A stretch of 64,000 nt of DNA from Zhongshania antarctica (lineage in GTDB: Bacteria > Pseudomonadota > Gammaproteobacteria > Pseudomonadales > Spongiibacteraceae): positions 1-64,000 of the forward strand of contig NZ_JACHHW010000011.1 of the NCBI RefSeq assembly GCF_014202945.1. The letters run 5' to 3'. The number at the start of each line of letters is the position of its first letter. Within the stretch, counting starts at the first letter, position 1. The translations under genes were made by a program, and so were the position numbers. The notes under the pieces are model-generated. The model ran no database searches. It had not been told where the DNA came from and saw only the letters and a program-made list of their open reading frames with translations. Shown here piece after piece: positions 1 through 64,000 of this stretch.

Positions 1-62
1 GGAAGCCAGCACTCAATCGATTTATGATTGAATTTGAAGACCGCTTAGCGGATTATATTTAA
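1..62 (+). CDS. Possible C-terminal end of an unknown island gene (partial)
   Basis: Read in frame from base 3, the plus strand encodes 19 residues (starting KPALNRFMIEFEDR, ending ADYI) and then a TAA stop at 60-62. The composition looks like an ordinary protein C-terminus. The gene would converge on the minus-strand gene that ends at 72. Only the tail is visible, so no function can be given, and it could be a chance open frame. Confidence 0.3.
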   Translation, partial: KPALNRFMIEFEDRLADYI

Positions 63-71
63 CCTTGGCAG

Positions 72-449
72 TTACACAGAATTATTTACAGGCTCCTGCT
101 TGGGGAAGTCGTGCACCGGTAGGTCAGTAAATCGATACAAATTGCATATCTTCGACATCCCGCCGATACCACCTTGCCGCGTTTGGGCGATTAAGCCCAT
201 ACGTTCGAGATTGCGAAGTGACTTCCACAATGTTGCTGACGAGCTCCATCCGCGATGTTTCATTTCTGAAAGCGTGGCATTGATATTGCCGTTATTAGTC
301 GACCGCAACTTAGCGCGTAAATCGGCATACAATGCTTTGTCAGAAAATGCCAAAACTCGCCAAGCTGGGCTATCGAGAACTGCAAGGGGGATGCGAATGT
401 GCGCAACTCCCTTCCAGTGTTCGTCGTATTGGCTAAACTTCCTGCTCAT
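72..449 (-). CDS. Island protein, winged-helix-like, unknown function
   Basis: The 125-residue product is small and basic. Its middle (about residues 30-105) reads like a winged helix: a segment on resting or switching off (LAFSDKALYADLRAKL), then helices with SEMKHRGWSSSATLWKSLRNLERMGLI and a possible wing. Such proteins are common next to AlpA and integrase genes in proteobacterial islands, where they are usually annotated as hypothetical or replication/regulatory proteins. The start ATG overlaps the stop of the upstream gene by four bases (ATGA), so the two are translationally coupled. DNA binding is inferred only. No catalytic motif is visible. Confidence 0.7.
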   Translation of the reverse strand: MSRKFSQYDEHWKGVAHIRIPLAVLDSPAWRVLAFSDKALYADLRAKLRSTNNGNINATLSEMKHRGWSSSATLWKSLRNLERMGLIAQTRQGGIGGMSKICNLYRFTDLPVHDFPKQEPVNNSV

Positions 450-628
450 TGCTTGGCTCCAAATTCCTCTAGGAGCCGTGTGGAGGTTATTTGCAGTTCA
501 CTTGCGTCTGGGTCGCCAAATTCGCCTAGCCCGTAAACTGCGCGCTTCTGTGCGTCGTCTGCGTTGTCGGCATATACAGTGATGGGGGTGGTGATTTCTT
601 GGCGGACTTCCACAATGTAGCGTCCCAT
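446..628 (-). CDS. Small island protein, unknown function
   Basis: The product is about 60 residues, beginning MGRYIVEVRQEITTPITVYA, with a predicted strand-rich N-terminal half and an acidic C-terminal half. I do not recognise a family. The start chosen (ATG at 626-628) overlaps the TAA of the upstream gene as TAATG, and its stop overlaps the next ATG. This tight coupling on both sides supports a real gene in a four-gene island operon. An upstream in-frame ATG at 655 would add nine residues but would lie inside the preceding gene. Confidence 0.6.
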   Translation of the reverse strand: MGRYIVEVRQEITTPITVYADNADDAQKRAVYGLGEFGDPDASELQITSTRLLEEFGAKQ

Positions 629-933
629 TATGCAGCCCTCCGTACTTTGTCCCATTGGCCAGAAAACAGCACGTAGCGTTTACAGGTATGGCGATTGCCT
701 TGAGCGTTCCTGTCGTGGGCGGGAATGGCCTGAATGTTGTAACCATAATTCCAGCGCAATTCATGAACCCTTGCTGCGGGCATCATAATATCGAGCTGTT
801 CTCTTATTTGGATTGTTGTTAGACCCTCGTTGCCCACTCTACGTAAGGCAATTAAAAGGCGTTGGCGTTGGTCGCTGCTAGCAGTAGAATTGGTGGTGTG
901 TAACTGGCTGCTCTTCGGGGTGGCCTTTTTCAT
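628..933 (-). CDS. Helix-turn-helix island protein
   Basis: The 101-residue product has a disordered, Ser/Thr-rich N-terminus (about 1-22), followed by a winged-helix pattern: LLIALRRVGNEGLTTIQIRE, then a second helix with MMPAARVHELRWNYGYNIQA. This pattern matches the small HTH proteins often found in proteobacterial prophages and islands, in which the conserved PAARVxELR helix follows the recognition region. It probably binds DNA in regulation or replication of the element. It lies 11 bp downstream of the AlpA-like gene in the same direction and is coupled by overlap to the next gene. The family assignment is from memory of the motif. Confidence 0.7.
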   Translation of the reverse strand: MKKATPKSSQLHTTNSTASSDQRQRLLIALRRVGNEGLTTIQIREQLDIMMPAARVHELRWNYGYNIQAIPAHDRNAQGNRHTCKRYVLFSGQWDKVRRAA

Positions 934-944
934 TGCTGCACCCT

Positions 945-1145
945 CTATACTGCGGACTTGCTAGCGGCAATGCGCTCAGCAATCCATTTATCAATACTGC
1001 TTGCGGGCCACGCAACTGTGCGACCGACGAGCCTGCATGGTTTCGGAAATTTGCCTTCGGCCATAAGTGCGTAAATTGTGCTGCGGGCTAGCCCAGTACG
1101 GGCTTCAATTTGTTTCCGGCGTAATAATGCTTCTTGTGTTTTCAT
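945..1145 (-). CDS. AlpA-family excisionase/transcriptional regulator
   Basis: The 66-residue protein is typical in length and sequence for the AlpA/MerR-like HTH group: an N-terminal LLRRKQIEARTGLARSTIYALM helix-turn-helix, a central FPKPCRLVGRTVAWPAS wing and a C-terminal DKWIAERIA helix. In phage P4-like and CP4-57-like elements AlpA proteins activate the integrase gene or act as excisionase. Here it is encoded in the same direction as the integrase and about 1.1 kb downstream of it, so it probably controls excision of the island. The family is clear. The regulatory target is inferred. Confidence 0.88.
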   Translation of the reverse strand: MKTQEALLRRKQIEARTGLARSTIYALMAEGKFPKPCRLVGRTVAWPASSIDKWIAERIAASKSAV

Positions 1146-1244
1146 ATCTAAGTAAAACCTCTGTGTGCTTGTGACTTCCGAGGTTTCATTAGAATTTATT
1201 TCTGTCTGTCTAAATGGAATATTCCGAAATCGGCGTAGAATATT

Positions 1245-2091
1245 CTATCCTGAGCTCTCAGATAGATACTTTGCTAAAGTTTTGGCAGTAACAGGCTCCT
1301 TAATTCCTTTCAAACTGAGGTGCCTAAGAATAGCCTCTGCGTCTTTCATGTGTTTTCCAGTCGCGCCGTCAATAAGGGCTGCGGATAGGGCGTTTATAGT
1401 GGCGAGGTATGCGTTTACGGTTTTTTTGTGCGGTAGCTTTTGGCTTATCTAAAGGTTCGCTTAGTGACTGAATAAAGTCCATGAGATTTGGCGGCTTTAC
1501 TCCCCATACGCAATCCTTCGGTAGGCCGCCGGCAGGGTAAAAGTTTTCGTAGTTTCGATAGTTTTCGTCTACTGGATAGTCAGAATTTTTGTTAAATGGA
1601 TTGTCGGCGAGATGTTCCTTGAGATTTGCCCATATTTTATCCTCCGGGCGGTAAAGTATGACATCTCCGTCTACATCGAAGAGCGTTAGCTCGGGACCTT
1701 TAGTTAATCGTAAATATTCGTACTCGACGTCTAGTCTTTCACATCCGTGCATCGATAAATCCCAGATGCCGTTAATCGACTTAACATTTTTCTCAAATAC
1801 TACTGCTTCATTTTCAGAGATAAACTTGCCATCAAATATCCTTAATGTGCTTTCTTTGTTGGACATTATTGCAGGGACGATAACGTCTTTGTAGGTAACT
1901 TCACTTGGAAGCACGCTATTCCCTAGTACCGCTGTGGCATGATTTACGAGGTTTACTGATAGGGTTAAATGTCCTTCCAGTGCAAATTGCAGTAGATCCG
2001 ATGTTTTTACCTTCTCTGAAATTATACTCGAAGCATAACTTGCAGCTTCGGTAAGTGTTAGCCAAGGTTTAAGCTTAAGTAGTTTGCTCAT
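1245..2091 (-). pseudogene. Unknown island protein, frameshifted in an A7 run
   Basis: The reading frame starts at ATG 2091 (MSKLLKLKPWLTLTEAASYA) and runs to a TGA at 1369-1371. From the A7 run at 1421-1427 (T7 on the plus strand) the current frame turns into a short basic tail. Moving to the +1 frame at that run gives 58 further residues (starting TVNAYLATINALSAALIDGA, ending LAKYLSESSG) with an ordinary helical composition and a stop at 1245-1247. The intact protein would be about 281 residues, with an N-terminal helix-turn-helix-like segment (TLTEAASYASS). I read this as one gene with a single-base insertion in a homopolymer, a sequencing error, or a site of slippage. I cannot give a function. 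Related unknown proteins accompany island integrases. Confidence 0.65.
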
Positions 2092-2216
2092 GCACGCCTT
2101 CTCACATTGTGCTCCTTCGGTGTTGCCGCCCCAGGCTGGTGAAGGTGTCCAGCTTGTCCCCCGTCGGGTAAGGGGCGGCAATTTATACTGAGTCGTTATC
2201 TTTGTTTATTTTTCAG

Positions 2217-3437
2217 CTACCCGCCAAATTTAGCGAGAATTACATTCCCATTTTGGGCTTGAATCTTGAGGCTATCAAGGTAGTCCGCCCAGGCTTGCAT
2301 CATTTTTTTCCGCTCCGGTAGGTGCGCTGTGCGGTTGTAGGCTCTCCCGTGAACGTCTTTCACCGCATGGGCTAGCTGGTGCTCGATCCAGTCAGGCCGA
2401 AAATGCAATTCTTCATCCAGTATTGTTCGCGCCATCGCTCTGAAACCATGCCCACACATTTCGTCTTTACCGATTCCCATGCGGCGCATTGCTGATAAAA
2501 CGGCGTTGTCACTCATTGGCCGTCTAAGGGTTCTGGCGCTAGGGAATACATACTCGCTGTTACAAGTTAGCGGTTGCAGCTCTCGCAGTATGTCGATTGC
2601 TTGTTTACACAGCGGCACAATATGGTCTGACTTGGTTTTGGTGACATAGTAGCGCCACTCAGCCTTGTCTAAATCAATTTCAGCCCATTTAGCCTTCCGT
2701 AATTCGCCGGGGCGCACAAAAGTAAGCGGAGCAAGGCGAATGGCTGCGTTTACAACAGCGGTTCCCTGATAGCCATCTAGGGCGTTTAGCAGAGGGCCGA
2801 CTAACTTAGGGTCAGTGATTGCGGATCGGTGTTTTTTGATTGGGTTGGCCAGCGCACCATTCAGGTCTTGGGCGGGATCGCGTTCACATCGACCTGTAGC
2901 CACGCCATAGCGGAATATTTGGCCGGCTATCTGCTTTGTGCGCTTGGCAGACTCAAGAGCGCCACGGCTTTCAATTTTTCGCAATACGGCGAGTAATTCG
3001 GGAGGTGTGATCTCATTGAGTGGGCGGGAGCCAAGGAAGGGGAATAAGTCCCGCTCCATCATTCGCTCAACTTTTGACCAATGATTTTCTGCCCAGATCG
3101 GTTTTTGTTTACTGAACCATTCTAAGGCGACAAGCTTGAAGCTGTTTGCCGCGGCGGTGGTGTTGGTGAGCTTAGTGATTTGTTTAAGCGCAGAGGGGTC
3201 TACGCCATTAGAGAGGTGTTGCCGAGCTTGTTCGCGAAGTTGGCGGGCCTTCTTTAGGGATGTGGCTGGGTAGACGCCAATAGAAAGCCGTTTTTCTTTT
3301 CCCCCAAAGCGATATTTCATGCGCCAGTATTTGCCGCCCTTGGGAGAGACTTCCAAGTACATGCCTTCGCCATCAGTTAGGCGATAGGGTTTGTCCTTGG
3401 GCTTGGCTAGTTTTACTGCGGGGTCTGTTAGGGGCAT
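2217..3437 (-). CDS. int: P4-type tyrosine integrase
   Basis: The 406-residue recombinase has the N-terminal DUF4102 arm-binding domain (about 1-90, with LTDGEGMYLEV and WRMKYRFGGKEKRLSIG), a SAM-like core-binding domain (about 100-190) and a catalytic domain. The catalytic residues are visible as Arg242 (TFVRPGEL), His330 and Arg333 (HGFRAMART), His357 (QLAHAV) and Tyr367 (GRAYNRT). It is therefore predicted to be active. The chosen start at 3437 gives the standard MPLTDPAVKLAKPKDKPYRL beginning. An in-frame ATG at 3542 would add 35 residues unlike the family and would cover the repeat-rich leader. The gene points away from ssrA, the presumed target. Confidence 0.95.
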   Translation of the reverse strand: MPLTDPAVKLAKPKDKPYRLTDGEGMYLEVSPKGGKYWRMKYRFGGKEKRLSIGVYPATSLKKARQLREQARQHLSNGVDPSALKQITKLTNTTAAANSFKLVALEWFSKQKPIWAENHWSKVERMMERDLFPFLGSRPLNEITPPELLAVLRKIESRGALESAKRTKQIAGQIFRYGVATGRCERDPAQDLNGALANPIKKHRSAITDPKLVGPLLNALDGYQGTAVVNAAIRLAPLTFVRPGELRKAKWAEIDLDKAEWRYYVTKTKSDHIVPLCKQAIDILRELQPLTCNSEYVFPSARTLRRPMSDNAVLSAMRRMGIGKDEMCGHGFRAMARTILDEELHFRPDWIEHQLAHAVKDVHGRAYNRTAHLPERKKMMQAWADYLDSLKIQAQNGNVILAKFGG

Positions 3438-3439
3438 CT

Positions 3440-3517
3440 GGGGGCACCTGTTTGGTGAAATCTGTTTATGCCCCCGATTGTGCCCCCACTTTGTACTGGA
3501 TTGCAATAGATGCCCCC
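3440..3517. promoter_or_regulatory. Cluster of TGCCCCC heptamers upstream of int
   Basis: Three direct copies of TGCCCCC begin at 3469, 3481 and 3511, and one inverted copy (GGGGGCA) lies at 3440-3446. The cluster fills the stretch between the integrase start and the ssrA terminator. Repeated short boxes next to a tyrosine-recombinase att core are what arm-type integrase or excisionase binding sites look like. They may also allow the integrase to repress its own promoter. The repeats are seen directly. The role is inferred. Confidence 0.45.
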
Positions 3518-3542
3518 AGACACCTATGGACGCTACAGACAC

Positions 3543-3568
3543 AAAAAACCCCAGATTTACTGGGGTTT
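3543..3568 (-). terminator. Intrinsic terminator of ssrA
   Basis: On the minus strand a 9-bp perfect stem (AAACCCCAG / CTGGGGTTT at 3546-3554 and 3560-3568) with a 5-base loop is followed by a run of six T. It lies 34 bases past the CCA end of tmRNA and would end that transcript. If the island integrated at the CCA end, this terminator would belong to the island. Confidence 0.85.
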
Positions 3569-3601
3569 CAGGCCTTCCTTGGTCTCCCTTGGAAGTATTT
3601 T

Positions 3602-3963
3602 TGGTGGAGCCGGCGGGAATTGAACCCGCGTCCGCCAGTCCGCTGCTTATGGCTCTTCACATGCTTGGTTTCCGTCAATTAATTTAGCCGCATACAGCCC
3701 GACGGGCAGGACGTAATTAGCGATTCTGATTAAGTGTTTCGCGGCTCGGTCTCAGACATACCTTACTCGCTAGCTTGTTCTATATGACAGTCGCGTCCCA
3801 TTTACAAGCATCTGGTAGCGACCGCTAACCGGGGTTTAAGCGGCTAGAGCGTAGTTGTCGTCGTTGGCAACTATTAGGTTTACAGCTTTGGATTAACGTG
3901 ATTGGCTGTCATCACGGCATGCACCAGAAGTTTTGTAACCGGCGTCGAATCCAAATCGGCCCC
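3602..3963 (-). ncRNA. ssrA: tmRNA (ssrA)
   Basis: tmRNA rescues stalled ribosomes by acting as a tRNA-Ala mimic and then as a short mRNA for a degradation tag. On the minus strand the gene begins GGGGCCGATTTGGATTCGAC at 3963 and ends with GGTTCAATTCCCGCCGGCTC plus CACCA at 3602, both hallmark one-piece tmRNA ends. The tag frame at 3868-3836 encodes ANDDNYALAA followed by TAA, very close to the gammaproteobacterial standard tag. The length of 362 nt is normal. Its partner smpB lies 5 kb away. The 3' end is the presumed island attachment site. Confidence 0.97.
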
Positions 3964-3972
3964 AGATTGGTG

Positions 3973-3978
3973 ATTGTA
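3973..3978 (-). promoter_or_regulatory. Putative -10 box of ssrA
   Basis: On the minus strand TACAAT lies 9 bases before the first base of mature tmRNA. No good -35 hexamer is visible at 16-18 bp, so this is a partial match only. tmRNA is also processed at its 5' end, so the true start could be further upstream. Confidence 0.35.
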
Positions 3979-3998
3979 CTCTTTTGGACTGTGTCCGG

Positions 3999-5510
3999 CT
4001 AGGATTGTTCACTGTGGTTTTGCTGGATGCTGAGTTTGATGTCTAAGCTTTTGTTGAGCAGTTCGGCTTCGTCTTCTAAGTCGGCGGCAATGAGGGGGTT
4101 GGCGAGCAGCCAGTCTTCGGGAATGTTTACGCAGAGTTTGTTGGCGTCTTTGCTGCTTAAGGTGATGTTGGCGGGGAGTTGTTTGGCCTGCCTGCGGCGA
4201 TAAAAAATGCAGGCTAAGCGCAACACGCAAACCAGTGGCCAGTCGGCGGTTACGCCGTAGCTGGGGTTGCCTACTGGTTTGGGTTTGCGGCGGTGGTTGG
4301 CCACCAAAAAGCTGAGGCGGGCTTGTTCTTGCCGAGAAAATCCGGGCATGTCGGCGTTGCCGAGTATATAGGCACCGTGTTTGTGGTAGCTGCCGTGGGC
4401 AATGGCGAGGCCGAGTTCGTGGAGCTGGGCGGCCCAGCGCAGCAGGGGGCCTGCCTCGGTGTCGGGGGTGGTGATGTGGTCGGCCACGGCGGGTAGCCAG
4501 CGCGCGCAGAGTTCGGCAATGCGGTTGCCCTGGGCCTCGTCAATGCTGTATTGGCTAATGAGTTGCTTAATGGTGTCTTCGCGCTTGTCGCGGTGGTGGA
4601 GGCGGCCAGCAAGGTCGTGCACAATACCTTCGCGAATGGCATAGGCGGAGACGTGTAAGCCGTCCATGCCGAGTTCTTCGAATAGGGCGTAGAGTACGGC
4701 AAAGCCCCCCACAAAGACGTCGCGGCGATCTTCGCTGAGGCCTTTTATATTCAAGTCGCGACTATTAGCTGCGTTAAGTACTTGGTTTTTGAGTTTTTCT
4801 AGGCCGTCGGCAGAGATATAGCCCGCTTCGCTGAGTTCTTGCTCGGCGAGAATTTTGCCAATGCTGCGAATGGTGCCAGAGGAGCCGACGGCTTCTTGCC
4901 AATGGCCACGAAAGGGTTCTACGTAGGGGCTGATCATTTGTCTGGCGGCATTTACCGCCTTTTTAAAGGATTTCTCGTTGATGTCGCCATTTTTGAAATA
5001 GCGCATACTGAAACTGACACAGCCCATGGGTAGGCTTTCGAGTTGGCGGGGGGTGTTATTGCCCACCACCAGTTCGGTTGAGCCGCCGCCGATATCGATA
5101 ACAAGGCGGTGCTTTTGTTCTGGGGCAAAATCGTTGGCCACGCCTAAATAGACGAGACGGGCCTCTTCGGTACCCGAGATAATATTAATGGGCAGGCCGA
5201 GCACGGCTTCGGCTTTGGCCATAAATTCAACAGCGTTGCTGGCGGCGCGCAGTGTGTTAGTACCCACTACGCGTATTTGGCGTCGAGGTACGCCGCGCAG
5301 GCGGTCGGCCATTTTGGCGAGGCTGTCGAGGGCGCGGTCTTGGGCTTCGTCGCTGAGGCGGCCGTCGTCGTCGAGACCAGCGGCTAATCTAACCATGTCT
5401 TTATGGCGGTCGATGACGCGAATTTTGTTGTCACTGAAGCTGGCAATAAGCAGATGAAAGCTATTAGAGCCGAGGTCGAGTGCCGCGTAAGAGTCGCTGT
5501 TTTGAGCCAT
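3999..5510 (-). CDS. ppx: Exopolyphosphatase (Ppx/GppA family)
   Basis: The 503-residue protein removes terminal phosphate from polyphosphate, and some family members hydrolyse pppGpp. The actin-like ATPase fold is shown by the N-terminal AALDLGSNSFHLLIA motif and by LVIDIGGGSTELVVG near residue 145, with MGCVSFSMRYF following. The C-terminal part (about 320-500) is the HD-like domain typical of long Ppx proteins (WAAQLHELGLAIAHGSYHKH). It is divergent from ppk1 with 158 bp between them, so synthesis and breakdown of polyphosphate are encoded together. Ppx and GppA are hard to separate by sequence. The neighbouring ppk favours Ppx. Confidence 0.93.
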   Translation of the reverse strand: MAQNSDSYAALDLGSNSFHLLIASFSDNKIRVIDRHKDMVRLAAGLDDDGRLSDEAQDRALDSLAKMADRLRGVPRRQIRVVGTNTLRAASNAVEFMAKAEAVLGLPINIISGTEEARLVYLGVANDFAPEQKHRLVIDIGGGSTELVVGNNTPRQLESLPMGCVSFSMRYFKNGDINEKSFKKAVNAARQMISPYVEPFRGHWQEAVGSSGTIRSIGKILAEQELSEAGYISADGLEKLKNQVLNAANSRDLNIKGLSEDRRDVFVGGFAVLYALFEELGMDGLHVSAYAIREGIVHDLAGRLHHRDKREDTIKQLISQYSIDEAQGNRIAELCARWLPAVADHITTPDTEAGPLLRWAAQLHELGLAIAHGSYHKHGAYILGNADMPGFSRQEQARLSFLVANHRRKPKPVGNPSYGVTADWPLVCVLRLACIFYRRRQAKQLPANITLSSKDANKLCVNIPEDWLLANPLIAADLEDEAELLNKSLDIKLSIQQNHSEQS

Positions 5511-5577
5511 GGTAGTATGAATTCCCTGTTGGCTGCACAGTGTATCGGCTGGGGGGCTTAAAATCGACTCTAGGCTT

Positions 5578-5595
5578 TTGTCATAAAAATGACAT
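5578..5595 (+). promoter_or_regulatory. Putative Pho box and ppk1 promoter
   Basis: TTGTCAT-AAAA-ATGACAT has the 7-4-7 layout of the PhoB box and matches 15 of 18 positions of the E. coli consensus. A -10-like TACACT at 5606-5611 follows after exactly 10 bp, the spacing of PhoB-activated promoters. The core is also a perfect inverted repeat (TGTCAT/ATGACA), so another dimeric regulator is possible. Being between ppx and ppk1, it fits phosphate control of polyphosphate synthesis. Confidence 0.5.
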
Positions 5596-5668
5596 GAGCG
5601 GTGGCTACACTAGCGTGTATTTTTTTTGCTACATTAATTTAAGGGACTAACAGAGGGGTAGGCAGGAC

Positions 5669-7777
5669 GTGGACAGTACGTGGGTTGCCAAAGAATTGAG
5701 CTGGTTGTCATTTAATGAGCGGGTATTGCAGGAGGCTGCCGACCCCTCGGTGCCAATTATTCAGCGTATTCGCTATTTGGGTATTTTCTCGAATAATTTA
5801 GATGAGTTTTTCCGAGTGCGGGTGGCAGATGTGCGGCGCTTGGCGGTGTTCTCTGCCGCGTCTAAGCAGGATGAGTACAAGGCGTTAATGGAGGAAATTC
5901 GTCAGAAGGTGCTGAAGCTGCAGCAGCGCTTTGATGTGGTGTATCGGGAAAATTTAAAAGAGCTGCGCCGTCGTAAAATTTACCTTATTAATGAAAAGCA
6001 GTTAGACGAGGCGCAAACAAACTATGTGCGCTCGTATTTTCACTCGCATATTCAGCAAGAACTCATTCCTATTATTCTTGACGATGCCAACCCGATCCCT
6101 GAATTGAATGAGTCGTCTATTTATCTTGCTATCCGTTTGGGTTATGAGTCGCAGACTCGCTTTGCACTGTTAGAAATTCCCACCTCGCGGCTAGATCGTT
6201 TTATTCGCATTCCTAGTCGCAAGGGTAAACGTGGCAAAGTACTGATTTCGTTAGAAAATATGATTCGGGTGTGTTTGCCGGAGGTGTTTAGGGGGATTTT
6301 TCCGCTGGAGACGGCCGATGCCTACACCATTAAGCTAACCCGTGACGCGGAGTTGGAACTGAGTGAAGAGGTTACTCACACCTTTGTAGAAAAAATGACC
6401 CAGAGCCTTAAACGCCGAAAAAAAGGCGACCCAGTGCGCTTTGTTTACGATGCGGCGATGCCTAATGATTTGTTAGATTATTTGGTCAAGCGCATGGGCT
6501 TGGGTAAATTAGACTCAATGATTCCCGGTGGTCGCTACCACAACTCCAAAGACTTTATGCGTTTTCCGAACTTAGGTCCGGCGTATTTAGATGCAAAGCC
6601 TTTGCCGACAATTCCGGTGCCGGTGATCGATCAGGCCGCCAATATTTTGAGTTGTCTGCGCGAGCAGGATATTTTGCTGTACTACCCTTACCACAGCTTT
6701 AATTACCTGACCGATTTACTGAAAACCGCCGCGATTGATCCGGCAGTTAAAAGTATTAAAGCAAGCTTATACCGGGTAGCGTCGAATTCTCATGTGGTTG
6801 ATGCGCTGCTTAATGCGGTGGCAAATCACAAAGAAGTCACCGTGGTAGTTGAGTTGCAGGCGCGTTTCGACGAAGAGGCGAATATCGCCTTGTCGCAGCG
6901 TTTAACCGACGGCGGTGTGAACGTTATTCTGGGTGTGCCGGGCTTAAAGGTGCACAGTAAATTGATTTCGATTGTGCGCCAAGAGGGCAGTGTGCAACGG
7001 TTTTACACCCATGTCGGCACGGGTAATTTCAATGAAAAGACGGCCACGGTGTACACCGATTTTAGTTTGCTGACCTACGATCAGGCGATTGGCGATGAAG
7101 TGGCTAAGGTTTTCGACTTTATTGCTTACAATTATAAGCGCCATGAGTTTAATCACTTAGGGGTGTCGCCACTCAATAGTCGCGAGCGCTTATTGGGCTT
7201 GGTTAAAACAGAAATACAAAATGCTAAGAAGGGCGATGAGTGTGGTATCACGCTTAAATGTAATAATCTGGTCGACCGCGAGTTAATTGATTTACTGTAC
7301 GAGGCCAGTGCGGCGGGTGTGCCGGTGCGTTTAATTGTGCGTGGTATGTGTTCGCTGGTACCGGGTTTGGCGGGTTTGAGTGAAAATATTGAAGCGATTA
7401 GCATTGTTGATGGTTTTTTAGAGCACCCCCGAGTGTATATTTTTCGGAATGCTGGCGAGCCGCGCTATTTTATTTCCTCGGCCGATTTAATGACGCGCAA
7501 TATCGATTTTCGGGTAGAGGTAACCTGCCCTATTTACAGCAAGCCCCTGCAAAAAATGTTGCAGTCGATCATCGACTTGCAGTGGGCCGACAATGTGAAG
7601 GCGCGGATTATTGATGCGTCGCAGAGCAATGGTTTTCGGGCACGGAAAAAGAGCGGTGGTAAAGTTCGCTCTCAAGGTTTAACTCACAAATTTCTCAGCA
7701 CGGGAAAACTGCCGCGCTTGGCGAAGTTGGACTACCGGCCTCGGGTAAGTAAGCCGAAGAAGAAACACAAAAAATAA
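5669..7777 (+). CDS. ppk1: Polyphosphate kinase 1
   Basis: PPK1 makes polyphosphate from the terminal phosphate of ATP at the inner face of the membrane. The 702-residue sequence has the N-terminal helical domain (KELSWLSFNERVLQEA), the head domain, and two phospholipase-D-like catalytic domains. The autophosphorylated histidine is His429 in LKVHSKL, and the second conserved histidine is His448 in FYTHVGTGNFNEKTA. KASLYRVASNS and ELQARFDEEANI are further signature segments. The C-terminus has a basic tail (SKPKKKHKK). It starts at a GTG with a purine-rich ribosome site (GAGGGGTAGG) just upstream. It pairs divergently with ppx. Confidence 0.96.
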   Translation: MDSTWVAKELSWLSFNERVLQEAADPSVPIIQRIRYLGIFSNNLDEFFRVRVADVRRLAVFSAASKQDEYKALMEEIRQKVLKLQQRFDVVYRENLKELRRRKIYLINEKQLDEAQTNYVRSYFHSHIQQELIPIILDDANPIPELNESSIYLAIRLGYESQTRFALLEIPTSRLDRFIRIPSRKGKRGKVLISLENMIRVCLPEVFRGIFPLETADAYTIKLTRDAELELSEEVTHTFVEKMTQSLKRRKKGDPVRFVYDAAMPNDLLDYLVKRMGLGKLDSMIPGGRYHNSKDFMRFPNLGPAYLDAKPLPTIPVPVIDQAANILSCLREQDILLYYPYHSFNYLTDLLKTAAIDPAVKSIKASLYRVASNSHVVDALLNAVANHKEVTVVVELQARFDEEANIALSQRLTDGGVNVILGVPGLKVHSKLISIVRQEGSVQRFYTHVGTGNFNEKTATVYTDFSLLTYDQAIGDEVAKVFDFIAYNYKRHEFNHLGVSPLNSRERLLGLVKTEIQNAKKGDECGITLKCNNLVDRELIDLLYEASAAGVPVRLIVRGMCSLVPGLAGLSENIEAISIVDGFLEHPRVYIFRNAGEPRYFISSADLMTRNIDFRVEVTCPIYSKPLQKMLQSIIDLQWADNVKARIIDASQSNGFRARKKSGGKVRSQGLTHKFLSTGKLPRLAKLDYRPRVSKPKKKHKK

Positions 7778-7789
7778 AGTGGCTAATCG

Positions 7790-8413
7790 CTATTGCGAAA
7801 TAATCAGTAGCTCGCCGCTGAGTTTTTTAGGGCTGCGTATTTCGCGGCTAATCAGCTCGGCGCCAAAAGCTTTTTGGCAACGCTTAGCCAGTTTGTGAAA
7901 GGGTGGACGACCGGGGTCGGCAATAATAATTTTGCCAACGCCGGCGTCGCGCGCCGCGCTAATGGCAGAAAATAAGGGCTTAACTAGGGCGTCCCAAAAG
8001 CAAATGTCGCCGCCTAGCATTAGACCGTGGCCGTGCAGGTCTTCGGTTTTTAGGTGTTCGTAGCGGGCGGTGCGGGTTTTGATTTTGACGTCGTTGAGTA
8101 AGGCGTGGGCCTCAAGATACGGAAACACGTGCTCGTCGGCGTCGATGGCGGTGACCTTGGCCTTGAAGTGCTGAGCGCAAGATATACCGAGAATACCCCA
8201 GCCACAGCCAATTTCGGTCATCTTGCTGCGCTTTTTAGGCGGGTTTTCGAGCAGGTAGTCCATGATGAGGAAGGAGGAGCCCCACACTTGATAGCCGTGT
8301 ATCTCTGGCCCGGGCAGGTTGCGCTGCATTTTGCGGATTAGCTTGTGGCGCTTTTTGAGAATTAGAACGTCGTTAACAATACTAATGTCTTTTAAAACCG
8401 GGTTATCGGCCAT
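7790..8413 (-). CDS. Class I SAM-dependent methyltransferase
   Basis: The 207-residue protein has the Rossmann methyltransferase motif I (MTEIGCGWGILGISCA, about residues 84-99), an acidic end of strand 2 (TAIDAD) and a downstream GGDICFWD motif, in the place where nicotinamide N-methyltransferase/ETFB-lysine methyltransferase-like proteins have their motif. The overall pattern (HGYQVWGSSFLIMDYLLENP upstream of motif I) resembles the PrmA/METTL20-like group, so the substrate may be a protein. That is inference. It ends 13 bp from the convergent end of ppk1 and sits downstream of the SixA-like gene in the same direction. Confidence 0.75.
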   Translation of the reverse strand: MADNPVLKDISIVNDVLILKKRHKLIRKMQRNLPGPEIHGYQVWGSSFLIMDYLLENPPKKRSKMTEIGCGWGILGISCAQHFKAKVTAIDADEHVFPYLEAHALLNDVKIKTRTARYEHLKTEDLHGHGLMLGGDICFWDALVKPLFSAISAARDAGVGKIIIADPGRPPFHKLAKRCQKAFGAELISREIRSPKKLSGELLIISQ

Positions 8414-8446
8414 TGCTGAGTCGCATCCTATGCTTGATTGGTCGAG

Positions 8447-8944
8447 TTAGCGGAATTGTTTTGGGCGAATAATCTCGATGAGTTTGGCGCTGTCGGCACG
8501 GAGTTGATCCCAGTACTCAATATTGATTTCCAGCTCCATAAAACTACAGGTGCCAACGTGACTGATTTTACCGTCGTATAAATAATTGGCGAGATCGGCG
8601 ATCGCGGGGTTATGACCAATAATCACGGCGTGGTTTTGCGCTTGCGGCAGTTCTTTTATCCACGCGAGCAATTTGGGTGCTTCGAAGGTGTATAGCGCTT
8701 CGTCGTGGGTGATGGTGGCGTCGTCAAATACGCTGGCGTCAGCTTGAAAACGTTTGAGGGTTTCCTGGGCGCGCTTTGCAGTACTGCAGTAAACGTATTT
8801 GAAGAGGTGCTCGCGACGCTGGATTTCACTGGCAATCAGTTGGCAGTCGCGCTTGCCGCGTTTGGTAATGGGTCGCTCAGCATCACTGAGCTGGTCGTCA
8901 TCCCAACCGGATTTGGCATGACGTAACAGATAAAGAGTTTTCAT
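8447..8944 (-). CDS. sixA: SixA-like histidine phosphatase
   Basis: The 165-residue protein belongs to the histidine (phosphoglycerate mutase-like) phosphatase family. The RHG motif is LYLLRHAKSGW at residues 4-14, followed by TKRGKRD and a second conserved histidine in AVIIGHNPAIADL. This small form is the SixA type, which removes phosphate from phosphohistidine in proteins such as phosphorelay or nitrogen-PTS components. It lies between smpB and the methyltransferase in the same direction with short gaps (23 and 33 bp), so co-transcription is likely. The exact partner cannot be told from the sequence. Confidence 0.85.
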   Translation of the reverse strand: MKTLYLLRHAKSGWDDDQLSDAERPITKRGKRDCQLIASEIQRREHLFKYVYCSTAKRAQETLKRFQADASVFDDATITHDEALYTFEAPKLLAWIKELPQAQNHAVIIGHNPAIADLANYLYDGKISHVGTCSFMELEINIEYWDQLRADSAKLIEIIRPKQFR

Positions 8945-8967
8945 TGGCGTTGGCTAGCTAGCTCGGG

Positions 8968-9447
8968 TCAGGTGTTATGGTCGCGCACAATGCGCATTTT
9001 TTGACGTTCCCAATCGCGGTTCTTTTCAGTTTCGCGCTTGTCGTGGTCTTGCTTACCCTTGGCCAAAGCAATCTCGGCTTTGATCATGTGCTTTTTCCAA
9101 TATAAGGCCGTGCATACGCAGGTATAGCCCTTTTGCTGGACAGCCTCTTCCAGTTTGCGCAGTTCTTTGCTGTGAAGCAAGAGCTTGCGGGTACGAATTG
9201 GGTCGGTGACGAAATGCGTAGACGCACTGGGCAGTGGCGTTATATTGCCGCCAAGCAGAAATGCCTCGCCATCTTTGAGGATTACGTAGGTATCGACGAT
9301 CTGAATCTTACCTTGTCGCAGGCTTTTAACTTCCCAACCCTGTAATACCAGGCCAGCTTCAAACTTGTCGGTAAGGGTGTAGTCGTGCCGCGACTTTTTG
9401 TTTAAGGCGATCGTACCGCTAGGGCTTTTGCTTTTGTTTTTACTCAT
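8968..9447 (-). CDS. smpB: SsrA-binding protein SmpB
   Basis: SmpB binds the tRNA-like part of tmRNA and places it in the A site of stalled ribosomes. The 159-residue sequence shows the conserved core [33 protein letters not shown], and the C-terminal basic tail [20 protein letters not shown] that enters the mRNA channel. The start at 9447 ([11 protein letters not shown]) gives the standard N-terminus. An in-frame ATG 30 bases upstream is not needed. Its RNA partner ssrA is 5 kb away on the same strand, with ppx and ppk1 in between. Confidence 0.96.
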
Positions 9448-9534
9448 GGTGGCGATTATAGAGGGAGTTGCTGGCAAAACCTATTGGGGTCAGGTAAAAA
9501 GACCGCTGCTTTGCAAAATTGATGTTGACGGCAT

Positions 9535-10905
9535 ATGGCCTTAAAGAAACGAAAAATACAGGGTATCTGGTCTAGCCGCTGGACATTTCTGGCTGCTGCT
9601 ACCGGTTTGGTGGTCAGTTTAGGCAATTTTTGGCGTACACCGCAAGAGTCAGGGCACAACGGTGGCGGGGCGTTTCTGATTATTTACTTGGCCTGCGTGC
9701 TGTTGGTGATGCTGCCGATAGCGGTGGCCGAGGTGCGTATTGCGGTGCGGGCGCGGGGTAACCCAATTCACGCTGTGGATCAGCTGGCGCATTATGCCAA
9801 GGCGAGCAAGCATTGGTCTTTGGTGACTCAAATTGCCAGCGTCACGGCGTTGTTGTTGGCGGCCAATGGCGCGGTGGTGTCGGCGTGGTTGTTGGTGTAT
9901 ATCGGCAAAATGGCCACCGGCGTGATGGATGGCGCTAGCTTAGATTTGGTGGCAGGGCAGTTTACCGATTTATTAGCTGCTCCTGACGTAATGCGTTTTT
10001 GGCAGCGATTGTTTGTGTTGCTGGCAATAGCGCTGTCGGCGATGAATGTGGTGCGGGGTATGGCTGGGCTCTTGCGGGTGTTGCTACCGGTATTGCTATT
10101 AGCGCTATTGAGTATTGTGTATTACAGCTATGCATTGGGTGATTTTGCGTCTGCGGTGAAATGGATGTTCACTCTGCGAATGGATGATTTAAGCTGGCGG
10201 GGCGGCTTTTTTGCTTTGCAGCATGCCTTTTATACCTTGAGTATTGGCACTGGGGCGCTGATGGCCTACGGCGCGTATTTTCCCTCTGGACGATCTATTA
10301 CTCGGCAGCTGTTTGCCTTGGTCATTATCGATGCCGGTGTATTGATTTTGGCAGGTTTGGCAATATTGGCCTTGGTATTTGATCAGCATATTGTGCCGGG
10401 AAGCGGCCCTGCGCTGCTCTTTATTAGCTTGCCGTTTAGTTTTGGTAATTTGGTGTTTGGCGATATAGCGGGCACCGCGTTTTTTCTGCTGCTGGGTATT
10501 TTGTCGCTGACGACGGTGGTGGCACTAATGGAGCCGACCGTGGCGTATTTGGTTGAGCGCTGGGCCTTTTGGCGACCTCTGGCAGCGCTGACTGCGGGTA
10601 GCTTGATTTTAATCTGCGGTGATTTAGCCATATCCTCCTTGGCGCCATTCAGTGAGCTGCGCTGGTTATCGCGCAGTTTCATGGAGTGGGTAGACATCGT
10701 GTCGGCCAATGTTTTGCTGCCGCTGGCGGCTTGGTGTTTTGTGCTGTTTGCCGCGTGGCGGGTACCTAAGCTTGTTTACGGTGTGCGAGAAGGCTGGTTT
10801 GAAGGGCTGTTTTTTTGGATTTGGCAGGCCCTGTTGCGGTATATTGCGCCCCCTGCAATATTGCTGGTGCTCGTGGTAGGGCTCTATTTGCGAGTGACTG
10901 CGTAA
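9535..10905 (+). CDS. SNF-family sodium-dependent transporter
   Basis: The 456-residue membrane protein belongs to the sodium:neurotransmitter symporter (LeuT-fold) family. TM1 carries the family signature in the form GLVVSLGNFWRTPQESGHNG with GGAFL following, and about 11 hydrophobic segments can be counted, as in short bacterial members. Unusually, the highly conserved RFPY after the tryptophan is RTPQ here, which is close to the sodium/substrate site of TM1. The substrate is probably an amino acid, but this cannot be stated from sequence. It is divergent from smpB and precedes ratA by 17 bp. Confidence 0.85.
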   Translation: MALKKRKIQGIWSSRWTFLAAATGLVVSLGNFWRTPQESGHNGGGAFLIIYLACVLLVMLPIAVAEVRIAVRARGNPIHAVDQLAHYAKASKHWSLVTQIASVTALLLAANGAVVSAWLLVYIGKMATGVMDGASLDLVAGQFTDLLAAPDVMRFWQRLFVLLAIALSAMNVVRGMAGLLRVLLPVLLLALLSIVYYSYALGDFASAVKWMFTLRMDDLSWRGGFFALQHAFYTLSIGTGALMAYGAYFPSGRSITRQLFALVIIDAGVLILAGLAILALVFDQHIVPGSGPALLFISLPFSFGNLVFGDIAGTAFFLLLGILSLTTVVALMEPTVAYLVERWAFWRPLAALTAGSLILICGDLAISSLAPFSELRWLSRSFMEWVDIVSANVLLPLAAWCFVLFAAWRVPKLVYGVREGWFEGLFFWIWQALLRYIAPPAILLVLVVGLYLRVTA

Positions 10906-10922
10906 CATTATTGGAAAGTAGA

Positions 10923-11357
10923 ATGACCGAAATTCGGCGCAGTGCGCTATTGCCTTATTCCTCAGGCATCATTTACCAGCTCATTAACGATGTTGAGGCC
11001 TACCCTCAGTATATGGATGGCTGTGTGGGTGCGGAAGTGCTCAGCCGTAGTGAAGACGTTATGGAAGCCCGTTTAGATTTGGCGAAAGCGGGTATAAAAT
11101 TGAGCTTCATTACACGTAATGAGTTAAAGCATAATCGCAGTGTTAGCTTGAAGTTAGTCGATGGTCCCTTTGATGACTTGCGCGGCGAGTGGACGCTTCT
11201 CGCCTTGGGTGACGAGGCTTGCAAGGTAAGTTTGCACTTGCATTTTGCCTTGGCAAACAGTTTGGTGGGCGCGGCAACCAAGCAATTATTTAATTCGGTG
11301 GCCAATAATTTGGTGGACGCCCTAGTGAAGCGAGCAAATGCACAGTATGGAAAATAA
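10923..11357 (+). CDS. ratA: RatA/COQ10-like START-domain protein
   Basis: The 144-residue protein has the START/polyketide-cyclase-like fold of the RatA (PasT)/COQ10 family: IRRSALLPYSSGIIYQLIND, YPQYMDGCVGAEVLSR and the C-terminal helix LFNSVANNLVDALVKRA. In E. coli RatA was described as an inhibitor of 70S ribosome association, and mitochondrial COQ10 binds ubiquinone. A role in quinone function is equally likely. It is followed by rnfH with overlap, the arrangement seen in many gammaproteobacteria, and opposite smpB in the broader neighbourhood. The start ATG at 10923 gives the usual family N-terminus. Confidence 0.92.
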   Translation: MTEIRRSALLPYSSGIIYQLINDVEAYPQYMDGCVGAEVLSRSEDVMEARLDLAKAGIKLSFITRNELKHNRSVSLKLVDGPFDDLRGEWTLLALGDEACKVSLHLHFALANSLVGAATKQLFNSVANNLVDALVKRANAQYGK

Positions 11358-11661
11358 TAAAACGATTCATGTCGAGGTGGCTTATGCGCTACCGGATAAG
11401 CAGCGCATTGTTGCCCTCGAATTGCCTGCGGGCAGCACGGTTAGGGCGGCGGCGATGCAGTCGGGGCTGGATAAGCAGTTTGTTGAGCTGGATTTGAGCA
11501 GTGTCGATTTGGGGGTGTTTGGTAAAAGTGTCAGCAAGCCCGAAGAGCAGCCGCTGAAAAATGGTGATCGGGTAGAAATTTACCGACCTTTAATTGTTGA
11601 TCCAAAAGAAGTGCGCAAGCAGCGGGCCGCCAAAGTGAAGGCCCGCAAGGCCGCTGAATAA
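11338..11661 (+). CDS. rnfH: RnfH family protein
   Basis: The 107-residue product is a ubiquitin-like beta-grasp protein of the RnfH family (IHVEVAYALPDKQRIVALEL, then GDRVEIYRPLIVDPKEVRKQ). Its biochemical role is not established. It is usually encoded next to ratA and was once thought to be the antitoxin. The start overlaps the end of ratA by 20 bases. A second ATG at 11347 (MENNK) would shorten it by three residues and is equally possible. The last codons form half of a perfect palindrome shared with the convergent bamE. Confidence 0.9.
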   Translation: MHSMENNKTIHVEVAYALPDKQRIVALELPAGSTVRAAAMQSGLDKQFVELDLSSVDLGVFGKSVSKPEEQPLKNGDRVEIYRPLIVDPKEVRKQRAAKVKARKAAE

Positions 11662-11670
11662 TTATTCAGC
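11653..11670. terminator. Palindrome at the convergent rnfH/bamE stops
   Basis: GCTGAATAATTATTCAGC is a perfect 18-base palindrome whose centre falls exactly between the TAA of rnfH (ending 11661) and the TAA of bamE (starting 11662). As RNA it can fold into a short hairpin from either strand, so it may act as a weak bidirectional terminator. Both proteins therefore end in Ala-Glu. Confidence 0.5.
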
Positions 11671-12075
11671 AACCGGTGCTGGCACAGTAGCGGGGTCTGT
11701 TGCGGTGCCGTCGCCGCTTGGCGCAGGCACTGTTTCTAAGGGCTTGACGTCGCTTGTTTTGACGTCAGTGGTGAATTTCACCAGGGTATCGCCGTCAAAG
11801 TAGGCCGTTAACTGGTGGCGTTCTTTGGGCTCGTCAGGCTTGTTTAGTGTGTAGATATAGTCCCAGCGGTTGGGGCTAAAGGTGTCGCGCACCATAGGTG
11901 TGCCCATAATGTATTCAACTTGGCTGCGACTCATGCCGACTTTAAGCTGATCGACCATTTCCGGCGTAATGATATTGCCCTGATCAATAGGCAGGCGGTA
12001 AACACCGGGGAATTCCAGAGTGCTACATGCCGCCAGTGATACAAGCAGGCATGCTGTGGCAAATCGTCTATACAT
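11662..12075 (-). CDS. bamE: Outer membrane assembly lipoprotein BamE
   Basis: BamE is a small lipoprotein of the BAM complex that inserts beta-barrel proteins in the outer membrane. The 137-residue precursor has a signal peptide with lipobox LAAC (Cys17), then the domain with VDQLKVGMSRSQVEYIMGTP and NRWDYIYTLNKPDE, both family hallmarks. A low-complexity Pro/Ala/Thr tail (about 110-137) extends the protein beyond the usual length. The start at 12075 (MYRRF) gives a normal signal peptide. An ATG five codons upstream is also open. It is divergent from fur, the arrangement common in Pseudomonas relatives. Confidence 0.94.
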   Translation of the reverse strand: MYRRFATACLLVSLAACSTLEFPGVYRLPIDQGNIITPEMVDQLKVGMSRSQVEYIMGTPMVRDTFSPNRWDYIYTLNKPDEPKERHQLTAYFDGDTLVKFTTDVKTSDVKPLETVPAPSGDGTATDPATVPAPVAE

Positions 12076-12151
12076 GCTAAAGGGTTCCAATCGCTTACAG
12101 AGGCGTGGGATAATAACGCAATCCCCACCGCAACGCTAAGGTCCAAGGCAC

Positions 12152-12568
12152 ATGTCTATAGAAAATAAAGAGCTCCGCAAAGCAGGGCTCAAAGTTACCT
12201 TGCCTCGTGTCAAAATTTTGCAGTTACTGGAACAGGCTGAGAGCGACAATCAGCATTTCAGTGCAGAAGACGTCTATCGCGCGCTGATGGAGTCTGGCGA
12301 GGATGTAGGTTTAGCAACGGTTTACCGTGTGCTTACCCAGTTTGAAGCTGCAGGCCTGGTGGTTAGGCACAATTTTGAAGCAGGCCACTCGGTTTTTGAG
12401 CTAGAAAAAGGCGATCATCACGATCATATCGTGTGCCTAGAAACGGGCGAGGTCATCGAATTTTGCGACGACCTTATTGAAACGCGTCAGCGTCAACTGG
12501 TGGCCGAGCGTGGCTATGAGCTGGTTGATCATAGCTTGGTTTTGTATGTGAAGCCGAAGAAAGGCTAG
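12152..12568 (+). CDS. fur: Ferric uptake regulator Fur
   Basis: Fur is the iron-responsive repressor. The 138-residue protein has the winged helix (KVTLPRVKILQLLEQAE, YRALMESGEDVGLATVYRVL) and the metal-binding dimerisation domain with HHDHIVCLETGEVIEF. The first structural cysteine is present but the second of the CxxC pair is replaced (CLETG), and the C-terminal cysteine pair of enteric Fur is missing. This is the Pseudomonas-type form without the structural zinc-cysteine site. It is divergent from bamE. No clear Fur box is visible in the 76-bp gap between them. Confidence 0.95.
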   Translation: MSIENKELRKAGLKVTLPRVKILQLLEQAESDNQHFSAEDVYRALMESGEDVGLATVYRVLTQFEAAGLVVRHNFEAGHSVFELEKGDHHDHIVCLETGEVIEFCDDLIETRQRQLVAERGYELVDHSLVLYVKPKKG

Positions 12569-12808
12569 TCGGACGTCGGGTGTCTGAGGTCTGACGCATA
12601 AAGCCAAAGGCTGCGCTTGACGAGGTTTTGGGTGCGGAATCCAATTTTCCGACATCCGACATCCGACATCCGACATCCGACATCCGACATCCGACATCCG
12701 ACATTGGCTAGTCTGACGAAAAGTCTAAAACCCTTAACCTCAAGCAGCTTTCGTCACGTTTGCCGGTGCGAGTATTTAGCATCCGACGTCAGACGCCCGA
12801 CATCCGAC
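12568..12808. repeat. Repeat element A: terminal inverted repeats of 29 bp
   Basis: The left end at 12568-12596 and the right end at 12780-12808 are inverted copies matching at 24 of 29 positions. The ends are built from GTCGGAYGTC-type heptads. Between them lie a core with AAGCCAAAGGCT and the tandem heptamer array at 12649-12704. The element fills the gap between the fur stop and the recN stop (convergent genes). No protein is encoded by it. The inner core (GACGC, A-rich, GCCAAAGG, GCG) resembles the inner core of element B. Confidence 0.75.
12649..12704. repeat. Eight perfect tandem CCGACAT heptamers
   Basis: Eight uninterrupted copies of the 7-bp unit CCGACAT run from 12649 to 12704. The unit read on the other strand (ATGTCGG) belongs to the same GAYGKSR series as the ends of this element. 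A perfect array of this length is a candidate for slippage and copy number variation. Because 7 is not a multiple of 3, any open frame through it repeats a seven-residue peptide, which explains spurious ORFs here. Confidence 0.95.
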
Positions 12809-12815
12809 GAACCAA

Positions 12816-14480
12816 CTAATGCCTTACCCCCAGCATTTCCCGCGCATGCGCTAGGGTATTCTCGGTAATCGCGATACCGCCTAGCATCCGCGCAATCTCG
12901 TCAATTTTCTGTTCGTCTTTGAGCGGCTCTAGCTCGGTGCGTAGGTGTTTTTTGTCGCCCACTTTTTGCACGCGAATATGATGGTCGCCTTGGCTGGCCA
13001 CTTGGGGTTGATGGGTGACGCAGAGTACTTGGCTGCGCTGGCCGAGTTCTTTTAACAGTTTGCCGACGATTTCGGCAGTGGCGCCGCCAATGCCCACGTC
13101 GACTTCATCAAAGACAATGGTGGGTATTGCGGCAACTTGGGCGGTTACCACCTGTATGGCGAGGCTGATCCGTGATAGCTCGCCGCCGGAGGCGATTTTG
13201 TTCAGTGGTCCTTTGGCGGCGGCGGGGTTGGTGCTAATCAGTATTTCAACTTCTTCGCGGCCGCAGTTGTGTGGCTCGTCGCTTAGGGTGTGCAGGGCAA
13301 AGTCGACTTCGCAATGTTTCATGCTCAGGGCGCGCAGCTGTTCTTCGACGCGTTTTTTCATGGTGGCAGCGGCTTTGCGGCGCTTGTCGCTCAGCTTGGC
13401 GGCTTTGTCATTGTAGGACTTTAGTGATTCTTGTTGCTCAGCGCGGAGCTGCTCGAGCTTTTCGTCGCTGGCGTTAAGGCCTTCGAGTTGCTCTGCTAGT
13501 GATGCGTGCAGGGCTGGGAGCTCGCTGGCTTGTAGGTGGTGTTTGCGTGCCGTTTGGTAAATGGCATCGAGACGGCCCTCGGTTTCGGCCAGGCGGTCGG
13601 GGTCGAGTTCGGTGCCGTCGATGACATTTTGCAGTTCCCGTGCGGCCTCTTCAATTTGAATGCGGGCGCTCTCCATCAGTTGGGCGGCATTTTCTTGAGC
13701 GGCGCAGCGGTGTTGGCTGCTATTTAGCGAAGACAGGGCTTGATGGAGTATGCCCATGGCATTGACTTCGCCCTCGCGGCATAGCTGCAAGCTGTGGTGG
13801 TTGGCGGCGAGGATTTGCTCGGCATTGGCCAGCTGCTTTTGCTGGTTTTCGAGCTCTTCTAGCTCATTGGGCTGAAGGTTGAGGCGGTTCAGTTCTTCTA
13901 GTTGATAGCTAAGTAGCTGTTCCTGGGCATTTTGCTCGGCGGCGTTACTTTCTAGCGTGGCGAGGGCTTTGCTGCTGCGTTGGTATTGGCTGCAGTGTTC
14001 GCCGACTTGCTGGGCTAGTGCTGTGGTGCCGGCAAAGGCATCGAGTAGTTCGCGCTGATAGGGTTTTTGCAGCAATGATTGGTGTGCGTGCTGGCTGTGA
14101 ATATCTATTAATAGGCTGCCAAATTCGCGCACATCTTGCAGGGTGACAGGTTGACCGTTGATGTAGGCGCGCGAGCGACCCTCGCTGGTAATCACGCGTC
14201 GCAGTAGGCATTCGTTGTCGCCATCGAAATCGCGGGCTTTTAGCCAGGCGCCGGCGGCGGGAATTTGGCTTATTTCAAATAGCGCGTGAATGTCGGTGCG
14301 GTCGGCGCCGGGGCGGACAATGCCCGCGTCGGCGCGGTCGCCAAGGGCGAGGCCCAGCGCGTCGAGCATAATGGATTTGCCTGCGCCAGTTTCGCCGGTG
14401 AGTACGGTCATGCCGGGGTGCAGTTCAATGTCTAGGCTTTCTGTTATGGCGTAATTGCTGATGTGAAGGTGGCTCAGCAT
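12816..14480 (-). CDS. recN: DNA repair protein RecN
   Basis: RecN is an SMC-like ATPase that acts at DNA double-strand breaks with RecA. The 554-residue protein has the N-terminal Walker A GETGAGKS at residues 29-36, a long coiled coil (about 155-365) and the C-terminal ABC signature (LNKIASGGELSRISLAIQV) and Walker B (PTIVFDEVDVGIGG). A LexA-type box at 14513-14528 lies 33 bp upstream of the start, as expected for one of the most strongly SOS-induced genes. The gene is divergent from grpE, so DNA damage and heat shock promoters lie back to back. Confidence 0.97.
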   Translation of the reverse strand: MLSHLHISNYAITESLDIELHPGMTVLTGETGAGKSIMLDALGLALGDRADAGIVRPGADRTDIHALFEISQIPAAGAWLKARDFDGDNECLLRRVITSEGRSRAYINGQPVTLQDVREFGSLLIDIHSQHAHQSLLQKPYQRELLDAFAGTTALAQQVGEHCSQYQRSSKALATLESNAAEQNAQEQLLSYQLEELNRLNLQPNELEELENQQKQLANAEQILAANHHSLQLCREGEVNAMGILHQALSSLNSSQHRCAAQENAAQLMESARIQIEEAARELQNVIDGTELDPDRLAETEGRLDAIYQTARKHHLQASELPALHASLAEQLEGLNASDEKLEQLRAEQQESLKSYNDKAAKLSDKRRKAAATMKKRVEEQLRALSMKHCEVDFALHTLSDEPHNCGREEVEILISTNPAAAKGPLNKIASGGELSRISLAIQVVTAQVAAIPTIVFDEVDVGIGGATAEIVGKLLKELGQRSQVLCVTHQPQVASQGDHHIRVQKVGDKKHLRTELEPLKDEQKIDEIARMLGGIAITENTLAHAREMLGVRH

Positions 14481-14512
14481 AATGTTCTCTCACGGTAGGT
14501 GTGGGAAATTGT

Positions 14513-14528
14513 CTGTATATTTATACAG
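14513..14528 (-). promoter_or_regulatory. LexA (SOS) box of recN
   Basis: CTGT-ATATTTAT-ACAG matches the LexA consensus CTGT-N8-ACAG with an AT-rich spacer of eight bases. It sits between recN and grpE, 33 bp from the recN start codon. Confidence 0.88.
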
Positions 14529-14588
14529 TAAAATACTGTGACTGGGCAAGCGCTGGTAAATAAGGTGCTGAAATTTTTTTACGCTTGC

Positions 14589-14616
14589 CTTGAAATAGTT
14601 TGCTACAGCCCCATAT
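14589..14616 (+). promoter_or_regulatory. Sigma32 heat shock promoter of grpE
   Basis: CTTGAA at 14589-14594 and CCCCATAT at 14609-14616 are separated by 14 bases. Both boxes match the RpoH consensus perfectly. The start codon of grpE is about 57 bp further on, so heat shock induction of grpE is well supported. Confidence 0.9.
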
Positions 14617-14672
14617 CCCAGTCAGCGCGGCCATGCTGCCGCAAGTGTATAGGCGTGTAGGAGATAGTTTAC

Positions 14673-15269
14673 GTGGCAGAAGATCAGGATAAATCAGCAT
14701 CGCAAGATGAGGATGCTCAAGTAGAAGCGATTGTTGGCGAGATTCAAGACGCGCTTGATGGTGCTGAGGCTGAGCAGGCGTCTGCGCCAGCGGAAGAAAA
14801 GAGCCTTGAGGTACAGCTAGATGAGGCTAAGCAGGCTGCCGCTGATGCTAAAGAGCAGGCGCTGCGCGCCGTCGCTGACGCTCAGAATATCCGCCGCCGC
14901 GCCGAGAAAGACGCAGAAAACGCCCGTAAGTTTGCTTTAGAGAAGTTTGCTGGGGATATGCTGGTGGTGGCCGATAACCTCGACCGCGCCTTAGCGTCAG
15001 CCGATAGGGATAATGAGTCCTTAAAGCCGATGATCGAAGGGGTGGAGTTGACGCATAAATCGATGCTCGATGCCTTGGCTCGCCACAATGTGGTGCAGCT
15101 CAATCCGGTGGGTGAGCCCTTTAACCCCGAGTTTCACCAGGCCATGGCGATGGTGCCAAATCCTGATGCCGAGCCAAATTCAGTGATGGATGTCATGCAG
15201 AAAGGCTTCACCTTGAATGGCCGCTTATTGCGTCCTGCCATGGTGGTGGTCGCTAAAGCGCCGGAATAA
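14673..15269 (+). CDS. grpE: Nucleotide exchange factor GrpE
   Basis: GrpE releases ADP from DnaK. The 198-residue protein has an acidic disordered N-terminus (about 1-50), a long helix ([20 protein letters not shown]) and the conserved core ([37 protein letters not shown]) ending in the beta domain with [20 protein letters not shown] sequence (here [18 protein letters not shown]). It begins at a GTG at 14673, preceded by GTAGGAGA as ribosome site. It lies 120 bp upstream of dnaK and has its own sigma32 promoter. Confidence 0.96.
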
Positions 15270-15303
15270 TTTTTTAAATTGTGTAAAAAATGGTCTATGT
15301 CCC

Positions 15304-15331
15304 CTTGAAATATGTGGATAAGGGCCAATAT
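15304..15331 (+). promoter_or_regulatory. Putative sigma32 promoter of dnaK
   Basis: CTTGAA at 15304-15309 is followed after 14 bases by GCCAATAT at 15324-15331, an imperfect match to CCCCATNT. The position about 58 bp before the dnaK start and the family context support it. Confidence 0.6.
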
Positions 15332-15389
15332 CTGACAACAAGACATAGTGTTCGCCAAAAGTGGCGACTAGGTAAATCGGAGATTTAAC

Positions 15390-17315
15390 ATGGGTAAAAT
15401 AATCGGTATAGATTTGGGTACTACCAACTCTTGTGTGGCTGTTATGGACGGCGACAAGGTTAAGGTTATCGAGAATGCAGAAGGTACACGCACAACTCCT
15501 TCGATTGTTGCTTACACTGAAGACAAAGAAATTTTGGTTGGTCAGAGCGCTAAGCGTCAGGCTGTTACCAATCCGCATAACACCCTTTATGCGGTGAAGC
15601 GTTTGATCGGTCGTCGTTTTGAAGACGACGTGGTTCAAAAAGACATTAAGATGGTGCCTTACAATATCTGCAAAGCCGATAACGGCGACGCGTGGGTAGA
15701 AGTGAAGGGCGAGAAAATGGCGCCACCGCAGATTTCTGCGGAAATTCTCAAGAAAATGAAGAAAACTGCTGAAGACTACTTGGGTGAGAAAGTCACCGAA
15801 GCGGTTATCACTGTACCTGCTTACTTTAACGACTCTCAGCGTCAGGCGACTAAAGACGCTGGTCGTATCGCCGGTTTGGATGTAAAGCGTATTATCAACG
15901 AGCCTACCGCAGCGGCCTTGGCCTACGGTATGGACAAGTCTAAGGGTGATCGCACCATTGCGGTATACGACTTGGGTGGTGGTACCTTTGATATCTCGAT
16001 TATTGAAATTGCTGAAGTAGACGGCGAGCACCAGTTTGAAGTGCTGTCGACGAACGGCGACACCTTCTTAGGTGGTGAAGATTTTGATATGCGCCTGATC
16101 GATTATTTGGCGGAAGAGTTCAAGAAAGAAAACAGCATCGACCTGAAAGGCGATTCACTGGCTGTGCAGCGTCTGAAAGAAGCGGCAGAAAAAGCCAAAA
16201 TCGAGCTGTCTTCTAGCCAGCAGACTGAAATCAATCTGCCTTACATCACTGCCGATGCAACAGGTCCTAAGCACTTGGTTGTAAAACTGAGCCGCGCTAA
16301 GCTGGAATCACTGGTTGGCGATTTGGTTGCGCGTTCACTTGAGCCAATGAAAGTGGCGCTGAAAGACGCTGGTTTGTCTGCCTCTGAAATTGACGAAATT
16401 ATTTTGGTTGGTGGTCAGACGCGTATGCCTCTGGTGCAAACCAAGGTGACTGAGTTCTTTGGTAAAGAAGCGCGTCGCGATGTAAACCCTGACGAAGCGG
16501 TTGCCATGGGTGCTGCTCTGCAAGGCGCGGTATTGTCTGGCGAAGTGAAAGACGTACTGCTGCTTGACGTTACTCCTTTGAGCTTAGGTATTGAGACCAT
16601 GGGTGGTGTTGCCACTCACCTGATTGAGAAAAACACCACGATTCCAACTAAGAAATCGCAGGTATTCTCAACCGCAGACGACAATCAGCAAGCGGTAACA
16701 ATTCACGTTGTGCAGGGCGAGCGCAAGCAAGCCAGTGCCAACAAGTCACTGGGCCGTTTCGACTTGGCCGACATTCCGCCTGCACCGCGTGGTCTGCCGC
16801 AAATTGAAGTTACCTTCGATATCGATGCCAACGGTATTCTGCACGTGTCTGCTAAAGACAAGGCGACCGGCAAAGAGCAGTCTATTCGCATCACGGCCTC
16901 AAGCGGTTTGAGCGATGAAGAGATCGAGCAAATGGTGCGCGACGCAGAGGCAAATGCTGAAGCTGACAAGAAGTTCGAAGCACTGGTTGTAGCGCGCAAC
17001 ACGGCTGAAGGCATGGCTAATGCGACCCGCAAAACTTTAGAAGAAGCTGGCGATAAAGCGTCTGACGAAGAAAAAGCGGCGATCGAAGCAGCGCTGACCG
17101 AAGTTGACGAAGCACTTAAAGGCGATGATCTTGACGCGATTGAAGCGGCAACCAAGAAGCTGACTGAGGCGTCTGGTGGCTTGGCAGAGAAAATGTACGC
17201 CGAGCAAGCTGCTCAGGCGCAGGCTGAAGGCGGCGCAGAGTCGGCTCAAGCTGGCGGCGCAGATGACGTAGTCGATGCTGAGTTCGAAGAAGTGAAAGAC
17301 GACGACAAGAAGTAA
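15390..17315 (+). CDS. dnaK: Molecular chaperone DnaK (Hsp70)
   Basis: DnaK is the main ATP-dependent Hsp70 chaperone. The 641-residue protein has the ATPase signatures [17 protein letters not shown] at the N-terminus, [16 protein letters not shown] and [13 protein letters not shown], then the substrate-binding domain (about 390-510), and a helical lid with an acidic tail ending in [15 protein letters not shown], the usual co-chaperone-binding terminus. Its length is normal. It follows grpE and precedes dnaJ, separated from dnaJ by repeat element B. Confidence 0.99.
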
Positions 17316-17348
17316 ACTCGACGCGAGGCCGTGCCTCGCTTGAGTGTA

Positions 17349-17485
17349 ACGCTGGACGGGAGACGGAAGACGCAAAGGCCAAGGTCAGCGTGTTTTGCGA
17401 TCTCCCGTTTGGCATGAAGGGTAGAATCATTTATAGGGGTTGTGGGTGGCACTTCAAAAAGCGTCTCCCGTCTCCCGTCTAGCGT
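17349..17485. repeat. Repeat element B: 25-bp terminal inverted repeats
   Basis: The ends at 17349-17373 and 17461-17485 are inverted copies matching at 23 of 25 positions. They are built on GACGGGA heptads (GGACGGGAGACGG on the left, CGTCTCCCGTCTCCCGTC on the right). The element of 137 bp lies between dnaK and dnaJ and encodes nothing. Its left end shares the 16-base sequence GGGAGACGGAAGACGC with the region after estA (63893-63908). Because it sits inside a presumed operon, a strong RNA hairpin here could separate dnaK and dnaJ expression. Confidence 0.8.
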
Positions 17486-17496
17486 GAAGCGAAGCT

Positions 17497-18615
17497 ATGT
17501 CAAAACGAGATTATTACGAAATTCTGGGCGTGTCGCGAGACACCGACAGCAAGGATATTAAAAAAGCCTACCGTCGTATCGCGATGAAAAATCACCCCGA
17601 CCGTAACCCCGAAGACCCCAAGGCGGACGATATCTTCAAAGAGGCCACCGAGGCCTATGAAGTGCTGTCTAACGAGGAGAAGCGTGCGGCCTATGATCGT
17701 TTTGGTCATGAGGGCGTTAACGCTGGCGGCGGTGGTGGTGGCGCGGGCGGCTTTAGCGATATTTTCGGTGATGTGTTTGGCGATATCTTTGGCGGTGGTG
17801 GCGGTGGTCGTCAGCGCGGTCCGCAGCGCGGCTCTGACTTGCGCTACACTCTTGATATTGATCTGGAGCAGGCAGTACACGGCTCCACGGCCAAGATTCG
17901 TATCCCAACACTGGTTGCGTGTAAGCCCTGTGATGGCAGTGGCGCGAAAAAAGGCAGCAAGCCGGTAACCTGTAGCACCTGTAATGGTGTTGGTCAGGTG
18001 CGTATGCAGCAGGGCTTTTTTGCTGTGCAGCAGGCTTGCCCGCACTGTCGTGGTTCCGGCACCATCATTGCTGATCCTTGTACGAGCTGTCGCGGTCAGG
18101 GTCGCGTTGAAGAGACCAAGACCCTGTCAGTGAAAGTGCCTGCGGGCGTGGATACCGGCGATCGGATTCGCTTGACCGGTGAAGGTGAGGCCAGTCCCAA
18201 TGGCGGCCCAGCTGGCGATTTGTATGTGCAAATGCAGGTGCGTCCTCACGCGATATTTAAGCGCGATGGCAAAAACCTACACTGCGATGTGCCAATCAGT
18301 TTTGCCGATGCGGCGCTGGGCGGTGAGCTGGATGTGCCAACCTTAGAGGGTCGGGTTAAGCTTAAAATACCGCCAGAGACGCAAACCGGAAAATCCTTCC
18401 GTTTGCGTGGCAAGGGTATAACCCCTGTGCGCGGTGGTAGTACTGGCGACTTGATTTGCAAGGTGACCGTTGAAACGCCGGTGTCATTAAACAAGCGCCA
18501 GAAAGAGCTGTTGCAAGAGTTGCAGGCCAGTCTTGCTGGTGACGACAAGCAGTCGCCCCGCGCAAAAAGCTGGTTTGACGGTGTAAAAACCTTTTTTGAC
18601 GATATGAAAATCTAA
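17497..18615 (+). CDS. dnaJ: Co-chaperone DnaJ (Hsp40)
   Basis: DnaJ stimulates the DnaK ATPase and delivers substrates. The 372-residue protein has the J domain with the HPD motif ([11 protein letters not shown], about residues 31-41), a Gly-rich linker (about 72-108), four zinc-finger CxxCxGxG motifs ([32 protein letters not shown]) and the C-terminal substrate-binding domains. It is type I with all cysteines intact. It follows dnaK by 181 bp, most of it occupied by repeat element B. Confidence 0.98.
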
Positions 18616-18631
18616 TTTCGTCAAAACAGCG

Positions 18632-18660
18632 CGAGGGCTGATTTGCTGAATCGGCCCTCG
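18632..18660 (+). terminator. Hairpin after dnaJ
   Basis: CGAGGGC (18632-18638) pairs perfectly with GCCCTCG (18654-18660), and the stem continues inward over five more pairs with one wobble around a TGCTG loop. There is no T run directly behind it, but it lies 16 bp after the dnaJ stop and would make a suitable transcript end or 3' stabiliser. Confidence 0.6.
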
Positions 18661-18716
18661 ACTTCCCCTCTGTTTTTCTCCATTCTGAGCTGCATATAAA
18701 AGCCGCGGAAATAAGT

Positions 18717-20093
18717 ATGGATAAGACCCTCAATCAATTCGTTGCCAATTATCTGTGGTCTGAAAAGGTGGCAGATTATTCGGCGCCGCGCCGCAAATTG
18801 ATTCACTTGCTGCGCTATGTTTACGTGGTGCTAGACGATCTTGCCAAGGGTGAGCTAACCCTGCGGGCCATGAGCTTGGTGTACACCACCTTGCTGTCGC
18901 TGGTGCCAATGATGGCGGTGAGTTTTTCGGTGCTCAAAGCCTTTGGTATGCACAATAAGCAGTTGCAGCCGATTATGCTGCAGTTTCTGGCGCCGATGGG
19001 CGCGCAGGGCGTGGAGATTACCGACAAAATCATCGGCTTTATCGATAATGTTAAAATCGGCGTGCTTGGTACCTTTGGTGTGGCGCTATTGTTTTACACC
19101 GCGATTTCGCTCATTCAGAAAGTCGAGGCCACCTTCAATTATATTTGGCGTTTAGATCAACACCGCAGTATTGGTCGTCGCTTCGCCGACTACGGCAGTG
19201 TGATGCTGATCGGGCCGCTATTGGTGTTCTCTGCGATTGGCTTGTCGGCCAGTGTGCTGAGTGGCAGCTTTGTGCAGGCTATTAGTCATCAGCTGCCTTT
19301 CATGCAGTATTTGATTACCTTTGCCACGGAAGCTGCGCCCTATTTAATGATCATTGCGGCCTTCAGCTTCTTTTATATGTTTATTCCGAATACTCGGGTC
19401 ACTGTGCGGGCGGGGTTGATTGCCGGGGTAGTGTCTGGCTTTTTGTTTCAGAGTTTGGGATGGGGTTTTGGTAGTGTAGTGGTGTCGGCTAGTGGCAGCG
19501 GGACTTATGCAATTTACTCGGGCTTTGCCATTCTCATTTTGTTTATGATGTGGATGTACATCAGTTGGTTGATTTTGCTGGTGGGCAGCAGCGTCGCATT
19601 TTACGTTCAGCATCCTGAGTATGTCGCGCCGACGCGGCGTAGCGGTGATTTAAGCATTAAGCAGCGGGAGGCTTTAGCCCTGCAAATTATGGGGGTGATT
19701 GCTGAGCGTCATTACAAGTCGCGTAAACCGTTTTCGGCGAGTGATTTTGTGTTGCGTTTACGCGTTCAGATTCAGGGCGTGACTAAGGTGTTGCGAGCGC
19801 TGAAGGAGGCTGGTCTAATCACCGAGAATAGTGAAGAGCCAGCCCGTTATTTACCGAATGCGCCACTTGAAAAAACCAGTTTAAAGCAAGTCATTGATGC
19901 CGTGCGCAGTGAAGGCAATGCATCAATGCTGGGCTTGGGTACGCCGCGCAGGCCAGTGCATGGTGTGGCGGCGGTGACTAAAGCAATTGATGACGCCCTG
20001 GATGCTGCTTTGGCGGCGACCAGTGTGCGGGATATGGCAATTGAAGATGACGGTTCGGCGCTTGATGGCGCTGAGGCTGGCAAGAACAATTAA
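18717..20093 (+). CDS. yihY: YihY/BrkB-family inner membrane protein
   Basis: The 458-residue protein belongs to the YihY family (formerly called RNase BN, a name now known to be wrong). About six hydrophobic segments lie between residues 50 and 300, with the family sequence RAMSLVYTTLLSLVPMMAVSF near the start and FAILILFMMWMYISWLILLVG near the end of the membrane part. The C-terminal 150 residues are soluble and look like a winged-helix region (LQIMGVIAERHYKSRKPFSA). The function is unknown. It lies alone between the chaperone genes and dapB. Confidence 0.88.
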   Translation: MDKTLNQFVANYLWSEKVADYSAPRRKLIHLLRYVYVVLDDLAKGELTLRAMSLVYTTLLSLVPMMAVSFSVLKAFGMHNKQLQPIMLQFLAPMGAQGVEITDKIIGFIDNVKIGVLGTFGVALLFYTAISLIQKVEATFNYIWRLDQHRSIGRRFADYGSVMLIGPLLVFSAIGLSASVLSGSFVQAISHQLPFMQYLITFATEAAPYLMIIAAFSFFYMFIPNTRVTVRAGLIAGVVSGFLFQSLGWGFGSVVVSASGSGTYAIYSGFAILILFMMWMYISWLILLVGSSVAFYVQHPEYVAPTRRSGDLSIKQREALALQIMGVIAERHYKSRKPFSASDFVLRLRVQIQGVTKVLRALKEAGLITENSEEPARYLPNAPLEKTSLKQVIDAVRSEGNASMLGLGTPRRPVHGVAAVTKAIDDALDAALAATSVRDMAIEDDGSALDGAEAGKNN

Positions 20094-20918
<825 letters not shown>

Positions 20919-21047
20919 GGCGTGGTATTTGCGCGCTAAAAGTCAGGTTTTAGCCTGAAACGGCGCTAAGCTTGCTATTGCTGGTATTTATTGCGGTGGA
21001 CGAGCGGGGGTGGTTTCGCGTAAAATCGCGCATCAGATTAGGGTGCC

Positions 21048-21111
21048 GAGCTTAATAAGCTCCGTATCCCCGCAAGGAGCGAGGTGAAGTACGTCTTCAT
21101 CTCGCTTTTTT
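21048..21111 (+). promoter_or_regulatory. Two hairpins with T run upstream of carA (terminator or attenuator)
   Basis: A perfect GAGCTT-AAT-AAGCTC hairpin at 21048-21062 is followed by a second stem: GCGAGGTGAAG (21079-21089) with CTTCATCTCGC (21095-21105), one wobble, and then six T (21106-21111). This is a good intrinsic terminator 94 bp before the carA start. It could simply end dapB transcription, or attenuate carAB in response to pyrimidines or arginine. The 286-bp gap between dapB and carA holds nothing else I can identify. Confidence 0.7.
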
Positions 21112-21204
21112 GCACGCGTATTTTCCTCTGTGGTTCTTTGGTTGTCGTTCCGGCGAGTATGTCGGTGGCAACTCTCGGCCGCAAGTTTGATCCAGGAGGT
21201 AGTC

Positions 21205-22344
21205 TTGACGGTTCCAGCCATACTTGCCCTCGAAGACGGCAGCATATTCCGGGGCATCGCTATTGGTGCCGAAGGGCATTCGGTTGGCGAGGTCGTGTTT
21301 AATACCGCGATGACAGGGTATCAGGAGATTTTGACCGATCCCTCTTATGCCCGCCAAATCGTAACCCTTACCTATCCCCATATCGGCAATACCGGTATGA
21401 ACAGCGAAGACGAAGAGGCGACTGAGATATGGTCTGCCGGCTTGGTGATTCGCGATCTGGCTATGACGGCTAGCAGCTTTCGCAGCGAACAAAGCCTCTC
21501 CGATTATTTGAAAGCCCGCAATATTGTCGGCATTGCCGACATTGATACCCGTCGCCTTACCCGTATTTTGCGGGACAAGGGTGCTCAGGGTGGCTGCTTA
21601 ATGGCTGGTGATATCGACGAAGCCAAAGCACTGCAACTCGCTAAAGAATTTGCTGGCCTAAAAGGCATGGATTTGGCGAAAGAAGTGACTACCGCCGCGT
21701 CCTATGAATGGCGCGAAAGCAGCTGGGAGTTGGGTGAGGGGCATCGCACGCTTACCGACGCTGAGTTGCCCTACCATGTTGTGGCCTACGACTTTGGCGT
21801 AAAGCGCAATATTCTGCGCATGCTCGCCGATCGCGGTTGCCGCCTGACGGTTGTGCCGGCCAAAACACCGGCTGCCGACGTATTGGCGATGAAGCCCGAC
21901 GGTGTGTTTCTGTCGAATGGTCCTGGTGATCCAGAGCCCTGTGATTACGCGATTGCGGCAATTAAAGAGATTCTAGCCACTGGTTTGCCGGTGTTCGGTA
22001 TCTGCCTTGGCCATCAGCTATTGGCTTTGGCCTCAGGTGCAAAAACCGTCAAAATGAAATTTGGTCATCATGGCGCCAACCATCCGGTGCAAGATTTGGC
22101 GACCAAGGTTGTGCACATTACCAGTCAAAACCACGGTTTTGCGGTAGATGAAGCCTCCTTGCCCGCGAATTTGGAAGTGACCCACAAATCATTGTTTGAT
22201 GGATCATTGCAGGGAATTCGGCGCACTGATATCCCCGCATTCGGTTTTCAGGGCCACCCTGAAGCGAGTCCGGGTCCCCATGATATTGCGCCCTTGTTTA
22301 ATCAGTTTATAGATTTGATTAAAGCCTCTAAGCAGGCTGAGTAG
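21205..22344 (+). CDS. carA: Carbamoyl-phosphate synthase small subunit
   Basis: CarA is the glutamine amidotransferase subunit that feeds ammonia to CarB for carbamoyl phosphate (pyrimidine and arginine synthesis). The 379-residue protein has the class I glutaminase triad: Cys267 ([11 protein letters not shown]), His351 and Glu353 (FQGHPEAS). The start is TTG at 21205, six bases behind a strong AGGAGG. It gives the family N-terminus [11 protein letters not shown]. The ORF is open further upstream but has no ribosome site there. It is followed by repeat element C and carB. Confidence 0.96.
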
Positions 22345-22381
22345 AAAGTCCGGCCTTGCGGTTTTGTATGCGGTTTTTCTG

Positions 22382-22468
22382 GTCTGGCGTCGGGAGTCTG
22401 ACGTCGGATGAGAAAAAACAGGATCGCGCCCGACTTTAGCGTCCGACGTCCAGCTTCCGGCGTCCGAC
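22382..22468. repeat. Repeat element C between carA and carB
   Basis: The ends at 22382-22410 and 22440-22468 are inverted copies matching at 21 of 29 positions, and contain the same GTCGGACGTC-type heptads as element A. The whole element is 87 bp, with a 29-bp centre, and lies inside the carA-carB pair. If transcribed it would fold into one long imperfect hairpin between two subunits of one enzyme. Confidence 0.7.
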
Positions 22469-22506
22469 TTTTTGTAACGAAGCACAGAGCCAGATGATTA
22501 GAACTT

Positions 22507-25500
22507 ATGCCAAAAAGAACTGATATTCAAAGCATCCTCATCCTCGGTGCTGGTCCGATTGTTATCGGTCAGGCCTGTGAGTTTGACTACTCCGGCGCCC
22601 AGGCGTGTAAAGCGCTTCGCGAAGAGGGCTTTCGCGTTATTTTGGTAAACTCGAACCCCGCGACAATCATGACCGATCCGTCGATGGCTGATGCCACGTA
22701 TATCGAGCCGGTGGTGTGGGAGACGGTTGCCAAGATCATTGAAAAAGAGCGTCCCGACGCACTGCTGCCGACCATGGGCGGTCAGACCGCACTGAACTGT
22801 GCGCTGGATCTGGATCGCGAAGGCGTATTGGCGAAATACGGCGTAGAAATGATCGGTGCCACCAAAGACTCTATCGACATGGCGGAAGACCGTCAGTTAT
22901 TCGATAAAGCCATGAAACGCATCGGCTTGGCTACACCGCGCTCGGCCATTGCTCACAGCATGGAAGAGGCTCTGCAGGTGCAGGACTCTATCGGTTTCCC
23001 CGCGATTATTCGTCCCAGTTTCACCATGGGCGGCTCCGGCGGCGGTATCGCGTATAACAAAGAAGAATTTATTGAGATCTGTACCCGCGGTTTAGATCTG
23101 TCGCCCACCAATGAGCTGTTGATTGACGAAAGCTTGATTGGCTGGAAAGAATTTGAAATGGAAGTGGTTCGCGACAAGAACGACAATTGTATTATTGTCT
23201 GCGCGATTGAAAACTTCGACCCTATGGGCGTGCACACCGGCGACTCCATCACCGTTGCGCCAGCACAGACCCTGACCGACAAAGAATATCAAATCATGCG
23301 TAACGCCTCGTGCGCGGTACTGCGTGAGATCGGCGTTGAAACGGGCGGTTCTAACGTGCAGTTTGGTATGGAGCCGCACACGGGTCGCTTGGTGGTTATT
23401 GAGATGAACCCGCGGGTTAGCCGCTCTTCGGCGCTAGCGTCGAAAGCGACGGGCTTCCCGATTGCCCGTGTGGCAGCGAAATTGGCGATTGGTTATACCC
23501 TCGACGAATTGCAGAACGAAATTACTGGTGGCGCGACCCCCGCGTCTTTTGAGCCAGCTATCGACTACGTGGTTACCAAAATTCCGCGTTTCACCTTTGA
23601 AAAATTCGGTGAAGCCCAGACCCGTCTGCACACTCAGATGAAATCTGTCGGCGAAGTAATGGCGATTGGTCGTACCTTCCAAGAATCCCTGCAAAAAGCC
23701 CTGCGCGGTTTGGAAGTGGGCTCTGCCGGTTTTGAACACCAGATTGACACTGACCGTGACGACGCCAAAGATATTCTGATTGCTGAATTGACCAACCCGG
23801 GCCCAGAGCGGATTTGGTTTGTTGCTGACGCCTTCCGCTCCGGTATGAGCGTTGAAGAAGTCTTTGAGCACTCGTGGATCGATCCTTGGTTCCTCGTACA
23901 GATTGAAGACATTGTTAAAACTGAAAATTCTTTGAAAACCGTGGCTTTGGCGGATATCACCAAAGACATGATGTGGCGTTTGAAGCGCAAAGGCTTTTCA
24001 GATCAGCGTTTGGCAGTACTACTGGCAGTGAGCGAAAAACAGCTGCGCGGCCTGCGTCATAGCCTTGATATTCACCCCGTGTACAAGCGCGTAGACACCT
24101 GTGCGGCAGAGTTCGCGACGTCTACTGCCTATATGTATTCGACCTACGAGGAGGAGTGCGAGTCTAACCCGTCGGATCGTGAGAAGATTCTTGTTATCGG
24201 TGGTGGCCCCAACCGCATTGGTCAGGGTATTGAGTTCGATTACTGCTGCGTTCACGCGGCGCTGGCGATGCGTGAAGATGGTTACGAGACCATTATGGTC
24301 AACTGTAACCCTGAGACCGTATCAACCGATTACGATATTTCAGATCGCCTGTATTTTGAGCCGGTGACGCTGGAAGACGTGCTCGAAATCGTTGCCAAAG
24401 AGAAGCCAAAGGGCGTTATCGTGCAGTTTGGCGGCCAAACTCCGCTGAAATTGGCCCGTGACCTTGAGGCCGCTGGCGTGCCGATTATTGGTACAACGCC
24501 AGACGCGATTGACCGCGCTGAAGATCGTGAGCGTTTTCAGCAGATGCTGCAGCGTTTAAATATCAAGCAGCCACCGAATACTACCGTGCGCTCAGAAGAA
24601 GCGGCACTGCGGGCGGCGGCTGAAATCGGCTATCCTTTGGTTGTGCGTCCATCCTATGTATTAGGTGGCCGGGCCATGGAAATTGTCTATAAAGAAGAAG
24701 AGCTTGAGCGCTATATGCGTGAAGCGGTGCGGGTGTCTAACGACTCGCCAGTATTGCTTGACCACTTTTTGAATGCGGCGGTTGAGGTTGACCTTGACGC
24801 TGTGTCCGATGGCAAGCATGTGGTGATCGGCGCGATCATGCAGCATATCGAGCAGGCGGGCGTTCACTCTGGTGACTCCGCGTGTTCATTGCCGCCTTAC
24901 TCGCTGGATGCGGATGTCCAGGATCGCATGCGCGAAATCGTTAAAGCCATGGCGCTGGAATTGGGCGTGGTGGGTTTGATGAACGTGCAGCTGGCAGTGC
25001 AGGATGGTGAAATCTACGTGATTGAGGTTAACCCTCGCGCTTCACGTACGGTGCCCTTCGTGTCTAAGTGTATTGGTATTTCGCTCGCCAAAGTTGCGGC
25101 GCGCTGCATGGCTGGTACGAGCTTGGCCGACCAGGACTTTACCGAAGAGCGTATTCCTAAGTACTTTGCTGTTAAAGAAGCGGTTTTCCCCTTCAATAAA
25201 TTCCCCGGCGTTGATCCTATTCTTGGGCCAGAAATGAAATCGACTGGTGAAGTGATGGGCTTGGGCGAAACCTTTGCCGAAGCTTTTGCTAAAGCGGCGG
25301 TCGGTGCCGGTGAAGTATTCCCAACGAGTGGCAAGGCATTTATTAGTGTTCGCGATCCCGATAAAGCCGGTGCGATCGCCGTGGCGAGTCAATTAGTTGA
25401 ACTTGGCTTTAGCTTGTTGGCAACCCGTGGTACTCACAAGGTCTTGACGGAAGCGGGCCTTAAATGTCAGCGTGTTAATAAGGTATTAGAAGGCCGCCCC

Positions 25501-25728
25501 CATATTGTTGATATGGTGAAGAATGGCGATGTCGATCTGATTATTAATACTACAGAAGGTAAGCAGGCAATTGCGGATTCGTCACTGATTCGTCGTAGTG
25601 CACTGGCCAATAAGGTGAGCTATACAACGACCTTGGCGGGTGCCGAGGCTATTTGCCAGGCGCTGGTGTTTGGCGAAGAGAAAACCGTACGCCGCTTACA
25701 AGATGTTCATATGGGGTTGATGCAATGA
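22507..25728 (+). CDS. carB: Carbamoyl-phosphate synthase large subunit
   Basis: CarB makes carbamoyl phosphate from bicarbonate, ammonia and two ATP. The 1073-residue protein has two homologous ATP-grasp halves: the N-terminal half with [20 protein letters not shown] and the C-terminal half with [19 protein letters not shown] at about residue 560, then the C-terminal allosteric MGS-like domain from about 935. Length and organisation are normal. The last codons overlap the start of greA by four bases (ATGA). Confidence 0.99.
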
Positions 25729-26207
25729 GTTTATTGCCAATGACCGTTGCTGGCGAAAAAGCGCTGCGCGATGAGTTAAAAAAACTAAAATCGATTGATC
25801 GCCCGCGCATTACGCAGGCGATTGCCGAGGCTCGTGCCCACGGCGATTTGAAAGAAAATGCCGAGTATCACGCCGCCCGCGACCAGCAGGGCTTTTGTGA
25901 AGGTCGGATTCAAGAAATTGAAGGTAAGCTGGGTGGCGTGCGGGTGATTGATATCACTACCATTCCCTATACCGGTAAAGTGATTTTTGGCACGACAGTA
26001 TCGCTAATTAACTGCGAAACCGACGAAGAAGTGACTTACCGTATTGTTGGCGAAGATGAAGCCAATGTGAAAATCGGTAAAATCTCGGTGACCTCACCTA
26101 TAGCCCGCGCCTTAATTGGTAAAGAGGTGGGGGATGTCGCGGTAGTCGTCGCGCCAAGTGGCAACATTGAGTACGAAATCGACAAGGTCGAGCACCTTGC
26201 CGAGTGA
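25725..26207 (+). CDS. greA: Transcription elongation factor GreA
   Basis: GreA rescues backtracked RNA polymerase by stimulating cleavage of the 3' end of the transcript. The 160-residue protein has the N-terminal coiled coil ([20 protein letters not shown], then [20 protein letters not shown] with the acidic tip) and the C-terminal FKBP-like domain ([22 protein letters not shown]). The start ATG overlaps the carB stop. The open frame upstream is carB sequence in another frame. The carAB-greA order is common in gammaproteobacteria. Confidence 0.97.
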
Positions 26208-26215
26208 GCGCTAAC

Positions 26216-26524
26216 TCAAGCCCGAAGTAGATTAGATAATTTCGGGTTTGGGGTTTTCGCTGGACGATAAATCAGCGCTATCTTGCCGATAGCCTGAATC
26301 AGCAGCGCTTTATGCGCTTTACACAGTTGATCGATTAGCGCGCGGCGTTCAGTTGGCTCAGCTATATTGACCTTAACTTTAATCAATTCGTGGTCGTCGA
26401 GTGCGCGGTCTAGCTCCAGCGCTACGCTTTCACTAAGCCCCTTGTCGGCAATCATAACAACAGGGCTGAGTTTGTGACCGATGCTGCGTAAGTGTTTTTT
26501 ATCGCTGGCGCTGAATTTGGGCAT
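26216..26524 (-). CDS. yhbY: Ribosome-associated RNA-binding protein YhbY
   Basis: The 102-residue CRM-domain protein is associated with the 50S ribosomal precursor. The family motifs are KKHLRSIGHKLSPVVMIADKG-like (here HLRSIGHKLSPVVMIADKG), ALDDHELIKVKVN and a GxxG-type loop lost in part: LIQAIGKIALIYRPAK. The strand and position, divergent from rlmE and convergent with greA, are conserved in gammaproteobacteria and point to a role in ribosome assembly. Confidence 0.93.
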   Translation of the reverse strand: MPKFSASDKKHLRSIGHKLSPVVMIADKGLSESVALELDRALDDHELIKVKVNIAEPTERRALIDQLCKAHKALLIQAIGKIALIYRPAKTPNPKLSNLLRA

Positions 26525-26615
26525 AATATATCGAACCGGGAAAGAGCGTGGGCGCTTATTTTACTAGAAAGTGCGCCCAGTCGGTATCTCAAATCTCGCT
26601 AATAATGGAGTTAGT

Positions 26616-27239
26616 GTGGCGAAACCTAAAGGATCCAGCGGTGCGTGGCTGAAGGAACATTTTGACGATCAGTACGTCAAAATGGCTCAGCGTGACGGCT
26701 ATCGTTCCAGAGCCTGTTATAAATTGCTCGAAATTCAGGAAAAAGACCGCCTGATTAAGCCGGGTATGTGTGTCGTCGATCTCGGTAGTGCGCCAGGTGG
26801 TTGGTCGCAGGTCGCGGCCATGCTGGTTGGGCACCATGGCCGGGTGTTGGCCTCCGACATTTTGGAGATGGATTCCATCGCTGGGGTCGAGTTTGTGCGG
26901 GGTGATTTTACTGAGCAAGAAGTCATTGATGAATTGATGGCGCACTTGGGAAATAGCAAGGCAGACCTTGTAATCTCAGATATGGCCCCAAACATGAGTG
27001 GTATGAGAGATGTTGACCAGCCGCAATCTATGTATTTGTGTGAGCTGGCGCTGGATATGGCGGGAATAGTACTTCGGCCAGGTGGAAGCTTTGCCACTAA
27101 GATATTTCAGGGTGAAGGTTTCGATGAGTATATGCGTATGCTTCGCGGGCGATTTAGCAAAGTGGTGACCCGCAAACCGGCGGCATCACGGCCGAGATCG
27201 CGGGAAGTGTATTTGGTGGCCACTGGTCTGCGCGCTTGA
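26616..27239 (+). CDS. rlmE: 23S rRNA 2'-O-methyltransferase RlmE (FtsJ/RrmJ)
   Basis: RlmE methylates U2552 of 23S rRNA in the 50S subunit and is a heat shock protein in E. coli. The 207-residue protein has the SAM motif [16 protein letters not shown] (about residues 52-67) and the catalytic K-D-K-E tetrad segments ([42 protein letters not shown]). I place the start at the GTG at 26616, six bases behind GGAG, giving [16 protein letters not shown]. Another ATG at 26571 would add 15 unrelated residues. It precedes ftsH, as in most relatives. Confidence 0.96.
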
Positions 27240-27301
27240 ATATTGCGTAGAGGGTGTCGGATTAATGGTGTAGAGTGGGCAGATATCCGGGCATTTTTCC
27301 C

Positions 27302-27320
27302 GTTTGCAGCCTCTGCAAAC
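27302..27320 (+). promoter_or_regulatory. Hairpin in the ftsH leader
   Basis: GTTTGCAG-CCT-CTGCAAAC is a perfect 8-bp stem with a three-base loop, 22 bp upstream of the ftsH start. There is no T run, so it is not a typical terminator. It may stabilise the mRNA or control ftsH translation. Confidence 0.45.
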
Positions 27321-27342
27321 AGTGCAGCGTGAGGATCGGTTT

Positions 27343-29298
27343 TTGAACGATATGGCAAAGAATTTACTGTTGTGGCTGGTTATCGCCGCTGTTTTATTGA
27401 CGGTGTTTAATAATTTCAGCGTTCAGCAGCCAACAGAGCAGCTTAATTACTCCCAATTCATTTCTGAAGTCCAGAATGAGCGGGTCAAAAAGGTGGTCAT
27501 TGACGGCTTGATGATCAGCGGTGAGCGGGCGGATAAGAGCCGCTTTGAAACCGTGCGGCCGTTGCTTGATGATCCCAAGCTCATTGATGATTTACTCCAG
27601 CACGACGTCGTCGTCGAAGGCACTAAGCCTGAGCGTCAGAGCTTGTGGACGCAATTGCTGGTGGCTAGCTTCCCAATTTTAATCATCTTGGCGATTTTCA
27701 TGTTCTTTATGCGCCAGATGCAAGGTGGTGCTGGTGGTGGCAAAGGTGGTCCGATGGCCTTTGGCAAGAGCAAGGCGCGTTTGCTCAGTGAGGATCAAAT
27801 TAAAACGACCTTCGCCGATGTGGCGGGCGTAGATGAAGCCAAAGAAGATGTGCAAGAGCTGGTTGAGTTCTTGCGCGACCCAGGTAAGTTTCAGCGCTTG
27901 GGTGGTCGTATTCCCCGTGGTGTGTTGATGGTGGGTCCACCGGGTACCGGTAAAACTTTGCTTGCCAAGGCGATTGCTGGTGAAGCTAAGGTGCCGTTCT
28001 TCTCTATCTCTGGTTCTGACTTTGTTGAAATGTTTGTCGGTGTCGGTGCCTCTCGTGTTCGTGACATGTTCGAGCAGGCTAAAAAGCAGGCGCCGTGTAT
28101 TATCTTTATTGATGAGATCGATGCCGTCGGTCGCCATCGTGGTGCCGGTATGGGTGGTGGTCACGACGAGCGTGAGCAAACCTTGAACCAGTTGCTGGTT
28201 GAAATGGACGGTTTTGAAGCCAATGACGGCGTTATTGTTATCGCTGCAACTAACCGCCCCGATGTGCTCGACCCCGCGCTGCTGCGTCCAGGTCGTTTTG
28301 ACCGTCAGGTGACTGTTGGTCTGCCGGATATTCGCGGTCGCGAGCAAATCTTAAAAGTGCATATGCGCAAATTGCCTCTGGGTGATGATGTTGAGGCATC
28401 TGTTATTGCGCGCGGCACGCCTGGGTTCTCGGGCGCAGATTTGGCTAACTTGGCAAACGAAGCGGCGCTGTTCGCGGCCCGCAGTAATCTGCGCTTGGTC
28501 AGCATGTCGCAATTTGATTTAGCTAAAGACAAGATCATGATGGGCGCCGAGCGCAAATCCATGGTGATGTCAGACAAAGAAAAATTGAATACGGCCTACC
28601 ACGAAGCCGGTCACGCGATTGTCGGTCGCACCGTGCCTGAGCACGACCCGGTTTATAAGGTCAGTATTATTCCTCGTGGCCGCGCTTTGGGCGTCACCAT
28701 GTTCCTGCCTGAGGAAGATCGTTACAGTTTGAGTCGCCGTCATATTATCAGCCAAATTTGTTCTTTGTTTGGCGGTCGTATTGCCGAAGAAATGACCTTG
28801 GGGCCAGACGGTGTGACCACGGGTGCATCAAATGATATTCAGCGCGCCACCGATATTGCTCGCAAAATGGTGACTAAGTGGGGCCTGTCCGACAAGATGG
28901 GGCCGCTGATGTATGACGACGCTGAGGAAGAAGTCTTTCTTGGTCGCTCTGCAGGTCAAGCCGGTAAGGGGCATTCTGGTGAAACCGCGCGGCAGATCGA
29001 TGAAGAAGTGCGTCGTATTATTGACGAGTGCTATGCCGCAGCCCGTAAAATTCTGGAAGAACATCGTGGTAAATTAGACGTTATGGCTGATGCCTTGATG
29101 CTTTATGAGACCATTGATGCCAAGCAAATCGACGATATTATGAATGGTCGCACTCCGCGTAAACCTGCGGGATGGGACGATGATGATCGTCGCGGTGGGC
29201 GCGCGGTGAAGGAAGAGGTCGATGAAGATCCGGCGCCTAAGGCGGACAAGAAAGATCGTCCTGAAGATCCTTTCGTTGACTCGGTGAGTGATCACTAG
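27343..29298 (+). CDS. ftsH: ATP-dependent zinc metalloprotease FtsH
   Basis: FtsH is the membrane-bound AAA+ protease for misfolded membrane proteins, LpxC and sigma32. The 651-residue protein has two N-terminal membrane segments (about 9-25 and 110-128), the AAA domain with Walker A GPPGTGKT (from residue 198), Walker [13 protein letters not shown], the arginine-finger region, and the zinc site HEAGH (His420-His424). I choose the TTG at 27343, because GAGGA lies 7 bases before it. The ATG at 27352 (MAKNLLLWL) is 16 bases from that site but would be the textbook N-terminus. Confidence 0.98.
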
Positions 29299-29305
29299 GT
29301 CGGCA

Positions 29306-30181
29306 ATGCACAATTTTCAATCCTCATCGCAGCTACGCTGCGGTGATCGCCTTTTAGACCTGCGCGAGCCGCAGGTTATGGCGATCATTAATGTTACTCC
29401 TGACTCCTTCTCTGATGGCGGTAAATACCACGCCGGTTCCGCTTTGCTCGATAAAATCTTGGCGCAAGTTGATTTAGCCTGCGCGGAGGGCGCCAGCCTG
29501 ATTGATGTCGGCGGCGAATCTACTCGCCCGGGTGCCACGCCGGTGTCGGAGGCTGAAGAATGTCGGCGGGTGTTGCCAGTGGTCGAGGCCATTGCGCAGC
29601 GCTTTGATGTGGTTATTTCTGTGGATTCCAGCAATGCGACTGTTATGCGCGAAAGCGCCGCTTTAGGCGCGGGGCTCATTAATGATGTGCGTGCCCTGCA
29701 GCGGCCAAATGCCATGCAAGCGGCGGCGACTAGCGGCTTGCCGGTGTGTCTTATGCATATGCAGGGCGAGCCTGTATCGATGCAGAATAACCCTGCGTAT
29801 CGAGATATCGCGGCGGAGGTGGATGCCTTTTTGAGCCAGCGTATTGATGCGTGTGTCAGCGCCGGTATCGCTTCTGAGCGGATTGTGCTCGATCCGGGTT
29901 TTGGCTTTGCAAAGACGCTTGCCCATAATCTGGAGTTGTTTCGGCGCTTGCCGGACATGGTGGCGTGGGGTTACCCGATATTGGTCGGGGTGTCTCGCAA
30001 GTCGATGATTGGCGACCTTACGGGGCGGCCGGTGGGCGAGCGCTTGGCCGGAAGTGTGGCAATGGCGGCGATGGCCGTGGAGCGCGGCGCTCATATTATT
30101 CGGGTTCACGATGTTAAGGAAACTGTTGATGCCGTGCGGGTAGCGCAGGCTTTGAAATTTGAGAAAATAAAAAATGACTAG
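29306..30181 (+). CDS. folP: Dihydropteroate synthase
   Basis: FolP joins p-aminobenzoate to the pterin in folate synthesis and is the target of sulfonamides. The 291-residue TIM barrel has the signatures [36 protein letters not shown] and the phosphate-binding loop [20 protein letters not shown]. It lies directly downstream of ftsH and overlaps glmM by eight bases (the glmM ATG is at 30174), so the three genes are probably in one operon. An in-frame upstream ATG at 29288 lies within ftsH and is less likely. Confidence 0.97.
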
Positions 30182-31508
30182 AAAATATTTTGGCACCGAC
30201 GGTGTCCGTGGGCGAGTTGGGGAGGGTGCAATTACTCCAGAATTTGTTCTTAAGTTGGGTTGGGCTGTTGGGCAGGTGTTTGCCCGAGAGGGGCGCAGCA
30301 AAGTTTTAATTGGTAAAGACACGCGCATTTCCGGTTATATGTTTGAGTCGGCGCTGGAGGCGGGGCTGGTTGCTGCTGGCGTTGATGTGTTGTTGTTAGG
30401 GCCCATGCCAACGCCGGCTATTGCCTATTTGACCCGGACGTTTCAGGCGCGCGCCGGTATTGTTATTAGCGCGAGTCATAACCCCTATTACGATAATGGC
30501 ATTAAGTTCTTTTCAGGTGATGGTAGCAAGCTGGCTGATGATGTTGAGCTTGCCATTGAGTCAGCTGTTGATCTCACTATGACCACGGTGGCGTCTGCAG
30601 ACCTTGGCAAGGTGCGGCGTATTGATGACGCGGCAGGTCGCTATATTGAATATTGCAAGTCAACGGTAGCGTCTGGTCTGTCCTTAAAGGGGCTGATAAT
30701 CGTGCTTGATTGCGCTCATGGTGCAACCTACCACGTCGCCCCTGCGGTGTTTACTGAGTTGGGCGCAGAGGTGGTTGTCATGGGAGCCTCCCCTAATGGA
30801 TTAAATATTAACGCTGATGTGGGCTCCACCCATCCAGTAGCATTGCAGCAGCGCGTTGCTGATGAGGCAGCGGACTTTGGTATTGCCTTCGATGGTGATG
30901 GTGATCGCGTTTTATTTGTCGACGCCAATGGCGATTTGGTTGATGGTGACGAGTTGTTGTTTATTATCGCTGCTGAGCGTTTGCGTCGAGGTAAGGCTTG
31001 CCCTGGTGTAGTGGGGACACTGATGTCGAACCTGGGTTTTGAGTTGGCCTTAAAAGATTTAGGTGTTGGCTTTGAGCGCGCGAATGTTGGCGACCGTTAT
31101 GTAAAAGAGCGAATGAACGCGCTGGACTGGGACTTGGGTGGCGAAAACTCGGGACACATTATTTGCGCTGATGTGAGTACCACCGGTGATGGCATTGTAG
31201 CGGCCTTGAAAGTGGTTGGCGCAATCGTCGGCAGCGGCAAGAGCTTGGCGGAATTGAGGGCGCCAGTGAGTAAGTTTCCGCAAATAATGGAGAATGTGCG
31301 CATTAATTCACCTGTTGATCTAAAAAATAGTGAATTAGTCGCTGCAGTTGAGGCGGTTGAGCTGGAATTAGCAGGGCGAGGCAGGGTATTATTGCGCGCT
31401 TCTGGAACTGAGCCGCTGTTGCGGGTCATGGTTGAGGGTGAAGATGCCACGCAGGTTGCGGCACTTTGTCAGCGTCTAGCCGATAAGGTGAGAAAGCTTT
31501 CATCTTAA
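30174..31508 (+). CDS. glmM: Phosphoglucosamine mutase
   Basis: GlmM converts glucosamine-6-phosphate to glucosamine-1-phosphate for UDP-GlcNAc, needed for peptidoglycan and LPS. The 444-residue protein has the phosphoserine loop [15 protein letters not shown] with the phosphorylated serine at position 101, the metal loop [12 protein letters not shown] (the Asp triplet) and the sugar-binding GGENSGHII segment, and the C-terminal phosphate-binding [15 protein letters not shown]. Its start overlaps folP. The folP-glmM pair is conserved. Confidence 0.98.
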
Positions 31509-31579
31509 GCGCTCGTCTCCTTGTATGTATTTATAAGTTTATGTAAGATTGGCGCCCATTTTGCGCTAAGGGAAATGGC

Positions 31580-32335
31580 ATGCGGAGTAGTCTCGTAGCA
31601 GGTAATTGGAAGATGTATGGCGATAGCGCCAGCATTGGAAAATTAATGGCGAATTTAAGAGCCGCACTCCCGTCGGAACCCGGTGTTGATATCGCGGTGT
31701 TTCCGCCCTCAGTGTATATTGCGCGCGTTGTTGAGGGTATGTCTGGTTCGCCAGTCGCGGTCGGCGCGCAGAATGTGTGTGAGCAAGCCGGTGAGGGTGC
31801 TTTCACTGGCGAGGTGTCTGCGGGCATGTTGGCTGACGCAGGATGCCGGTATGTGATTGTTGGTCACTCCGAGCGTCGCGCCATGTATCAAGATAGTAAT
31901 GAGCGTGTTGCCCAAAAGACGAAACAAGCTTTAGCGCAGGGCTTAACGCCGATAGTTTGCGTGGGTGAGACGGAAGGTCAGCGCGATAATGGTGCGACCT
32001 TAGAAGTAATCGCTGAGCAGCTTCAGTCAGTGTTTGCAGTATTAAGCATTGAGGATATGCGCAGTATCGTGGTTGCCTACGAACCGGTGTGGGCAATTGG
32101 TACTGGCAAGACGGCGACGCCATCGCAGGCTCAAGAGGTGCACGCATTTATCCGTGCCTTGTTTGCGAAAAAAGATGAGCCCTTGGCGAAGGGTTTAAGA
32201 ATTCTGTACGGCGGCAGTGTTAAGGCGGCCAATGCAGGTGAATTATTCGCGCAGGCGGATATTGATGGCGGTTTAGTAGGCGGTGCATCACTTGATGCGC
32301 AGGAATTTTCCGCAATATGTCGGGCGGCGGAGTAA
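31580..32335 (+). CDS. tpiA: Triosephosphate isomerase
   Basis: TpiA interconverts dihydroxyacetone phosphate and glyceraldehyde-3-phosphate. The 251-residue barrel shows the catalytic lysine in VAGNWKM (Lys11), the catalytic histidine in YVIVGHSERR, the catalytic glutamate in VAYEPVWAIGTGKTA and the phosphate-binding LYGGSVKAANA and GGLVGGASL loops. Its stop codon overlaps the secG start (TAATG), so the two are coupled. Confidence 0.98.
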   Translation: MRSSLVAGNWKMYGDSASIGKLMANLRAALPSEPGVDIAVFPPSVYIARVVEGMSGSPVAVGAQNVCEQAGEGAFTGEVSAGMLADAGCRYVIVGHSERRAMYQDSNERVAQKTKQALAQGLTPIVCVGETEGQRDNGATLEVIAEQLQSVFAVLSIEDMRSIVVAYEPVWAIGTGKTATPSQAQEVHAFIRALFAKKDEPLAKGLRILYGGSVKAANAGELFAQADIDGGLVGGASLDAQEFSAICRAAE

Positions 32336-32718
32336 TGGAACAAGCAATTTTAATCGTACATGTGTTGGCTGGTTTGTCGATCATTGGTCTGATTCTGGTT
32401 CAGCAGGGTAAGGGCGCGGACATGGGGGCCTCTTTTGGTTCTGGTGCCTCGCAAACTATTTTTGGCAGCAGTGGCAGCGGTAATGTTTTAACTCGCGCCA
32501 CAGCCATATTGGCAACGGTTTTCTTCATAACCAGTTTGTCATTGGCGTATGTTGCCAAGCAGCGCAGCGGTGGCTCAGAAGACATTATTGTCGATATTCC
32601 TGAGTTGCAAGAAAGTCGCGACGTGGCGCCAGTGGGTGATGGGACTATGCCTGCTCAGTCTGAAGAGTTGCCGATGGATATGCCGGCCAGTGAAGAAATG
32701 CCGGAAGCAGGTTTGTAG
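32335..32718 (+). CDS. secG: Protein translocase subunit SecG
   Basis: SecG is the small subunit of the SecYEG channel. The 127-residue protein has two membrane segments (about 4-24 and 54-73) with the conserved cytosolic loop VQQGKGADMGASFGSGASQT between them, then an acidic C-terminal tail (about 75-127) with DMPASEEMPEAGL. The start at 32335 overlaps the tpiA stop. Six extra residues from an ATG at 32317 would lie in tpiA. The tRNA-Leu gene follows 10 bp later, the common gammaproteobacterial arrangement. Confidence 0.96.
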   Translation: MEQAILIVHVLAGLSIIGLILVQQGKGADMGASFGSGASQTIFGSSGSGNVLTRATAILATVFFITSLSLAYVAKQRSGGSEDIIVDIPELQESRDVAPVGDGTMPAQSEELPMDMPASEEMPEAGL

Positions 32719-32728
32719 TAAAAGTTTA

Positions 32729-32814
32729 GCCGAAGTGGTGAAATTGGTAGACACGCCATCTTGAGGGGGTGGTGAGCATTGCTCGTGCGGGTTCAAGTCC
32801 CGCCTTCGGCACCA
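32729..32814 (+). tRNA. tRNA-Leu (anticodon GAG)
   Basis: The 86-nt gene has matching acceptor strands (GCCGAAG / CTTCGGC), a D arm with AATTGGTAGAC, an anticodon loop CTTGAGG with anticodon GAG, a long variable arm of the class II type (GGTGAGCATTGCTCGT) and the T arm GGGTTCAAGTCCC, then an encoded CCA. It reads leucine codons of the CUU/CUC type. It lies 10 bp after secG. Confidence 0.97.
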
Positions 32815-32820
32815 AATAAA

Positions 32821-32854
32821 AAGGGTTATCGCCACAAGCGATAGCCCTTTTTTT
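32821..32854 (+). terminator. Intrinsic terminator after tRNA-Leu
   Basis: AAGGGTTATCGC (32821-32832) and GCGATAGCCCTT (32838-32849) form a stem of 12 pairs with one wobble around CACAA, followed by five more T. It ends the tpiA-secG-tRNA transcript. Confidence 0.93.
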
Positions 32855-33011
32855 CGTTTGTGCGGCGGGGGTTGCTTCGCGGATTCGCGTTGGGCCCCCT
32901 TTGAGTTGGTGGCTATTTCGGTGGTAGTTGGCGCTTGTTATGGGTGTTTATTTGACGGGTAGAGGTTGTTGTGGATTAAGCTGACCTCTCGCAGTGCGCC
33001 GTGTTACTAGC

Positions 33012-33040
33012 TTGACCTGTATAGGCGCAGCGACTATAAT
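33012..33040 (+). promoter_or_regulatory. Strong sigma70 promoter of the rimP-nusA-infB operon
   Basis: TTGACC (33012-33017) and a perfect TATAAT (33035-33040) are separated by 17 bp, close to the ideal sigma70 promoter. Transcription would begin near 33047, about 190 bp before rimP. The stretch between 32855 and 33011 holds no gene I can see. Confidence 0.87.
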
Positions 33041-33046
33041 GCGGCC

Positions 33047-33215
33047 TCCTGATAGTGGGTCGGTAGCGCGATAGTGGCGAGCGGGCTTTAGACCTAGGAT
33101 GTACGGTTTCCTAGGGGTGATCAGAAGTTTTCAAAAGCCCCTTGTACAGGGGCTTTTTCGTATTGCCACGGGGCATGCGTTAAGGAATTTCGAGTGGGCC
33201 TTGGGCCCATTTTTT
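33047..33215 (+). ncRNA. Structured rimP leader with two terminator hairpins
   Basis: The transcript from the strong promoter would contain a CCTAGGA (33093-33099) / TCCTAGG (33109-33115) hairpin, then an intrinsic terminator GCCCC/GGGGC (33137-33153) with A4 before and T5 behind, and then a second one, TGGGCC-TTG-GGCCCA (33195-33209) followed by T6. Two terminator-like signals between a strong promoter and rimP suggest an attenuated leader, as described for rimP leaders in gammaproteobacteria, or a separate small RNA of about 110 nt. Structure is seen, function inferred. Confidence 0.65.
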
Positions 33216-33232
33216 ATTGGTGGGTAGTGATC

Positions 33233-33688
33233 TTGTCCGGTAAGACCGTCAAAATTGAAGAGTTAATTAGGCCTGGCGTGGAAGCGCTGGGTTATGAGCT
33301 GTGGGGCTTGGATCATCAGTCTCAGGGGCGTCATACTTTGCTGCGAGTGTATATCGACAGCGAGAAAGGCATTGGCGTGGACGACTGCGCCAAGGTGAGT
33401 CATCAGATTAGTGGTGTGTTGGATGTCGAAGATCCAATAGCCGGAGAATATAATCTTGAGGTTTCGTCGCCGGGCATGGATCGGCCGTTGTATACGCCCG
33501 AACAGTATGCCCAGTACATTGGTAGCGATATCAATGTTCGATTGCGGGTCCCTTTTGATGGGCGCCGTAAATTCCTTGGTCGCCTAACGGGGATCGAAGA
33601 TGGCGATGTGGTACTGACGGTGGAGGAGCATGAGTATTTGCTGCCCTTTGATCAGATTGATAAAGCGAATGTTGTGCCCCGATTTTAA
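33233..33688 (+). CDS. rimP: Ribosome maturation factor RimP
   Basis: RimP is needed for maturation of the 30S subunit. The 151-residue protein has the family core EELIRPGVEALGYELWGLDH, the DxEDPI motif (GVLDVEDPIAGEYNLEVSSP) and GMDRPLYTPEQY, and ends in DKANVVPRF. I place the start at TTG 33233 because the family begins just before EELI and because the upstream open frame (from GTG 33194) is inside a terminator hairpin. GTG 33227 is the alternative. It leads the rimP-nusA-infB-rbfA-truB operon. Confidence 0.9.
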   Translation: MSGKTVKIEELIRPGVEALGYELWGLDHQSQGRHTLLRVYIDSEKGIGVDDCAKVSHQISGVLDVEDPIAGEYNLEVSSPGMDRPLYTPEQYAQYIGSDINVRLRVPFDGRRKFLGRLTGIEDGDVVLTVEEHEYLLPFDQIDKANVVPRF

Positions 33689-33733
33689 TCGGACGCGCTA
33701 ATTTCAATAGCCGGCTGCGGAAAGAGGCGGATA

Positions 33734-35236
33734 ATGAGTAAAGAAATATTATTGGTAGTTGAGGCCGTCTCTAACGAGAAGGGTGTGTCTAAGACCATTA
33801 TTTTCGAGGCCATTGAGCAGGCCTTGGCGACAGCAGCGAAAAAACGCTACGACGAAGACTCTGAGATCCGTGTGGTTATTGACCGTGTTACCGGTGATTA
33901 CCAGACTTTTCGGAGCTGGTTGGTTATGCCTGATGACGAAATGGCATTACTCGGGACACAGTTAACAACCGAAGAAGCTCGCGAATATAGTGCGGACCTT
34001 AAAGCTGGTGATACTCACGAAGAAATCGTTGAGAACGTTGGCTTTGGTCGTATTGCTGCACAAACTGCCAAGCAGGTTATTGTGCAGAAGGTTCGTGAGG
34101 CCGAACGCGCACAGATCGTCGACGAATACAAAGATCGCGTTGGTGAGTTAATCAACGGCACGGTTAAGAAAGTCACCCGCGACAGTATTATTGTTGATTT
34201 AGGTGGCAACGCTGAAGCCTTATTGCCACGTGAAGAATTAGTTGGGCGGGAAGTGTTCCGCATCAATGATCGTGTGCGCGCTATATTGGCCGATGTTCGC
34301 CCCGAGGCCCGCGGCCCGCAATTATTCTTGAGTCGCGCTTGCCCTGAGATGTTAATTGAACTCTTCAAAATTGAAGTGCCTGAAGTTAACGAAGAAGTTA
34401 TTGAGATTCGTGCTGCAGCGCGCGATCCAGGCTCGCGCGCTAAGATCGCCGTGAAAACTAACGATGGTCGTATTGACCCCGTTGGCGCCTGCGTAGGTAT
34501 GCGTGGTTCACGAGTGCAGGCGGTTTCTGGTGAGCTTGGCAACGAGCGTGTCGATATCATTTTGTGGGACGACAACCCAGCTCAGCTCGTTATCAATGCG
34601 ATGGCCCCTGCTGAAGTGGAGTCGATTGTAGTTGACGAAGATACCCACACCATGGACGTTGGTGTAGCAGATGATAATTTAGCACAGGCGATTGGTCGGG
34701 CTGGACAGAACGTCCGTCTTGCGGGTCAGTTGACGGGCTGGACAATCAATGTGATGAGCATTGAGGAAATGTCTGCCAAGCACGAACAAGAATCGAGTCA
34801 TATCATTAGTTATTTTGTTGAAGCCCTAGATGTTGGCGAAGACATTGCAGAGGTTTTGGTAGAGGAAGGTTTCACCACGCTGGAAGAGGTGGCCTATGTT
34901 CCTTTAGAAGAAATGATGTCAATTGATGGCTTTGACGAAGATTTGGCCCAAGAACTGCGGGCTAGAGCGAAAGATGCACTGCTGACGCAAGCAATTGCTA
35001 GCGAAGAAGTTTTGGAAAGTGCCGAGCCGGCTGAAGACTTGTTGACAATGGACGGGATGGAAAAACATCTAGCGTTCATTCTTGCCAGCCGTGGCGTAGT
35101 AACGATGGAAGATCTGGCCGAACAGGCTGTTGAAGATCTTCTCGACATTGAAGATATGACTAAAGAACGGGCCGGAGAGTTGATTATGACTGCTCGTGCT
35201 CCGTGGTTTGCAGACGAAGAAGAATCTGCAAAATAA
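33734..35236 (+). CDS. nusA: Transcription termination/antitermination factor NusA
   Basis: NusA binds RNA polymerase and controls pausing, termination and antitermination. The 500-residue protein has the N-terminal RNA polymerase-binding domain (about 1-130), an S1 domain ([20 protein letters not shown]), two KH domains ([14 protein letters not shown] and [12 protein letters not shown]) and two acidic C-terminal repeats (about 365-490) found in gammaproteobacterial NusA. It starts at an ATG with an AAAGAGG ribosome site, 45 bp after rimP. Confidence 0.98.
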
Positions 35237-35266
35237 GCGAGTCGTACCGTTTTGGGAGAATGATGA

Positions 35267-38143
35267 ATGGCTGAAGTTACCGTGAGCCAGCTAGCAGAAG
35301 TCGTTGGCGCACCTGTCGAGCGTCTGCTGCGACAAATGAAAGAAGCGGGCCTGTCACACAGTGCTGCTCAACAAGCTGTGTCCGATGAAGACAAGCAAAC
35401 CCTGCTGACTTTCTTAAAGCGGAGCCACGGAGAATCAGCCGAGGCCCCCCAGCAAATTACGCTGAAGCGCAAAACCCTGAGCACCTTAAAAACGGGTTCG
35501 GGCGCGGGCAAAAAGACTGTAAATATTGAAGTGCGTAAAAAGCGCACTTACGTGAAACGCGATCCTGCAGAGATGGCCGCGGAAGCGGCGGCTGAAGAAG
35601 CGCTGCTGCGCGGCGATGCGCCAGCAGACGAACCGAAAGCGGCTGCGGAAGTTGTCGCAGAACCCGTTGTGGCTGAGGCACCAGCGAAGGTTGAACCCGC
35701 AGAAAAAGCGGCAGAGCCGGTTGCGGTCGAAGCTGAAAAAGTGCCAGAGCCGACTCCTGAGCCGGAAGTGGCGAAGGCTGAGCCGGTTAAAGCTGAGCCA
35801 GTGAAAGCTAAACCAGTTAAGGCTGAGCCTCCTGTTGCAGAAGAAAAGCCTGCGCCAGAGCAGGTTGTTGCTGACGAGCCGGTAGCGGAAGTTGCCAAGC
35901 CAGCGCCAGCCAATAAAACTGACGAATATCGCGAAGTGGTCGAGAACGTTTTAGATGTCGACCCAGAAGTGCTTCGCCAGCGCGCTATATTGCGTCGCAA
36001 GGCAGAAGAAGAGCGGGTTAAAGAGCGTCGCGCCGCGGTAGTTGCTGAGAAGAAGCGCGATGAAGACGAACGCATAGCACGCAAAAAAGCCGCTGCAGCG
36101 CCAAGTCCTGCTAGCGCGGATAAAGGCGCGGGTCCAGCACCAGCTGTAGCCGATGCCAAGCCCGGTGACGATAAACCCGCGCCACGCCATCATCGTCGTG
36201 CCGCCGCAGCGCCAGCTGCTGCCGGAGATGATGATCGTCCGCGTCGTAAAGGCGGTAAGTCTCGCGGTAACAAGCGTGATGATTTCGACGGCAGTTTTGC
36301 CGGTGGCGGTCGCCGTAAGAAGAAAACCCTTAAACTGCCAGATGATGCACAGCGTCACGCTTTTAACGCGCCGACAGATAAAATTGTCTACGCCGTTAAT
36401 GTTGGCGAAACCACCACCGCTGCTGAGCTAGCTCAGCAAATGAAGGTGAAGGCCGCTGAAGTTATTAAGGAAATGATTAAAATGGGCTTGATGGTTACCA
36501 TCAATCAGCCTATTGATCAGGACACTGCTCAGCTGGTTGTTGAGGAAATGGGCCACACAGTTAAGTTGGTTTCTGAAGACGCGGTAGAAGAAGCGTTGGA
36601 AGAGACGCTTGGCGCTCGCGGCGCCGGAACCATGGTTGCCCGTGCACCGGTAGTTACCGTTATGGGTCACGTTGACCACGGCAAAACCTCGCTACTCGAT
36701 TATATTCGTAAAGCCAAGGTTGCCAGCGGTGAGGCGGGTGGTATTACCCAGCACATCGGTGCCTACCACGTTGAAACTGGTCACGGCATGATCACCTTCC
36801 TCGACACCCCTGGTCACGCGGCATTTACCCAAATGCGTGCTCGTGGTGCCAAGAGTACAGATATTGTTATTCTCGTCGTGGCAGCGGACGACGGCGTAAT
36901 GCCGCAGACCGAAGAAGCGATTACTCACGCTAGAGCCGCGGGTGTACCCTTGGTTGTTGCAGTGAATAAGATGGATAAAGAGGGAGCTGACCCTGAGCGC
37001 GTTAAAAACGAGCTTTCTCAGCGCAATGTAATTTCTGAAGAGTGGGGCGGCGACACACAGTTTGTGTATGTTTCTGCGCACTCTGGTGAAGGCATTGACA
37101 AACTGCTTGACTCGGTGCTGTTACAGGCTGAATTGCTTGAGTTGAAGGCGGCGCCTGATCTGCCAGCACAGGGCTTGGTCATTGAATCTCGTTTGGATAA
37201 AGGCCGCGGTGCGGTTGCATCCTTGCTGATCCAAAGCGGTACTTTAAAGCAGGGCGATATCGTCTTGGCTGGTCAGTGCAGCGGGCGTGTTCGCGCCATG
37301 ATGGACGAAAATGGCAAGCCAGTGAAAGAAGCCGGCCCGTCGATTCCAGTAGAGATACTCGGTCTTGATGGCACCCCAGATGCGGGTGACAGCTTTGTGG
37401 TCGTCGAAAACGATAAGCGTGCCCGCGAAGTTGCTGACTTCCGTCAGGTTCGCGAACGCGAGCAGCGAATTAAGCGCCAGCAAGCCGCTAAGCTAGATCG
37501 CATGTTTGAAAGCATGGAAACCGCCGAGCGCCGGATTTTGAATATCGTCTTAAAAACCGATGTTCGCGGGTCACTAGAAGCCTTGCAAGCGTCTTTGATG
37601 GATATCGGTAACGAAGAAGTTAACGTTAATATTGTTTCTGCCGGTGTCGGTGGTATTACTGAAACTGACGTTAACTTGGCACTGACTTCTGGTGCGGTGA
37701 TGTTCGGCTTTAACGTCCGCGCTGACTCTAGCGCGCGTAAATTAGCTGAGAACGAAGGTGTCGATCTGCGTTACTACAGCGTCATCTACGACGTTATCGA
37801 TGATGTAACAGCCGCTCTGACCGGTATGCTTAGCCCAGAAATGCGCGAAGAGATTGTTGGTGTTGCTGAAGTGCGTGACGTGTTCCGTTCGCCTAAGTTT
37901 GGTGATATTGCTGGCTGTATGGTTATTGAAGGTACGGTTTACCGCAATAAGCGCATCCGTGTGTTACGTGCCGATGTGGTTATTTACGAAGGTGAACTCG
38001 AGTCGCTACGTCGCTTTAAGGACGATGCTGCTGAAGTTAAAAACGGTACTGAGTGTGGTATCGGCGTTAAGAACTACAAAGATGTACGCCCCGGTGACAA
38101 GATCGAGGTTTATGAAGTGAAGGAAATCGCGCGTAGCCTTTAA
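35267..38143 (+). CDS. infB: Translation initiation factor IF-2
   Basis: IF-2 is the GTPase that recruits initiator tRNA to the 30S subunit. The 958-residue protein has the N-terminal IF2N domain (about 1-55), a long low-complexity Ala/Pro/Glu/Lys-rich linker (about 90-340) with repeated [16 protein letters not shown], the second IF2N domain (about 375-430), the G domain with [10 protein letters not shown] (from residue 467), DTPGHAAF and [10 protein letters not shown], and the C-terminal domains. Shorter isoforms from internal starts are known in E. coli but cannot be assigned here. Confidence 0.98.
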
Positions 38144-38171
38144 GGGCGCGCGTCGTGGGGTATAAGGTCAA

Positions 38172-38558
38172 TTGAAAGAATTTAGTCGCACAGCACGTAT
38201 TGCGGATTTCCTGAAGCGCGAACTGGGTAGTTTTATCCAGAAAGAGCTTCGGGACCCGCGTCTTGGCATGGTTAGCGTGATTGATGCAGAAGTCAGTCGC
38301 GACATGAGTCACGCCAAAATTTACGTCACGGTCATGGGTAAAGATTCGGCCGAAGAGGCCAAGGAATCTTTAGACGTGCTCAATAAAGCTTCGGGTTTTT
38401 TACGCAGCCAAGTGGCTAAAATCAATAATGCGCGGACTACCCCGCAGCTGCGTTTTTACTACGATAGCAGTATTAATCGTGGTCAACACATCAGTAAATT
38501 GATTCAGGATGCGGTCGCGTCTGACCGCAGCCGCTACCCGGAAGATGACGGGGAATAG
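38172..38558 (+). CDS. rbfA: Ribosome-binding factor A
   Basis: RbfA assists late maturation of the 30S subunit and binds near the 5' end of 16S rRNA. The 128-residue KH-like protein shows the family sequences FSRTARIADFLKRELGSFIQ, ELRDPRLGMVSVIDAEVSRD and LRFYYDSSINRGQHISKLI. The start codon is TTG at 38172, the only sensible start, since KEFSRTARIADF is the family N-terminus. It lies 28 bp after infB and 2 bp before truB. Confidence 0.95.
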   Translation: MKEFSRTARIADFLKRELGSFIQKELRDPRLGMVSVIDAEVSRDMSHAKIYVTVMGKDSAEEAKESLDVLNKASGFLRSQVAKINNARTTPQLRFYYDSSINRGQHISKLIQDAVASDRSRYPEDDGE

Positions 38559-38560
38559 TT

Positions 38561-39490
38561 TTGGCAAAAGCTCGTAAAGGGCGACCGATTAACGGCATCT
38601 TGGTGCTGGATAAACCCCCAGGTCGTTCTTCTAATGGTGCGATGGTTGTCGCCCGCGCTATCTACCACGCTACTAAAGCCGGTCACACCGGTGCGCTTGA
38701 TCCCTTGGCTACCGGTGTATTGCCGGTGTGCTTTGGCGAGGCGACCAAATTTTCTCAATACTTACTGGAAGCGGATAAAGAATACCGCAGCACCTTTGTA
38801 TTTGGTCAGCAGACTGATACCGGTGATTCCCAAGGTGAGATATTGGCTGAGCAAGACGCTTCAAATATAACCGCGGCACAGCTTGAGGCTCAGATCGATA
38901 CCTTGCGCGGTGATATTCTACAGATACCGCCGATGTATTCTGCGCTTAAGCGCGATGGTAAGCCCTTGTACACTCTGGCGCGCAAGGGTATTACCGTTGA
39001 GCGCGAGGCGCGGCCCGTGACAATTCGGGAATTTGAGCTAGAGTCATTTACTGCTGGGCCGTTGGCGGAAGCGGTGGTGCGTGTGGTGTGCACTAAAGGC
39101 ACTTATATACGCTCGCTTGCCGAAGATTTGGGCGCCGCTTTGGGTGTGGGTGCTCACGTGGCGACCTTGCGTCGCCTGCAGGCCGGGCCGTTTTGCGAGG
39201 CTCAGGTGGTGACGACTGAAACCATTCAAGCACTGCGTGATGCGGGGGATTTTGAGGGTTTAGACGCATTATTGCTGCCCATTAGTGATGCGCTTGGGCA
39301 TATGAATACCCTCACTCTTGGCGATACCGCTGCCTATTATTTACGGCAGGGTCAGGCGGTTCAGGTCTCGGGTGCGCCTACCGAGGGCATGGTCGTCCTA
39401 AGCAGTAATGAGGGCGAATTCATGGGAATTGGTGAAATTTTAGACGATGGGCGAGTTACGCCTCGTCGTTTACTTTCAACTATGGGATAA
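38561..39490 (+). CDS. truB: tRNA pseudouridine-55 synthase
   Basis: TruB makes the universal pseudouridine 55 in the T loop of tRNAs. The 309-residue protein has the catalytic aspartate in GHTGALDPLATGVLPV (Asp47), the segment LRGDILQIPPMYSALKRDGK and the RSLAEDLGAALGVGAHVATL region, with a C-terminal PUA-like domain. The start is TTG at 38561, two bases behind the rbfA stop, and gives the family sequence RPINGILVLDKPPGRSSN. It ends the rimP-truB operon. Confidence 0.97.
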   Translation: MAKARKGRPINGILVLDKPPGRSSNGAMVVARAIYHATKAGHTGALDPLATGVLPVCFGEATKFSQYLLEADKEYRSTFVFGQQTDTGDSQGEILAEQDASNITAAQLEAQIDTLRGDILQIPPMYSALKRDGKPLYTLARKGITVEREARPVTIREFELESFTAGPLAEAVVRVVCTKGTYIRSLAEDLGAALGVGAHVATLRRLQAGPFCEAQVVTTETIQALRDAGDFEGLDALLLPISDALGHMNTLTLGDTAAYYLRQGQAVQVSGAPTEGMVVLSSNEGEFMGIGEILDDGRVTPRRLLSTMG

Positions 39491-39575
39491 TGCGCGGCTG
39501 ATTTTGCGAAGCTGCCACAAAAATAGCTCGCGCAATATGAAAAATGGAGCTTTGAGTTGATTCTGGGCTTCCGAA

Positions 39576-39601
39576 CCTGACTGTAAATATGCGCGGTCAG
39601 G
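39576..39601 (+). promoter_or_regulatory. Inverted repeat in the rpsO leader
   Basis: CCTGAC (39576-39581) and GTCAGG (39596-39601) can pair around 14 bases, ending 42 bp before the rpsO start. In other bacteria S15 represses its own mRNA by binding a leader structure. Whether this one serves the same purpose is not known. Confidence 0.35.
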
Positions 39602-39642
39602 CTCGATTGATAAACGCATATTCGTACTTAAGGAATGTAAAA

Positions 39643-39912
39643 ATGGCATTATCTGCTGTCGAGAAAGCTGAAGTTGTTAAAGACTACCAAACCGCCGAAG
39701 GCGATACTGGTTCACCAGAAGTGCAAGTTGCACTGCTGACCGTCAATATTAACAAGCTACAAGGTCACTTCGAAGGCCACAAAAAAGATCACCACTCACG
39801 TCGTGGTTTGATCCGTATGGTAAACCAGCGTCGTAAATTGCTGGATTACCTCAAGCGTAAAAACCAAGAGCGTTACAGCAAGCTGATCAAGCGTTTAGGT
39901 CTGCGTCGCTAA
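39643..39912 (+). CDS. rpsO: 30S ribosomal protein S15
   Basis: S15 binds the central domain of 16S rRNA early in 30S assembly. The 89-residue protein is the standard length and has the four-helix sequence: [40 protein letters not shown] (here [20 protein letters not shown]) and [20 protein letters not shown]. The start ATG at 39643 follows AAGGAATG as ribosome site. The open frame further upstream is not part of the protein. It is followed by a terminator and pnp. Confidence 0.98.
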
Positions 39913-39925
39913 GAAGAATAAGTGA

Positions 39926-39952
39926 GGGGGCCTTAGAGGCCCCCTTATTACT
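39926..39952 (+). terminator. Terminator between rpsO and pnp
   Basis: GGGGGCC (39926-39932) and GGCCCCC (39938-39944) form a perfect 7-bp GC stem with loop TTAGA, followed by a T-rich stretch (TTATTAC). It probably ends part of the rpsO transcripts, with readthrough into pnp. Confidence 0.78.
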
Positions 39953-39984
39953 TTTATCATCCTTATTTTGGGAGGAATTACTCC

Positions 39985-42111
39985 GTGAATCCCGTTACTA
40001 AAACATTCCAGTGGGGCGGTCAAACTGTCACTCTGGAAACCGGTCGTATAGCCAGACAGGCTAGCGGCGCGGTACTCGTTACCATCGATCAAACCCAAGT
40101 TCTGTGTACTGTGGTTGCAGCAAAATCTGCCAAGCCTGGTCAGGATTTCTTCCCGCTGTCTGTGCACTACCAAGAGCGCACTTACGCTGTGGGTAAAATT
40201 CCCGGTGGTTTCTTCAAGCGCGAAGCGCGGCCCTCTGAAAAAGAGACGCTGACGTCACGTTTGATCGACCGTCCAATTCGCCCGCTGTTTCCTAAAGGTT
40301 TCCAGAACGAAGTTCAGGTTATCTGTACGGTTATGTCTGCAGACAAAGTAAACGATCCAGATATCGCTGCTCTGATCGGTACTTCAGCAGCCTTGGCAAT
40401 TTCTGGCGTTCCTTTTGCTGGTCCCGTCGGCGCAGCCCGCGTTGGTTTCACCGCCGAAGACGGCTATATCCTCAACCCGACGTTTGAGCAGCTGAAAACC
40501 AGCATGCTGGACATGGTTGTTGCCGGTACTCAAGACGCCGTATTAATGGTTGAGTCAGAAGCGAAGCAGCTGACCGAAGACCAAATGTTGGGCGGCGTTC
40601 TTTACGCTCACCAGGAAATGCAAGCTGTTGTCCAAGCGATTAAAGAGCTTGCGGCAGACGCGGGCAAGCCATCTTGGGATTGGCAGCCAGAAGCGGAAAA
40701 CACTGCTTTACTGGGCGCCGTTGCTGAAGGCTTTAAAGCCGGTTTGGGCGATGCTTACCGCATTACTGACAAAATGTTGCGTTACGCCAAAGTTGGCGAA
40801 TTGCGCAACGAGGCGATTGCTGCCTTGGCCAGTGGTGAAGATGCATTGTACAAAGCAGATGACGTGAAAGGCGTTTTTGCCAAGCTGGAAAAACAAATTG
40901 TTCGTCAGCGTATTCTTAATGGCGAGCCGCGTATTGATGGCCGTGATGGTCGCACTGTACGCCCAATTAATGTTGAAGTTGGCGTATTGGGCAAAGCTCA
41001 CGGTTCAGCGCTGTTTACTCGCGGTGAAACTCAGGCTATTGGTGTGGCAACACTGGGTACGTCTCGCGACGGTCAGTTTGTTGACGCATTGCAGGGCGAG
41101 TTTAAAGATCACTTCCTATTGCACTATAACTTCCCTCCCTATTCTGTAGGTGAGTGCGGTCGTATGGGCAGCACGGGTCGTCGCGAAATCGGTCATGGCC
41201 GTTTAGCACGTCGCAGCTTAGAAGCGGTATTGCCTACTGTTGAAGAGTTCCCGTACACCATCCGCGTTGTTTCAGAAATCACTGAATCTAACGGTTCAAG
41301 CTCCATGGCTTCGGTCTGTGTTGGCAGCTTGTCCTTGATGGATGCTGGTGTGCCCCTGAAAGCACCTGTTGCTGGTATCGCGATGGGTCTGGTTAAGGAA
41401 GGCGAGCGTTTTGCCGTTCTGACTGACATCCTCGGCGACGAAGATCACCTTGGCGATATGGACTTTAAAGTTGCTGGTACCGCCGACGGCGTAACGGCAC
41501 TGCAGATGGACATCAAGATCGAGGGTATTACCCAGAAGATCATGGAAGTCGCTCTGGAGCAGGCTCAGCAGGCTCGTTTGTTGATTCTTGGTCAGATGAA
41601 CCAAATCCTGGCCAGCTCGCGCAGCGATGTGTCGGACAACGCGCCAAGCATGCACGTGATGAAAGTCGATTCTGACAAGATTCGCGACATCATCGGTAAA
41701 GGCGGCGCCACTATTCGCGCAATGTGCGAAGAGACCGGTGCGCAGATCGATATCGAAGACGACGGCACTGTCCGCGTTTACGGTTCTGATGCTGCCTCAC
41801 GTGACGATGCGGTTAACCGTATTTTGGCGATTACTGCTGAAGCTGAAGTCGGTGCAATTTACACTGGTAAAGTGGCGCGTATCGTTGATTTTGGTGCCTT
41901 TGTTACGATTCTGCCGGGTAAAGACGGTCTGGTACACATCTCACAGATTTCTGATGAGCGTGTCGAGAACGTTAGCGATTACCTGACCGAAGGCCAAGAC
42001 GTACAGGTTAAAGTCCTAGACGTTGACGCCCGTGGCCGCATCAAGCTGTCGATTAAAGAAGTTGCAGCGGAAGCAGCAACTGAAGAGCAAGGTGAGCCTG
42101 CCGCTGAATAA
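39985..42111 (+). CDS. pnp: Polyribonucleotide nucleotidyltransferase
   Basis: PNPase degrades RNA from the 3' end with phosphate and is part of the degradosome. The 708-residue protein has two RNase PH-like domains ([20 protein letters not shown] and the catalytic second half with [20 protein letters not shown]), a KH domain ([20 protein letters not shown], from about 555) and an S1 domain ([18 protein letters not shown], from about 620). The start is GTG at 39985 behind GGGAGG. Its own product often controls this leader in other bacteria. Confidence 0.98.
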
Positions 42112-42134
42112 GCGCTGCTTTCTTGCTTGACCCA

Positions 42135-42159
42135 AACCCCGCACTGCGGGGTTTTTTTT
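42135..42159 (+). terminator. Intrinsic terminator of pnp
   Basis: AACCCCGC (42135-42142) and GCGGGGTT (42146-42153) form a perfect 8-bp stem with loop ACT, followed by six further T. It lies 24 bp after the pnp stop. Confidence 0.93.
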
Positions 42160-42277
42160 GTCTCGATATTTACGTTACTTGTTGTTTGGCGCACTAAATT
42201 TGCCGTAGACAGTGTGCCCCGCTGTGGTAATCTTCGGGTGCGGTTAAAAATGTATAAAACAACAAAGGGGATTTTGA

Positions 42278-42760
42278 ATGAAAAAATTACTACTTGCCTC
42301 CGCTGTGATGGCTTTTTCTAGCGCTTCGTTCGCGGTTGCACCGGGTGGACCGAATTGTGGTTGGGGCAATATGCTGTTTGCCGGTCAATCTGGCTTGCCT
42401 TCGCACCTGGTTGCGTCAATCACCAATGGCACGTCTGGCAATAACACCTTTGGCATGACTTTGGGCACCAACGGTTGTTCAGCAGACGGCACCTTGACCT
42501 ACGGCGGCAAGAAAATGATTAATGTCGGCGCCATCATGGACGAGTTCTCTGAAGACGTTGCCCGTGGCGATGGCGAAGCATTAACGGCTGTTGCTGTGTC
42601 ACTGGGTATTAGCGCAGAAGATCGCCCGGTATTTAAAGCGGCAATGCACCAGCACTTTGACAGCCTGTTCCCACAGGGTGATGTCAACGCCGATGCCGTG
42701 GTGGCGTCCATGTTTCAAATTATGAAAAGTGATCAGCGCTTAGCGAAATACGCTGCCTAA
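42278..42760 (+). CDS. DUF3015 secreted protein
   Basis: The 160-residue protein has a clear signal peptide (about 1-19, MKKLLLASAVMAFSSASFA) and a mature part with GGPNCGWGNMLFAGQSG and TNGTSGNNTFGMTLGTNGCS, the signature of the DUF3015 family of marine and aquatic gammaproteobacteria. Two cysteines in the mature part may form a disulfide. The C-terminal half (about 75-160) is helical and contains AMHQHFDSLFPQGDVNADAV. The function is unknown. It has its own terminator and precedes a DUF4105 gene. Confidence 0.82.
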   Translation: MKKLLLASAVMAFSSASFAVAPGGPNCGWGNMLFAGQSGLPSHLVASITNGTSGNNTFGMTLGTNGCSADGTLTYGGKKMINVGAIMDEFSEDVARGDGEALTAVAVSLGISAEDRPVFKAAMHQHFDSLFPQGDVNADAVVASMFQIMKSDQRLAKYAA

Positions 42761-42782
42761 ATTTTCTTTTTATCAGTGCGAT

Positions 42783-42807
42783 AACGGTCCCTCGGGGCCG
42801 TTTTTTT
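42783..42807 (+). terminator. Intrinsic terminator after the DUF3015 gene
   Basis: AACGGTCCC and GGGGCCGTT (42783-42791, 42794-42802) pair with one wobble around TC and are followed by five further T, 22 bp after the stop. Confidence 0.88.
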
Positions 42808-42821
42808 ATACAAGGAATTTT

Positions 42822-44666
42822 ATGACGCGTTTACTCGCTGCAATGATGGGGTTTGTATTCTGCGTTCCCGCCTTCGCCTTAGATGCTAATCGCCAGGGCG
42901 TAGACGTAAGCGCGCTGGCACAGAGTAATTCATGGCGAGCTTTGTTGCATATTCCCTGGGGCGAAAATAAACACAGCTATATTGATGACCCCCGGTATTT
43001 TCTTGCTAAAGACGGTCCAAGTAATCGGACTGCCGAACTTGTTGCAACATTGGCTGCTTTTGCGCAGGACCCTGAGTCAACGGCCTGCCGTTTTCCTGCT
43101 CGTTACCAATGGCTGCAGCAGGAGGGTGTATTGCCACCAACGTTGTTGGCGCACTGTGACGAGTACCAACAGTGGCGAACGCAAACTGATATAAATCGAG
43201 TGGTCTTGGTGCTGGCTGCGAGTTATTTAAACAGTCCCTCGTCAATGTATGGCCATACATTTCTACGACTCGACCCGGCGGGTGAGCGCAGCGAGAGCGC
43301 CTTTTTATCTTACGCGCTGAATTTTGCCGCGAATATTCCCGCTGGTGAAAACGGTTTGTTATATGCGTATCGGGGCATCTTGGGGGGGTATCCTGGGTTG
43401 TTCAGTATGCAGCCTTATTATGAAAAAATTCAGGAGTATAGCCGCCTAGAAAACCGCGATATGTGGGCCTACCCCCTGCGCCTAAGCGCCGAACAGATCG
43501 ATACTCTGCTTGCGCATACTTGGGAATTGCGGGAGATTAATTTTGATTATTATTACTTTGACGAAAATTGTTCCTTCCGCCTGCTAGAGTTATTGGAAGT
43601 GGCGTTGCCGGACGTGGATTTGACCTCCCGCTTTACCCGCGCGGCAATGCCCGTCGATACCGTGCGGGCAGTTATCGATGCTGGTTTAACGGAAGAACCG
43701 GAGTACCGGGCTTCAAAGCGGGTTGAGCTCGAATTATTGCTGGCGGACTTTAACGGTGAGCAGCGACGGTTGATAAACGCCTTGGCGACACGGGATGATG
43801 CGCTTGCAAGCGCAGATTTTGTTCGTTACGTCGATCTGGAGCGTCAAGCCATGGCGATGGCGGCTTACCGCTATTTGCGTTACAGCGATAATCGCGCGCA
43901 GCGCAGCAGCGCGGGGGCTGCGCGTAGTTTGGCGCTGCTGCGTGAAGTGCAAGGTCACGGCAGGATCGAGTGGCCACAAGCGCTATCGCCGGCCCAGCCA
44001 GATCAGGGGCACCCGACATCGTTGTTTGCTTTGAATGTGGGTTCCCGTGATGACCGTCAGTACAGTACTGCCGAGTGGCGGATTAGTTATCACGATGCTT
44101 TAGATTCCGCTGTAGGCTATCCCGCTGGTGCAAGCTTGAGCATGGGGCGTCTAGAAGTGCGCTGGCAGGAGGGGCGTAACGCGGACGATGATAATATTCA
44201 ATTGCAGCGCTTTGACCCGGTGGCCATCCGCTCATTGGCGCCGCGCAATGGCTTTTTTTCGCCGCTGAGTTGGCAGGTCGACGCGGGGCTAGAGCGTTTA
44301 GACGACGCGCCTGAACAGAGTTTGGTGAGCCGTGTCAGCGGCGGGGCGGGCTTTAGTGCTGGCGTATTGGGTGGCGTGGCGTATGCGCTGCCGGGGCTGC
44401 GCCTGGAGTATAACGGTGATGCGAAACAGCATTTGCGCCTTGCGCCACACGTCGCGTTGGGCCAGTTGTGGCAGGGCGCTGTGCTGGCCACCGAATTGAG
44501 CTTTAGTTACAGTGATTTTGGCGGCGACGGCGAGCGTCGCAGCGTTAGCGTCAGCAGTAATTGGGCCTTCTCGAGCGCGTATGCCTTGCGCGGTTCGGTG
44601 GTCTACCGTCATCAACCCTGGGGCGAGTCGACTGGAATAGAATTGCAATGGCGCTATTATTTTTGA
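42822..44666 (+). CDS. DUF4105 (Lnb N-terminal-like) periplasmic/outer membrane protein
   Basis: The 614-residue protein has a signal peptide (about 1-19) and, at about residues 120-280, the DUF4105 domain shared with the N-terminal domain of lacto-N-biosidase (SSMYGHTFLRLDPAGERSES, FNFDYYYFDENCSFRLLELL). The conserved histidine and cysteine in YGHTF and ENCSF suggest a cysteine-peptidase-like enzyme, which is inference. The C-terminal half (about 380-614) is rich in alternating aromatic and polar residues and ends in WRYYF, typical of an outer membrane beta-barrel. It follows a DUF3015 gene and precedes a lipoprotein hydrolase. Confidence 0.8.
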   Translation: MTRLLAAMMGFVFCVPAFALDANRQGVDVSALAQSNSWRALLHIPWGENKHSYIDDPRYFLAKDGPSNRTAELVATLAAFAQDPESTACRFPARYQWLQQEGVLPPTLLAHCDEYQQWRTQTDINRVVLVLAASYLNSPSSMYGHTFLRLDPAGERSESAFLSYALNFAANIPAGENGLLYAYRGILGGYPGLFSMQPYYEKIQEYSRLENRDMWAYPLRLSAEQIDTLLAHTWELREINFDYYYFDENCSFRLLELLEVALPDVDLTSRFTRAAMPVDTVRAVIDAGLTEEPEYRASKRVELELLLADFNGEQRRLINALATRDDALASADFVRYVDLERQAMAMAAYRYLRYSDNRAQRSSAGAARSLALLREVQGHGRIEWPQALSPAQPDQGHPTSLFALNVGSRDDRQYSTAEWRISYHDALDSAVGYPAGASLSMGRLEVRWQEGRNADDDNIQLQRFDPVAIRSLAPRNGFFSPLSWQVDAGLERLDDAPEQSLVSRVSGGAGFSAGVLGGVAYALPGLRLEYNGDAKQHLRLAPHVALGQLWQGAVLATELSFSYSDFGGDGERRSVSVSSNWAFSSAYALRGSVVYRHQPWGESTGIELQWRYYF

Positions 44667-44677
44667 GCTTTAGTCGA

Positions 44678-45547
44678 ATGTTGGCGGTTGCCGTATGCTG
44701 GCGCAAACCCGGTGTTTTGCTGCTGTTATGCTTTCAGCTTAGTGCTTGTGAAGGCCTGCTGTTTTTCCCTCAGCAGCAATTGTTACGGACCCCAGCGGAT
44801 GTTGGCTTGAGCTATAGCGACGTGCAGATCGCGCTCGATGACAGCGCTAAGTTGCGCGCGTGGTGGCTGCCAGCAGTCGGCGAAGCCACAGCAACCGTGC
44901 TATTTGCCCACGGCAATGCTGAAAATATTAGCACCCATTTGGCCAGTGTGTATTGGCTGCCCGCGCAGGGGGTCAATGTACTGCTCATTGATTACCGCGG
45001 TTATGGTGGCTCACTAGGCCGACCAAGTGTCGCGTCGGCGCAAGAGGATATCCTCGCGAGTTTGGTATGGTTACAAGATCAGCCTCCGCTACAAGAAACG
45101 CCGATTCTGGTCTTAGGTCAAAGCCTGGGCGCGAGTTTGGCGGGCGTCGTTGTGGCACGTCATCGCAGGGATATTGCTAATTTAGCTGGGGTGATTTTAG
45201 ACGCGGGATTTACCGGGTATAGTGCCATTGCCAAGACCGTGGCAGCCGCGAATTACGTGACGTGGCCTTTGCAATATCCCGTCGCGTGGGCGATGCCCAA
45301 GGGTCAGGATTTGATTGCGGAAATTGCTGAGATTGCGCCGCTGCCGCTATTGTTGATTCATGGCCGCAGCGATCCCGTTGTGCCATATGCTAATGCGATG
45401 GCGCTATACGCTGCGGCGGCACCGCCGCGCCAGCTGCTCAGTTACGATGGCGGTCATATTGAAACCTTTAACCATCCGCACGCGGGCATGCAAAACCGGG
45501 CCACCGTCATGGATTTTATTCGCAAGGCGGTGGCCGAGTGGCGCTAA
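44678..45547 (+). CDS. Lipoprotein alpha/beta hydrolase
   Basis: The 289-residue protein begins with a lipoprotein signal peptide and lipobox LSAC (about residues 21-24), then the alpha/beta hydrolase fold: oxyanion segment VLFAHGNAENIS, LLIDYRGYGGSLGRPS, the nucleophile elbow VLGQSLGAS (Ser in GQSLG) and, near the end, HGRSDPVVPYA with the acid and SYDGGHIETF with the histidine. The BEM46/YqkD-like group of peptidase-like hydrolases has this pattern. An upstream ATG at 44648 overlapping the DUF4105 gene is an alternative start. The substrate is unknown. Confidence 0.78.
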   Translation: MLAVAVCWRKPGVLLLLCFQLSACEGLLFFPQQQLLRTPADVGLSYSDVQIALDDSAKLRAWWLPAVGEATATVLFAHGNAENISTHLASVYWLPAQGVNVLLIDYRGYGGSLGRPSVASAQEDILASLVWLQDQPPLQETPILVLGQSLGASLAGVVVARHRRDIANLAGVILDAGFTGYSAIAKTVAAANYVTWPLQYPVAWAMPKGQDLIAEIAEIAPLPLLLIHGRSDPVVPYANAMALYAAAAPPRQLLSYDGGHIETFNHPHAGMQNRATVMDFIRKAVAEWR

Positions 45548-45561
45548 GCCGAATTTGGCCT

Positions 45562-46044
45562 TTAGTGCTGATGTCCGCCTTCGCCGTGGGCGTGACGGTG
45601 ACGAATTTCTTCGTCAGTGGCGTCGCGAATGTCCTTGATTAGCACTTTAAAGCTCAAGGTTTGGCCCGCAAGTGGGTGATTGAGGTCGATATCTACCGCA
45701 AATTTGCCAACTTTAACCACGGTCGCTTGGCGCATGCCCTTGTCGGTGTTAAAACTAATCGCTTGGCCGGGCTTCATTTTGCCTTCGTGCTTGAGGTATT
45801 TGGCAGGAATACGCTCTTGTTTATTGGGCTCTACGTGGCCGTAAGCGTCTTCAGGCGCGAGGGTAACCTCAAACTCCTCACCGACTTTGTGACCCGCCAT
45901 GGCCGCTTCTAAGCCGCTGATGATATTGTCGGCGCCGTGCATATACAGCGACGGGGTATCGTTAAAATTGTTTTCTAATACCGTGCCCTGGCTATCGCGA
46001 AGTTCGTAGTGAAATGACACCACCTTATTTTTGCTGATTTCCAT
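45562..46044 (-). CDS. slyD: FKBP-type peptidyl-prolyl isomerase SlyD
   Basis: SlyD is a proline isomerase and chaperone, and a nickel carrier for hydrogenase in E. coli. The 160-residue protein has the FKBP domain (VVSFHYELRDSQGTVLENNF, HPLAGQTLSFKVLIKDI) with the inserted IF chaperone flap (GHKVGEEFEVTLAPEDAYGH and following). The C-terminus is short and histidine-rich (RHRHAHGEGGHQH), a metal-binding tail. The start at 46044 (MEISKNKVVSFHYEL) is the family start. It converges with the hydrolase gene. Confidence 0.94.
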   Translation of the reverse strand: MEISKNKVVSFHYELRDSQGTVLENNFNDTPSLYMHGADNIISGLEAAMAGHKVGEEFEVTLAPEDAYGHVEPNKQERIPAKYLKHEGKMKPGQAISFNTDKGMRQATVVKVGKFAVDIDLNHPLAGQTLSFKVLIKDIRDATDEEIRHRHAHGEGGHQH

Positions 46045-46155
46045 CTTGTCTCCTCGTCGCGATTGGATATCGCACCGCAATCTTAAGCCGCGTATAGTAA
46101 TCGTGAAATTCGCCCAGTGGTAGCTTTGCCTGGCTGAATATAATGGAGAAACGGT

Positions 46156-46338
46156 ATGGGCGAGGTCATCCCCTTTAAACGTCGCCCATCGGGGCGCAAG
46201 GCAGCGAGCAGTTTATGTCGCGAGGGGCATCATAAATGGCGGGTCGATAAGGCTAAGCAGTTTGATGTAAAGCAGGGCAAGTTAGTGACGGTATACCGGT
46301 GTGAACGCTGCGGTGAACAGAAAATCACCGCACATTGA
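46156..46338 (+). CDS. Small zinc-ribbon-like protein, unknown function
   Basis: The 60-residue basic protein has CREGHHKW early and YRCERCGEQK near the end, so a C/H pair and a CxxC pair may hold one zinc ion. A good ribosome site (TGGAGAAACGG) precedes its ATG. I do not know its family. Similar short proteins are seen next to slyD or parC in related genomes, but this is from general impression only. It converges with the next small gene, the stops being six bases apart. Confidence 0.65.
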   Translation: MGEVIPFKRRPSGRKAASSLCREGHHKWRVDKAKQFDVKQGKLVTVYRCERCGEQKITAH

Positions 46339-46343
46339 GGTAC

Positions 46344-46607
46344 TTACTGGATTTCGATTGAGCCACCGTGATTGATTTCATCACTGATTAAGGCGAGCCA
46401 GTTTTGCGCTTCATCTAGGCCTTCAACGGCTTTGACGACGCAGGCGAGGCCGAGTAAATGCTCGCGGAGTAACACGCGCATTGGTAAGTCGTGCTCCTGA
46501 GCTTGCTCTTGTAGGAACAGAAATGCCTGGGCGCTAATGTCGTCGATATGCATCTGCTGCGTATTTTGACGATATTCTGCTAGTCTAACAACTTTTGGGG
46601 CGGCCAT
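46344..46607 (-). CDS. Small unknown protein
   Basis: The 87-residue protein begins MAAPKVVRLAEYRQNTQQMH and is mostly helical, with no cysteine cluster and no membrane segment. An AAAGGAGAT ribosome site lies 6 bases before the ATG, so it is clearly a translated gene. I do not recognise the family. It lies divergent from parC, 214 bp away, and converges with the zinc-ribbon-like gene. Confidence 0.65.
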   Translation of the reverse strand: MAAPKVVRLAEYRQNTQQMHIDDISAQAFLFLQEQAQEHDLPMRVLLREHLLGLACVVKAVEGLDEAQNWLALISDEINHGGSIEIQ

Positions 46608-46821
46608 TTCAGATCTCCTTTGGTCAACTTGTAATCAAGTATAGGGGGCTGAGCGGATTTAACCCTTCGTAATTACCCGTACTGCAGCGAGTGTTCACTA
46701 GTCCCCATTGCTGCCGTATTGAGGAGTTGTATTAAATTAGGGGCTGTCCACACGAATGGGCTTACGTCTGTTTGCTGTGGTTAGACTCTAGAATCATTGT
46801 TTAAGGATTAAATAACACTGT

Positions 46822-49080
46822 ATGTCGGAAACTATTGTGATTGGCGCTGACGGCGTCGAACAAATGCCATTAAAGAGCTACACCGAGAAAGCCTACTTGG
46901 ACTACTCGATGTACGTTATTTTAGATCGCGCCCTGCCAAATATTGCCGATGGCTTAAAGCCAGTGCAGCGGCGGATTGTCTACGCAATGAGTGAGCTGGG
47001 GCTCAAGGCCAACGCCAAGTATAAGAAGTCGGCGCGTACCGTTGGTGACGTCATCGGTAAATTCCACCCCCACGGTGACAGTGCGGTCTACGAGGCGATG
47101 GTGTTGATGTCTCAGGACTTCTCCTACCGTTACCCACTTATTGACGGTCAGGGTAACTGGGGTTCTCCCGACGATCCAAAGTCATTCGCGGCAATGCGTT
47201 ATACCGAGTCTAAGCTCACCAAATACGCTGAAGTGCTATTGAGCGAGCTGGGTCAGGGTACCGTTGATTGGGTGCCAAATTTTGACGGCGCCATGGATGA
47301 GCCGTCGACCATGCCTGCGCGGGTGCCGAATATACTGCTCAATGGCACCACCGGTATTGCGGTGGGCATGGCCACGGATATTCCCCCCCATAATTTGCGT
47401 GAAGTAGTCAGCGCCTGCATACATTTGTTAGATGCGCCCAATGCCTCGGTAGCCGAACTGTGTGAGCATGTTAAAGGCCCAGATTTTCCGACCGATGCTG
47501 AAATTATTACGCCGCCGGAAGACCTGCGTAAAATGTATGAAACCGGTCGTGGCTCGCTGCGAATGCGTGCGCTTTGGCAGGAGGAGGGTGACGATATCGT
47601 TATTACCTCGCTGCCCCATCAGACCTCAGGCTCCAAAGTGCTAGAGCAAATTGCCGCGCAGATGCAGGCCAAAAAGCTGCCGATGGTGGTGGACTTGCGC
47701 GACGAGTCTGACCATGAGAATCCGACGCGATTAGTGGTTATACCCCGTTCCAATAGGGTTGATGCGCAAGCGGTAATGAATCACTTGTTTGCCACCACCG
47801 ACTTGGAGCGCAGCTACCGGGTCAATATGAATATGATCGGCCTTGACGGTCGCCCTCAAGTGAAAAGCCTCGACAAAATTCTTAGCGAATGGCTAGAGAT
47901 TCGAACCAACACTACGCGTCGTCGCCTTGAATTCCGCTTGGACAAAGTGCTTAAGCGCTTACATATTCTCGACGCCTTATTAATTGCCTTTTTGAATATT
48001 GACGAGGTTATCGCCATTATTCGCGAAGAAGAGCAGCCCAAGCCAGTCTTGATGGCACGCTTTGACTTGACGGATACCCAAGCTGAAGCGGTTTTAGAAT
48101 TAAAATTGCGGCAGTTGGCTAAGCTTGAAGAGATGAAAATTCGCGGTGAACAAGAAGAGTTAGCGAAGGAGCGCGATTCGCTAGAGCAAACCTTAGGCTC
48201 GTCTCGGCGCATGAAAACTCTAGTTCGCAAAGAATTGCTGGCGGTTGCCGAGGAATTTGGCGACGAGCGGCGCTCACCATTGGTGGTGCGCGCAGAGGCT
48301 AAAGCCTTCTTGGAGGAAGATATTGTCTCTGCCGAACCCGTTACCGTGGTTCTGTCAGAAATGGGTTGGATTCGCGCCGGCAAAGGCCATGATATTGACC
48401 CAGTGAGTTTGAGTTATAAATCTGGCGACCGCTACAACTTGGTTGCGCGGGGCCGCAGTAATCAGCCGGTGATTATTCTCGACAGTACGGGGCGCAGTTA
48501 CACCGTAGCCGCGCATACCCTACCGTCGGCGCGGGGCCAAGGCGAGCCGTTAACCGGCCGAATTAATCCGCCTTCCGGCGTGAGCTTTACTGGCATGATG
48601 ATGGGGGGTGACGAGGGTTATTACTTGCTCGCGTCGGATGCGGGCTACGGCTTTATTGCCAAATTGGCAGAGCTACAGAGTAAAAATAAGGCGGGCAAAG
48701 CGGCGTTGACCTTACCCAATGGCGCAAAAGTGCTGCCACCGATTGCCATTGCCGAATTGACCAATAGCTATGTGGTGGCGGTGACGACGGAAGGTCGGAT
48801 GTTGATTTTTCCTGCCGCAGAACTACCCGTCATGCCGCGTGGCAAAGGCAATAAGATGATTGGTATTCCGTCGGCGCGCCTAGCGAGCCGCGAAGAGTAT
48901 GTGACGGCAGTGGCGATTTTTGGTGAACGGGACGTGTTGAAGGTGATCTCTGGTAAGCGCCATTTATCCCTTAAGTTTGCTGAACTCGAACACTATGTGG
49001 GTGAGCGCGGCCGTCGTGGTCACAAATTGCCCCGCGGTTTCCAAAAAGTAGATGCCTTGGAGACCATCAGCCCTAATTAA
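46822..49080 (+). CDS. parC: DNA topoisomerase IV subunit A
   Basis: ParC is the cleavage subunit of topoisomerase IV, which decatenates daughter chromosomes. The 752-residue protein has the winged-helix/tower core with catalytic Tyr127 ([10 protein letters not shown]), and the C-terminal beta-pinwheel domain (about 495-752). In the quinolone region [12 protein letters not shown], Ser87 and Glu91 (E. coli 80 and 84) are wild type. There is no parE in the window. Its last codons form half of a perfect palindrome shared with the convergent gene. Confidence 0.97.
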
Positions 49081-49088
49081 TTAGGGCT
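49069..49088. terminator. Palindrome at the convergent parC stop
   Basis: A perfect 20-base palindrome (AGCCCTAATT and its reverse complement) spans the stops of parC and the opposite gene, which overlap by four bases. Both proteins therefore end in Ser-Pro-Asn. As RNA it gives a strong hairpin from either strand. Confidence 0.55.
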
Positions 49089-50297
49089 GTCTGCATGATC
49101 TTCGTGTTGGCGTAAACTGTCTTGCTTGAAGGATTCAAGGCTCAGCTTTTTTAGCTGGGTCTGCTGACGCTCAAGCAAGTCGTTATACGGCGATTTCATA
49201 CCGATTACCTGATTGCCCCGGAAATCGCCCCACGCCTCTATGCGCTCGTGTTGCCGGCTGCTTTTATCCAGCCAGGTGCCCTTGCCCTCGGCGGTGGCGT
49301 CGTGCAGTAGATCGATGGCGGCGCACTCCAGTGATGCACACTCCCAGTGATCGCCCTCGCCAAGGATATGGGCGATACCGGCGCGGCTGCGCAAAATTTT
49401 ATCGAGCTTTTGAAATAGCTCGGCGCAGCACAGTGCACGGAACAGCGGATGATCGGTGTCGGGCACCTCAAAAAAGCGCAGGCTGATGGCATTGTGGCGG
49501 TGTACCACTATATCGGCGTGGTAGAGTCGAGCGATGGCTTCGCCCCGGGCGTAGCTGGTGCGCAGATGGTCGCGAAAACTGTCGGGGGCCATCTGGGCTT
49601 GCAAGGCATCGTAGGCCTGCCAGTGGCAGTGCAGGACATAATAATCTTTAAAGCGGTTTTTGCCGAGTTTACTTAGGCGTATTTGGGGTTTGTGGATTTC
49701 TTCGAGAAGCTTACCGAGGCTGTCGCTGCCGCGATACAAGCAATCATCATTGCGCAGTGGTTGCGCTAGCCTAGCTCTAGCCAGCTCCAGAAGTTCTTCA
49801 ATACGTCGCAGCGGAACGGCAACAATGGCGTAGCTAAAGCAGGCAAGCAGTCCGGTTAAAATCAGTAGGGTTTTACCGAGATCGCGAATTTCATCGCCAA
49901 TTAATTCTCGGCTCAGCGAAAGTTTAACTAAGCCTAGGCGGCCGTCGGCAGCGACCTGTGCTTCGTAATTGAGGTTTTCTGCGCGCCAGTGGCCCGCTTC
50001 TGCGACCGCTTCTTCGCGGGCATTCGAAATACTGCCATAGACGATCAGTGGGCTATTAATATAATCCTGCAATATGGCCTGCAAGCTGACCTTATCGTTG
50101 CGCAGCAGTGCTTGCTGGCTTTGTGACGCGAGTTGATTTGTCCACTGCTGACCAATCATGCGGGTGGTTTCCAGCAGTATTTGCTTGCTGGCGGTCATGC
50201 TGGTGAGTAATAAGGTTAGGCCAGCGAGTGCGCAAATGAGCGCGGTAATCAATCCGCATTTGGCGGATAAGGGGAGCTTTAGGAGCTGCTTTAGCAT
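49077..50297 (-). CDS. SMP/AhpA-like membrane protein
   Basis: The 406-residue protein has two membrane segments (about 16-34 and 141-162) with a periplasmic part between them, resembling a sensor, then a cytosolic tail of 240 residues. It is divergent from serB, exactly the position of the SMP (YtjB)/AhpA protein in E. coli and of similar proteins in Pseudomonas. The cytosolic part contains no kinase, GGDEF or methyl-accepting domain that I can recognise, though [17 protein letters not shown] suggests a coiled end. The role is unknown, perhaps envelope or hemolysis related. The family call rests on position and topology. Confidence 0.6.
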
Positions 50298-50416
50298 TTA
50301 CTATCATTCCATCCGGAATTAGAAGTTTTATTGGTAATGCGAGTATATCAAGGCTCGCAGCACTTGGGTGGAATCCCGTCAACCGCTACAATACCCCGAT
50401 TACCGTAGGGGGTGGT

Positions 50417-51628
50417 GTGAACGAAATCATATTGATCAATATTGCCGGAGATGATCGTCCGGGGGTGACCAGTAGCATTACCGGTATTCTAGCTGACCAC
50501 GGGGTGAATATCCTCGATATTGGTCAAGCCGTCATACACGATAATTTAGCACTGGGTTTATTGGTAGAGGTGCCCGCGAGTGCTGAAGCGGCGAGTATCC
50601 TTAAAGATATCCTGTTTCGTACCCACGAAATGCAAATGCAGGTGCGATTCTTACCCGTTAGCCCCGAGAGCTATAACCAATGGGTAACTGGACAGGGTAA
50701 GCAGCGCCATATAGTGACGCTGTTGGCGCGCAAAATCACTGGGCGTCACATCGCCAGTGTTACCGATATTGTGTCGCGTTATGAGCTTAATATTGACCGT
50801 ATTGACCGTTTATCTGGTCGGGTGCCGCTAGAAGGTGTGGCGCAGCAGTCTAAAGCCTGTGTTGAGTTGTCGGTGCGGGGCAATTTAGTGGATGCCTCTG
50901 ATTTCCGTCGGGAGCTATTGCACCTAGCGAGTGAGTTGGACATTGATATTGCCTACCAAGAAGACAATATGTTCCGGCGAACGCGGCGCTTAGTGGCCTT
51001 TGATATGGATTCAACCCTGATTGAAGCCGAGGTCATTGATGAGTTAGCAAAAGCGGCGGGTGTGGGCGAGCAGGTTGCCGAGATCACTGAGCGGGCTATG
51101 CGCGGCGAGATTGATTTTACCGAGAGTTTTAAGGCCCGGGTCGCGCTGCTCAAGGGCTTGGATGAGTCTGTGCTTGAGGGTATTGCCGCCAGCTTGAAAA
51201 TTACTGAAGGCGCTGAAAAACTTGTGTCTACCTTAAAGCAGCTAGGCTATAAGACCGCGATATTGTCTGGCGGTTTTAGCTACTTTGGTCAGTACCTCCA
51301 GCAAAAACTCGGTATCGACTATGTGTATGCCAATGAGTTGGTTATTCGCGATGGCCGCGTGACCGGCGAGGTTGAGGGCATTGTGGTTGACGGGCAGCGC
51401 AAGGCGGAGTTATTGCGTGAAATTGCCCAGCGTGAAGGCTTAAATCTAGAGCAGGTTATTGCGGTGGGTGATGGGGCTAACGATTTGCCTATGCTTAGTA
51501 TTGCCGGGCTAGGTATAGCGTTTCGGGCTAAGCCCATCGTTAGAGAAAATGCCAAGCAGTCGATTTCGACCCTGGGGCTGGACGGTATTTTGTACCTACT
51601 TGGCATCAGCGACCGCCATACCAACTAA
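50417..51628 (+). CDS. serB: Phosphoserine phosphatase
   Basis: SerB performs the last step of serine synthesis. The 403-residue protein has two N-terminal ACT-like domains (about 1-80 and 95-170) and a HAD phosphatase domain with the nucleophile motif AFDMDSTLIEAE (Asp196, Asp198), ILSGGFSYFG and the metal-binding VGDGANDLPML. The two-ACT form is the long Pseudomonas type. The start is GTG at 50417 with GGGGGTGG ahead. It is divergent from the SMP/AhpA-like gene and convergent with the FimX-like gene. Confidence 0.96.
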   Translation: MNEIILINIAGDDRPGVTSSITGILADHGVNILDIGQAVIHDNLALGLLVEVPASAEAASILKDILFRTHEMQMQVRFLPVSPESYNQWVTGQGKQRHIVTLLARKITGRHIASVTDIVSRYELNIDRIDRLSGRVPLEGVAQQSKACVELSVRGNLVDASDFRRELLHLASELDIDIAYQEDNMFRRTRRLVAFDMDSTLIEAEVIDELAKAAGVGEQVAEITERAMRGEIDFTESFKARVALLKGLDESVLEGIAASLKITEGAEKLVSTLKQLGYKTAILSGGFSYFGQYLQQKLGIDYVYANELVIRDGRVTGEVEGIVVDGQRKAELLREIAQREGLNLEQVIAVGDGANDLPMLSIAGLGIAFRAKPIVRENAKQSISTLGLDGILYLLGISDRHTN

Positions 51629-51664
51629 ATAGTGTCGCGGCAGGAGTACCTCCTGCCGTGAGTG

Positions 51665-53671
51665 TTAGTTGAACGAGGCAAATTCGTAGTTCATGCTCGG
51701 CATGGGTTCGTTGACGTAGCTGCCCTGGATGAAGTCAGGTCCCAATTGCCAGAGCATGGCGAGGGTGGCGGCGCTGCCCACATTGGGGATTAATACCCTG
51801 CTTTTAAGCATTTTGGCTTGGGCAACAATATCTTTGATTTGTTCGTCGCTCGGGGTGTCAGTCTTTCTAAAGCCGGGTTTTACCAAATGTGGCTGAATGT
51901 GCGATAGAAACTTATTGCCTTTTTGGGCGCGACCGAAGTTGCGAACACTGAGCGCAGACCCCATTTTTTGTAGTTGTTGCGCGAAGTTCAACGCCGGCTT
52001 TAAGGCGTTGGCAATACTTTCTTCATTAAACTGCAATATGACCGACGACGGCGGTAGGCCCGCAGCTTTAAACGCGACACTCAACCACGAGCAAAATTCT
52101 GGGTCGTGAAAAACATTGCCGCTGAGGTTGATGATGAGTTTTAGGTCTTGGCCGGTCTGGCGTTCTTTGGCCAATTGTTTGGTCGCCTCAACCACAATCC
52201 AGTGGTCGAGTTTGTTGTTGTCGGGCTCTTGTTCTATGACGCGCAATAATTCGCCTGCGGTGACTTCGCCTTCTACCCAGTCTTTTATATCCAAGGAGGC
52301 TTCGTAGTGGTCGCCGTCGGCGTTGCCGAGATTAATCATCGGTTGGAATAGTAGGGTGAGTCGGCCTTGGTTTAAGGCTTCGCTGGCTAGTGAGGTCGCG
52401 GCGTCCAGGGTGCTGAGCTGTTGACGTTCACGGTGACAAATCTCGGCGTTATTGCCACCCGCGAGAAAGATTTTTTCGGCGCCGTGGAATAGGGTGTCAA
52501 GCAACACGCTCGCCCGCGGTGGGGTCAGATGGTTGATGGGCATAATCGCAATGCTGGCGGTGCACTGCAGTGACTTCTTTTTGATTTCAAAGATGTCATT
52601 TTCAATGGTTTTGCACAGTTCCAAGCCCATTTCTAAGGCTGCATCACTGCTCACGTGGTGGCAGATAGCCGCGATCATGTCGTCGGCCACTCGGCCATAG
52701 AATTGGGCGGGCATAACCTCGCGAACATGCTTGCTGATCGCCTCGAGTATTTTCTCAACATCAAGCAGACTCGAACTCTGTCGCAGCTTGCTAAAGCGGT
52801 CGAGGGATAACAGGATCAAGGACGAGTCACTATTGCGCTCATTCTCAATAAATTCCTGCAATACCTCTTGAAACCGGTATTTATTGCTCATTTGAGTGCT
52901 GAGATCCACGCCGTTGAACTGATTATTGCTGTCGTTAATATTTAGGCTAAGCTGAATGCACGCTTCCCCATCGTAGTTAGCGCTATTGCAGGTAATCAGT
53001 GTTTTAATTTCGCGGCCGTCGCTGTGGGCGAAACTAATCTCAAGTTGTTGTTGGTCCTTATTTAACTGCTGCTTTTTAAGGGCATTCTTAAAGCGGTCCT
53101 GATCTTTGTTGGTGATCAAGTCAACAATGGGGAAACCTTCCAAATCTTCATTGCCCATATGTTCACAAAAGGGCGGGTTAGCATAAATAATCATCCCGTC
53201 GGTGATATAAGCGAGCGGGTCGAGATGGTCGGCAAGCAGTAGTTCGTTGCGTCCTTCCGCTTCTTTAAGGTCAATTTCACGCTGTTTTAATTGGCGGCGA
53301 AGCGTTTGGCTACGTTGTTCGCGGAGCGCGGCGCCCACGATCTGAGGAACGTCGTATTTGCTGATAATGTCCGTGACCGCCGGATCTGGGGGATTTAATG
53401 GATCTCCTTCGCCCATAAATATCAGGGAAATATCGACTTGGTGTTTGCGCAGAATGTGCCCGCAGCGCTGCACGTCAAGTTGCGAGCGCTCGGCGTCAAA
53501 GATAAGTACATCCCATTGTTTTTCAAGAATGACTTCAGCGAGCTTTTCGCCGGTTTCAATACCTTGAGTGTGGGCTACTCGCCCAGCGCGCCGGCAGCAG
53601 GCAATGATTTGTTCGGCGTCATTGTCCGCTAGACAAAACAGCAGGATATTGATAGCGGTGTCGTTACTCAT
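51665..53671 (-). CDS. FimX-like protein with degenerate GGDEF and EAL domains
   Basis: The 668-residue protein has an N-terminal REC-like domain (about 1-120, without the usual phosphorylated aspartate motif), a PAS domain (about 145-250), a degenerate GGDEF (about 275-410) and an EAL domain (about 425-660). The EAL motif is replaced (YEASLDI), as expected for a c-di-GMP receptor without enzyme activity, and the end has GSYVNEPMPSM. FimX of Pseudomonas, encoded next to serB, has the same layout and controls type IV pili. The role is inferred from layout and position. Confidence 0.82.
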   Translation of the reverse strand: MSNDTAINILLFCLADNDAEQIIACCRRAGRVAHTQGIETGEKLAEVILEKQWDVLIFDAERSQLDVQRCGHILRKHQVDISLIFMGEGDPLNPPDPAVTDIISKYDVPQIVGAALREQRSQTLRRQLKQREIDLKEAEGRNELLLADHLDPLAYITDGMIIYANPPFCEHMGNEDLEGFPIVDLITNKDQDRFKNALKKQQLNKDQQQLEISFAHSDGREIKTLITCNSANYDGEACIQLSLNINDSNNQFNGVDLSTQMSNKYRFQEVLQEFIENERNSDSSLILLSLDRFSKLRQSSSLLDVEKILEAISKHVREVMPAQFYGRVADDMIAAICHHVSSDAALEMGLELCKTIENDIFEIKKKSLQCTASIAIMPINHLTPPRASVLLDTLFHGAEKIFLAGGNNAEICHRERQQLSTLDAATSLASEALNQGRLTLLFQPMINLGNADGDHYEASLDIKDWVEGEVTAGELLRVIEQEPDNNKLDHWIVVEATKQLAKERQTGQDLKLIINLSGNVFHDPEFCSWLSVAFKAAGLPPSSVILQFNEESIANALKPALNFAQQLQKMGSALSVRNFGRAQKGNKFLSHIQPHLVKPGFRKTDTPSDEQIKDIVAQAKMLKSRVLIPNVGSAATLAMLWQLGPDFIQGSYVNEPMPSMNYEFASFN

Positions 53672-53710
53672 AATGACTCATTACGTGGTGATACTTGGGT
53701 CGCTGCAGGC

Positions 53711-55513
53711 TTACAATATATCCCAGAGCTGATTGAAATCGCCTTTATTCCCTTGTTCGGCGTTCGGTGCATCCACCTTAACGGTGGCGCGAGAAATGTC
53801 TTGGAAAGTGAATAGCTTGAAGGCATTGGAGTTGTCGATTTTTTTATCTAGTTTTACCCGCATTGCGTGGCCGGGGCGCAGTAATTCGACGGTTTGGCCC
53901 TCGGCAAAGCCCGTGACGCTAGACAATAGCAGTAATGGGCCTTTGGCGAGCTGCCCGCCGGGGAGTAGCATTGCACGTTGAAAATCTTGGACTGGCAGGC
54001 CTGTATGAATCAGTCTGACACTGTAGGGGGTGGCAGCTGAGGCAATGGTTTCAATGCCAATTTGATGAATATCATCGCTGCGCAGCCAGCGCACCACGGC
54101 AATCTGCCAGCCCTCATGATCGTTGACTTTTATACCCAGTAACTCGCCTGTACGAATGCGGGCTTGAGCCGATTCTGGCCACTCAAGCCGGTAACCCGCG
54201 CTACTGGTGTCGAGAATGCGAGTTCGTAAATACTGGTGTTGGGTGTCGGGTGTCGGCCCGTTGTGGTTGTTTGACGGCAGGCTATAGCTGATATTCTCGA
54301 CGTGACTCGGCATTTGATCATATTCAATGTCGAGGTGTTCAGTGGTATTGGTGTCGACATCGCGGGTGTCTAAGCCAGCGCTGCCCCAGGGATCTTTAGC
54401 TTTGCCGTCGTCTTTAAAGTACGGGTCGGGACGCGACTCCGCTTGATTCCGATCTATTTTAAATTGCTCGAAATCAACTTGATTAGCTACAAAAAAGTGA
54501 GTGGCGTTCATACCTAGCGTGATGAGTACAGGCTCATTGCAGGGGACGCGCTCGGCGGCACGTGACGTTGCGGAGCTCCATGCGAGAGCCAAGTGATCGA
54601 TGATTGTTTTGGGCAGGATGGACGGGGCACTAGGTTTGCGTGCCGACGCGCTATCTGACAAGGCGCCGCCCTGGCTTAAAATGGCTTTGGTGTCTATGCC
54701 GAGCCAGCCAGGTGCTGGCGCCCGTTGAATTAACTCGCGATATACAGGCTGGCCATCTTCTTTGGGGTTTAAAAGGAGTACGCAGCTCTCAAGGCGATCC
54801 GCGCGCAATTCGATAAACCCAGTCCAGTAGTTCAGTTCTTTGAAGATTTCTTCTATATGACGCTGGGGTAGCTGGTGAGTGCGGCTGCAGGCGAGCATTA
54901 ATGAGCGCAGATACGCTTGCACTACTGCGCCATCGCCGTGAGTGGCATCGCTGACCTTAACCTTGCTCAGTTTCATGGTGAGCGCGCATTGGTAGATGGT
55001 GTGCAATGTCTGCCAAAAGCCATTCTGGCTGGCGCGATAGAGCTGGTGGCTGCGCAGTAAAATACAGCTGTGCTCAGTCAGCGCGCGATGCAGGCAGATG
55101 GCCATCGCTTCTTTGGGCTTTAATAATCGACTCTCTGCTTCAAAGCCTTGAAATGCCTGGCAGTAGGCGGTGGCCAGCTGGGTGTTCAGGGTGTCGGCCA
55201 GAAGTACAATTTTTTCGGTCTTTTCGGGAAGAATAATGGGTTTGTTTAAATAGTGCTGCGAGAGGCCCTTGGTGACGTAATGCACTTGCGGACGAATTTT
55301 TTCGAGAATTTCAAAGCGGTCTTTGGCTTTACAGATGACGTGGCTGAGCTCCGATAGCGCCTGAAAAAGTTGACGAGTAGACTCGCCAAGATTGGCCAGC
55401 GGTAAGCTACTTAACCAAGAGTTAACCGCGTTGGCATTCAGCGCGAATTGGCTGTGGCTATCGCGATTAAACTTGGGTAAGGCTATGTCTAAGCTTGAGC
55501 TACTTTTCATCAT
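53711..55513 (-). CDS. Unknown protein with PilZ-like C-terminal part
   Basis: The 600-residue protein is helical in its first 290 residues, disordered in the middle (about 295-400), and has strand-rich sequence from about 430. The C-terminal part contains LRTRILDTSSAGYRLEWPES and WQIAVVRWLRSDDIHQIGIE, which resembles a PilZ domain (DxSxxG and following), the c-di-GMP-binding fold. It lacks a clear RxxxR motif before it, so binding is uncertain. It lies directly upstream of the FimX-like gene in the same direction (39-bp gap), so the two may work together. I know no function for it. Confidence 0.65.
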   Translation of the reverse strand: MMKSSSSLDIALPKFNRDSHSQFALNANAVNSWLSSLPLANLGESTRQLFQALSELSHVICKAKDRFEILEKIRPQVHYVTKGLSQHYLNKPIILPEKTEKIVLLADTLNTQLATAYCQAFQGFEAESRLLKPKEAMAICLHRALTEHSCILLRSHQLYRASQNGFWQTLHTIYQCALTMKLSKVKVSDATHGDGAVVQAYLRSLMLACSRTHQLPQRHIEEIFKELNYWTGFIELRADRLESCVLLLNPKEDGQPVYRELIQRAPAPGWLGIDTKAILSQGGALSDSASARKPSAPSILPKTIIDHLALAWSSATSRAAERVPCNEPVLITLGMNATHFFVANQVDFEQFKIDRNQAESRPDPYFKDDGKAKDPWGSAGLDTRDVDTNTTEHLDIEYDQMPSHVENISYSLPSNNHNGPTPDTQHQYLRTRILDTSSAGYRLEWPESAQARIRTGELLGIKVNDHEGWQIAVVRWLRSDDIHQIGIETIASAATPYSVRLIHTGLPVQDFQRAMLLPGGQLAKGPLLLLSSVTGFAEGQTVELLRPGHAMRVKLDKKIDNSNAFKLFTFQDISRATVKVDAPNAEQGNKGDFNQLWDIL

Positions 55514-55587
55514 GTCCCATTATTTTCCGCAGTCTCAAAGCACAAATATTAAGTATGTGCATTAAGTCTATGTTTTTACGCGTTAAT

Positions 55588-56601
55588 TCATAATAGCGCA
55601 AGTGGTCGTTTACTGCTCGCGTGAGGATCTTCTCTCACTAAGCGCGGTACTAAGTAACCCGGTAAGCTGGCCAGTACTTCTCGCATTAGCGCCTGAGCGG
55701 TGGCTTCAGATACATCAAAGTGACTCGCGCCGCGGACTTTATCCAATACATGTAAATAATAGGGCATAACCCCGGTCTCAAACAGTCGACGACTTAACTT
55801 AATTAATATTTCGGCACGATCATTGATATCTTTAAGTAGTACGGTTTGATTTAACAAATGAATATTGGCGTCACGCAGGGATTTCAGGGCGTCTGCGCTG
55901 GCGTTATCCAGCTCATTGGCGTGGTTGCAATGGATGACCATTACCGTATGCAGGCGGTGTTTGGTAAGTACATTGAGTAAATCTGGAGTAATTCGGGCAG
56001 GTAACACCAGCGGCAGACGGGTATGGATACGCAGTGTGGCAACATGGGGAATATTGGCAATGCGGCCAATGAGTTTGTCTAAGTAGTCGTCGCTGGTGGC
56101 TAGCGGATCGCCACCGCTGAGGATAACTTCATGAATTTCGGGATGCTCGGCAATATAATCCAGCGCCTGTTGCCAGTCTTTTTGGCTGGGGTTGTTGTCG
56201 CTGTAGGGGAAGTTGCGCCGAAAGCAGTAGCGGCAGTGCACCGCGCAGGCCGAGCTGGTGATGAGTAACACCCTACCGTGGTATTTATGTATTAAGCCCG
56301 GCGCTGGGTTGGCGTCGAGTTCCGCTAGCGGGTCGTCAATAAAGTCGGGCTGCGGCTCAGTTTCCTGTGTTTGTGGCAAAACTTGTAACAGTAAGGGGTC
56401 GTTCCAGTTGCCGGTTTGCATCTTGGCGACAAAGGCTTCGGTTACCCGCAACGGGAATTGCTTGAGCGCGCCAGTTAGTTCTGGGCGAGCGGCAATGTCT
56501 AAACCTAGGCGCTTAAAAAGCTGTTCTGGGTCGCGGATCATCTGCTGCATTTGCTGTTGCCAGCTTTGAGTCTGCCAAATTGTGGTGATAAGAGGTATCA
56601 T
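55588..56601 (-). CDS. epmB: EF-P lysine 2,3-aminomutase
   Basis: EpmB is a radical SAM/PLP enzyme that makes (R)-beta-lysine for elongation factor P. The 337-residue protein has the iron-sulfur motif SACAVHCRYCFRRNFPY (Cys119, Cys123, Cys126) and the family EVILSGGDPLATSDDYLD, with the PLP lysine expected near the C-terminus. It is divergent from efp with 48 bp between them and next to epmA, so the whole EF-P activation pathway is in one place. Confidence 0.95.
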   Translation of the reverse strand: MIPLITTIWQTQSWQQQMQQMIRDPEQLFKRLGLDIAARPELTGALKQFPLRVTEAFVAKMQTGNWNDPLLLQVLPQTQETEPQPDFIDDPLAELDANPAPGLIHKYHGRVLLITSSACAVHCRYCFRRNFPYSDNNPSQKDWQQALDYIAEHPEIHEVILSGGDPLATSDDYLDKLIGRIANIPHVATLRIHTRLPLVLPARITPDLLNVLTKHRLHTVMVIHCNHANELDNASADALKSLRDANIHLLNQTVLLKDINDRAEILIKLSRRLFETGVMPYYLHVLDKVRGASHFDVSEATAQALMREVLASLPGYLVPRLVREDPHASSKRPLALL

Positions 56602-56649
56602 TGTTGCCTTTTTAATCTACGGTTTACGACCTAGCCGCTGAGGAGAACC

Positions 56650-57219
56650 ATGGCCAATTATTCTACTAACGAATTTCGCAACGGGCTTAAAGTTATGCTC
56701 GATGGCGAGCCCTGTTCAATTCTGGAAAATGAATTTGTTAAACCCGGTAAAGGTCAGGCCTTTAACCGTGTGCGTCTGCGCAATCTTAACTCTGGTCGAG
56801 TATGGGAGCGCACGTTTAAATCCGGTGAGTCATTGGAAGGCGCTGACGTTGTTGACCAAAGCATGGAGTATCTCTACAACGACGGCGAATTTTACCACTT
56901 TATGGACCCGGAATCCTTTGAACAGGTTCAAGCTGACGCAAAAGCCGTGGGCGACGCGTCGCTGTGGCTGAAAGAGCAGGATGTCTGCACCGTGACCCTG
57001 TATAACGGCGCGCCTTTGTCGGTTACGCCGCCAAATTTCGTTGAATTACCCATCGTTGAAACAGACCCTGGTGTTAAAGGCGATACCGCGCAAGGTGGAA
57101 CCAAGCCCGCTCACCTGAGTACGGGTGCGGTGGTGAAAGTGCCTTTATTTATTAGTGAAGGTGAAGTTATCAAAGTAGATACGCGTACTGGTGAATACCA
57201 GAACCGGGTAAAAAGCTAA
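56650..57219 (+). CDS. efp: Elongation factor P
   Basis: EF-P prevents ribosome stalling at consecutive prolines. The 189-residue protein has the three OB-type domains and the modification loop [14 protein letters not shown] with Lys34, the residue beta-lysylated by EpmA. The start ATG follows GAGGAGAACC. The stop is directly followed by the epmA ATG, so the two are coupled. It is divergent from epmB. Confidence 0.98.
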
Positions 57220-58173
57220 ATGAGCGAGTGGCGGCCCACTGCCGATTTTGCGGCCTTGGGCCGCCGTGCACAGCTGCTCAGTCAGATTCGCCAGTTTTTT
57301 GCGGCGCGCGGGGTGCTTGAAGTAGACACCCCGCTGCTAGCCTCCGCCCCTGTTACCGACCCCAATATTGAAGCCATTACTGCCCAATCGCCTAGCGGCG
57401 AGGGGCAAATGTACCTGCAGACCTCGCCGGAGTTTGCCATGAAGCGCTTATTGGCTGCGGGCAGTGGGCCAATTTATCAAATCTGCAAAGCCTTTCGGCA
57501 AGGCGAGCGCGGGCGGCGCCATAACCCTGAGTTCACCATGTTGGAATGGTATCGGCCAGATATGGGGCTCGATGCCTTAATTGATGAGGTGGCGGCCGTT
57601 GTTGCTCTGGCGAGCGGTAGCGCGGATGTGGCGCGGATGACTTACCAGCAGGTGTTTGAGATGCATTGCCATCTCAATCCGCATACTGCGAGCCTAGTTG
57701 AACTAAAGGCCTGTGCAGGGCAGCACCTCGATCTGGGTTTTGACAGCGATGATCGCGACCTGTGGCTACAGTTGTTGATGTCGTCGGTGGTCGAACCTGC
57801 ATTAGACCCTGAGCAAATCAGCATTGTTTGTGATTTTCCTGAGACGCAGGCCGCCTTGGCAAAAATTGCGGTGAATGGCGAAGGCCAACGAGTAGCTCGT
57901 CGTTTTGAGGCTTTTTACGCAGGGATGGAGTTGGCGAATGGCTATGATGAGCTGCGCGACGCGGGTGAGCTGGTGCGCAGGATTGGCGACGATCATCGCC
58001 GTCGCGGCCTTAGCGGCCAAGATTTGCCACCGATAGACCGTTATTTATTAAAGGCCATGCCATACCTACCAGAATGCACTGGTGTCGCGATTGGCTTTGA
58101 TCGGCTGGTGATGATTGCGTGTAAAGCTGAGCGGATAGACCAAGTTATTGCCTTTCCGCTGGAGCGGGTGTGA
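57220..58173 (+). CDS. epmA: EF-P beta-lysine ligase (GenX/PoxA)
   Basis: EpmA attaches (R)-beta-lysine to Lys34 of EF-P. The 317-residue protein is a short class II lysyl-tRNA synthetase-like enzyme without an anticodon-binding domain. The class II motifs are FFAARGVLEVDTPLL (motif 1), AFRQGERGRRHNPEFTMLEW (motif 2) and GVAIGFDRLVMI (motif 3). It follows efp without a gap. Together with the divergent epmB this gives the complete beta-lysylation set. EpmC, which hydroxylates EF-P in E. coli, is not in the window. Confidence 0.96.
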   Translation: MSEWRPTADFAALGRRAQLLSQIRQFFAARGVLEVDTPLLASAPVTDPNIEAITAQSPSGEGQMYLQTSPEFAMKRLLAAGSGPIYQICKAFRQGERGRRHNPEFTMLEWYRPDMGLDALIDEVAAVVALASGSADVARMTYQQVFEMHCHLNPHTASLVELKACAGQHLDLGFDSDDRDLWLQLLMSSVVEPALDPEQISIVCDFPETQAALAKIAVNGEGQRVARRFEAFYAGMELANGYDELRDAGELVRRIGDDHRRRGLSGQDLPPIDRYLLKAMPYLPECTGVAIGFDRLVMIACKAERIDQVIAFPLERV

Positions 58174-58177
58174 GTGC

Positions 58178-58198
58178 GTCGGACGTCAGGCGTCTGAC
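58178..58198. terminator. Repeat hairpin D at the convergent epmA/psd ends
   Basis: GTCGGACG (58178-58185) and CGTCTGAC (58191-58198) pair with one wobble around TCAGG. The sequence belongs to the heptad repeat family and lies across the psd stop (58186-58188), so it may end both transcripts. The psd C-terminus SSDA is encoded within it. Confidence 0.6.
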
Positions 58199-59046
58199 GA
58201 GAGTGTTCCCAAAACTTCACCTAAGCGGGTTGGGGTGGTGGCCACAAATTTTTCAGCCCACTGCACTTGGTCTTTGCCAAACAGCACTATTGCGGTAGAG
58301 CCAAGTTTGAAGCGCCCCATTTCCTCGCCTTTTTCTAAAAAGATTTCTCTGGCGCCTTTGCGGTAGTCGGTGGTTTTAATGCCGCTGGGCGGCGGCGCTA
58401 TTTGGCCGTCCCAGACGGTTTCGATACCCGCCACGATCAGCGCGCCGACCAAAATAACCGCCATCGGACCAGCCTCAGTCTCAAATAAACACACTGCGCG
58501 TTCATTGCGGGCGAATAAGCCTTGTACGTTTTCGGCGGTGGTAGTGTTTACTGAAAATAGCGCGCCGGGAATATAGGTCATCGATTGCAGCGTACCCGCC
58601 AGCGGCATGTGCACGCGGTGATAGTCACGGGGCGACAAATACACGGTGGCAAAGCTGCCGCCAGAGAATAGCGCCGCCGCTTCGCGATCACCGCCGAGCA
58701 GTTGCAGTAAGCTGTAATCTTGGCCCTTGGCCTGAAAAATTCGTCCGTCAATAATTTGCCCCAGTTGGCTTATAGCACCGTCTGCGGGGCAGGCAATGTC
58801 CTGTGCGCCAGTGGCAATCGGCCGAGCGCCGTCTTTTAGCGCGCGGGTGAAAAACGCGTTGAAGTTCTGGTAATTGCGGTAATCTGGGTCCGCCGCCTCG
58901 TTCATGTCAACGTTGTACTGGGCGATAAATCGGCTGATTAGCAGGTCTTTCAGCCAAGGAATTTGGGTTTCCGCTAATTTACCAACGAGCCTCGATAGCA
59001 GGTGCTGGGGCAGAATATATTGCAAAATTATAAACGCGATGTTCAC
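58186..59046 (-). CDS. psd: Phosphatidylserine decarboxylase
   Basis: Psd makes phosphatidylethanolamine from phosphatidylserine at the inner membrane. The 286-residue proenzyme has the self-cleavage motif LGST (residues 248-251; Ser250 becomes the pyruvoyl group) and the conserved [16 protein letters not shown] segment with its charge relay histidines. It converges with epmA, and its last four codons lie in a repeat hairpin. The rhodanese gene follows in the same direction upstream. Confidence 0.96.
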
Positions 59047-59097
59047 ACAATAGTCCTTTTTAACATAGGTTCAAGCTTGCTGGGCGCTACCTTCGGA

Positions 59098-59916
59098 TTA
59101 GTCGCCAACTTCTATAGGGGTGTCATCGCGATTTCCCCACTCTCCCCACGAGCCGTGATAGCCCTTTATATGTGGGTAGCCGAGGATTTTCATTAATAAG
59201 TAAGTGAGGCCCGAACGATGGTGGGTCTGGCAGTGGGTGATAATGGTTTTATCACTGCTGAGGCCGAGTTGATCTAAGCGCAGCTGCAGAGTGCGTAGGT
59301 CCTTCAGGCGCATATCGTTCTCTTTGTCGATGAGCTCTAACCAGTCTAAATTGACGGCGCCGGGAATGTGGCCACCGCGCTGCGCGAGTACTTTTTCGCC
59401 CCGATACTCCTCTGGTGAGCGGGCGTCCCAGATTGCCAGCTGGCTGTTGCTGAGTAGGCTGATAAAGTCTTCGATCTCGGCGATAGGGGTGCTGTCAATG
59501 CTGATAGCGATTTCACTCGGCGGTGGCAAATTTGCCACTTCCTCGCTGGGGTGGCCACCATTTAGCCATGCCTGTAGGCCGCCATTTAGATAGGAGTAGT
59601 TGTGGTGGCCAATAACATCCAGTGTCCAGATTAAGCGTCCAGCCCAGCCACCACCTTCATCGTCATAAACAATAACGTGTTTCTCGGGGCTTAGGCCGAC
59701 GCGAGAAAAGAGTGATTGTAATTGCGCTGTCGAGGGCAGTTTGCCAACGGCGGGCTTGATGCCGCACTGGAGTTCGGCGGGGGCAATGTGAACCGCACCA
59801 GGCACATGATGTTTTGCGTAATTGTCGGCGCTGCTGGTATCTAAGATAAGCAGTTTGGGCTCGTGGAGTGCGTCGGCGAGCTGGGTCGCTTCAATAAGTA
59901 ATGGCCAGTCTTTCAT
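59098..59916 (-). CDS. Sulfurtransferase, rhodanese type (SseA-like)
   Basis: The 272-residue protein has two rhodanese domains, the first inactive and the second with the active-site cysteine at Cys229 in ITHCQTHHRSGL. The usual active loop of SseA (CGSGVTA) is CQTHHRS here, so it is a different sulfurtransferase type, nearer the thiosulfate group with CxTxxRS loop. The physiological donor cannot be told. It lies upstream of psd in the same direction, with 51 bp between them. The psd-rhodanese-rsgA-orn neighbourhood is common in gammaproteobacteria. Confidence 0.85.
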   Translation of the reverse strand: MKDWPLLIEATQLADALHEPKLLILDTSSADNYAKHHVPGAVHIAPAELQCGIKPAVGKLPSTAQLQSLFSRVGLSPEKHVIVYDDEGGGWAGRLIWTLDVIGHHNYSYLNGGLQAWLNGGHPSEEVANLPPPSEIAISIDSTPIAEIEDFISLLSNSQLAIWDARSPEEYRGEKVLAQRGGHIPGAVNLDWLELIDKENDMRLKDLRTLQLRLDQLGLSSDKTIITHCQTHHRSGLTYLLMKILGYPHIKGYHGSWGEWGNRDDTPIEVGD

Positions 59917-60085
59917 AATAGATAATGTGTTCGCTGATTTATAATGAATTTTAGCAGTAGCGGCCGAGGTGATGCGATGTAAATAAGCCTTTCACTGCGG
60001 GCGTCATGGTGCCACAAAATGTATCGCTGTAAAATTGAGACAGTAATTATTGGATATTACTCACTGCGTTAAATTACCCTGCACA

Positions 60086-61102
60086 TTATTCTGCGGTGAG
60101 ACTTGCAATAATCTGTCGATAACTGGCCATGCGCTCGGGCCGAATTTTATCCTCGGCCTCGGCGGCAAGCAGGGCGCAGCGCGGTTCGTGTTCGTGCTTG
60201 CAGTCCCGAAAGCGGCACAGACCGAGAAAGGGCCGGAATTCGATAAAGCCAGCCAATACCTTTTCTCGATCCATATTCCACAGCGCAAACTCCCTTATCC
60301 CCGGCGAGTCTATAAGGCTGCCACCGTCAGGGAAATGGTAAAGCCGCGCGGTCGTGGTGGTGTGTCGGCCCTTGGCGGTGGCTTCAGACAATGCGCCAAT
60401 ACGGGAGTCGGTGCCGGGCAGCAAGCTGTTAACTAAGGATGACTTACCCACCCCGGATTGACCAACAAACACGCTGATGTGCTCGCGTAGGGTGGCTTTT
60501 AGCTCGTCGAGTCCGTGTTCAGACTCTGTTGACGCCCGTGTGACGGGGTAGCCAATCTCTTCGTACCTGGCGAGCATGGAGTTCAGGTAGTCGCTGTTCT
60601 CTTCGTTAACTAGGTCAGTTTTATTAAGCAGTAAAATTGGGCGAATACCGATGGCCTCGGAGGCCACTAAGTAGCGGTCAATAAGATTGGCGTGGGCACG
60701 GGGTTCTGGGGCAATAACGATCACAATGTGGTCGATATTGGCCGCCACCGGTTTGAGCTTGCCATGATTGTCGGGGCGTTGCAGCAGGCTGCGGCGCTCG
60801 TTGCAGGCGACGACGACACCCGTGGGTTTACCCTCGTGCCAGGTGACGCGGTCGCCGGTCACCAGGCCTTCGACCTGGGCGCGCACATGGCAGCGCTGGC
60901 GTTGACCGCCATCGCCTTCAACTTCAACCTGCTGGCCAAAGTGGCTGACGATCAGGCCGCTCTGCTCGGGGCCGAGCTCACCTTCGTTTAGTGCTTGGTC
61001 AGCGCGGCTGTCGCGTTTACTCGCGCGCTCGGTGCGTTCTGCTTGAACTTTTTCTATCCGCCAGCGCTGCTGGCGGCTGAGTTTACGCTTGGTCATAGAC
61101 AC
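60086..61102 (-). CDS. rsgA: Ribosome small subunit-dependent GTPase RsgA
   Basis: RsgA is a circularly permuted GTPase acting in late maturation of the 30S subunit. The 338-residue protein has an N-terminal OB domain, then the motifs in permuted order: NKTDLV (G4), [14 protein letters not shown] (G1) and [10 protein letters not shown] (G3), and the C-terminal zinc knuckle [16 protein letters not shown]. The N-terminus is basic. It is divergent from orn, the order found in most gammaproteobacteria. Confidence 0.97.
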
Positions 61103-61277
61103 GTCATTCGCCGGAGAAGCGCCATCTTAACCCATGAGCTGGTATAATCGACACTGCGGTGACACAGACACCGTGTATTTTGATAGCAATTCTGGTTTGT
61201 TGCAGCGTAACCTACTGACTCCGCGCGGTTTCTACCGTGTTTTTGTTTCCCCTTTTTTATATCGCAAAGGCATCCGC

Positions 61278-61823
61278 ATGGCTAAAGCACAGAATCTTAT
61301 TTGGATTGATCTGGAAATGACCGGTTTAGATACCCTCAATGACCACATCATTGAAATTGCCACGGTGGTGACCGATAGCGACCTCAATGTGTTGGCTGAG
61401 GGGCCGGTGCTGGCAATTCATCAGCCTGACGAAGTCCTCGCGGCGATGGACGAATGGAATACGCGCCAGCACGGCGAGTCGGGCTTGGTTAAGCGAGTGC
61501 AAGACACCTGCATTACTGCGCTAGAGGCCGAGCGTTTAACCCTCGCCTTTCTCGATAAACACGTTGAGAAAGGTGCTTCGCCAATGTGTGGCAATAGTAT
61601 CTGTCAGGATCGGCGCTTTATGGCCAGAGAAATGCCCGAGCTAGAAGCGTTTTTTCACTACCGCAACCTCGACGTTAGCAGTGTAAAAGAGTTGGCGCGG
61701 CGCTGGCGCCCAGAGTTAATGAAGGGCTTAAAGAAGTCTGGTGCTCATTTGGCGCTCGATGATATCCGTGATTCGATTGCCGAGCTTCAATATTACCGCG
61801 AGCATTTTATCCGGCTGTCCTAG
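61278..61823 (+). CDS. orn: Oligoribonuclease
   Basis: Orn degrades short RNAs, including pGpG from c-di-GMP breakdown. The 181-residue DEDDh exonuclease has the motifs [12 protein letters not shown] (Asp11, Glu13), the [17 protein letters not shown] segment and [20 protein letters not shown] (His and Asp). The start at 61278 ([16 protein letters not shown]) matches the family. An upstream in-frame ATG at 61134 would add 48 unrelated residues. It is divergent from rsgA. Confidence 0.97.
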
Positions 61824-61862
61824 GCCTGCCATTCCTTTGATGACCATTTCATAGGTATAAGC

Positions 61863-61894
61863 CCATATTGTTGTCGCTGACAACATGGGTTTTG
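61863..61894 (+). terminator. Terminator-like hairpin after orn
   Basis: CCCAT-(AT)-TGTTGTC and GACAACA-TGGG pair around GCT with a small bulge, followed by four T. It lies about 40 bp after the orn stop. The remaining gap up to estA holds AT-rich sequence with no clear feature. Confidence 0.65.
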
Positions 61895-61995
61895 CTGCTT
61901 ATTGTTTTACCGCTGTGTTGATAGCTTAATTTCGCCTGCGCTAGCAGTCGCGAATTTATCAACTAAGCTGTAGATAATAATAAGGGGATACCATT

Positions 61996-63834
61996 ATGAA
62001 AAAGTTGACCGCACTCTGCGCAGCAAGCCTGCTGTGTTGTACCCAAGTTTCAGCCCAGGCTCATACTTACTTTGACCAATTATTTATTTTTGGTGACAGT
62101 CTGCTCGATACTGGTAATTTGGGTATTCGTTTTACTAACCGTGTTGGTGACGGCAATGGTGATTTTTCTACGGGAGCATATGCCGAAATTGCCCCTCAGC
62201 ACCTCGGCAGAGCACTTGGCTTAGCGACTGATCCGGCTAACTCTTCAGGCACAAACTACGCGGTTGGTGGCTACAGAACAGATCAAATTTTAGGTTCGGT
62301 GGTAGGTGCGAATTTGACGCCTAACCCGCGAGCTTTAATATTGATGGACGGGGGTGGTAATGATTTTTTACAGGGAAGGATTACAAATTCAGACGAAGCG
62401 ATAGCTGCGGCTAAGAATTTGATTGGCGGCGTATCGCTCTTAAGTAGAGCCGGTGGCCGATACATCATGCTCAGTAACCTACCTGATCTGGGAAAGACTG
62501 CTGCTGTGCAGGCTCAAAATTTTAGTGCTCCTTCCTCTGGGGCGGCGGCTACTGCGTCTGCAGGGGCTGCAGGTTTTAATCAAGCGGTCCAGACTTATGC
62601 GAACTTCAGCAGTGCCAATATCATTCCTGTTGATCTCGCGGGCTTGATCAACTATGTGTCGAATAACGCCGAGGCCTATGGATTCGCCAATGGCGCTAAT
62701 GCGGCATTTGGGCCTATTGGGACGTTTGACCAGCGCTATATGTGTTTTGATGACGGCGTGACACCAGGTGCTCCTAACCAGCCAGCTCCTGGTTGTATCG
62801 AGCATCCGGTTTACGGTATCAACGGCTCAACCCCCAACCCTGATAAGCTTATGTTTAATGACGGCGTGCATCCAACAGCTCGTGTAGGTGCGATTGCTGG
62901 CGATTACATGATCGATGTAATTGTGGCGCCACAAGTGGTTGGTCAGCTACCCAGCTTAGGCTTAGGTATCGCTCGCACGCAGCAGCAAAGTTTGGTGCAG
63001 GTGATGCGCGAAAATCGCTGGTTAGCTGATGGGGACCGCTTGTTTATAAGCGCAAGTGGCGCAACCGGTGATGAGCCCGCGGGCGGTGATCAAGAGTCTA
63101 AATACTTAACTTTAGGCCTAAGTCGCGCCGTAGCGCCGGGCTTAAGCTTGGGCGCGGCAATTAGTATGGCTGACCATGAGTTAAATACCGATCGCAGCGA
63201 GTTTGCGGCGACCAGCGTTGGTCTTAGTGGTCTTGTGAATTACCGCGAAAATCGCTGGTTGGCAGAGGCGAGTGTCGGCTTGAATGTGGTTGATTACAGC
63301 GACATTGATCGCAAATTTAATCTGGGCAGTCAAAACCTAACGGCCAGTGGTGGCACTGATGGCCACGGTTGGCATTTAGACGGCCAGCTCGCTTATAACT
63401 TACTGTCTTCGCAAACCGTGAGTTTGGCGCCCGCCCTCGGCGTGCGTTGGTTGAATACCAACGTTGATGGTTATGAAGAATCGGGTGGTGAGGTCTCTAA
63501 TTACCAGTGGGGTGAGCAGAGCCGGGCTAGTCGCCAGTTCCGTTTGGGTATGTTGGCTAATGTTGCGGTGAGCGAGAGTTTTAGTCTCTATGCTGAAGCC
63601 TTCGGCGTGTCCGAAGAAGAGGACGCGGACGAGACTATCGAGATCCGTAATACCAATCTAGGGTATGCCAGCTATCGCTTGCCAAGTTACCAGAACGATG
63701 GTGAAGGATTTGCCGATGTGAGCTTGGGTGCGGCGCTGAGCGTGGGACAAGCGCGGGTGGCGTTGAACCTGAATTATACGGATGAAGGTGAAGGGCGCGA
63801 GAGCGCGATGTTAAATTATTCGCGACCGTTTTAA
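61996..63834 (+). CDS. estA: EstA-type GDSL esterase autotransporter
   Basis: The 612-residue protein is a type V secreted esterase. It has a signal peptide (about 1-22), a GDSL/SGNH hydrolase domain (about 25-310) with the catalytic serine in FIFGDSLLDTGN (Ser35), the blocks NYAVGG, GGNDFLQG, and DGVHPT (Asp289, His292), and a C-terminal beta-barrel from about 345 to 612 ending in NYSRPF. EstA in Pseudomonas is an outer membrane anchored esterase affecting rhamnolipid and motility. Here the substrate is unknown. The gene is followed by repeat region E. Confidence 0.92.
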   Translation: MKKLTALCAASLLCCTQVSAQAHTYFDQLFIFGDSLLDTGNLGIRFTNRVGDGNGDFSTGAYAEIAPQHLGRALGLATDPANSSGTNYAVGGYRTDQILGSVVGANLTPNPRALILMDGGGNDFLQGRITNSDEAIAAAKNLIGGVSLLSRAGGRYIMLSNLPDLGKTAAVQAQNFSAPSSGAAATASAGAAGFNQAVQTYANFSSANIIPVDLAGLINYVSNNAEAYGFANGANAAFGPIGTFDQRYMCFDDGVTPGAPNQPAPGCIEHPVYGINGSTPNPDKLMFNDGVHPTARVGAIAGDYMIDVIVAPQVVGQLPSLGLGIARTQQQSLVQVMRENRWLADGDRLFISASGATGDEPAGGDQESKYLTLGLSRAVAPGLSLGAAISMADHELNTDRSEFAATSVGLSGLVNYRENRWLAEASVGLNVVDYSDIDRKFNLGSQNLTASGGTDGHGWHLDGQLAYNLLSSQTVSLAPALGVRWLNTNVDGYEESGGEVSNYQWGEQSRASRQFRLGMLANVAVSESFSLYAEAFGVSEEEDADETIEIRNTNLGYASYRLPSYQNDGEGFADVSLGAALSVGQARVALNLNYTDEGEGRESAMLNYSRPF

Positions 63835-63840
63835 GGGCAT

Positions 63841-63868
63841 GTCGGACGTCAGATGTCTGGCGTCCGAC
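63841..63868 (+). terminator. Repeat hairpin E1 after estA
   Basis: GTCGGACGTCAGA and TCTGGCGTCCGAC form a 13-bp stem with one wobble and a TG loop, 7 bp after the estA stop. The sequence is made of the same heptads as elements A and C. It may end the estA transcript. Confidence 0.6.
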
Positions 63869-63892
63869 GAATCCAGGTGCTGAACGCTCGAT

Positions 63893-63955
63893 GGGAGACG
63901 GAAGACGCTAATATTACGACTCGTCCGACGTCAGACGTCAGACGTCAGACGAGTT
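63893..63955. repeat. Repeat region E2 with GTCAGAC heptamers
   Basis: The stretch begins with GGGAGACGGAAGACGC, identical to the left end of element B (17358-17373), and ends with three tandem GTCAGAC units (63930-63950) bounded by CTCGTC and GACGAG. It belongs to the same repeat family. The remaining 45 bases of the window hold nothing I can identify. Confidence 0.75.
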
Positions 63956-64000
63956 TGCCTTGCTAATAGTAGCGCGGCTTCTCCCTTGCAGTTGCCCAAT

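Follow-up and report, generated by a model that had tools for sequence, protein, structure and literature searches.

Among the long simple repeats of bacteria, heptamers are the commonest, and the STRR heptamers of cyanobacteria are tandem heptads between genes, as in Zhongshania. The IVP/S23p protein family has no annotation beyond 'four helix bundle protein'. In Coxiella burnetii, the 23S intervening sequence (IVS) comprises 428 nt with an S23p ORF, a 28-bp inverted stem and variable GACAGAT heptamers, and it is cut by RNase III (PMC4990558). Here, we describe palindromic elements of the marine bacterium Zhongshania antarctica, which resemble this IVS in being short, in having inverted ends and a variable heptamer number, and in containing an IVP/S23p gene in their full form. 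In contrast to the 28-bp stem of the Coxiella IVS, the inverted ends comprise about four heptads, most elements are ORF-less and two competing types are present. Furthermore, the elements lie between protein genes, past the stop codons of many of them, and not inside 23S rRNA, where the Coxiella IVS is situated within helix 45 (PMC4990558).

The heptamer repeats GGGAATC of Xanthomonas and GGGGA(C/T)T of Nostoc have been described by Rehm et al. (2015; PMC4692102), who reported 186 and 183 repeats, with four units being the commonest and some inverted pairs; 90% of the repeats have the same neighbouring ORFs in both of two species. They share 7-bp units, the intergenic position and some inverted pairs with the Zhongshania elements (in Xanthomonas at about 190 sites per genome). 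The Zhongshania units differ, however, being GGGAGAC and GACGTCR in at least two copies and not the GGGANTN of Xanthomonas-kind repeats, and the relevant passages of PMC4692102 mention neither an IVP gene nor an exchange of families. The TAACTGA heptamers of the Beggiatoaceae are likewise intergenic, patchy across taxa and in some cases overlap a stop codon, but they are direct repeats and are mostly located upstream of start codons (PMC4679880). REPs of the GTAG and CGTC super-families are also patchily distributed palindromes 3' of genes; they are 20-40 bp long with an unpaired tag, in contrast to the paired heptads and 7n length changes seen in Zhongshania, and for the CGTC kind no transposase is known (PMC3733652). 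Dimorphic microdiversity loci resemble the Zhongshania slots in that short segments are swapped between conserved flanks, but they hold mixed content, whereas the slots hold the same two families (PMC2884548).

The window is the whole stretch of 64,000 nucleotides that was analyzed (contig NZ_JACHHW010000011.1, positions 1 to 64,000). All five heptad-built loci which the original prediction had placed there are present (Table 1), and the flanking genes confirm that each is located at gene 3' ends: element A at the convergent fur/recN stops, B 3' of dnaK, C 3' of carA, D 4 bp past epmA, where it overlaps and supplies the stop codon of psd, and E 6 bp past an autotransporter/GDSL-lipase gene.

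Table 1. Coordinates of the heptad-built elements and their parts within the window (z, RNA fold z).
Feature	Position	Strand	Description
Element A	12568..12808	.	GTC type; occupies the fur (+) / recN (-) convergent gap
Element A, outer inverted arms	12568-12596 + 12780-12808		24/29 matches
Long GTC sub-family core in element A	12567..12664	(-)	interior alignments and profile matches
Tandem GATGTCG heptads inside element A	12650..12705	(-)	7 perfect units
Element B	17349..17485	.	GGGA type; dnaK-dnaJ gap
Element B, arms	17349-17373 + 17461-17485		23/25 matches; z -7.1
Element C	22382..22468	.	GTC type; carA-carB gap; arms 21/29; z -5.2
Element D	58178..58198	.	lone GTC hairpin where epmA and psd converge; z -3.8
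Element E	63841..63955	.	composite GTC/GGGA/GTC; z -6.1
Element E, parts	63841-63869, GTC hairpin; about 63883-63909, GGGA arm; 63921-63953, GTC array		

The three arm matches of the original prediction (24/29, 23/25 and 21/29) were reproduced without gaps for A, B and C, and element E has ungapped arms of 24/29, one of them displaced by 5 bp. At random places, the geometries of A, B and E gave means of 12.6, 11.3 and 12.6 matches and maxima of 19, 19 and 24. The 16 bases said to be common to B and E, GGGAGACGGAAGACGC, are indeed identical (shuffled maximum 11); an inner core shared by A and B was not found (local score 17, with 13% of the shuffles as good). Random windows are equally rich in units with at most one mismatch in 1.8% of cases for A, 0.19% for C and 0.16% for E. 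For B and D the values of 10% and 9% are not significant, and unit counting alone was rejected as evidence for these two. They rest on their arms or hairpin and on their relatives, and D also on an exact 7-bp indel, by which it is longer in the sister genome G010. An Rfam scan of the window returned tmRNA, one tRNA and int-alpA only and nothing at the five loci, none of which contains an IVP ORF.

The single degenerate form GAYGKSR, by which the loci had been assigned to one family, mixes two, namely GTC (GACGTCR) and GGGA (arms ACGCTRGACGGGAGACGGGAGACGC). Otherwise, the idea that non-coding sequences with a MITE- or REP-like layout and a 7-bp build have been amplified at the ends of genes is supported. 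The expected further copies exist, since the two-heptad pattern GAYGKSRGAYGKSRGA with at most one mismatch has 120 matches in the genome in comparison to 10 for the reversed pattern. Of the heptad clusters, 37/47 are intergenic (intergenic share of the DNA 12.6%), divergent gaps hold 1/35 versus 57/280, and the closest stop codon is at most 20 bp away for 22/34. The palindromes fold as hairpins with stems from 9 bp upward and with CGTC inside paired heptads, and heptad arrays reach 7 to 14 units. Terminal inverted repeats, as in MITEs, are present. In 4/22 elements, GTAG or CTAC is found no more than 12 bp from an end, and the elements do not show the unpaired terminal CGTC, 8-9 bp stem and 4-5 nt loop by which CGTC REPs are defined (PMC3733652). 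With the heptads left out, the interior of the long GTC core inside element A aligns with those of the EttA slot, of C6:97k and of one slot of G008, beating 500/500 shuffles, and interiors are shared in 6/6 pairs of these four unrelated loci. This interior is conserved in four long GTC copies and weakly in a fifth; GGGA interiors differ from each other.

Seven of 17 genus relatives are heptad-rich (66-125 matches), eight do not exceed their own control and two are intermediate. A comparison between species revealed both filled and unfilled sites, the latter of 8-45 bp at 7/7 slots in G005 and G007, and both types form a mosaic across species. The slot of element A holds GTC in G000 and G016 (Z. 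marina) and GGGA in G010, G002, G017 and G008; by eye, GC-rich hairpins are seen in G005, G006, G007, G012 and G013, and G003, G014 and G015 are unreadable. The facing words CGGGAGA and TCCCGTT of element B are invariant in 16 aligned genus members, its outer right arm being clear in heptad-rich members only. At the slot of element C, a hairpin whose stems differ but whose AGCTTCC loop is similar was recognized by eye in G007, G004 and G005. Element D is absent from four named Zhongshania species, and a Zhongshania MAG has a GGGA element there. The slot of element E is a plain terminator in Z. marina, BJYM1, Z. aquimaris and Z. aliphaticivorans. Between close genomes no target duplication was seen and no clean insertion from which one could be read; the changes seen are replacements and heptad-unit length changes. 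Here, 8/13 indels in kept elements are multiples of seven in comparison to 9/77 (some rows left out), and in element E, G010 is without 14 and 11 bp of the element.

Eleven slots differ in type between G000 and G010, with swap borders that coincide with coding ends. Ten are GTC in G000 and GGGA in G010; the single reverse slot, metK-ahcY (break L053:12497-12977), rules out a strictly one-way exchange (10/10) and leaves 10/11. In this comparison the G010 stretches L116, L118, L152 and L154 could not be matched usefully, L120 and L151 yielded little, and eight heptad-free stretches were chosen with the match list in view, which makes the density there uninformative. The alternative that survives best, although we consider it unlikely, is that two old alleles, perhaps with an IVP element as ultimate source, are swapped between species through recombination that is either homologous or illegitimate with the help of homology. 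The type mosaic and the identity of G002 to G017, which varies from 76 to 98% depending on the block, are in line with this, as are the left flanks lowered within 30 bp in two of four changed G017/G002 slots (0.867, 0.833) and the segment replacement described at dimorphic loci (PMC2884548). On the contrary, the flanks of nine replaced G000/G010 slots match the genome (0.916 vs. 0.921; 18 kept sites 0.964), although such a comparison could hardly detect a donor as remote as G010. Type sharing tracks flank similarity only up to 15 bp (0.872 vs. 0.803) and is unlinked to it beyond (0.886 vs. 0.873; 0.848 vs. 0.849), and at slot 14850 of G002/G017 the upstream flank is identical over 500 bp.

Genome-wide searches for mobile-enzyme families covered PF01797 and PF00078, and the RAYT-like transposase or reverse transcriptase, whose presence the original prediction had considered, was not found in the genome by the PF01797 and RVT_1 searches. 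Among heptad-rich genomes, PF01797 (Y1-type RAYT) is absent from G000, G002, G008 and G020 and present in G010 and G014-G017 (14/21 genomes overall), and RVT_1 is absent from G000, G008, G014 and G017 and present in G002, G010, G015, G016 and G020. Since each is missing in several heptad-rich genomes, both were rejected as necessary movers.

A candidate for the related protein is encoded at metK-ahcY, which lies outside the window, so that these arms were missed by the original prediction. Here, the arms flank a gene for the 23S rRNA-intervening-sequence protein (PF05635/TIGR02436) on both sides, with GGGA arms around one version in G000 and GTC arms around a 51%-identical version in G010 (PF05635 scores 124 and 135 bits, cut-off 33.8; inverted arms 17/18 and 16/18). 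In the full form, a heptad arm and an inverted heptad arm enclose a gene whose 119-aa product is a four-helix-bundle protein (23S_rRNA_IVP); in the common form the arms alone enclose a short interior. The IVP family is known from selfish insertions within ribosomal RNA. Because arms enclose an IVP gene, the palindromes are suggested to be related to a mobile element that has received little study, and to lack its gene. Our best explanation, to which we give about an even chance, is that they belong to two families of IVS-like elements and represent forms without an ORF, and we infer that the IVP protein moves them.

Distant IVP relatives were found in 20 plasmid records, of which 17, mostly cyanobacterial, were examined; H9, H13 and H18 were left out because their strain or genus was represented by another record. 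These 17 are not independent, L168 and L169 being near-copies. Tandem repeats border the IVP gene on at least one flank in 15/17 (at least 16/21 matches at lag 7 or 8, a threshold chosen after the inverted-arm results were seen) and on both flanks in 9/17, whereas the same criterion is reached by 3/42 other gene edges and 28/781 random windows of the same stretches. The exceptions are Calothrix L161, which is without such repeats, and Scytonema L169, which reaches 15. When any lag between 4 and 12 was allowed, 14 plasmids had their best period at 7 bp and three at 8 bp, and 9/17 have inverted arms that face each other with 15/18 or more matches.

It is doubtful that the IVP gene is a chance passenger between REP-like palindromes moved by something else. 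For a passenger and against the IVS-like reading, one IVP-bearing element per genome, in the same slot, was detected in about 1/6 (G000) and 1/7 (G010) of the sequence, a survey which took in nearly all listed heptad places, and the resident type opposes the swap direction, as G000 has the GGGA-armed gene, yet the GTC side in 10/11 changed slots. However, two IVP versions are found in two arm types at one slot, the association recurs on plasmids of other phyla and the published 23S IVS has an equal make-up (PMC4990558). Equally improbable is the view that these are plain heptameric simple-sequence repeats as in Xanthomonas and Nostoc, which slip in place and do not move. The 7n-bp indels, the long arrays and the repeat counts of Rehm et al. 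(PMC4692102) would fit, as would gaps in G313, G408 and G396 that are tiled with heptads of other sequence, where the pieces examined contain no IVP gene. Slippage alone is opposed by the inverted arms, the interiors common to unrelated loci, the complete type change at fixed slots and the arms around IVP genes. That the elements are terminators or RNA stabilizers selected for their dyad, with convergent heptad sequence, is very unlikely despite the gene-end position, the hairpins (the folding covered the elements alone) and the ordinary terminators of relatives at the sites of A and E, since many palindromes sit between co-directional genes of one row, the same sequence occurs at unrelated genes and a dyad alone needs neither 7-bp units nor an enclosed IVP gene.

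For the IVS-like elements, the following course is proposed. Copies would enter gene ends via a process using the IVP protein in trans, perhaps together with host functions, and the heptads would slip thereafter. An incoming copy would displace an older one, probably via a composite stage. The RNA hairpin would be tolerated in the mRNA because the element lies past the stop codon and, by analogy to the Coxiella 23S IVS, may be cut by RNase III. Operon spacers can be rebuilt with the coding flanks still identical, and within one genus empty and filled slots can be compared with composite stages, swaps and a full-length copy.

More tentatively, the intergenic heptamer repeats of Zhongshania, of cyanobacteria and perhaps beyond could be the arms of one widespread IVP-carrying mobile element, which settles past stop codons and sheds its gene, and whose versions, each with its own 7- or 8-bp unit, compete for the same gene-end slots and displace one another there. 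Such a link makes heptamer abundance and the role of IVP/S23p each testable through the other. In Nostoc and its relatives, IVP genes bordered by heptads are found.

The heptad repeats of Zhongshania antarctica (genome G000; other genomes are G001 and up) are real and genome-wide, and in kind they are IVS-like, after the intervening sequences (IVS) of 23S rRNA, and REP-like; their mover and function we infer. All five loci of the original prediction (Table) could be read in the sequence, and runs of at least two exact GAYGKSR heptads were observed three times in the window vs. 0.14 in Markov shuffles. The imperfect inverted arms, for which random places give mean matches of 11.3–12.6, and the 16 bases common to B and E were recovered as well, while the inner core proposed to be common to A and B is absent. 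B and D are not marked out by unit counts alone. RNA folding of 22 elements, performed without a matched set of other gaps, gave a mean z of −4.6 (range −11.2 to −0.7).

Table. Coordinates of heptad loci and other features (L numbers, individual DNA stretches)
Feature	Coordinates	Strand	Remarks
Element A	window 12568..12808		arms 24/29
Element B	window 17349..17485		arms 23/25
Element C	window 22382..22468		arms 21/29
Element D	window 58178..58198		
Element E	window 63841..63955		arms 24/29 (shifted)
dnaK-dnaJ hairpin words	window 17353-17410		
Genomic island edge at ssrA	window 2114-3963	−	
tmRNA gene	window 3602-3963	−	
Phage-type integrase	window 2217-3542	−	
int-alpA RNA	window 2114-2179	−	
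Second hairpin repeat	L053:15354-15513; L055:7989-8201; L111; L113; L114		GCATTCGCT..GCTCACATGGATACCTGCCTACGCAGGTATGACG
Other dispersed repeat	L049:9561-9728		ACGCAGCGATCTTTTTGCACGCTGGCTGCGTTAAAAATGTGCTCGGTTGGTCACGTATT; orthologues L123-L126, L128, L129

Further copies, which a mobile family should have, are present in the 3.85 Mb assembly (26 contigs): 120 pattern matches vs. 10 for the reversed control. With matches up to 300 bp apart joined by hand, the 100 matches listed form about 56 places, some of them chance. Among the matches listed none falls within C1:1-254,683 and contig C5 holds about 15 places, thus the copies are unevenly spread. The protein-level neighbors of G000 are Zhongshania and Spongiibacter/Neomelitea. 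Seven of 17 genus relatives are heptad-rich (G002, G008, G010, G014-G017; 66–125 matches each), eight do not exceed their own control (G003, G005-G007, G009, G011-G013) and two are intermediate (G001, 38, control 24; G004, 26, control 12). In another genus of the same family one of three genomes is rich (G020, 91 matches), and 36 genomes from other families of the order reach at most 18, with controls up to 26. The literature covered, in which subscription papers are mostly missing, held no account of these repeats in Zhongshania.

Two families can be distinguished. GTC elements are built of GACGTCR, and GGGA elements have differing interiors between inverted arms of about four heptads. A long GTC sub-family has a common interior at A, the EttA slot (a slot being the gene-end gap that holds an element), C6:97k and one G008 slot; stripped of heptads, all six pairs align beyond 500 of 500 shuffles. 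The interior of a fifth candidate, C6:335k, passes with one of these four loci (others 0.6%, 1.6%, and 17%). A profile of the sub-family gave hits, but itself includes heptads. Among 369 genomes of the class, the GGGA form was found besides G000 in G313 (26), G408 (9), and G396 (4), the last count being no better than control. In L093-L104 from these three Gammaproteobacteria of other orders, gaps are tiled with GACGGGA, GACAGGA, GACTCGT, GAAGCGT, GCCGCCC, and TGCTCCC heptads. The second hairpin repeat lies within or beside GGGA arms; the other dispersed repeat, not heptad-built, occupies one same gap in several species, heptad-poor ones included.

At dnaK-dnaJ, no change in CGGGAGA or TCCCGTT is seen across 16 aligned genus members (G003, G009, G018, and G019, with a differing gap, were left out), so no covariation signal arises. 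The hairpin words are kept genus-wide, including in members with few GGGA copies, and the left arm resembles the GGGA arm in sequence. This hairpin is a possible source locus of the GGGA family.

The window and 20 further stretches of G000 (464 kb in total, 12 of the stretches placed on hits; genes by a longest-ORF rule) contain 47 heptad clusters, D and E not among them. Here, 37 are intergenic, a fraction comprising 12.6% of the DNA, and the ten inside genes are single 14-bp matches each. The gaps are co-directional in 22 cases, convergent in 12 and divergent in one (background 172, 51, and 57), and the nearest stop codon is at most 20 bp away in 22 of 34 clusters. GTC elements often start within the stop codon; at L049 13696|14960, the TAG of the element truncates the protein relative to G005 and G007. 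In E. coli, REPs near stop codons affect translation. Gene names were assigned from NCBIfam and Pfam.

Filled and unfilled sites, by which mobility was to be judged, both occur between relatives, at a fatty-acid-metabolism gene row and at D and E. All seven slots of the row are filled in G000, G010, G017, G008, G016, and G004, as are the five readable ones in G002; in G005 and G007 the slots are 8–45 bp without heptads. Six of the seven hold only GTC in some species and only GGGA in others. In Z. marina, BJYM1, Z. aquimaris, and Z. aliphaticivorans, the E site carries an ordinary terminator and the D site is 15–40 bp with no element; elsewhere in their genomes, three of the four are rich in heptads. 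Both sites carry GGGA sequence in a Zhongshania MAG.

Replacement of one type by the other is seen between G000 and G010 (92.1% identity, 210,852 aligned bases), where 11 slots flanked by aligned coding ends carry opposite types. Ten have GTC in G000 and GGGA in G010, two of these with GTC in G010 too; L156:15503, changed with both types present in G010, was excluded. At the EttA slot GGGA is also found in G008 and G004, so G000 is probably the changed genome there. As a control, all gaps whose flanks align were compared (134): replacement affected 4 of the 14 that contain at least three exact units vs. 4 of 120 others, three of the latter four having degenerate heptads by eye. Heptad-free colinear breaks occur at L042:7671, L044:19326, window 32892, and L051:5189, and also at tandem-repeat genes in L041 and L054. 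The island edge at ssrA has the integrase and the int-alpA RNA behind the tmRNA gene, and upstream of it the G010 alignment breaks up.

For G017 and G002, four of the 11 breaks listed lie at heptad slots, three with GTC in G017 and GGGA in G002. Slot 14850 holds both types in both genomes, rebuilt, with flanks identical over 500 bp upstream and 100 bp downstream (96–99% to 500); two other changed slots have left flanks with only 0.867 and 0.833 identity in the adjoining 30 bp. Since identity by block ranges from 76 to 98%, these species do recombine. Across species, pairs with a common type have the more similar flanks only in the first 15 bp (0.872, 56 pairs, vs. 0.803, 62; pairs non-independent, rows typed both, other or empty excluded).

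Lengths change in heptad units as well. In G010, D is 7 bp longer and E lacks 14 and 11 bp; L049:10803 and L053 each show two 7-bp indels, L050 indels of 7 and 21 bp, and L042:17952 three of 14 bp. Multiples of seven make up 9 of 40 raw indels near heptads, and 8 of 13 after 27 (25 in replaced slots, two in a tandem-repeat gene) were excluded post hoc, with the list already seen; intergenic DNA elsewhere gives 9 of 77.

A RAYT-like transposase or reverse transcriptase, suggested as a possible partner, was found in G000 in neither case (PF01797, PF00078, genome-wide). PF01797 was also absent from heptad-rich G002, G008, and G020 (G002 at 84% and G020 at 70% being incomplete), and PF00078 from G008, G014, and G017.

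The 11th changed slot, between metK and ahcY, runs in the opposite direction: a 119-aa gene lies in GGGA arms in G000 and another 119-aa gene in GTC arms in G010. Both belong to PF05635 (23S_rRNA_IVP) and TIGR02436 (four helix bundle protein), i.e., they encode 23S rRNA-intervening-sequence proteins (IVP). The proteins are identical at 58 of 114 residues, far below the genome level (92.1% of bases), and between the facing arms 17/18 and 16/18 positions agree, against at most 13 and 14 in shuffles. The examined G000 and G010 sequence, which covers nearly all listed heptad places, and the other Zhongshania pieces examined contain no further IVP gene. The resident gene type is opposite to the prevailing swap type, which argues against a simple picture of own arms and own enzyme. 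The best explanation includes IVP.

A plasmid search for IVP relatives gave 20 records, for the most part cyanobacterial, of which 17 were analyzed. Tandem repeats (at least 16/21 matches at lag 7 or 8, a threshold chosen after the facing-arm results had been seen) flank 15 of 17 genes, nine on both sides; the same threshold is reached by 3 of 42 edges of other genes and by 28 of 781 windows placed at random in these stretches. When any lag from 4 to 12 was allowed, a lag of 7 scored best in 14 cases and one of 8 in three; facing inverted arms of at least 15/18 surround nine of 17. The published Coxiella IVS (PMC4990558) has the same make-up. Apart from the heptamers in this Coxiella IVS, the literature covered, which mostly lacks subscription papers, does not connect heptamer repeats with IVP genes in general. 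Tandem repeats of 8 bp, not 7 bp, border the IVP genes in L162, L163, and L172 (Gemmatirosa, Picosynechococcus, and Leptolyngbya plasmids). In the cyanobacterial plasmids L157, L159, and L163, the IVP genes stand within CRISPR gene rows, twice in cas6-cas4 and once in cas10-cmr3, behind the upstream stop codon.
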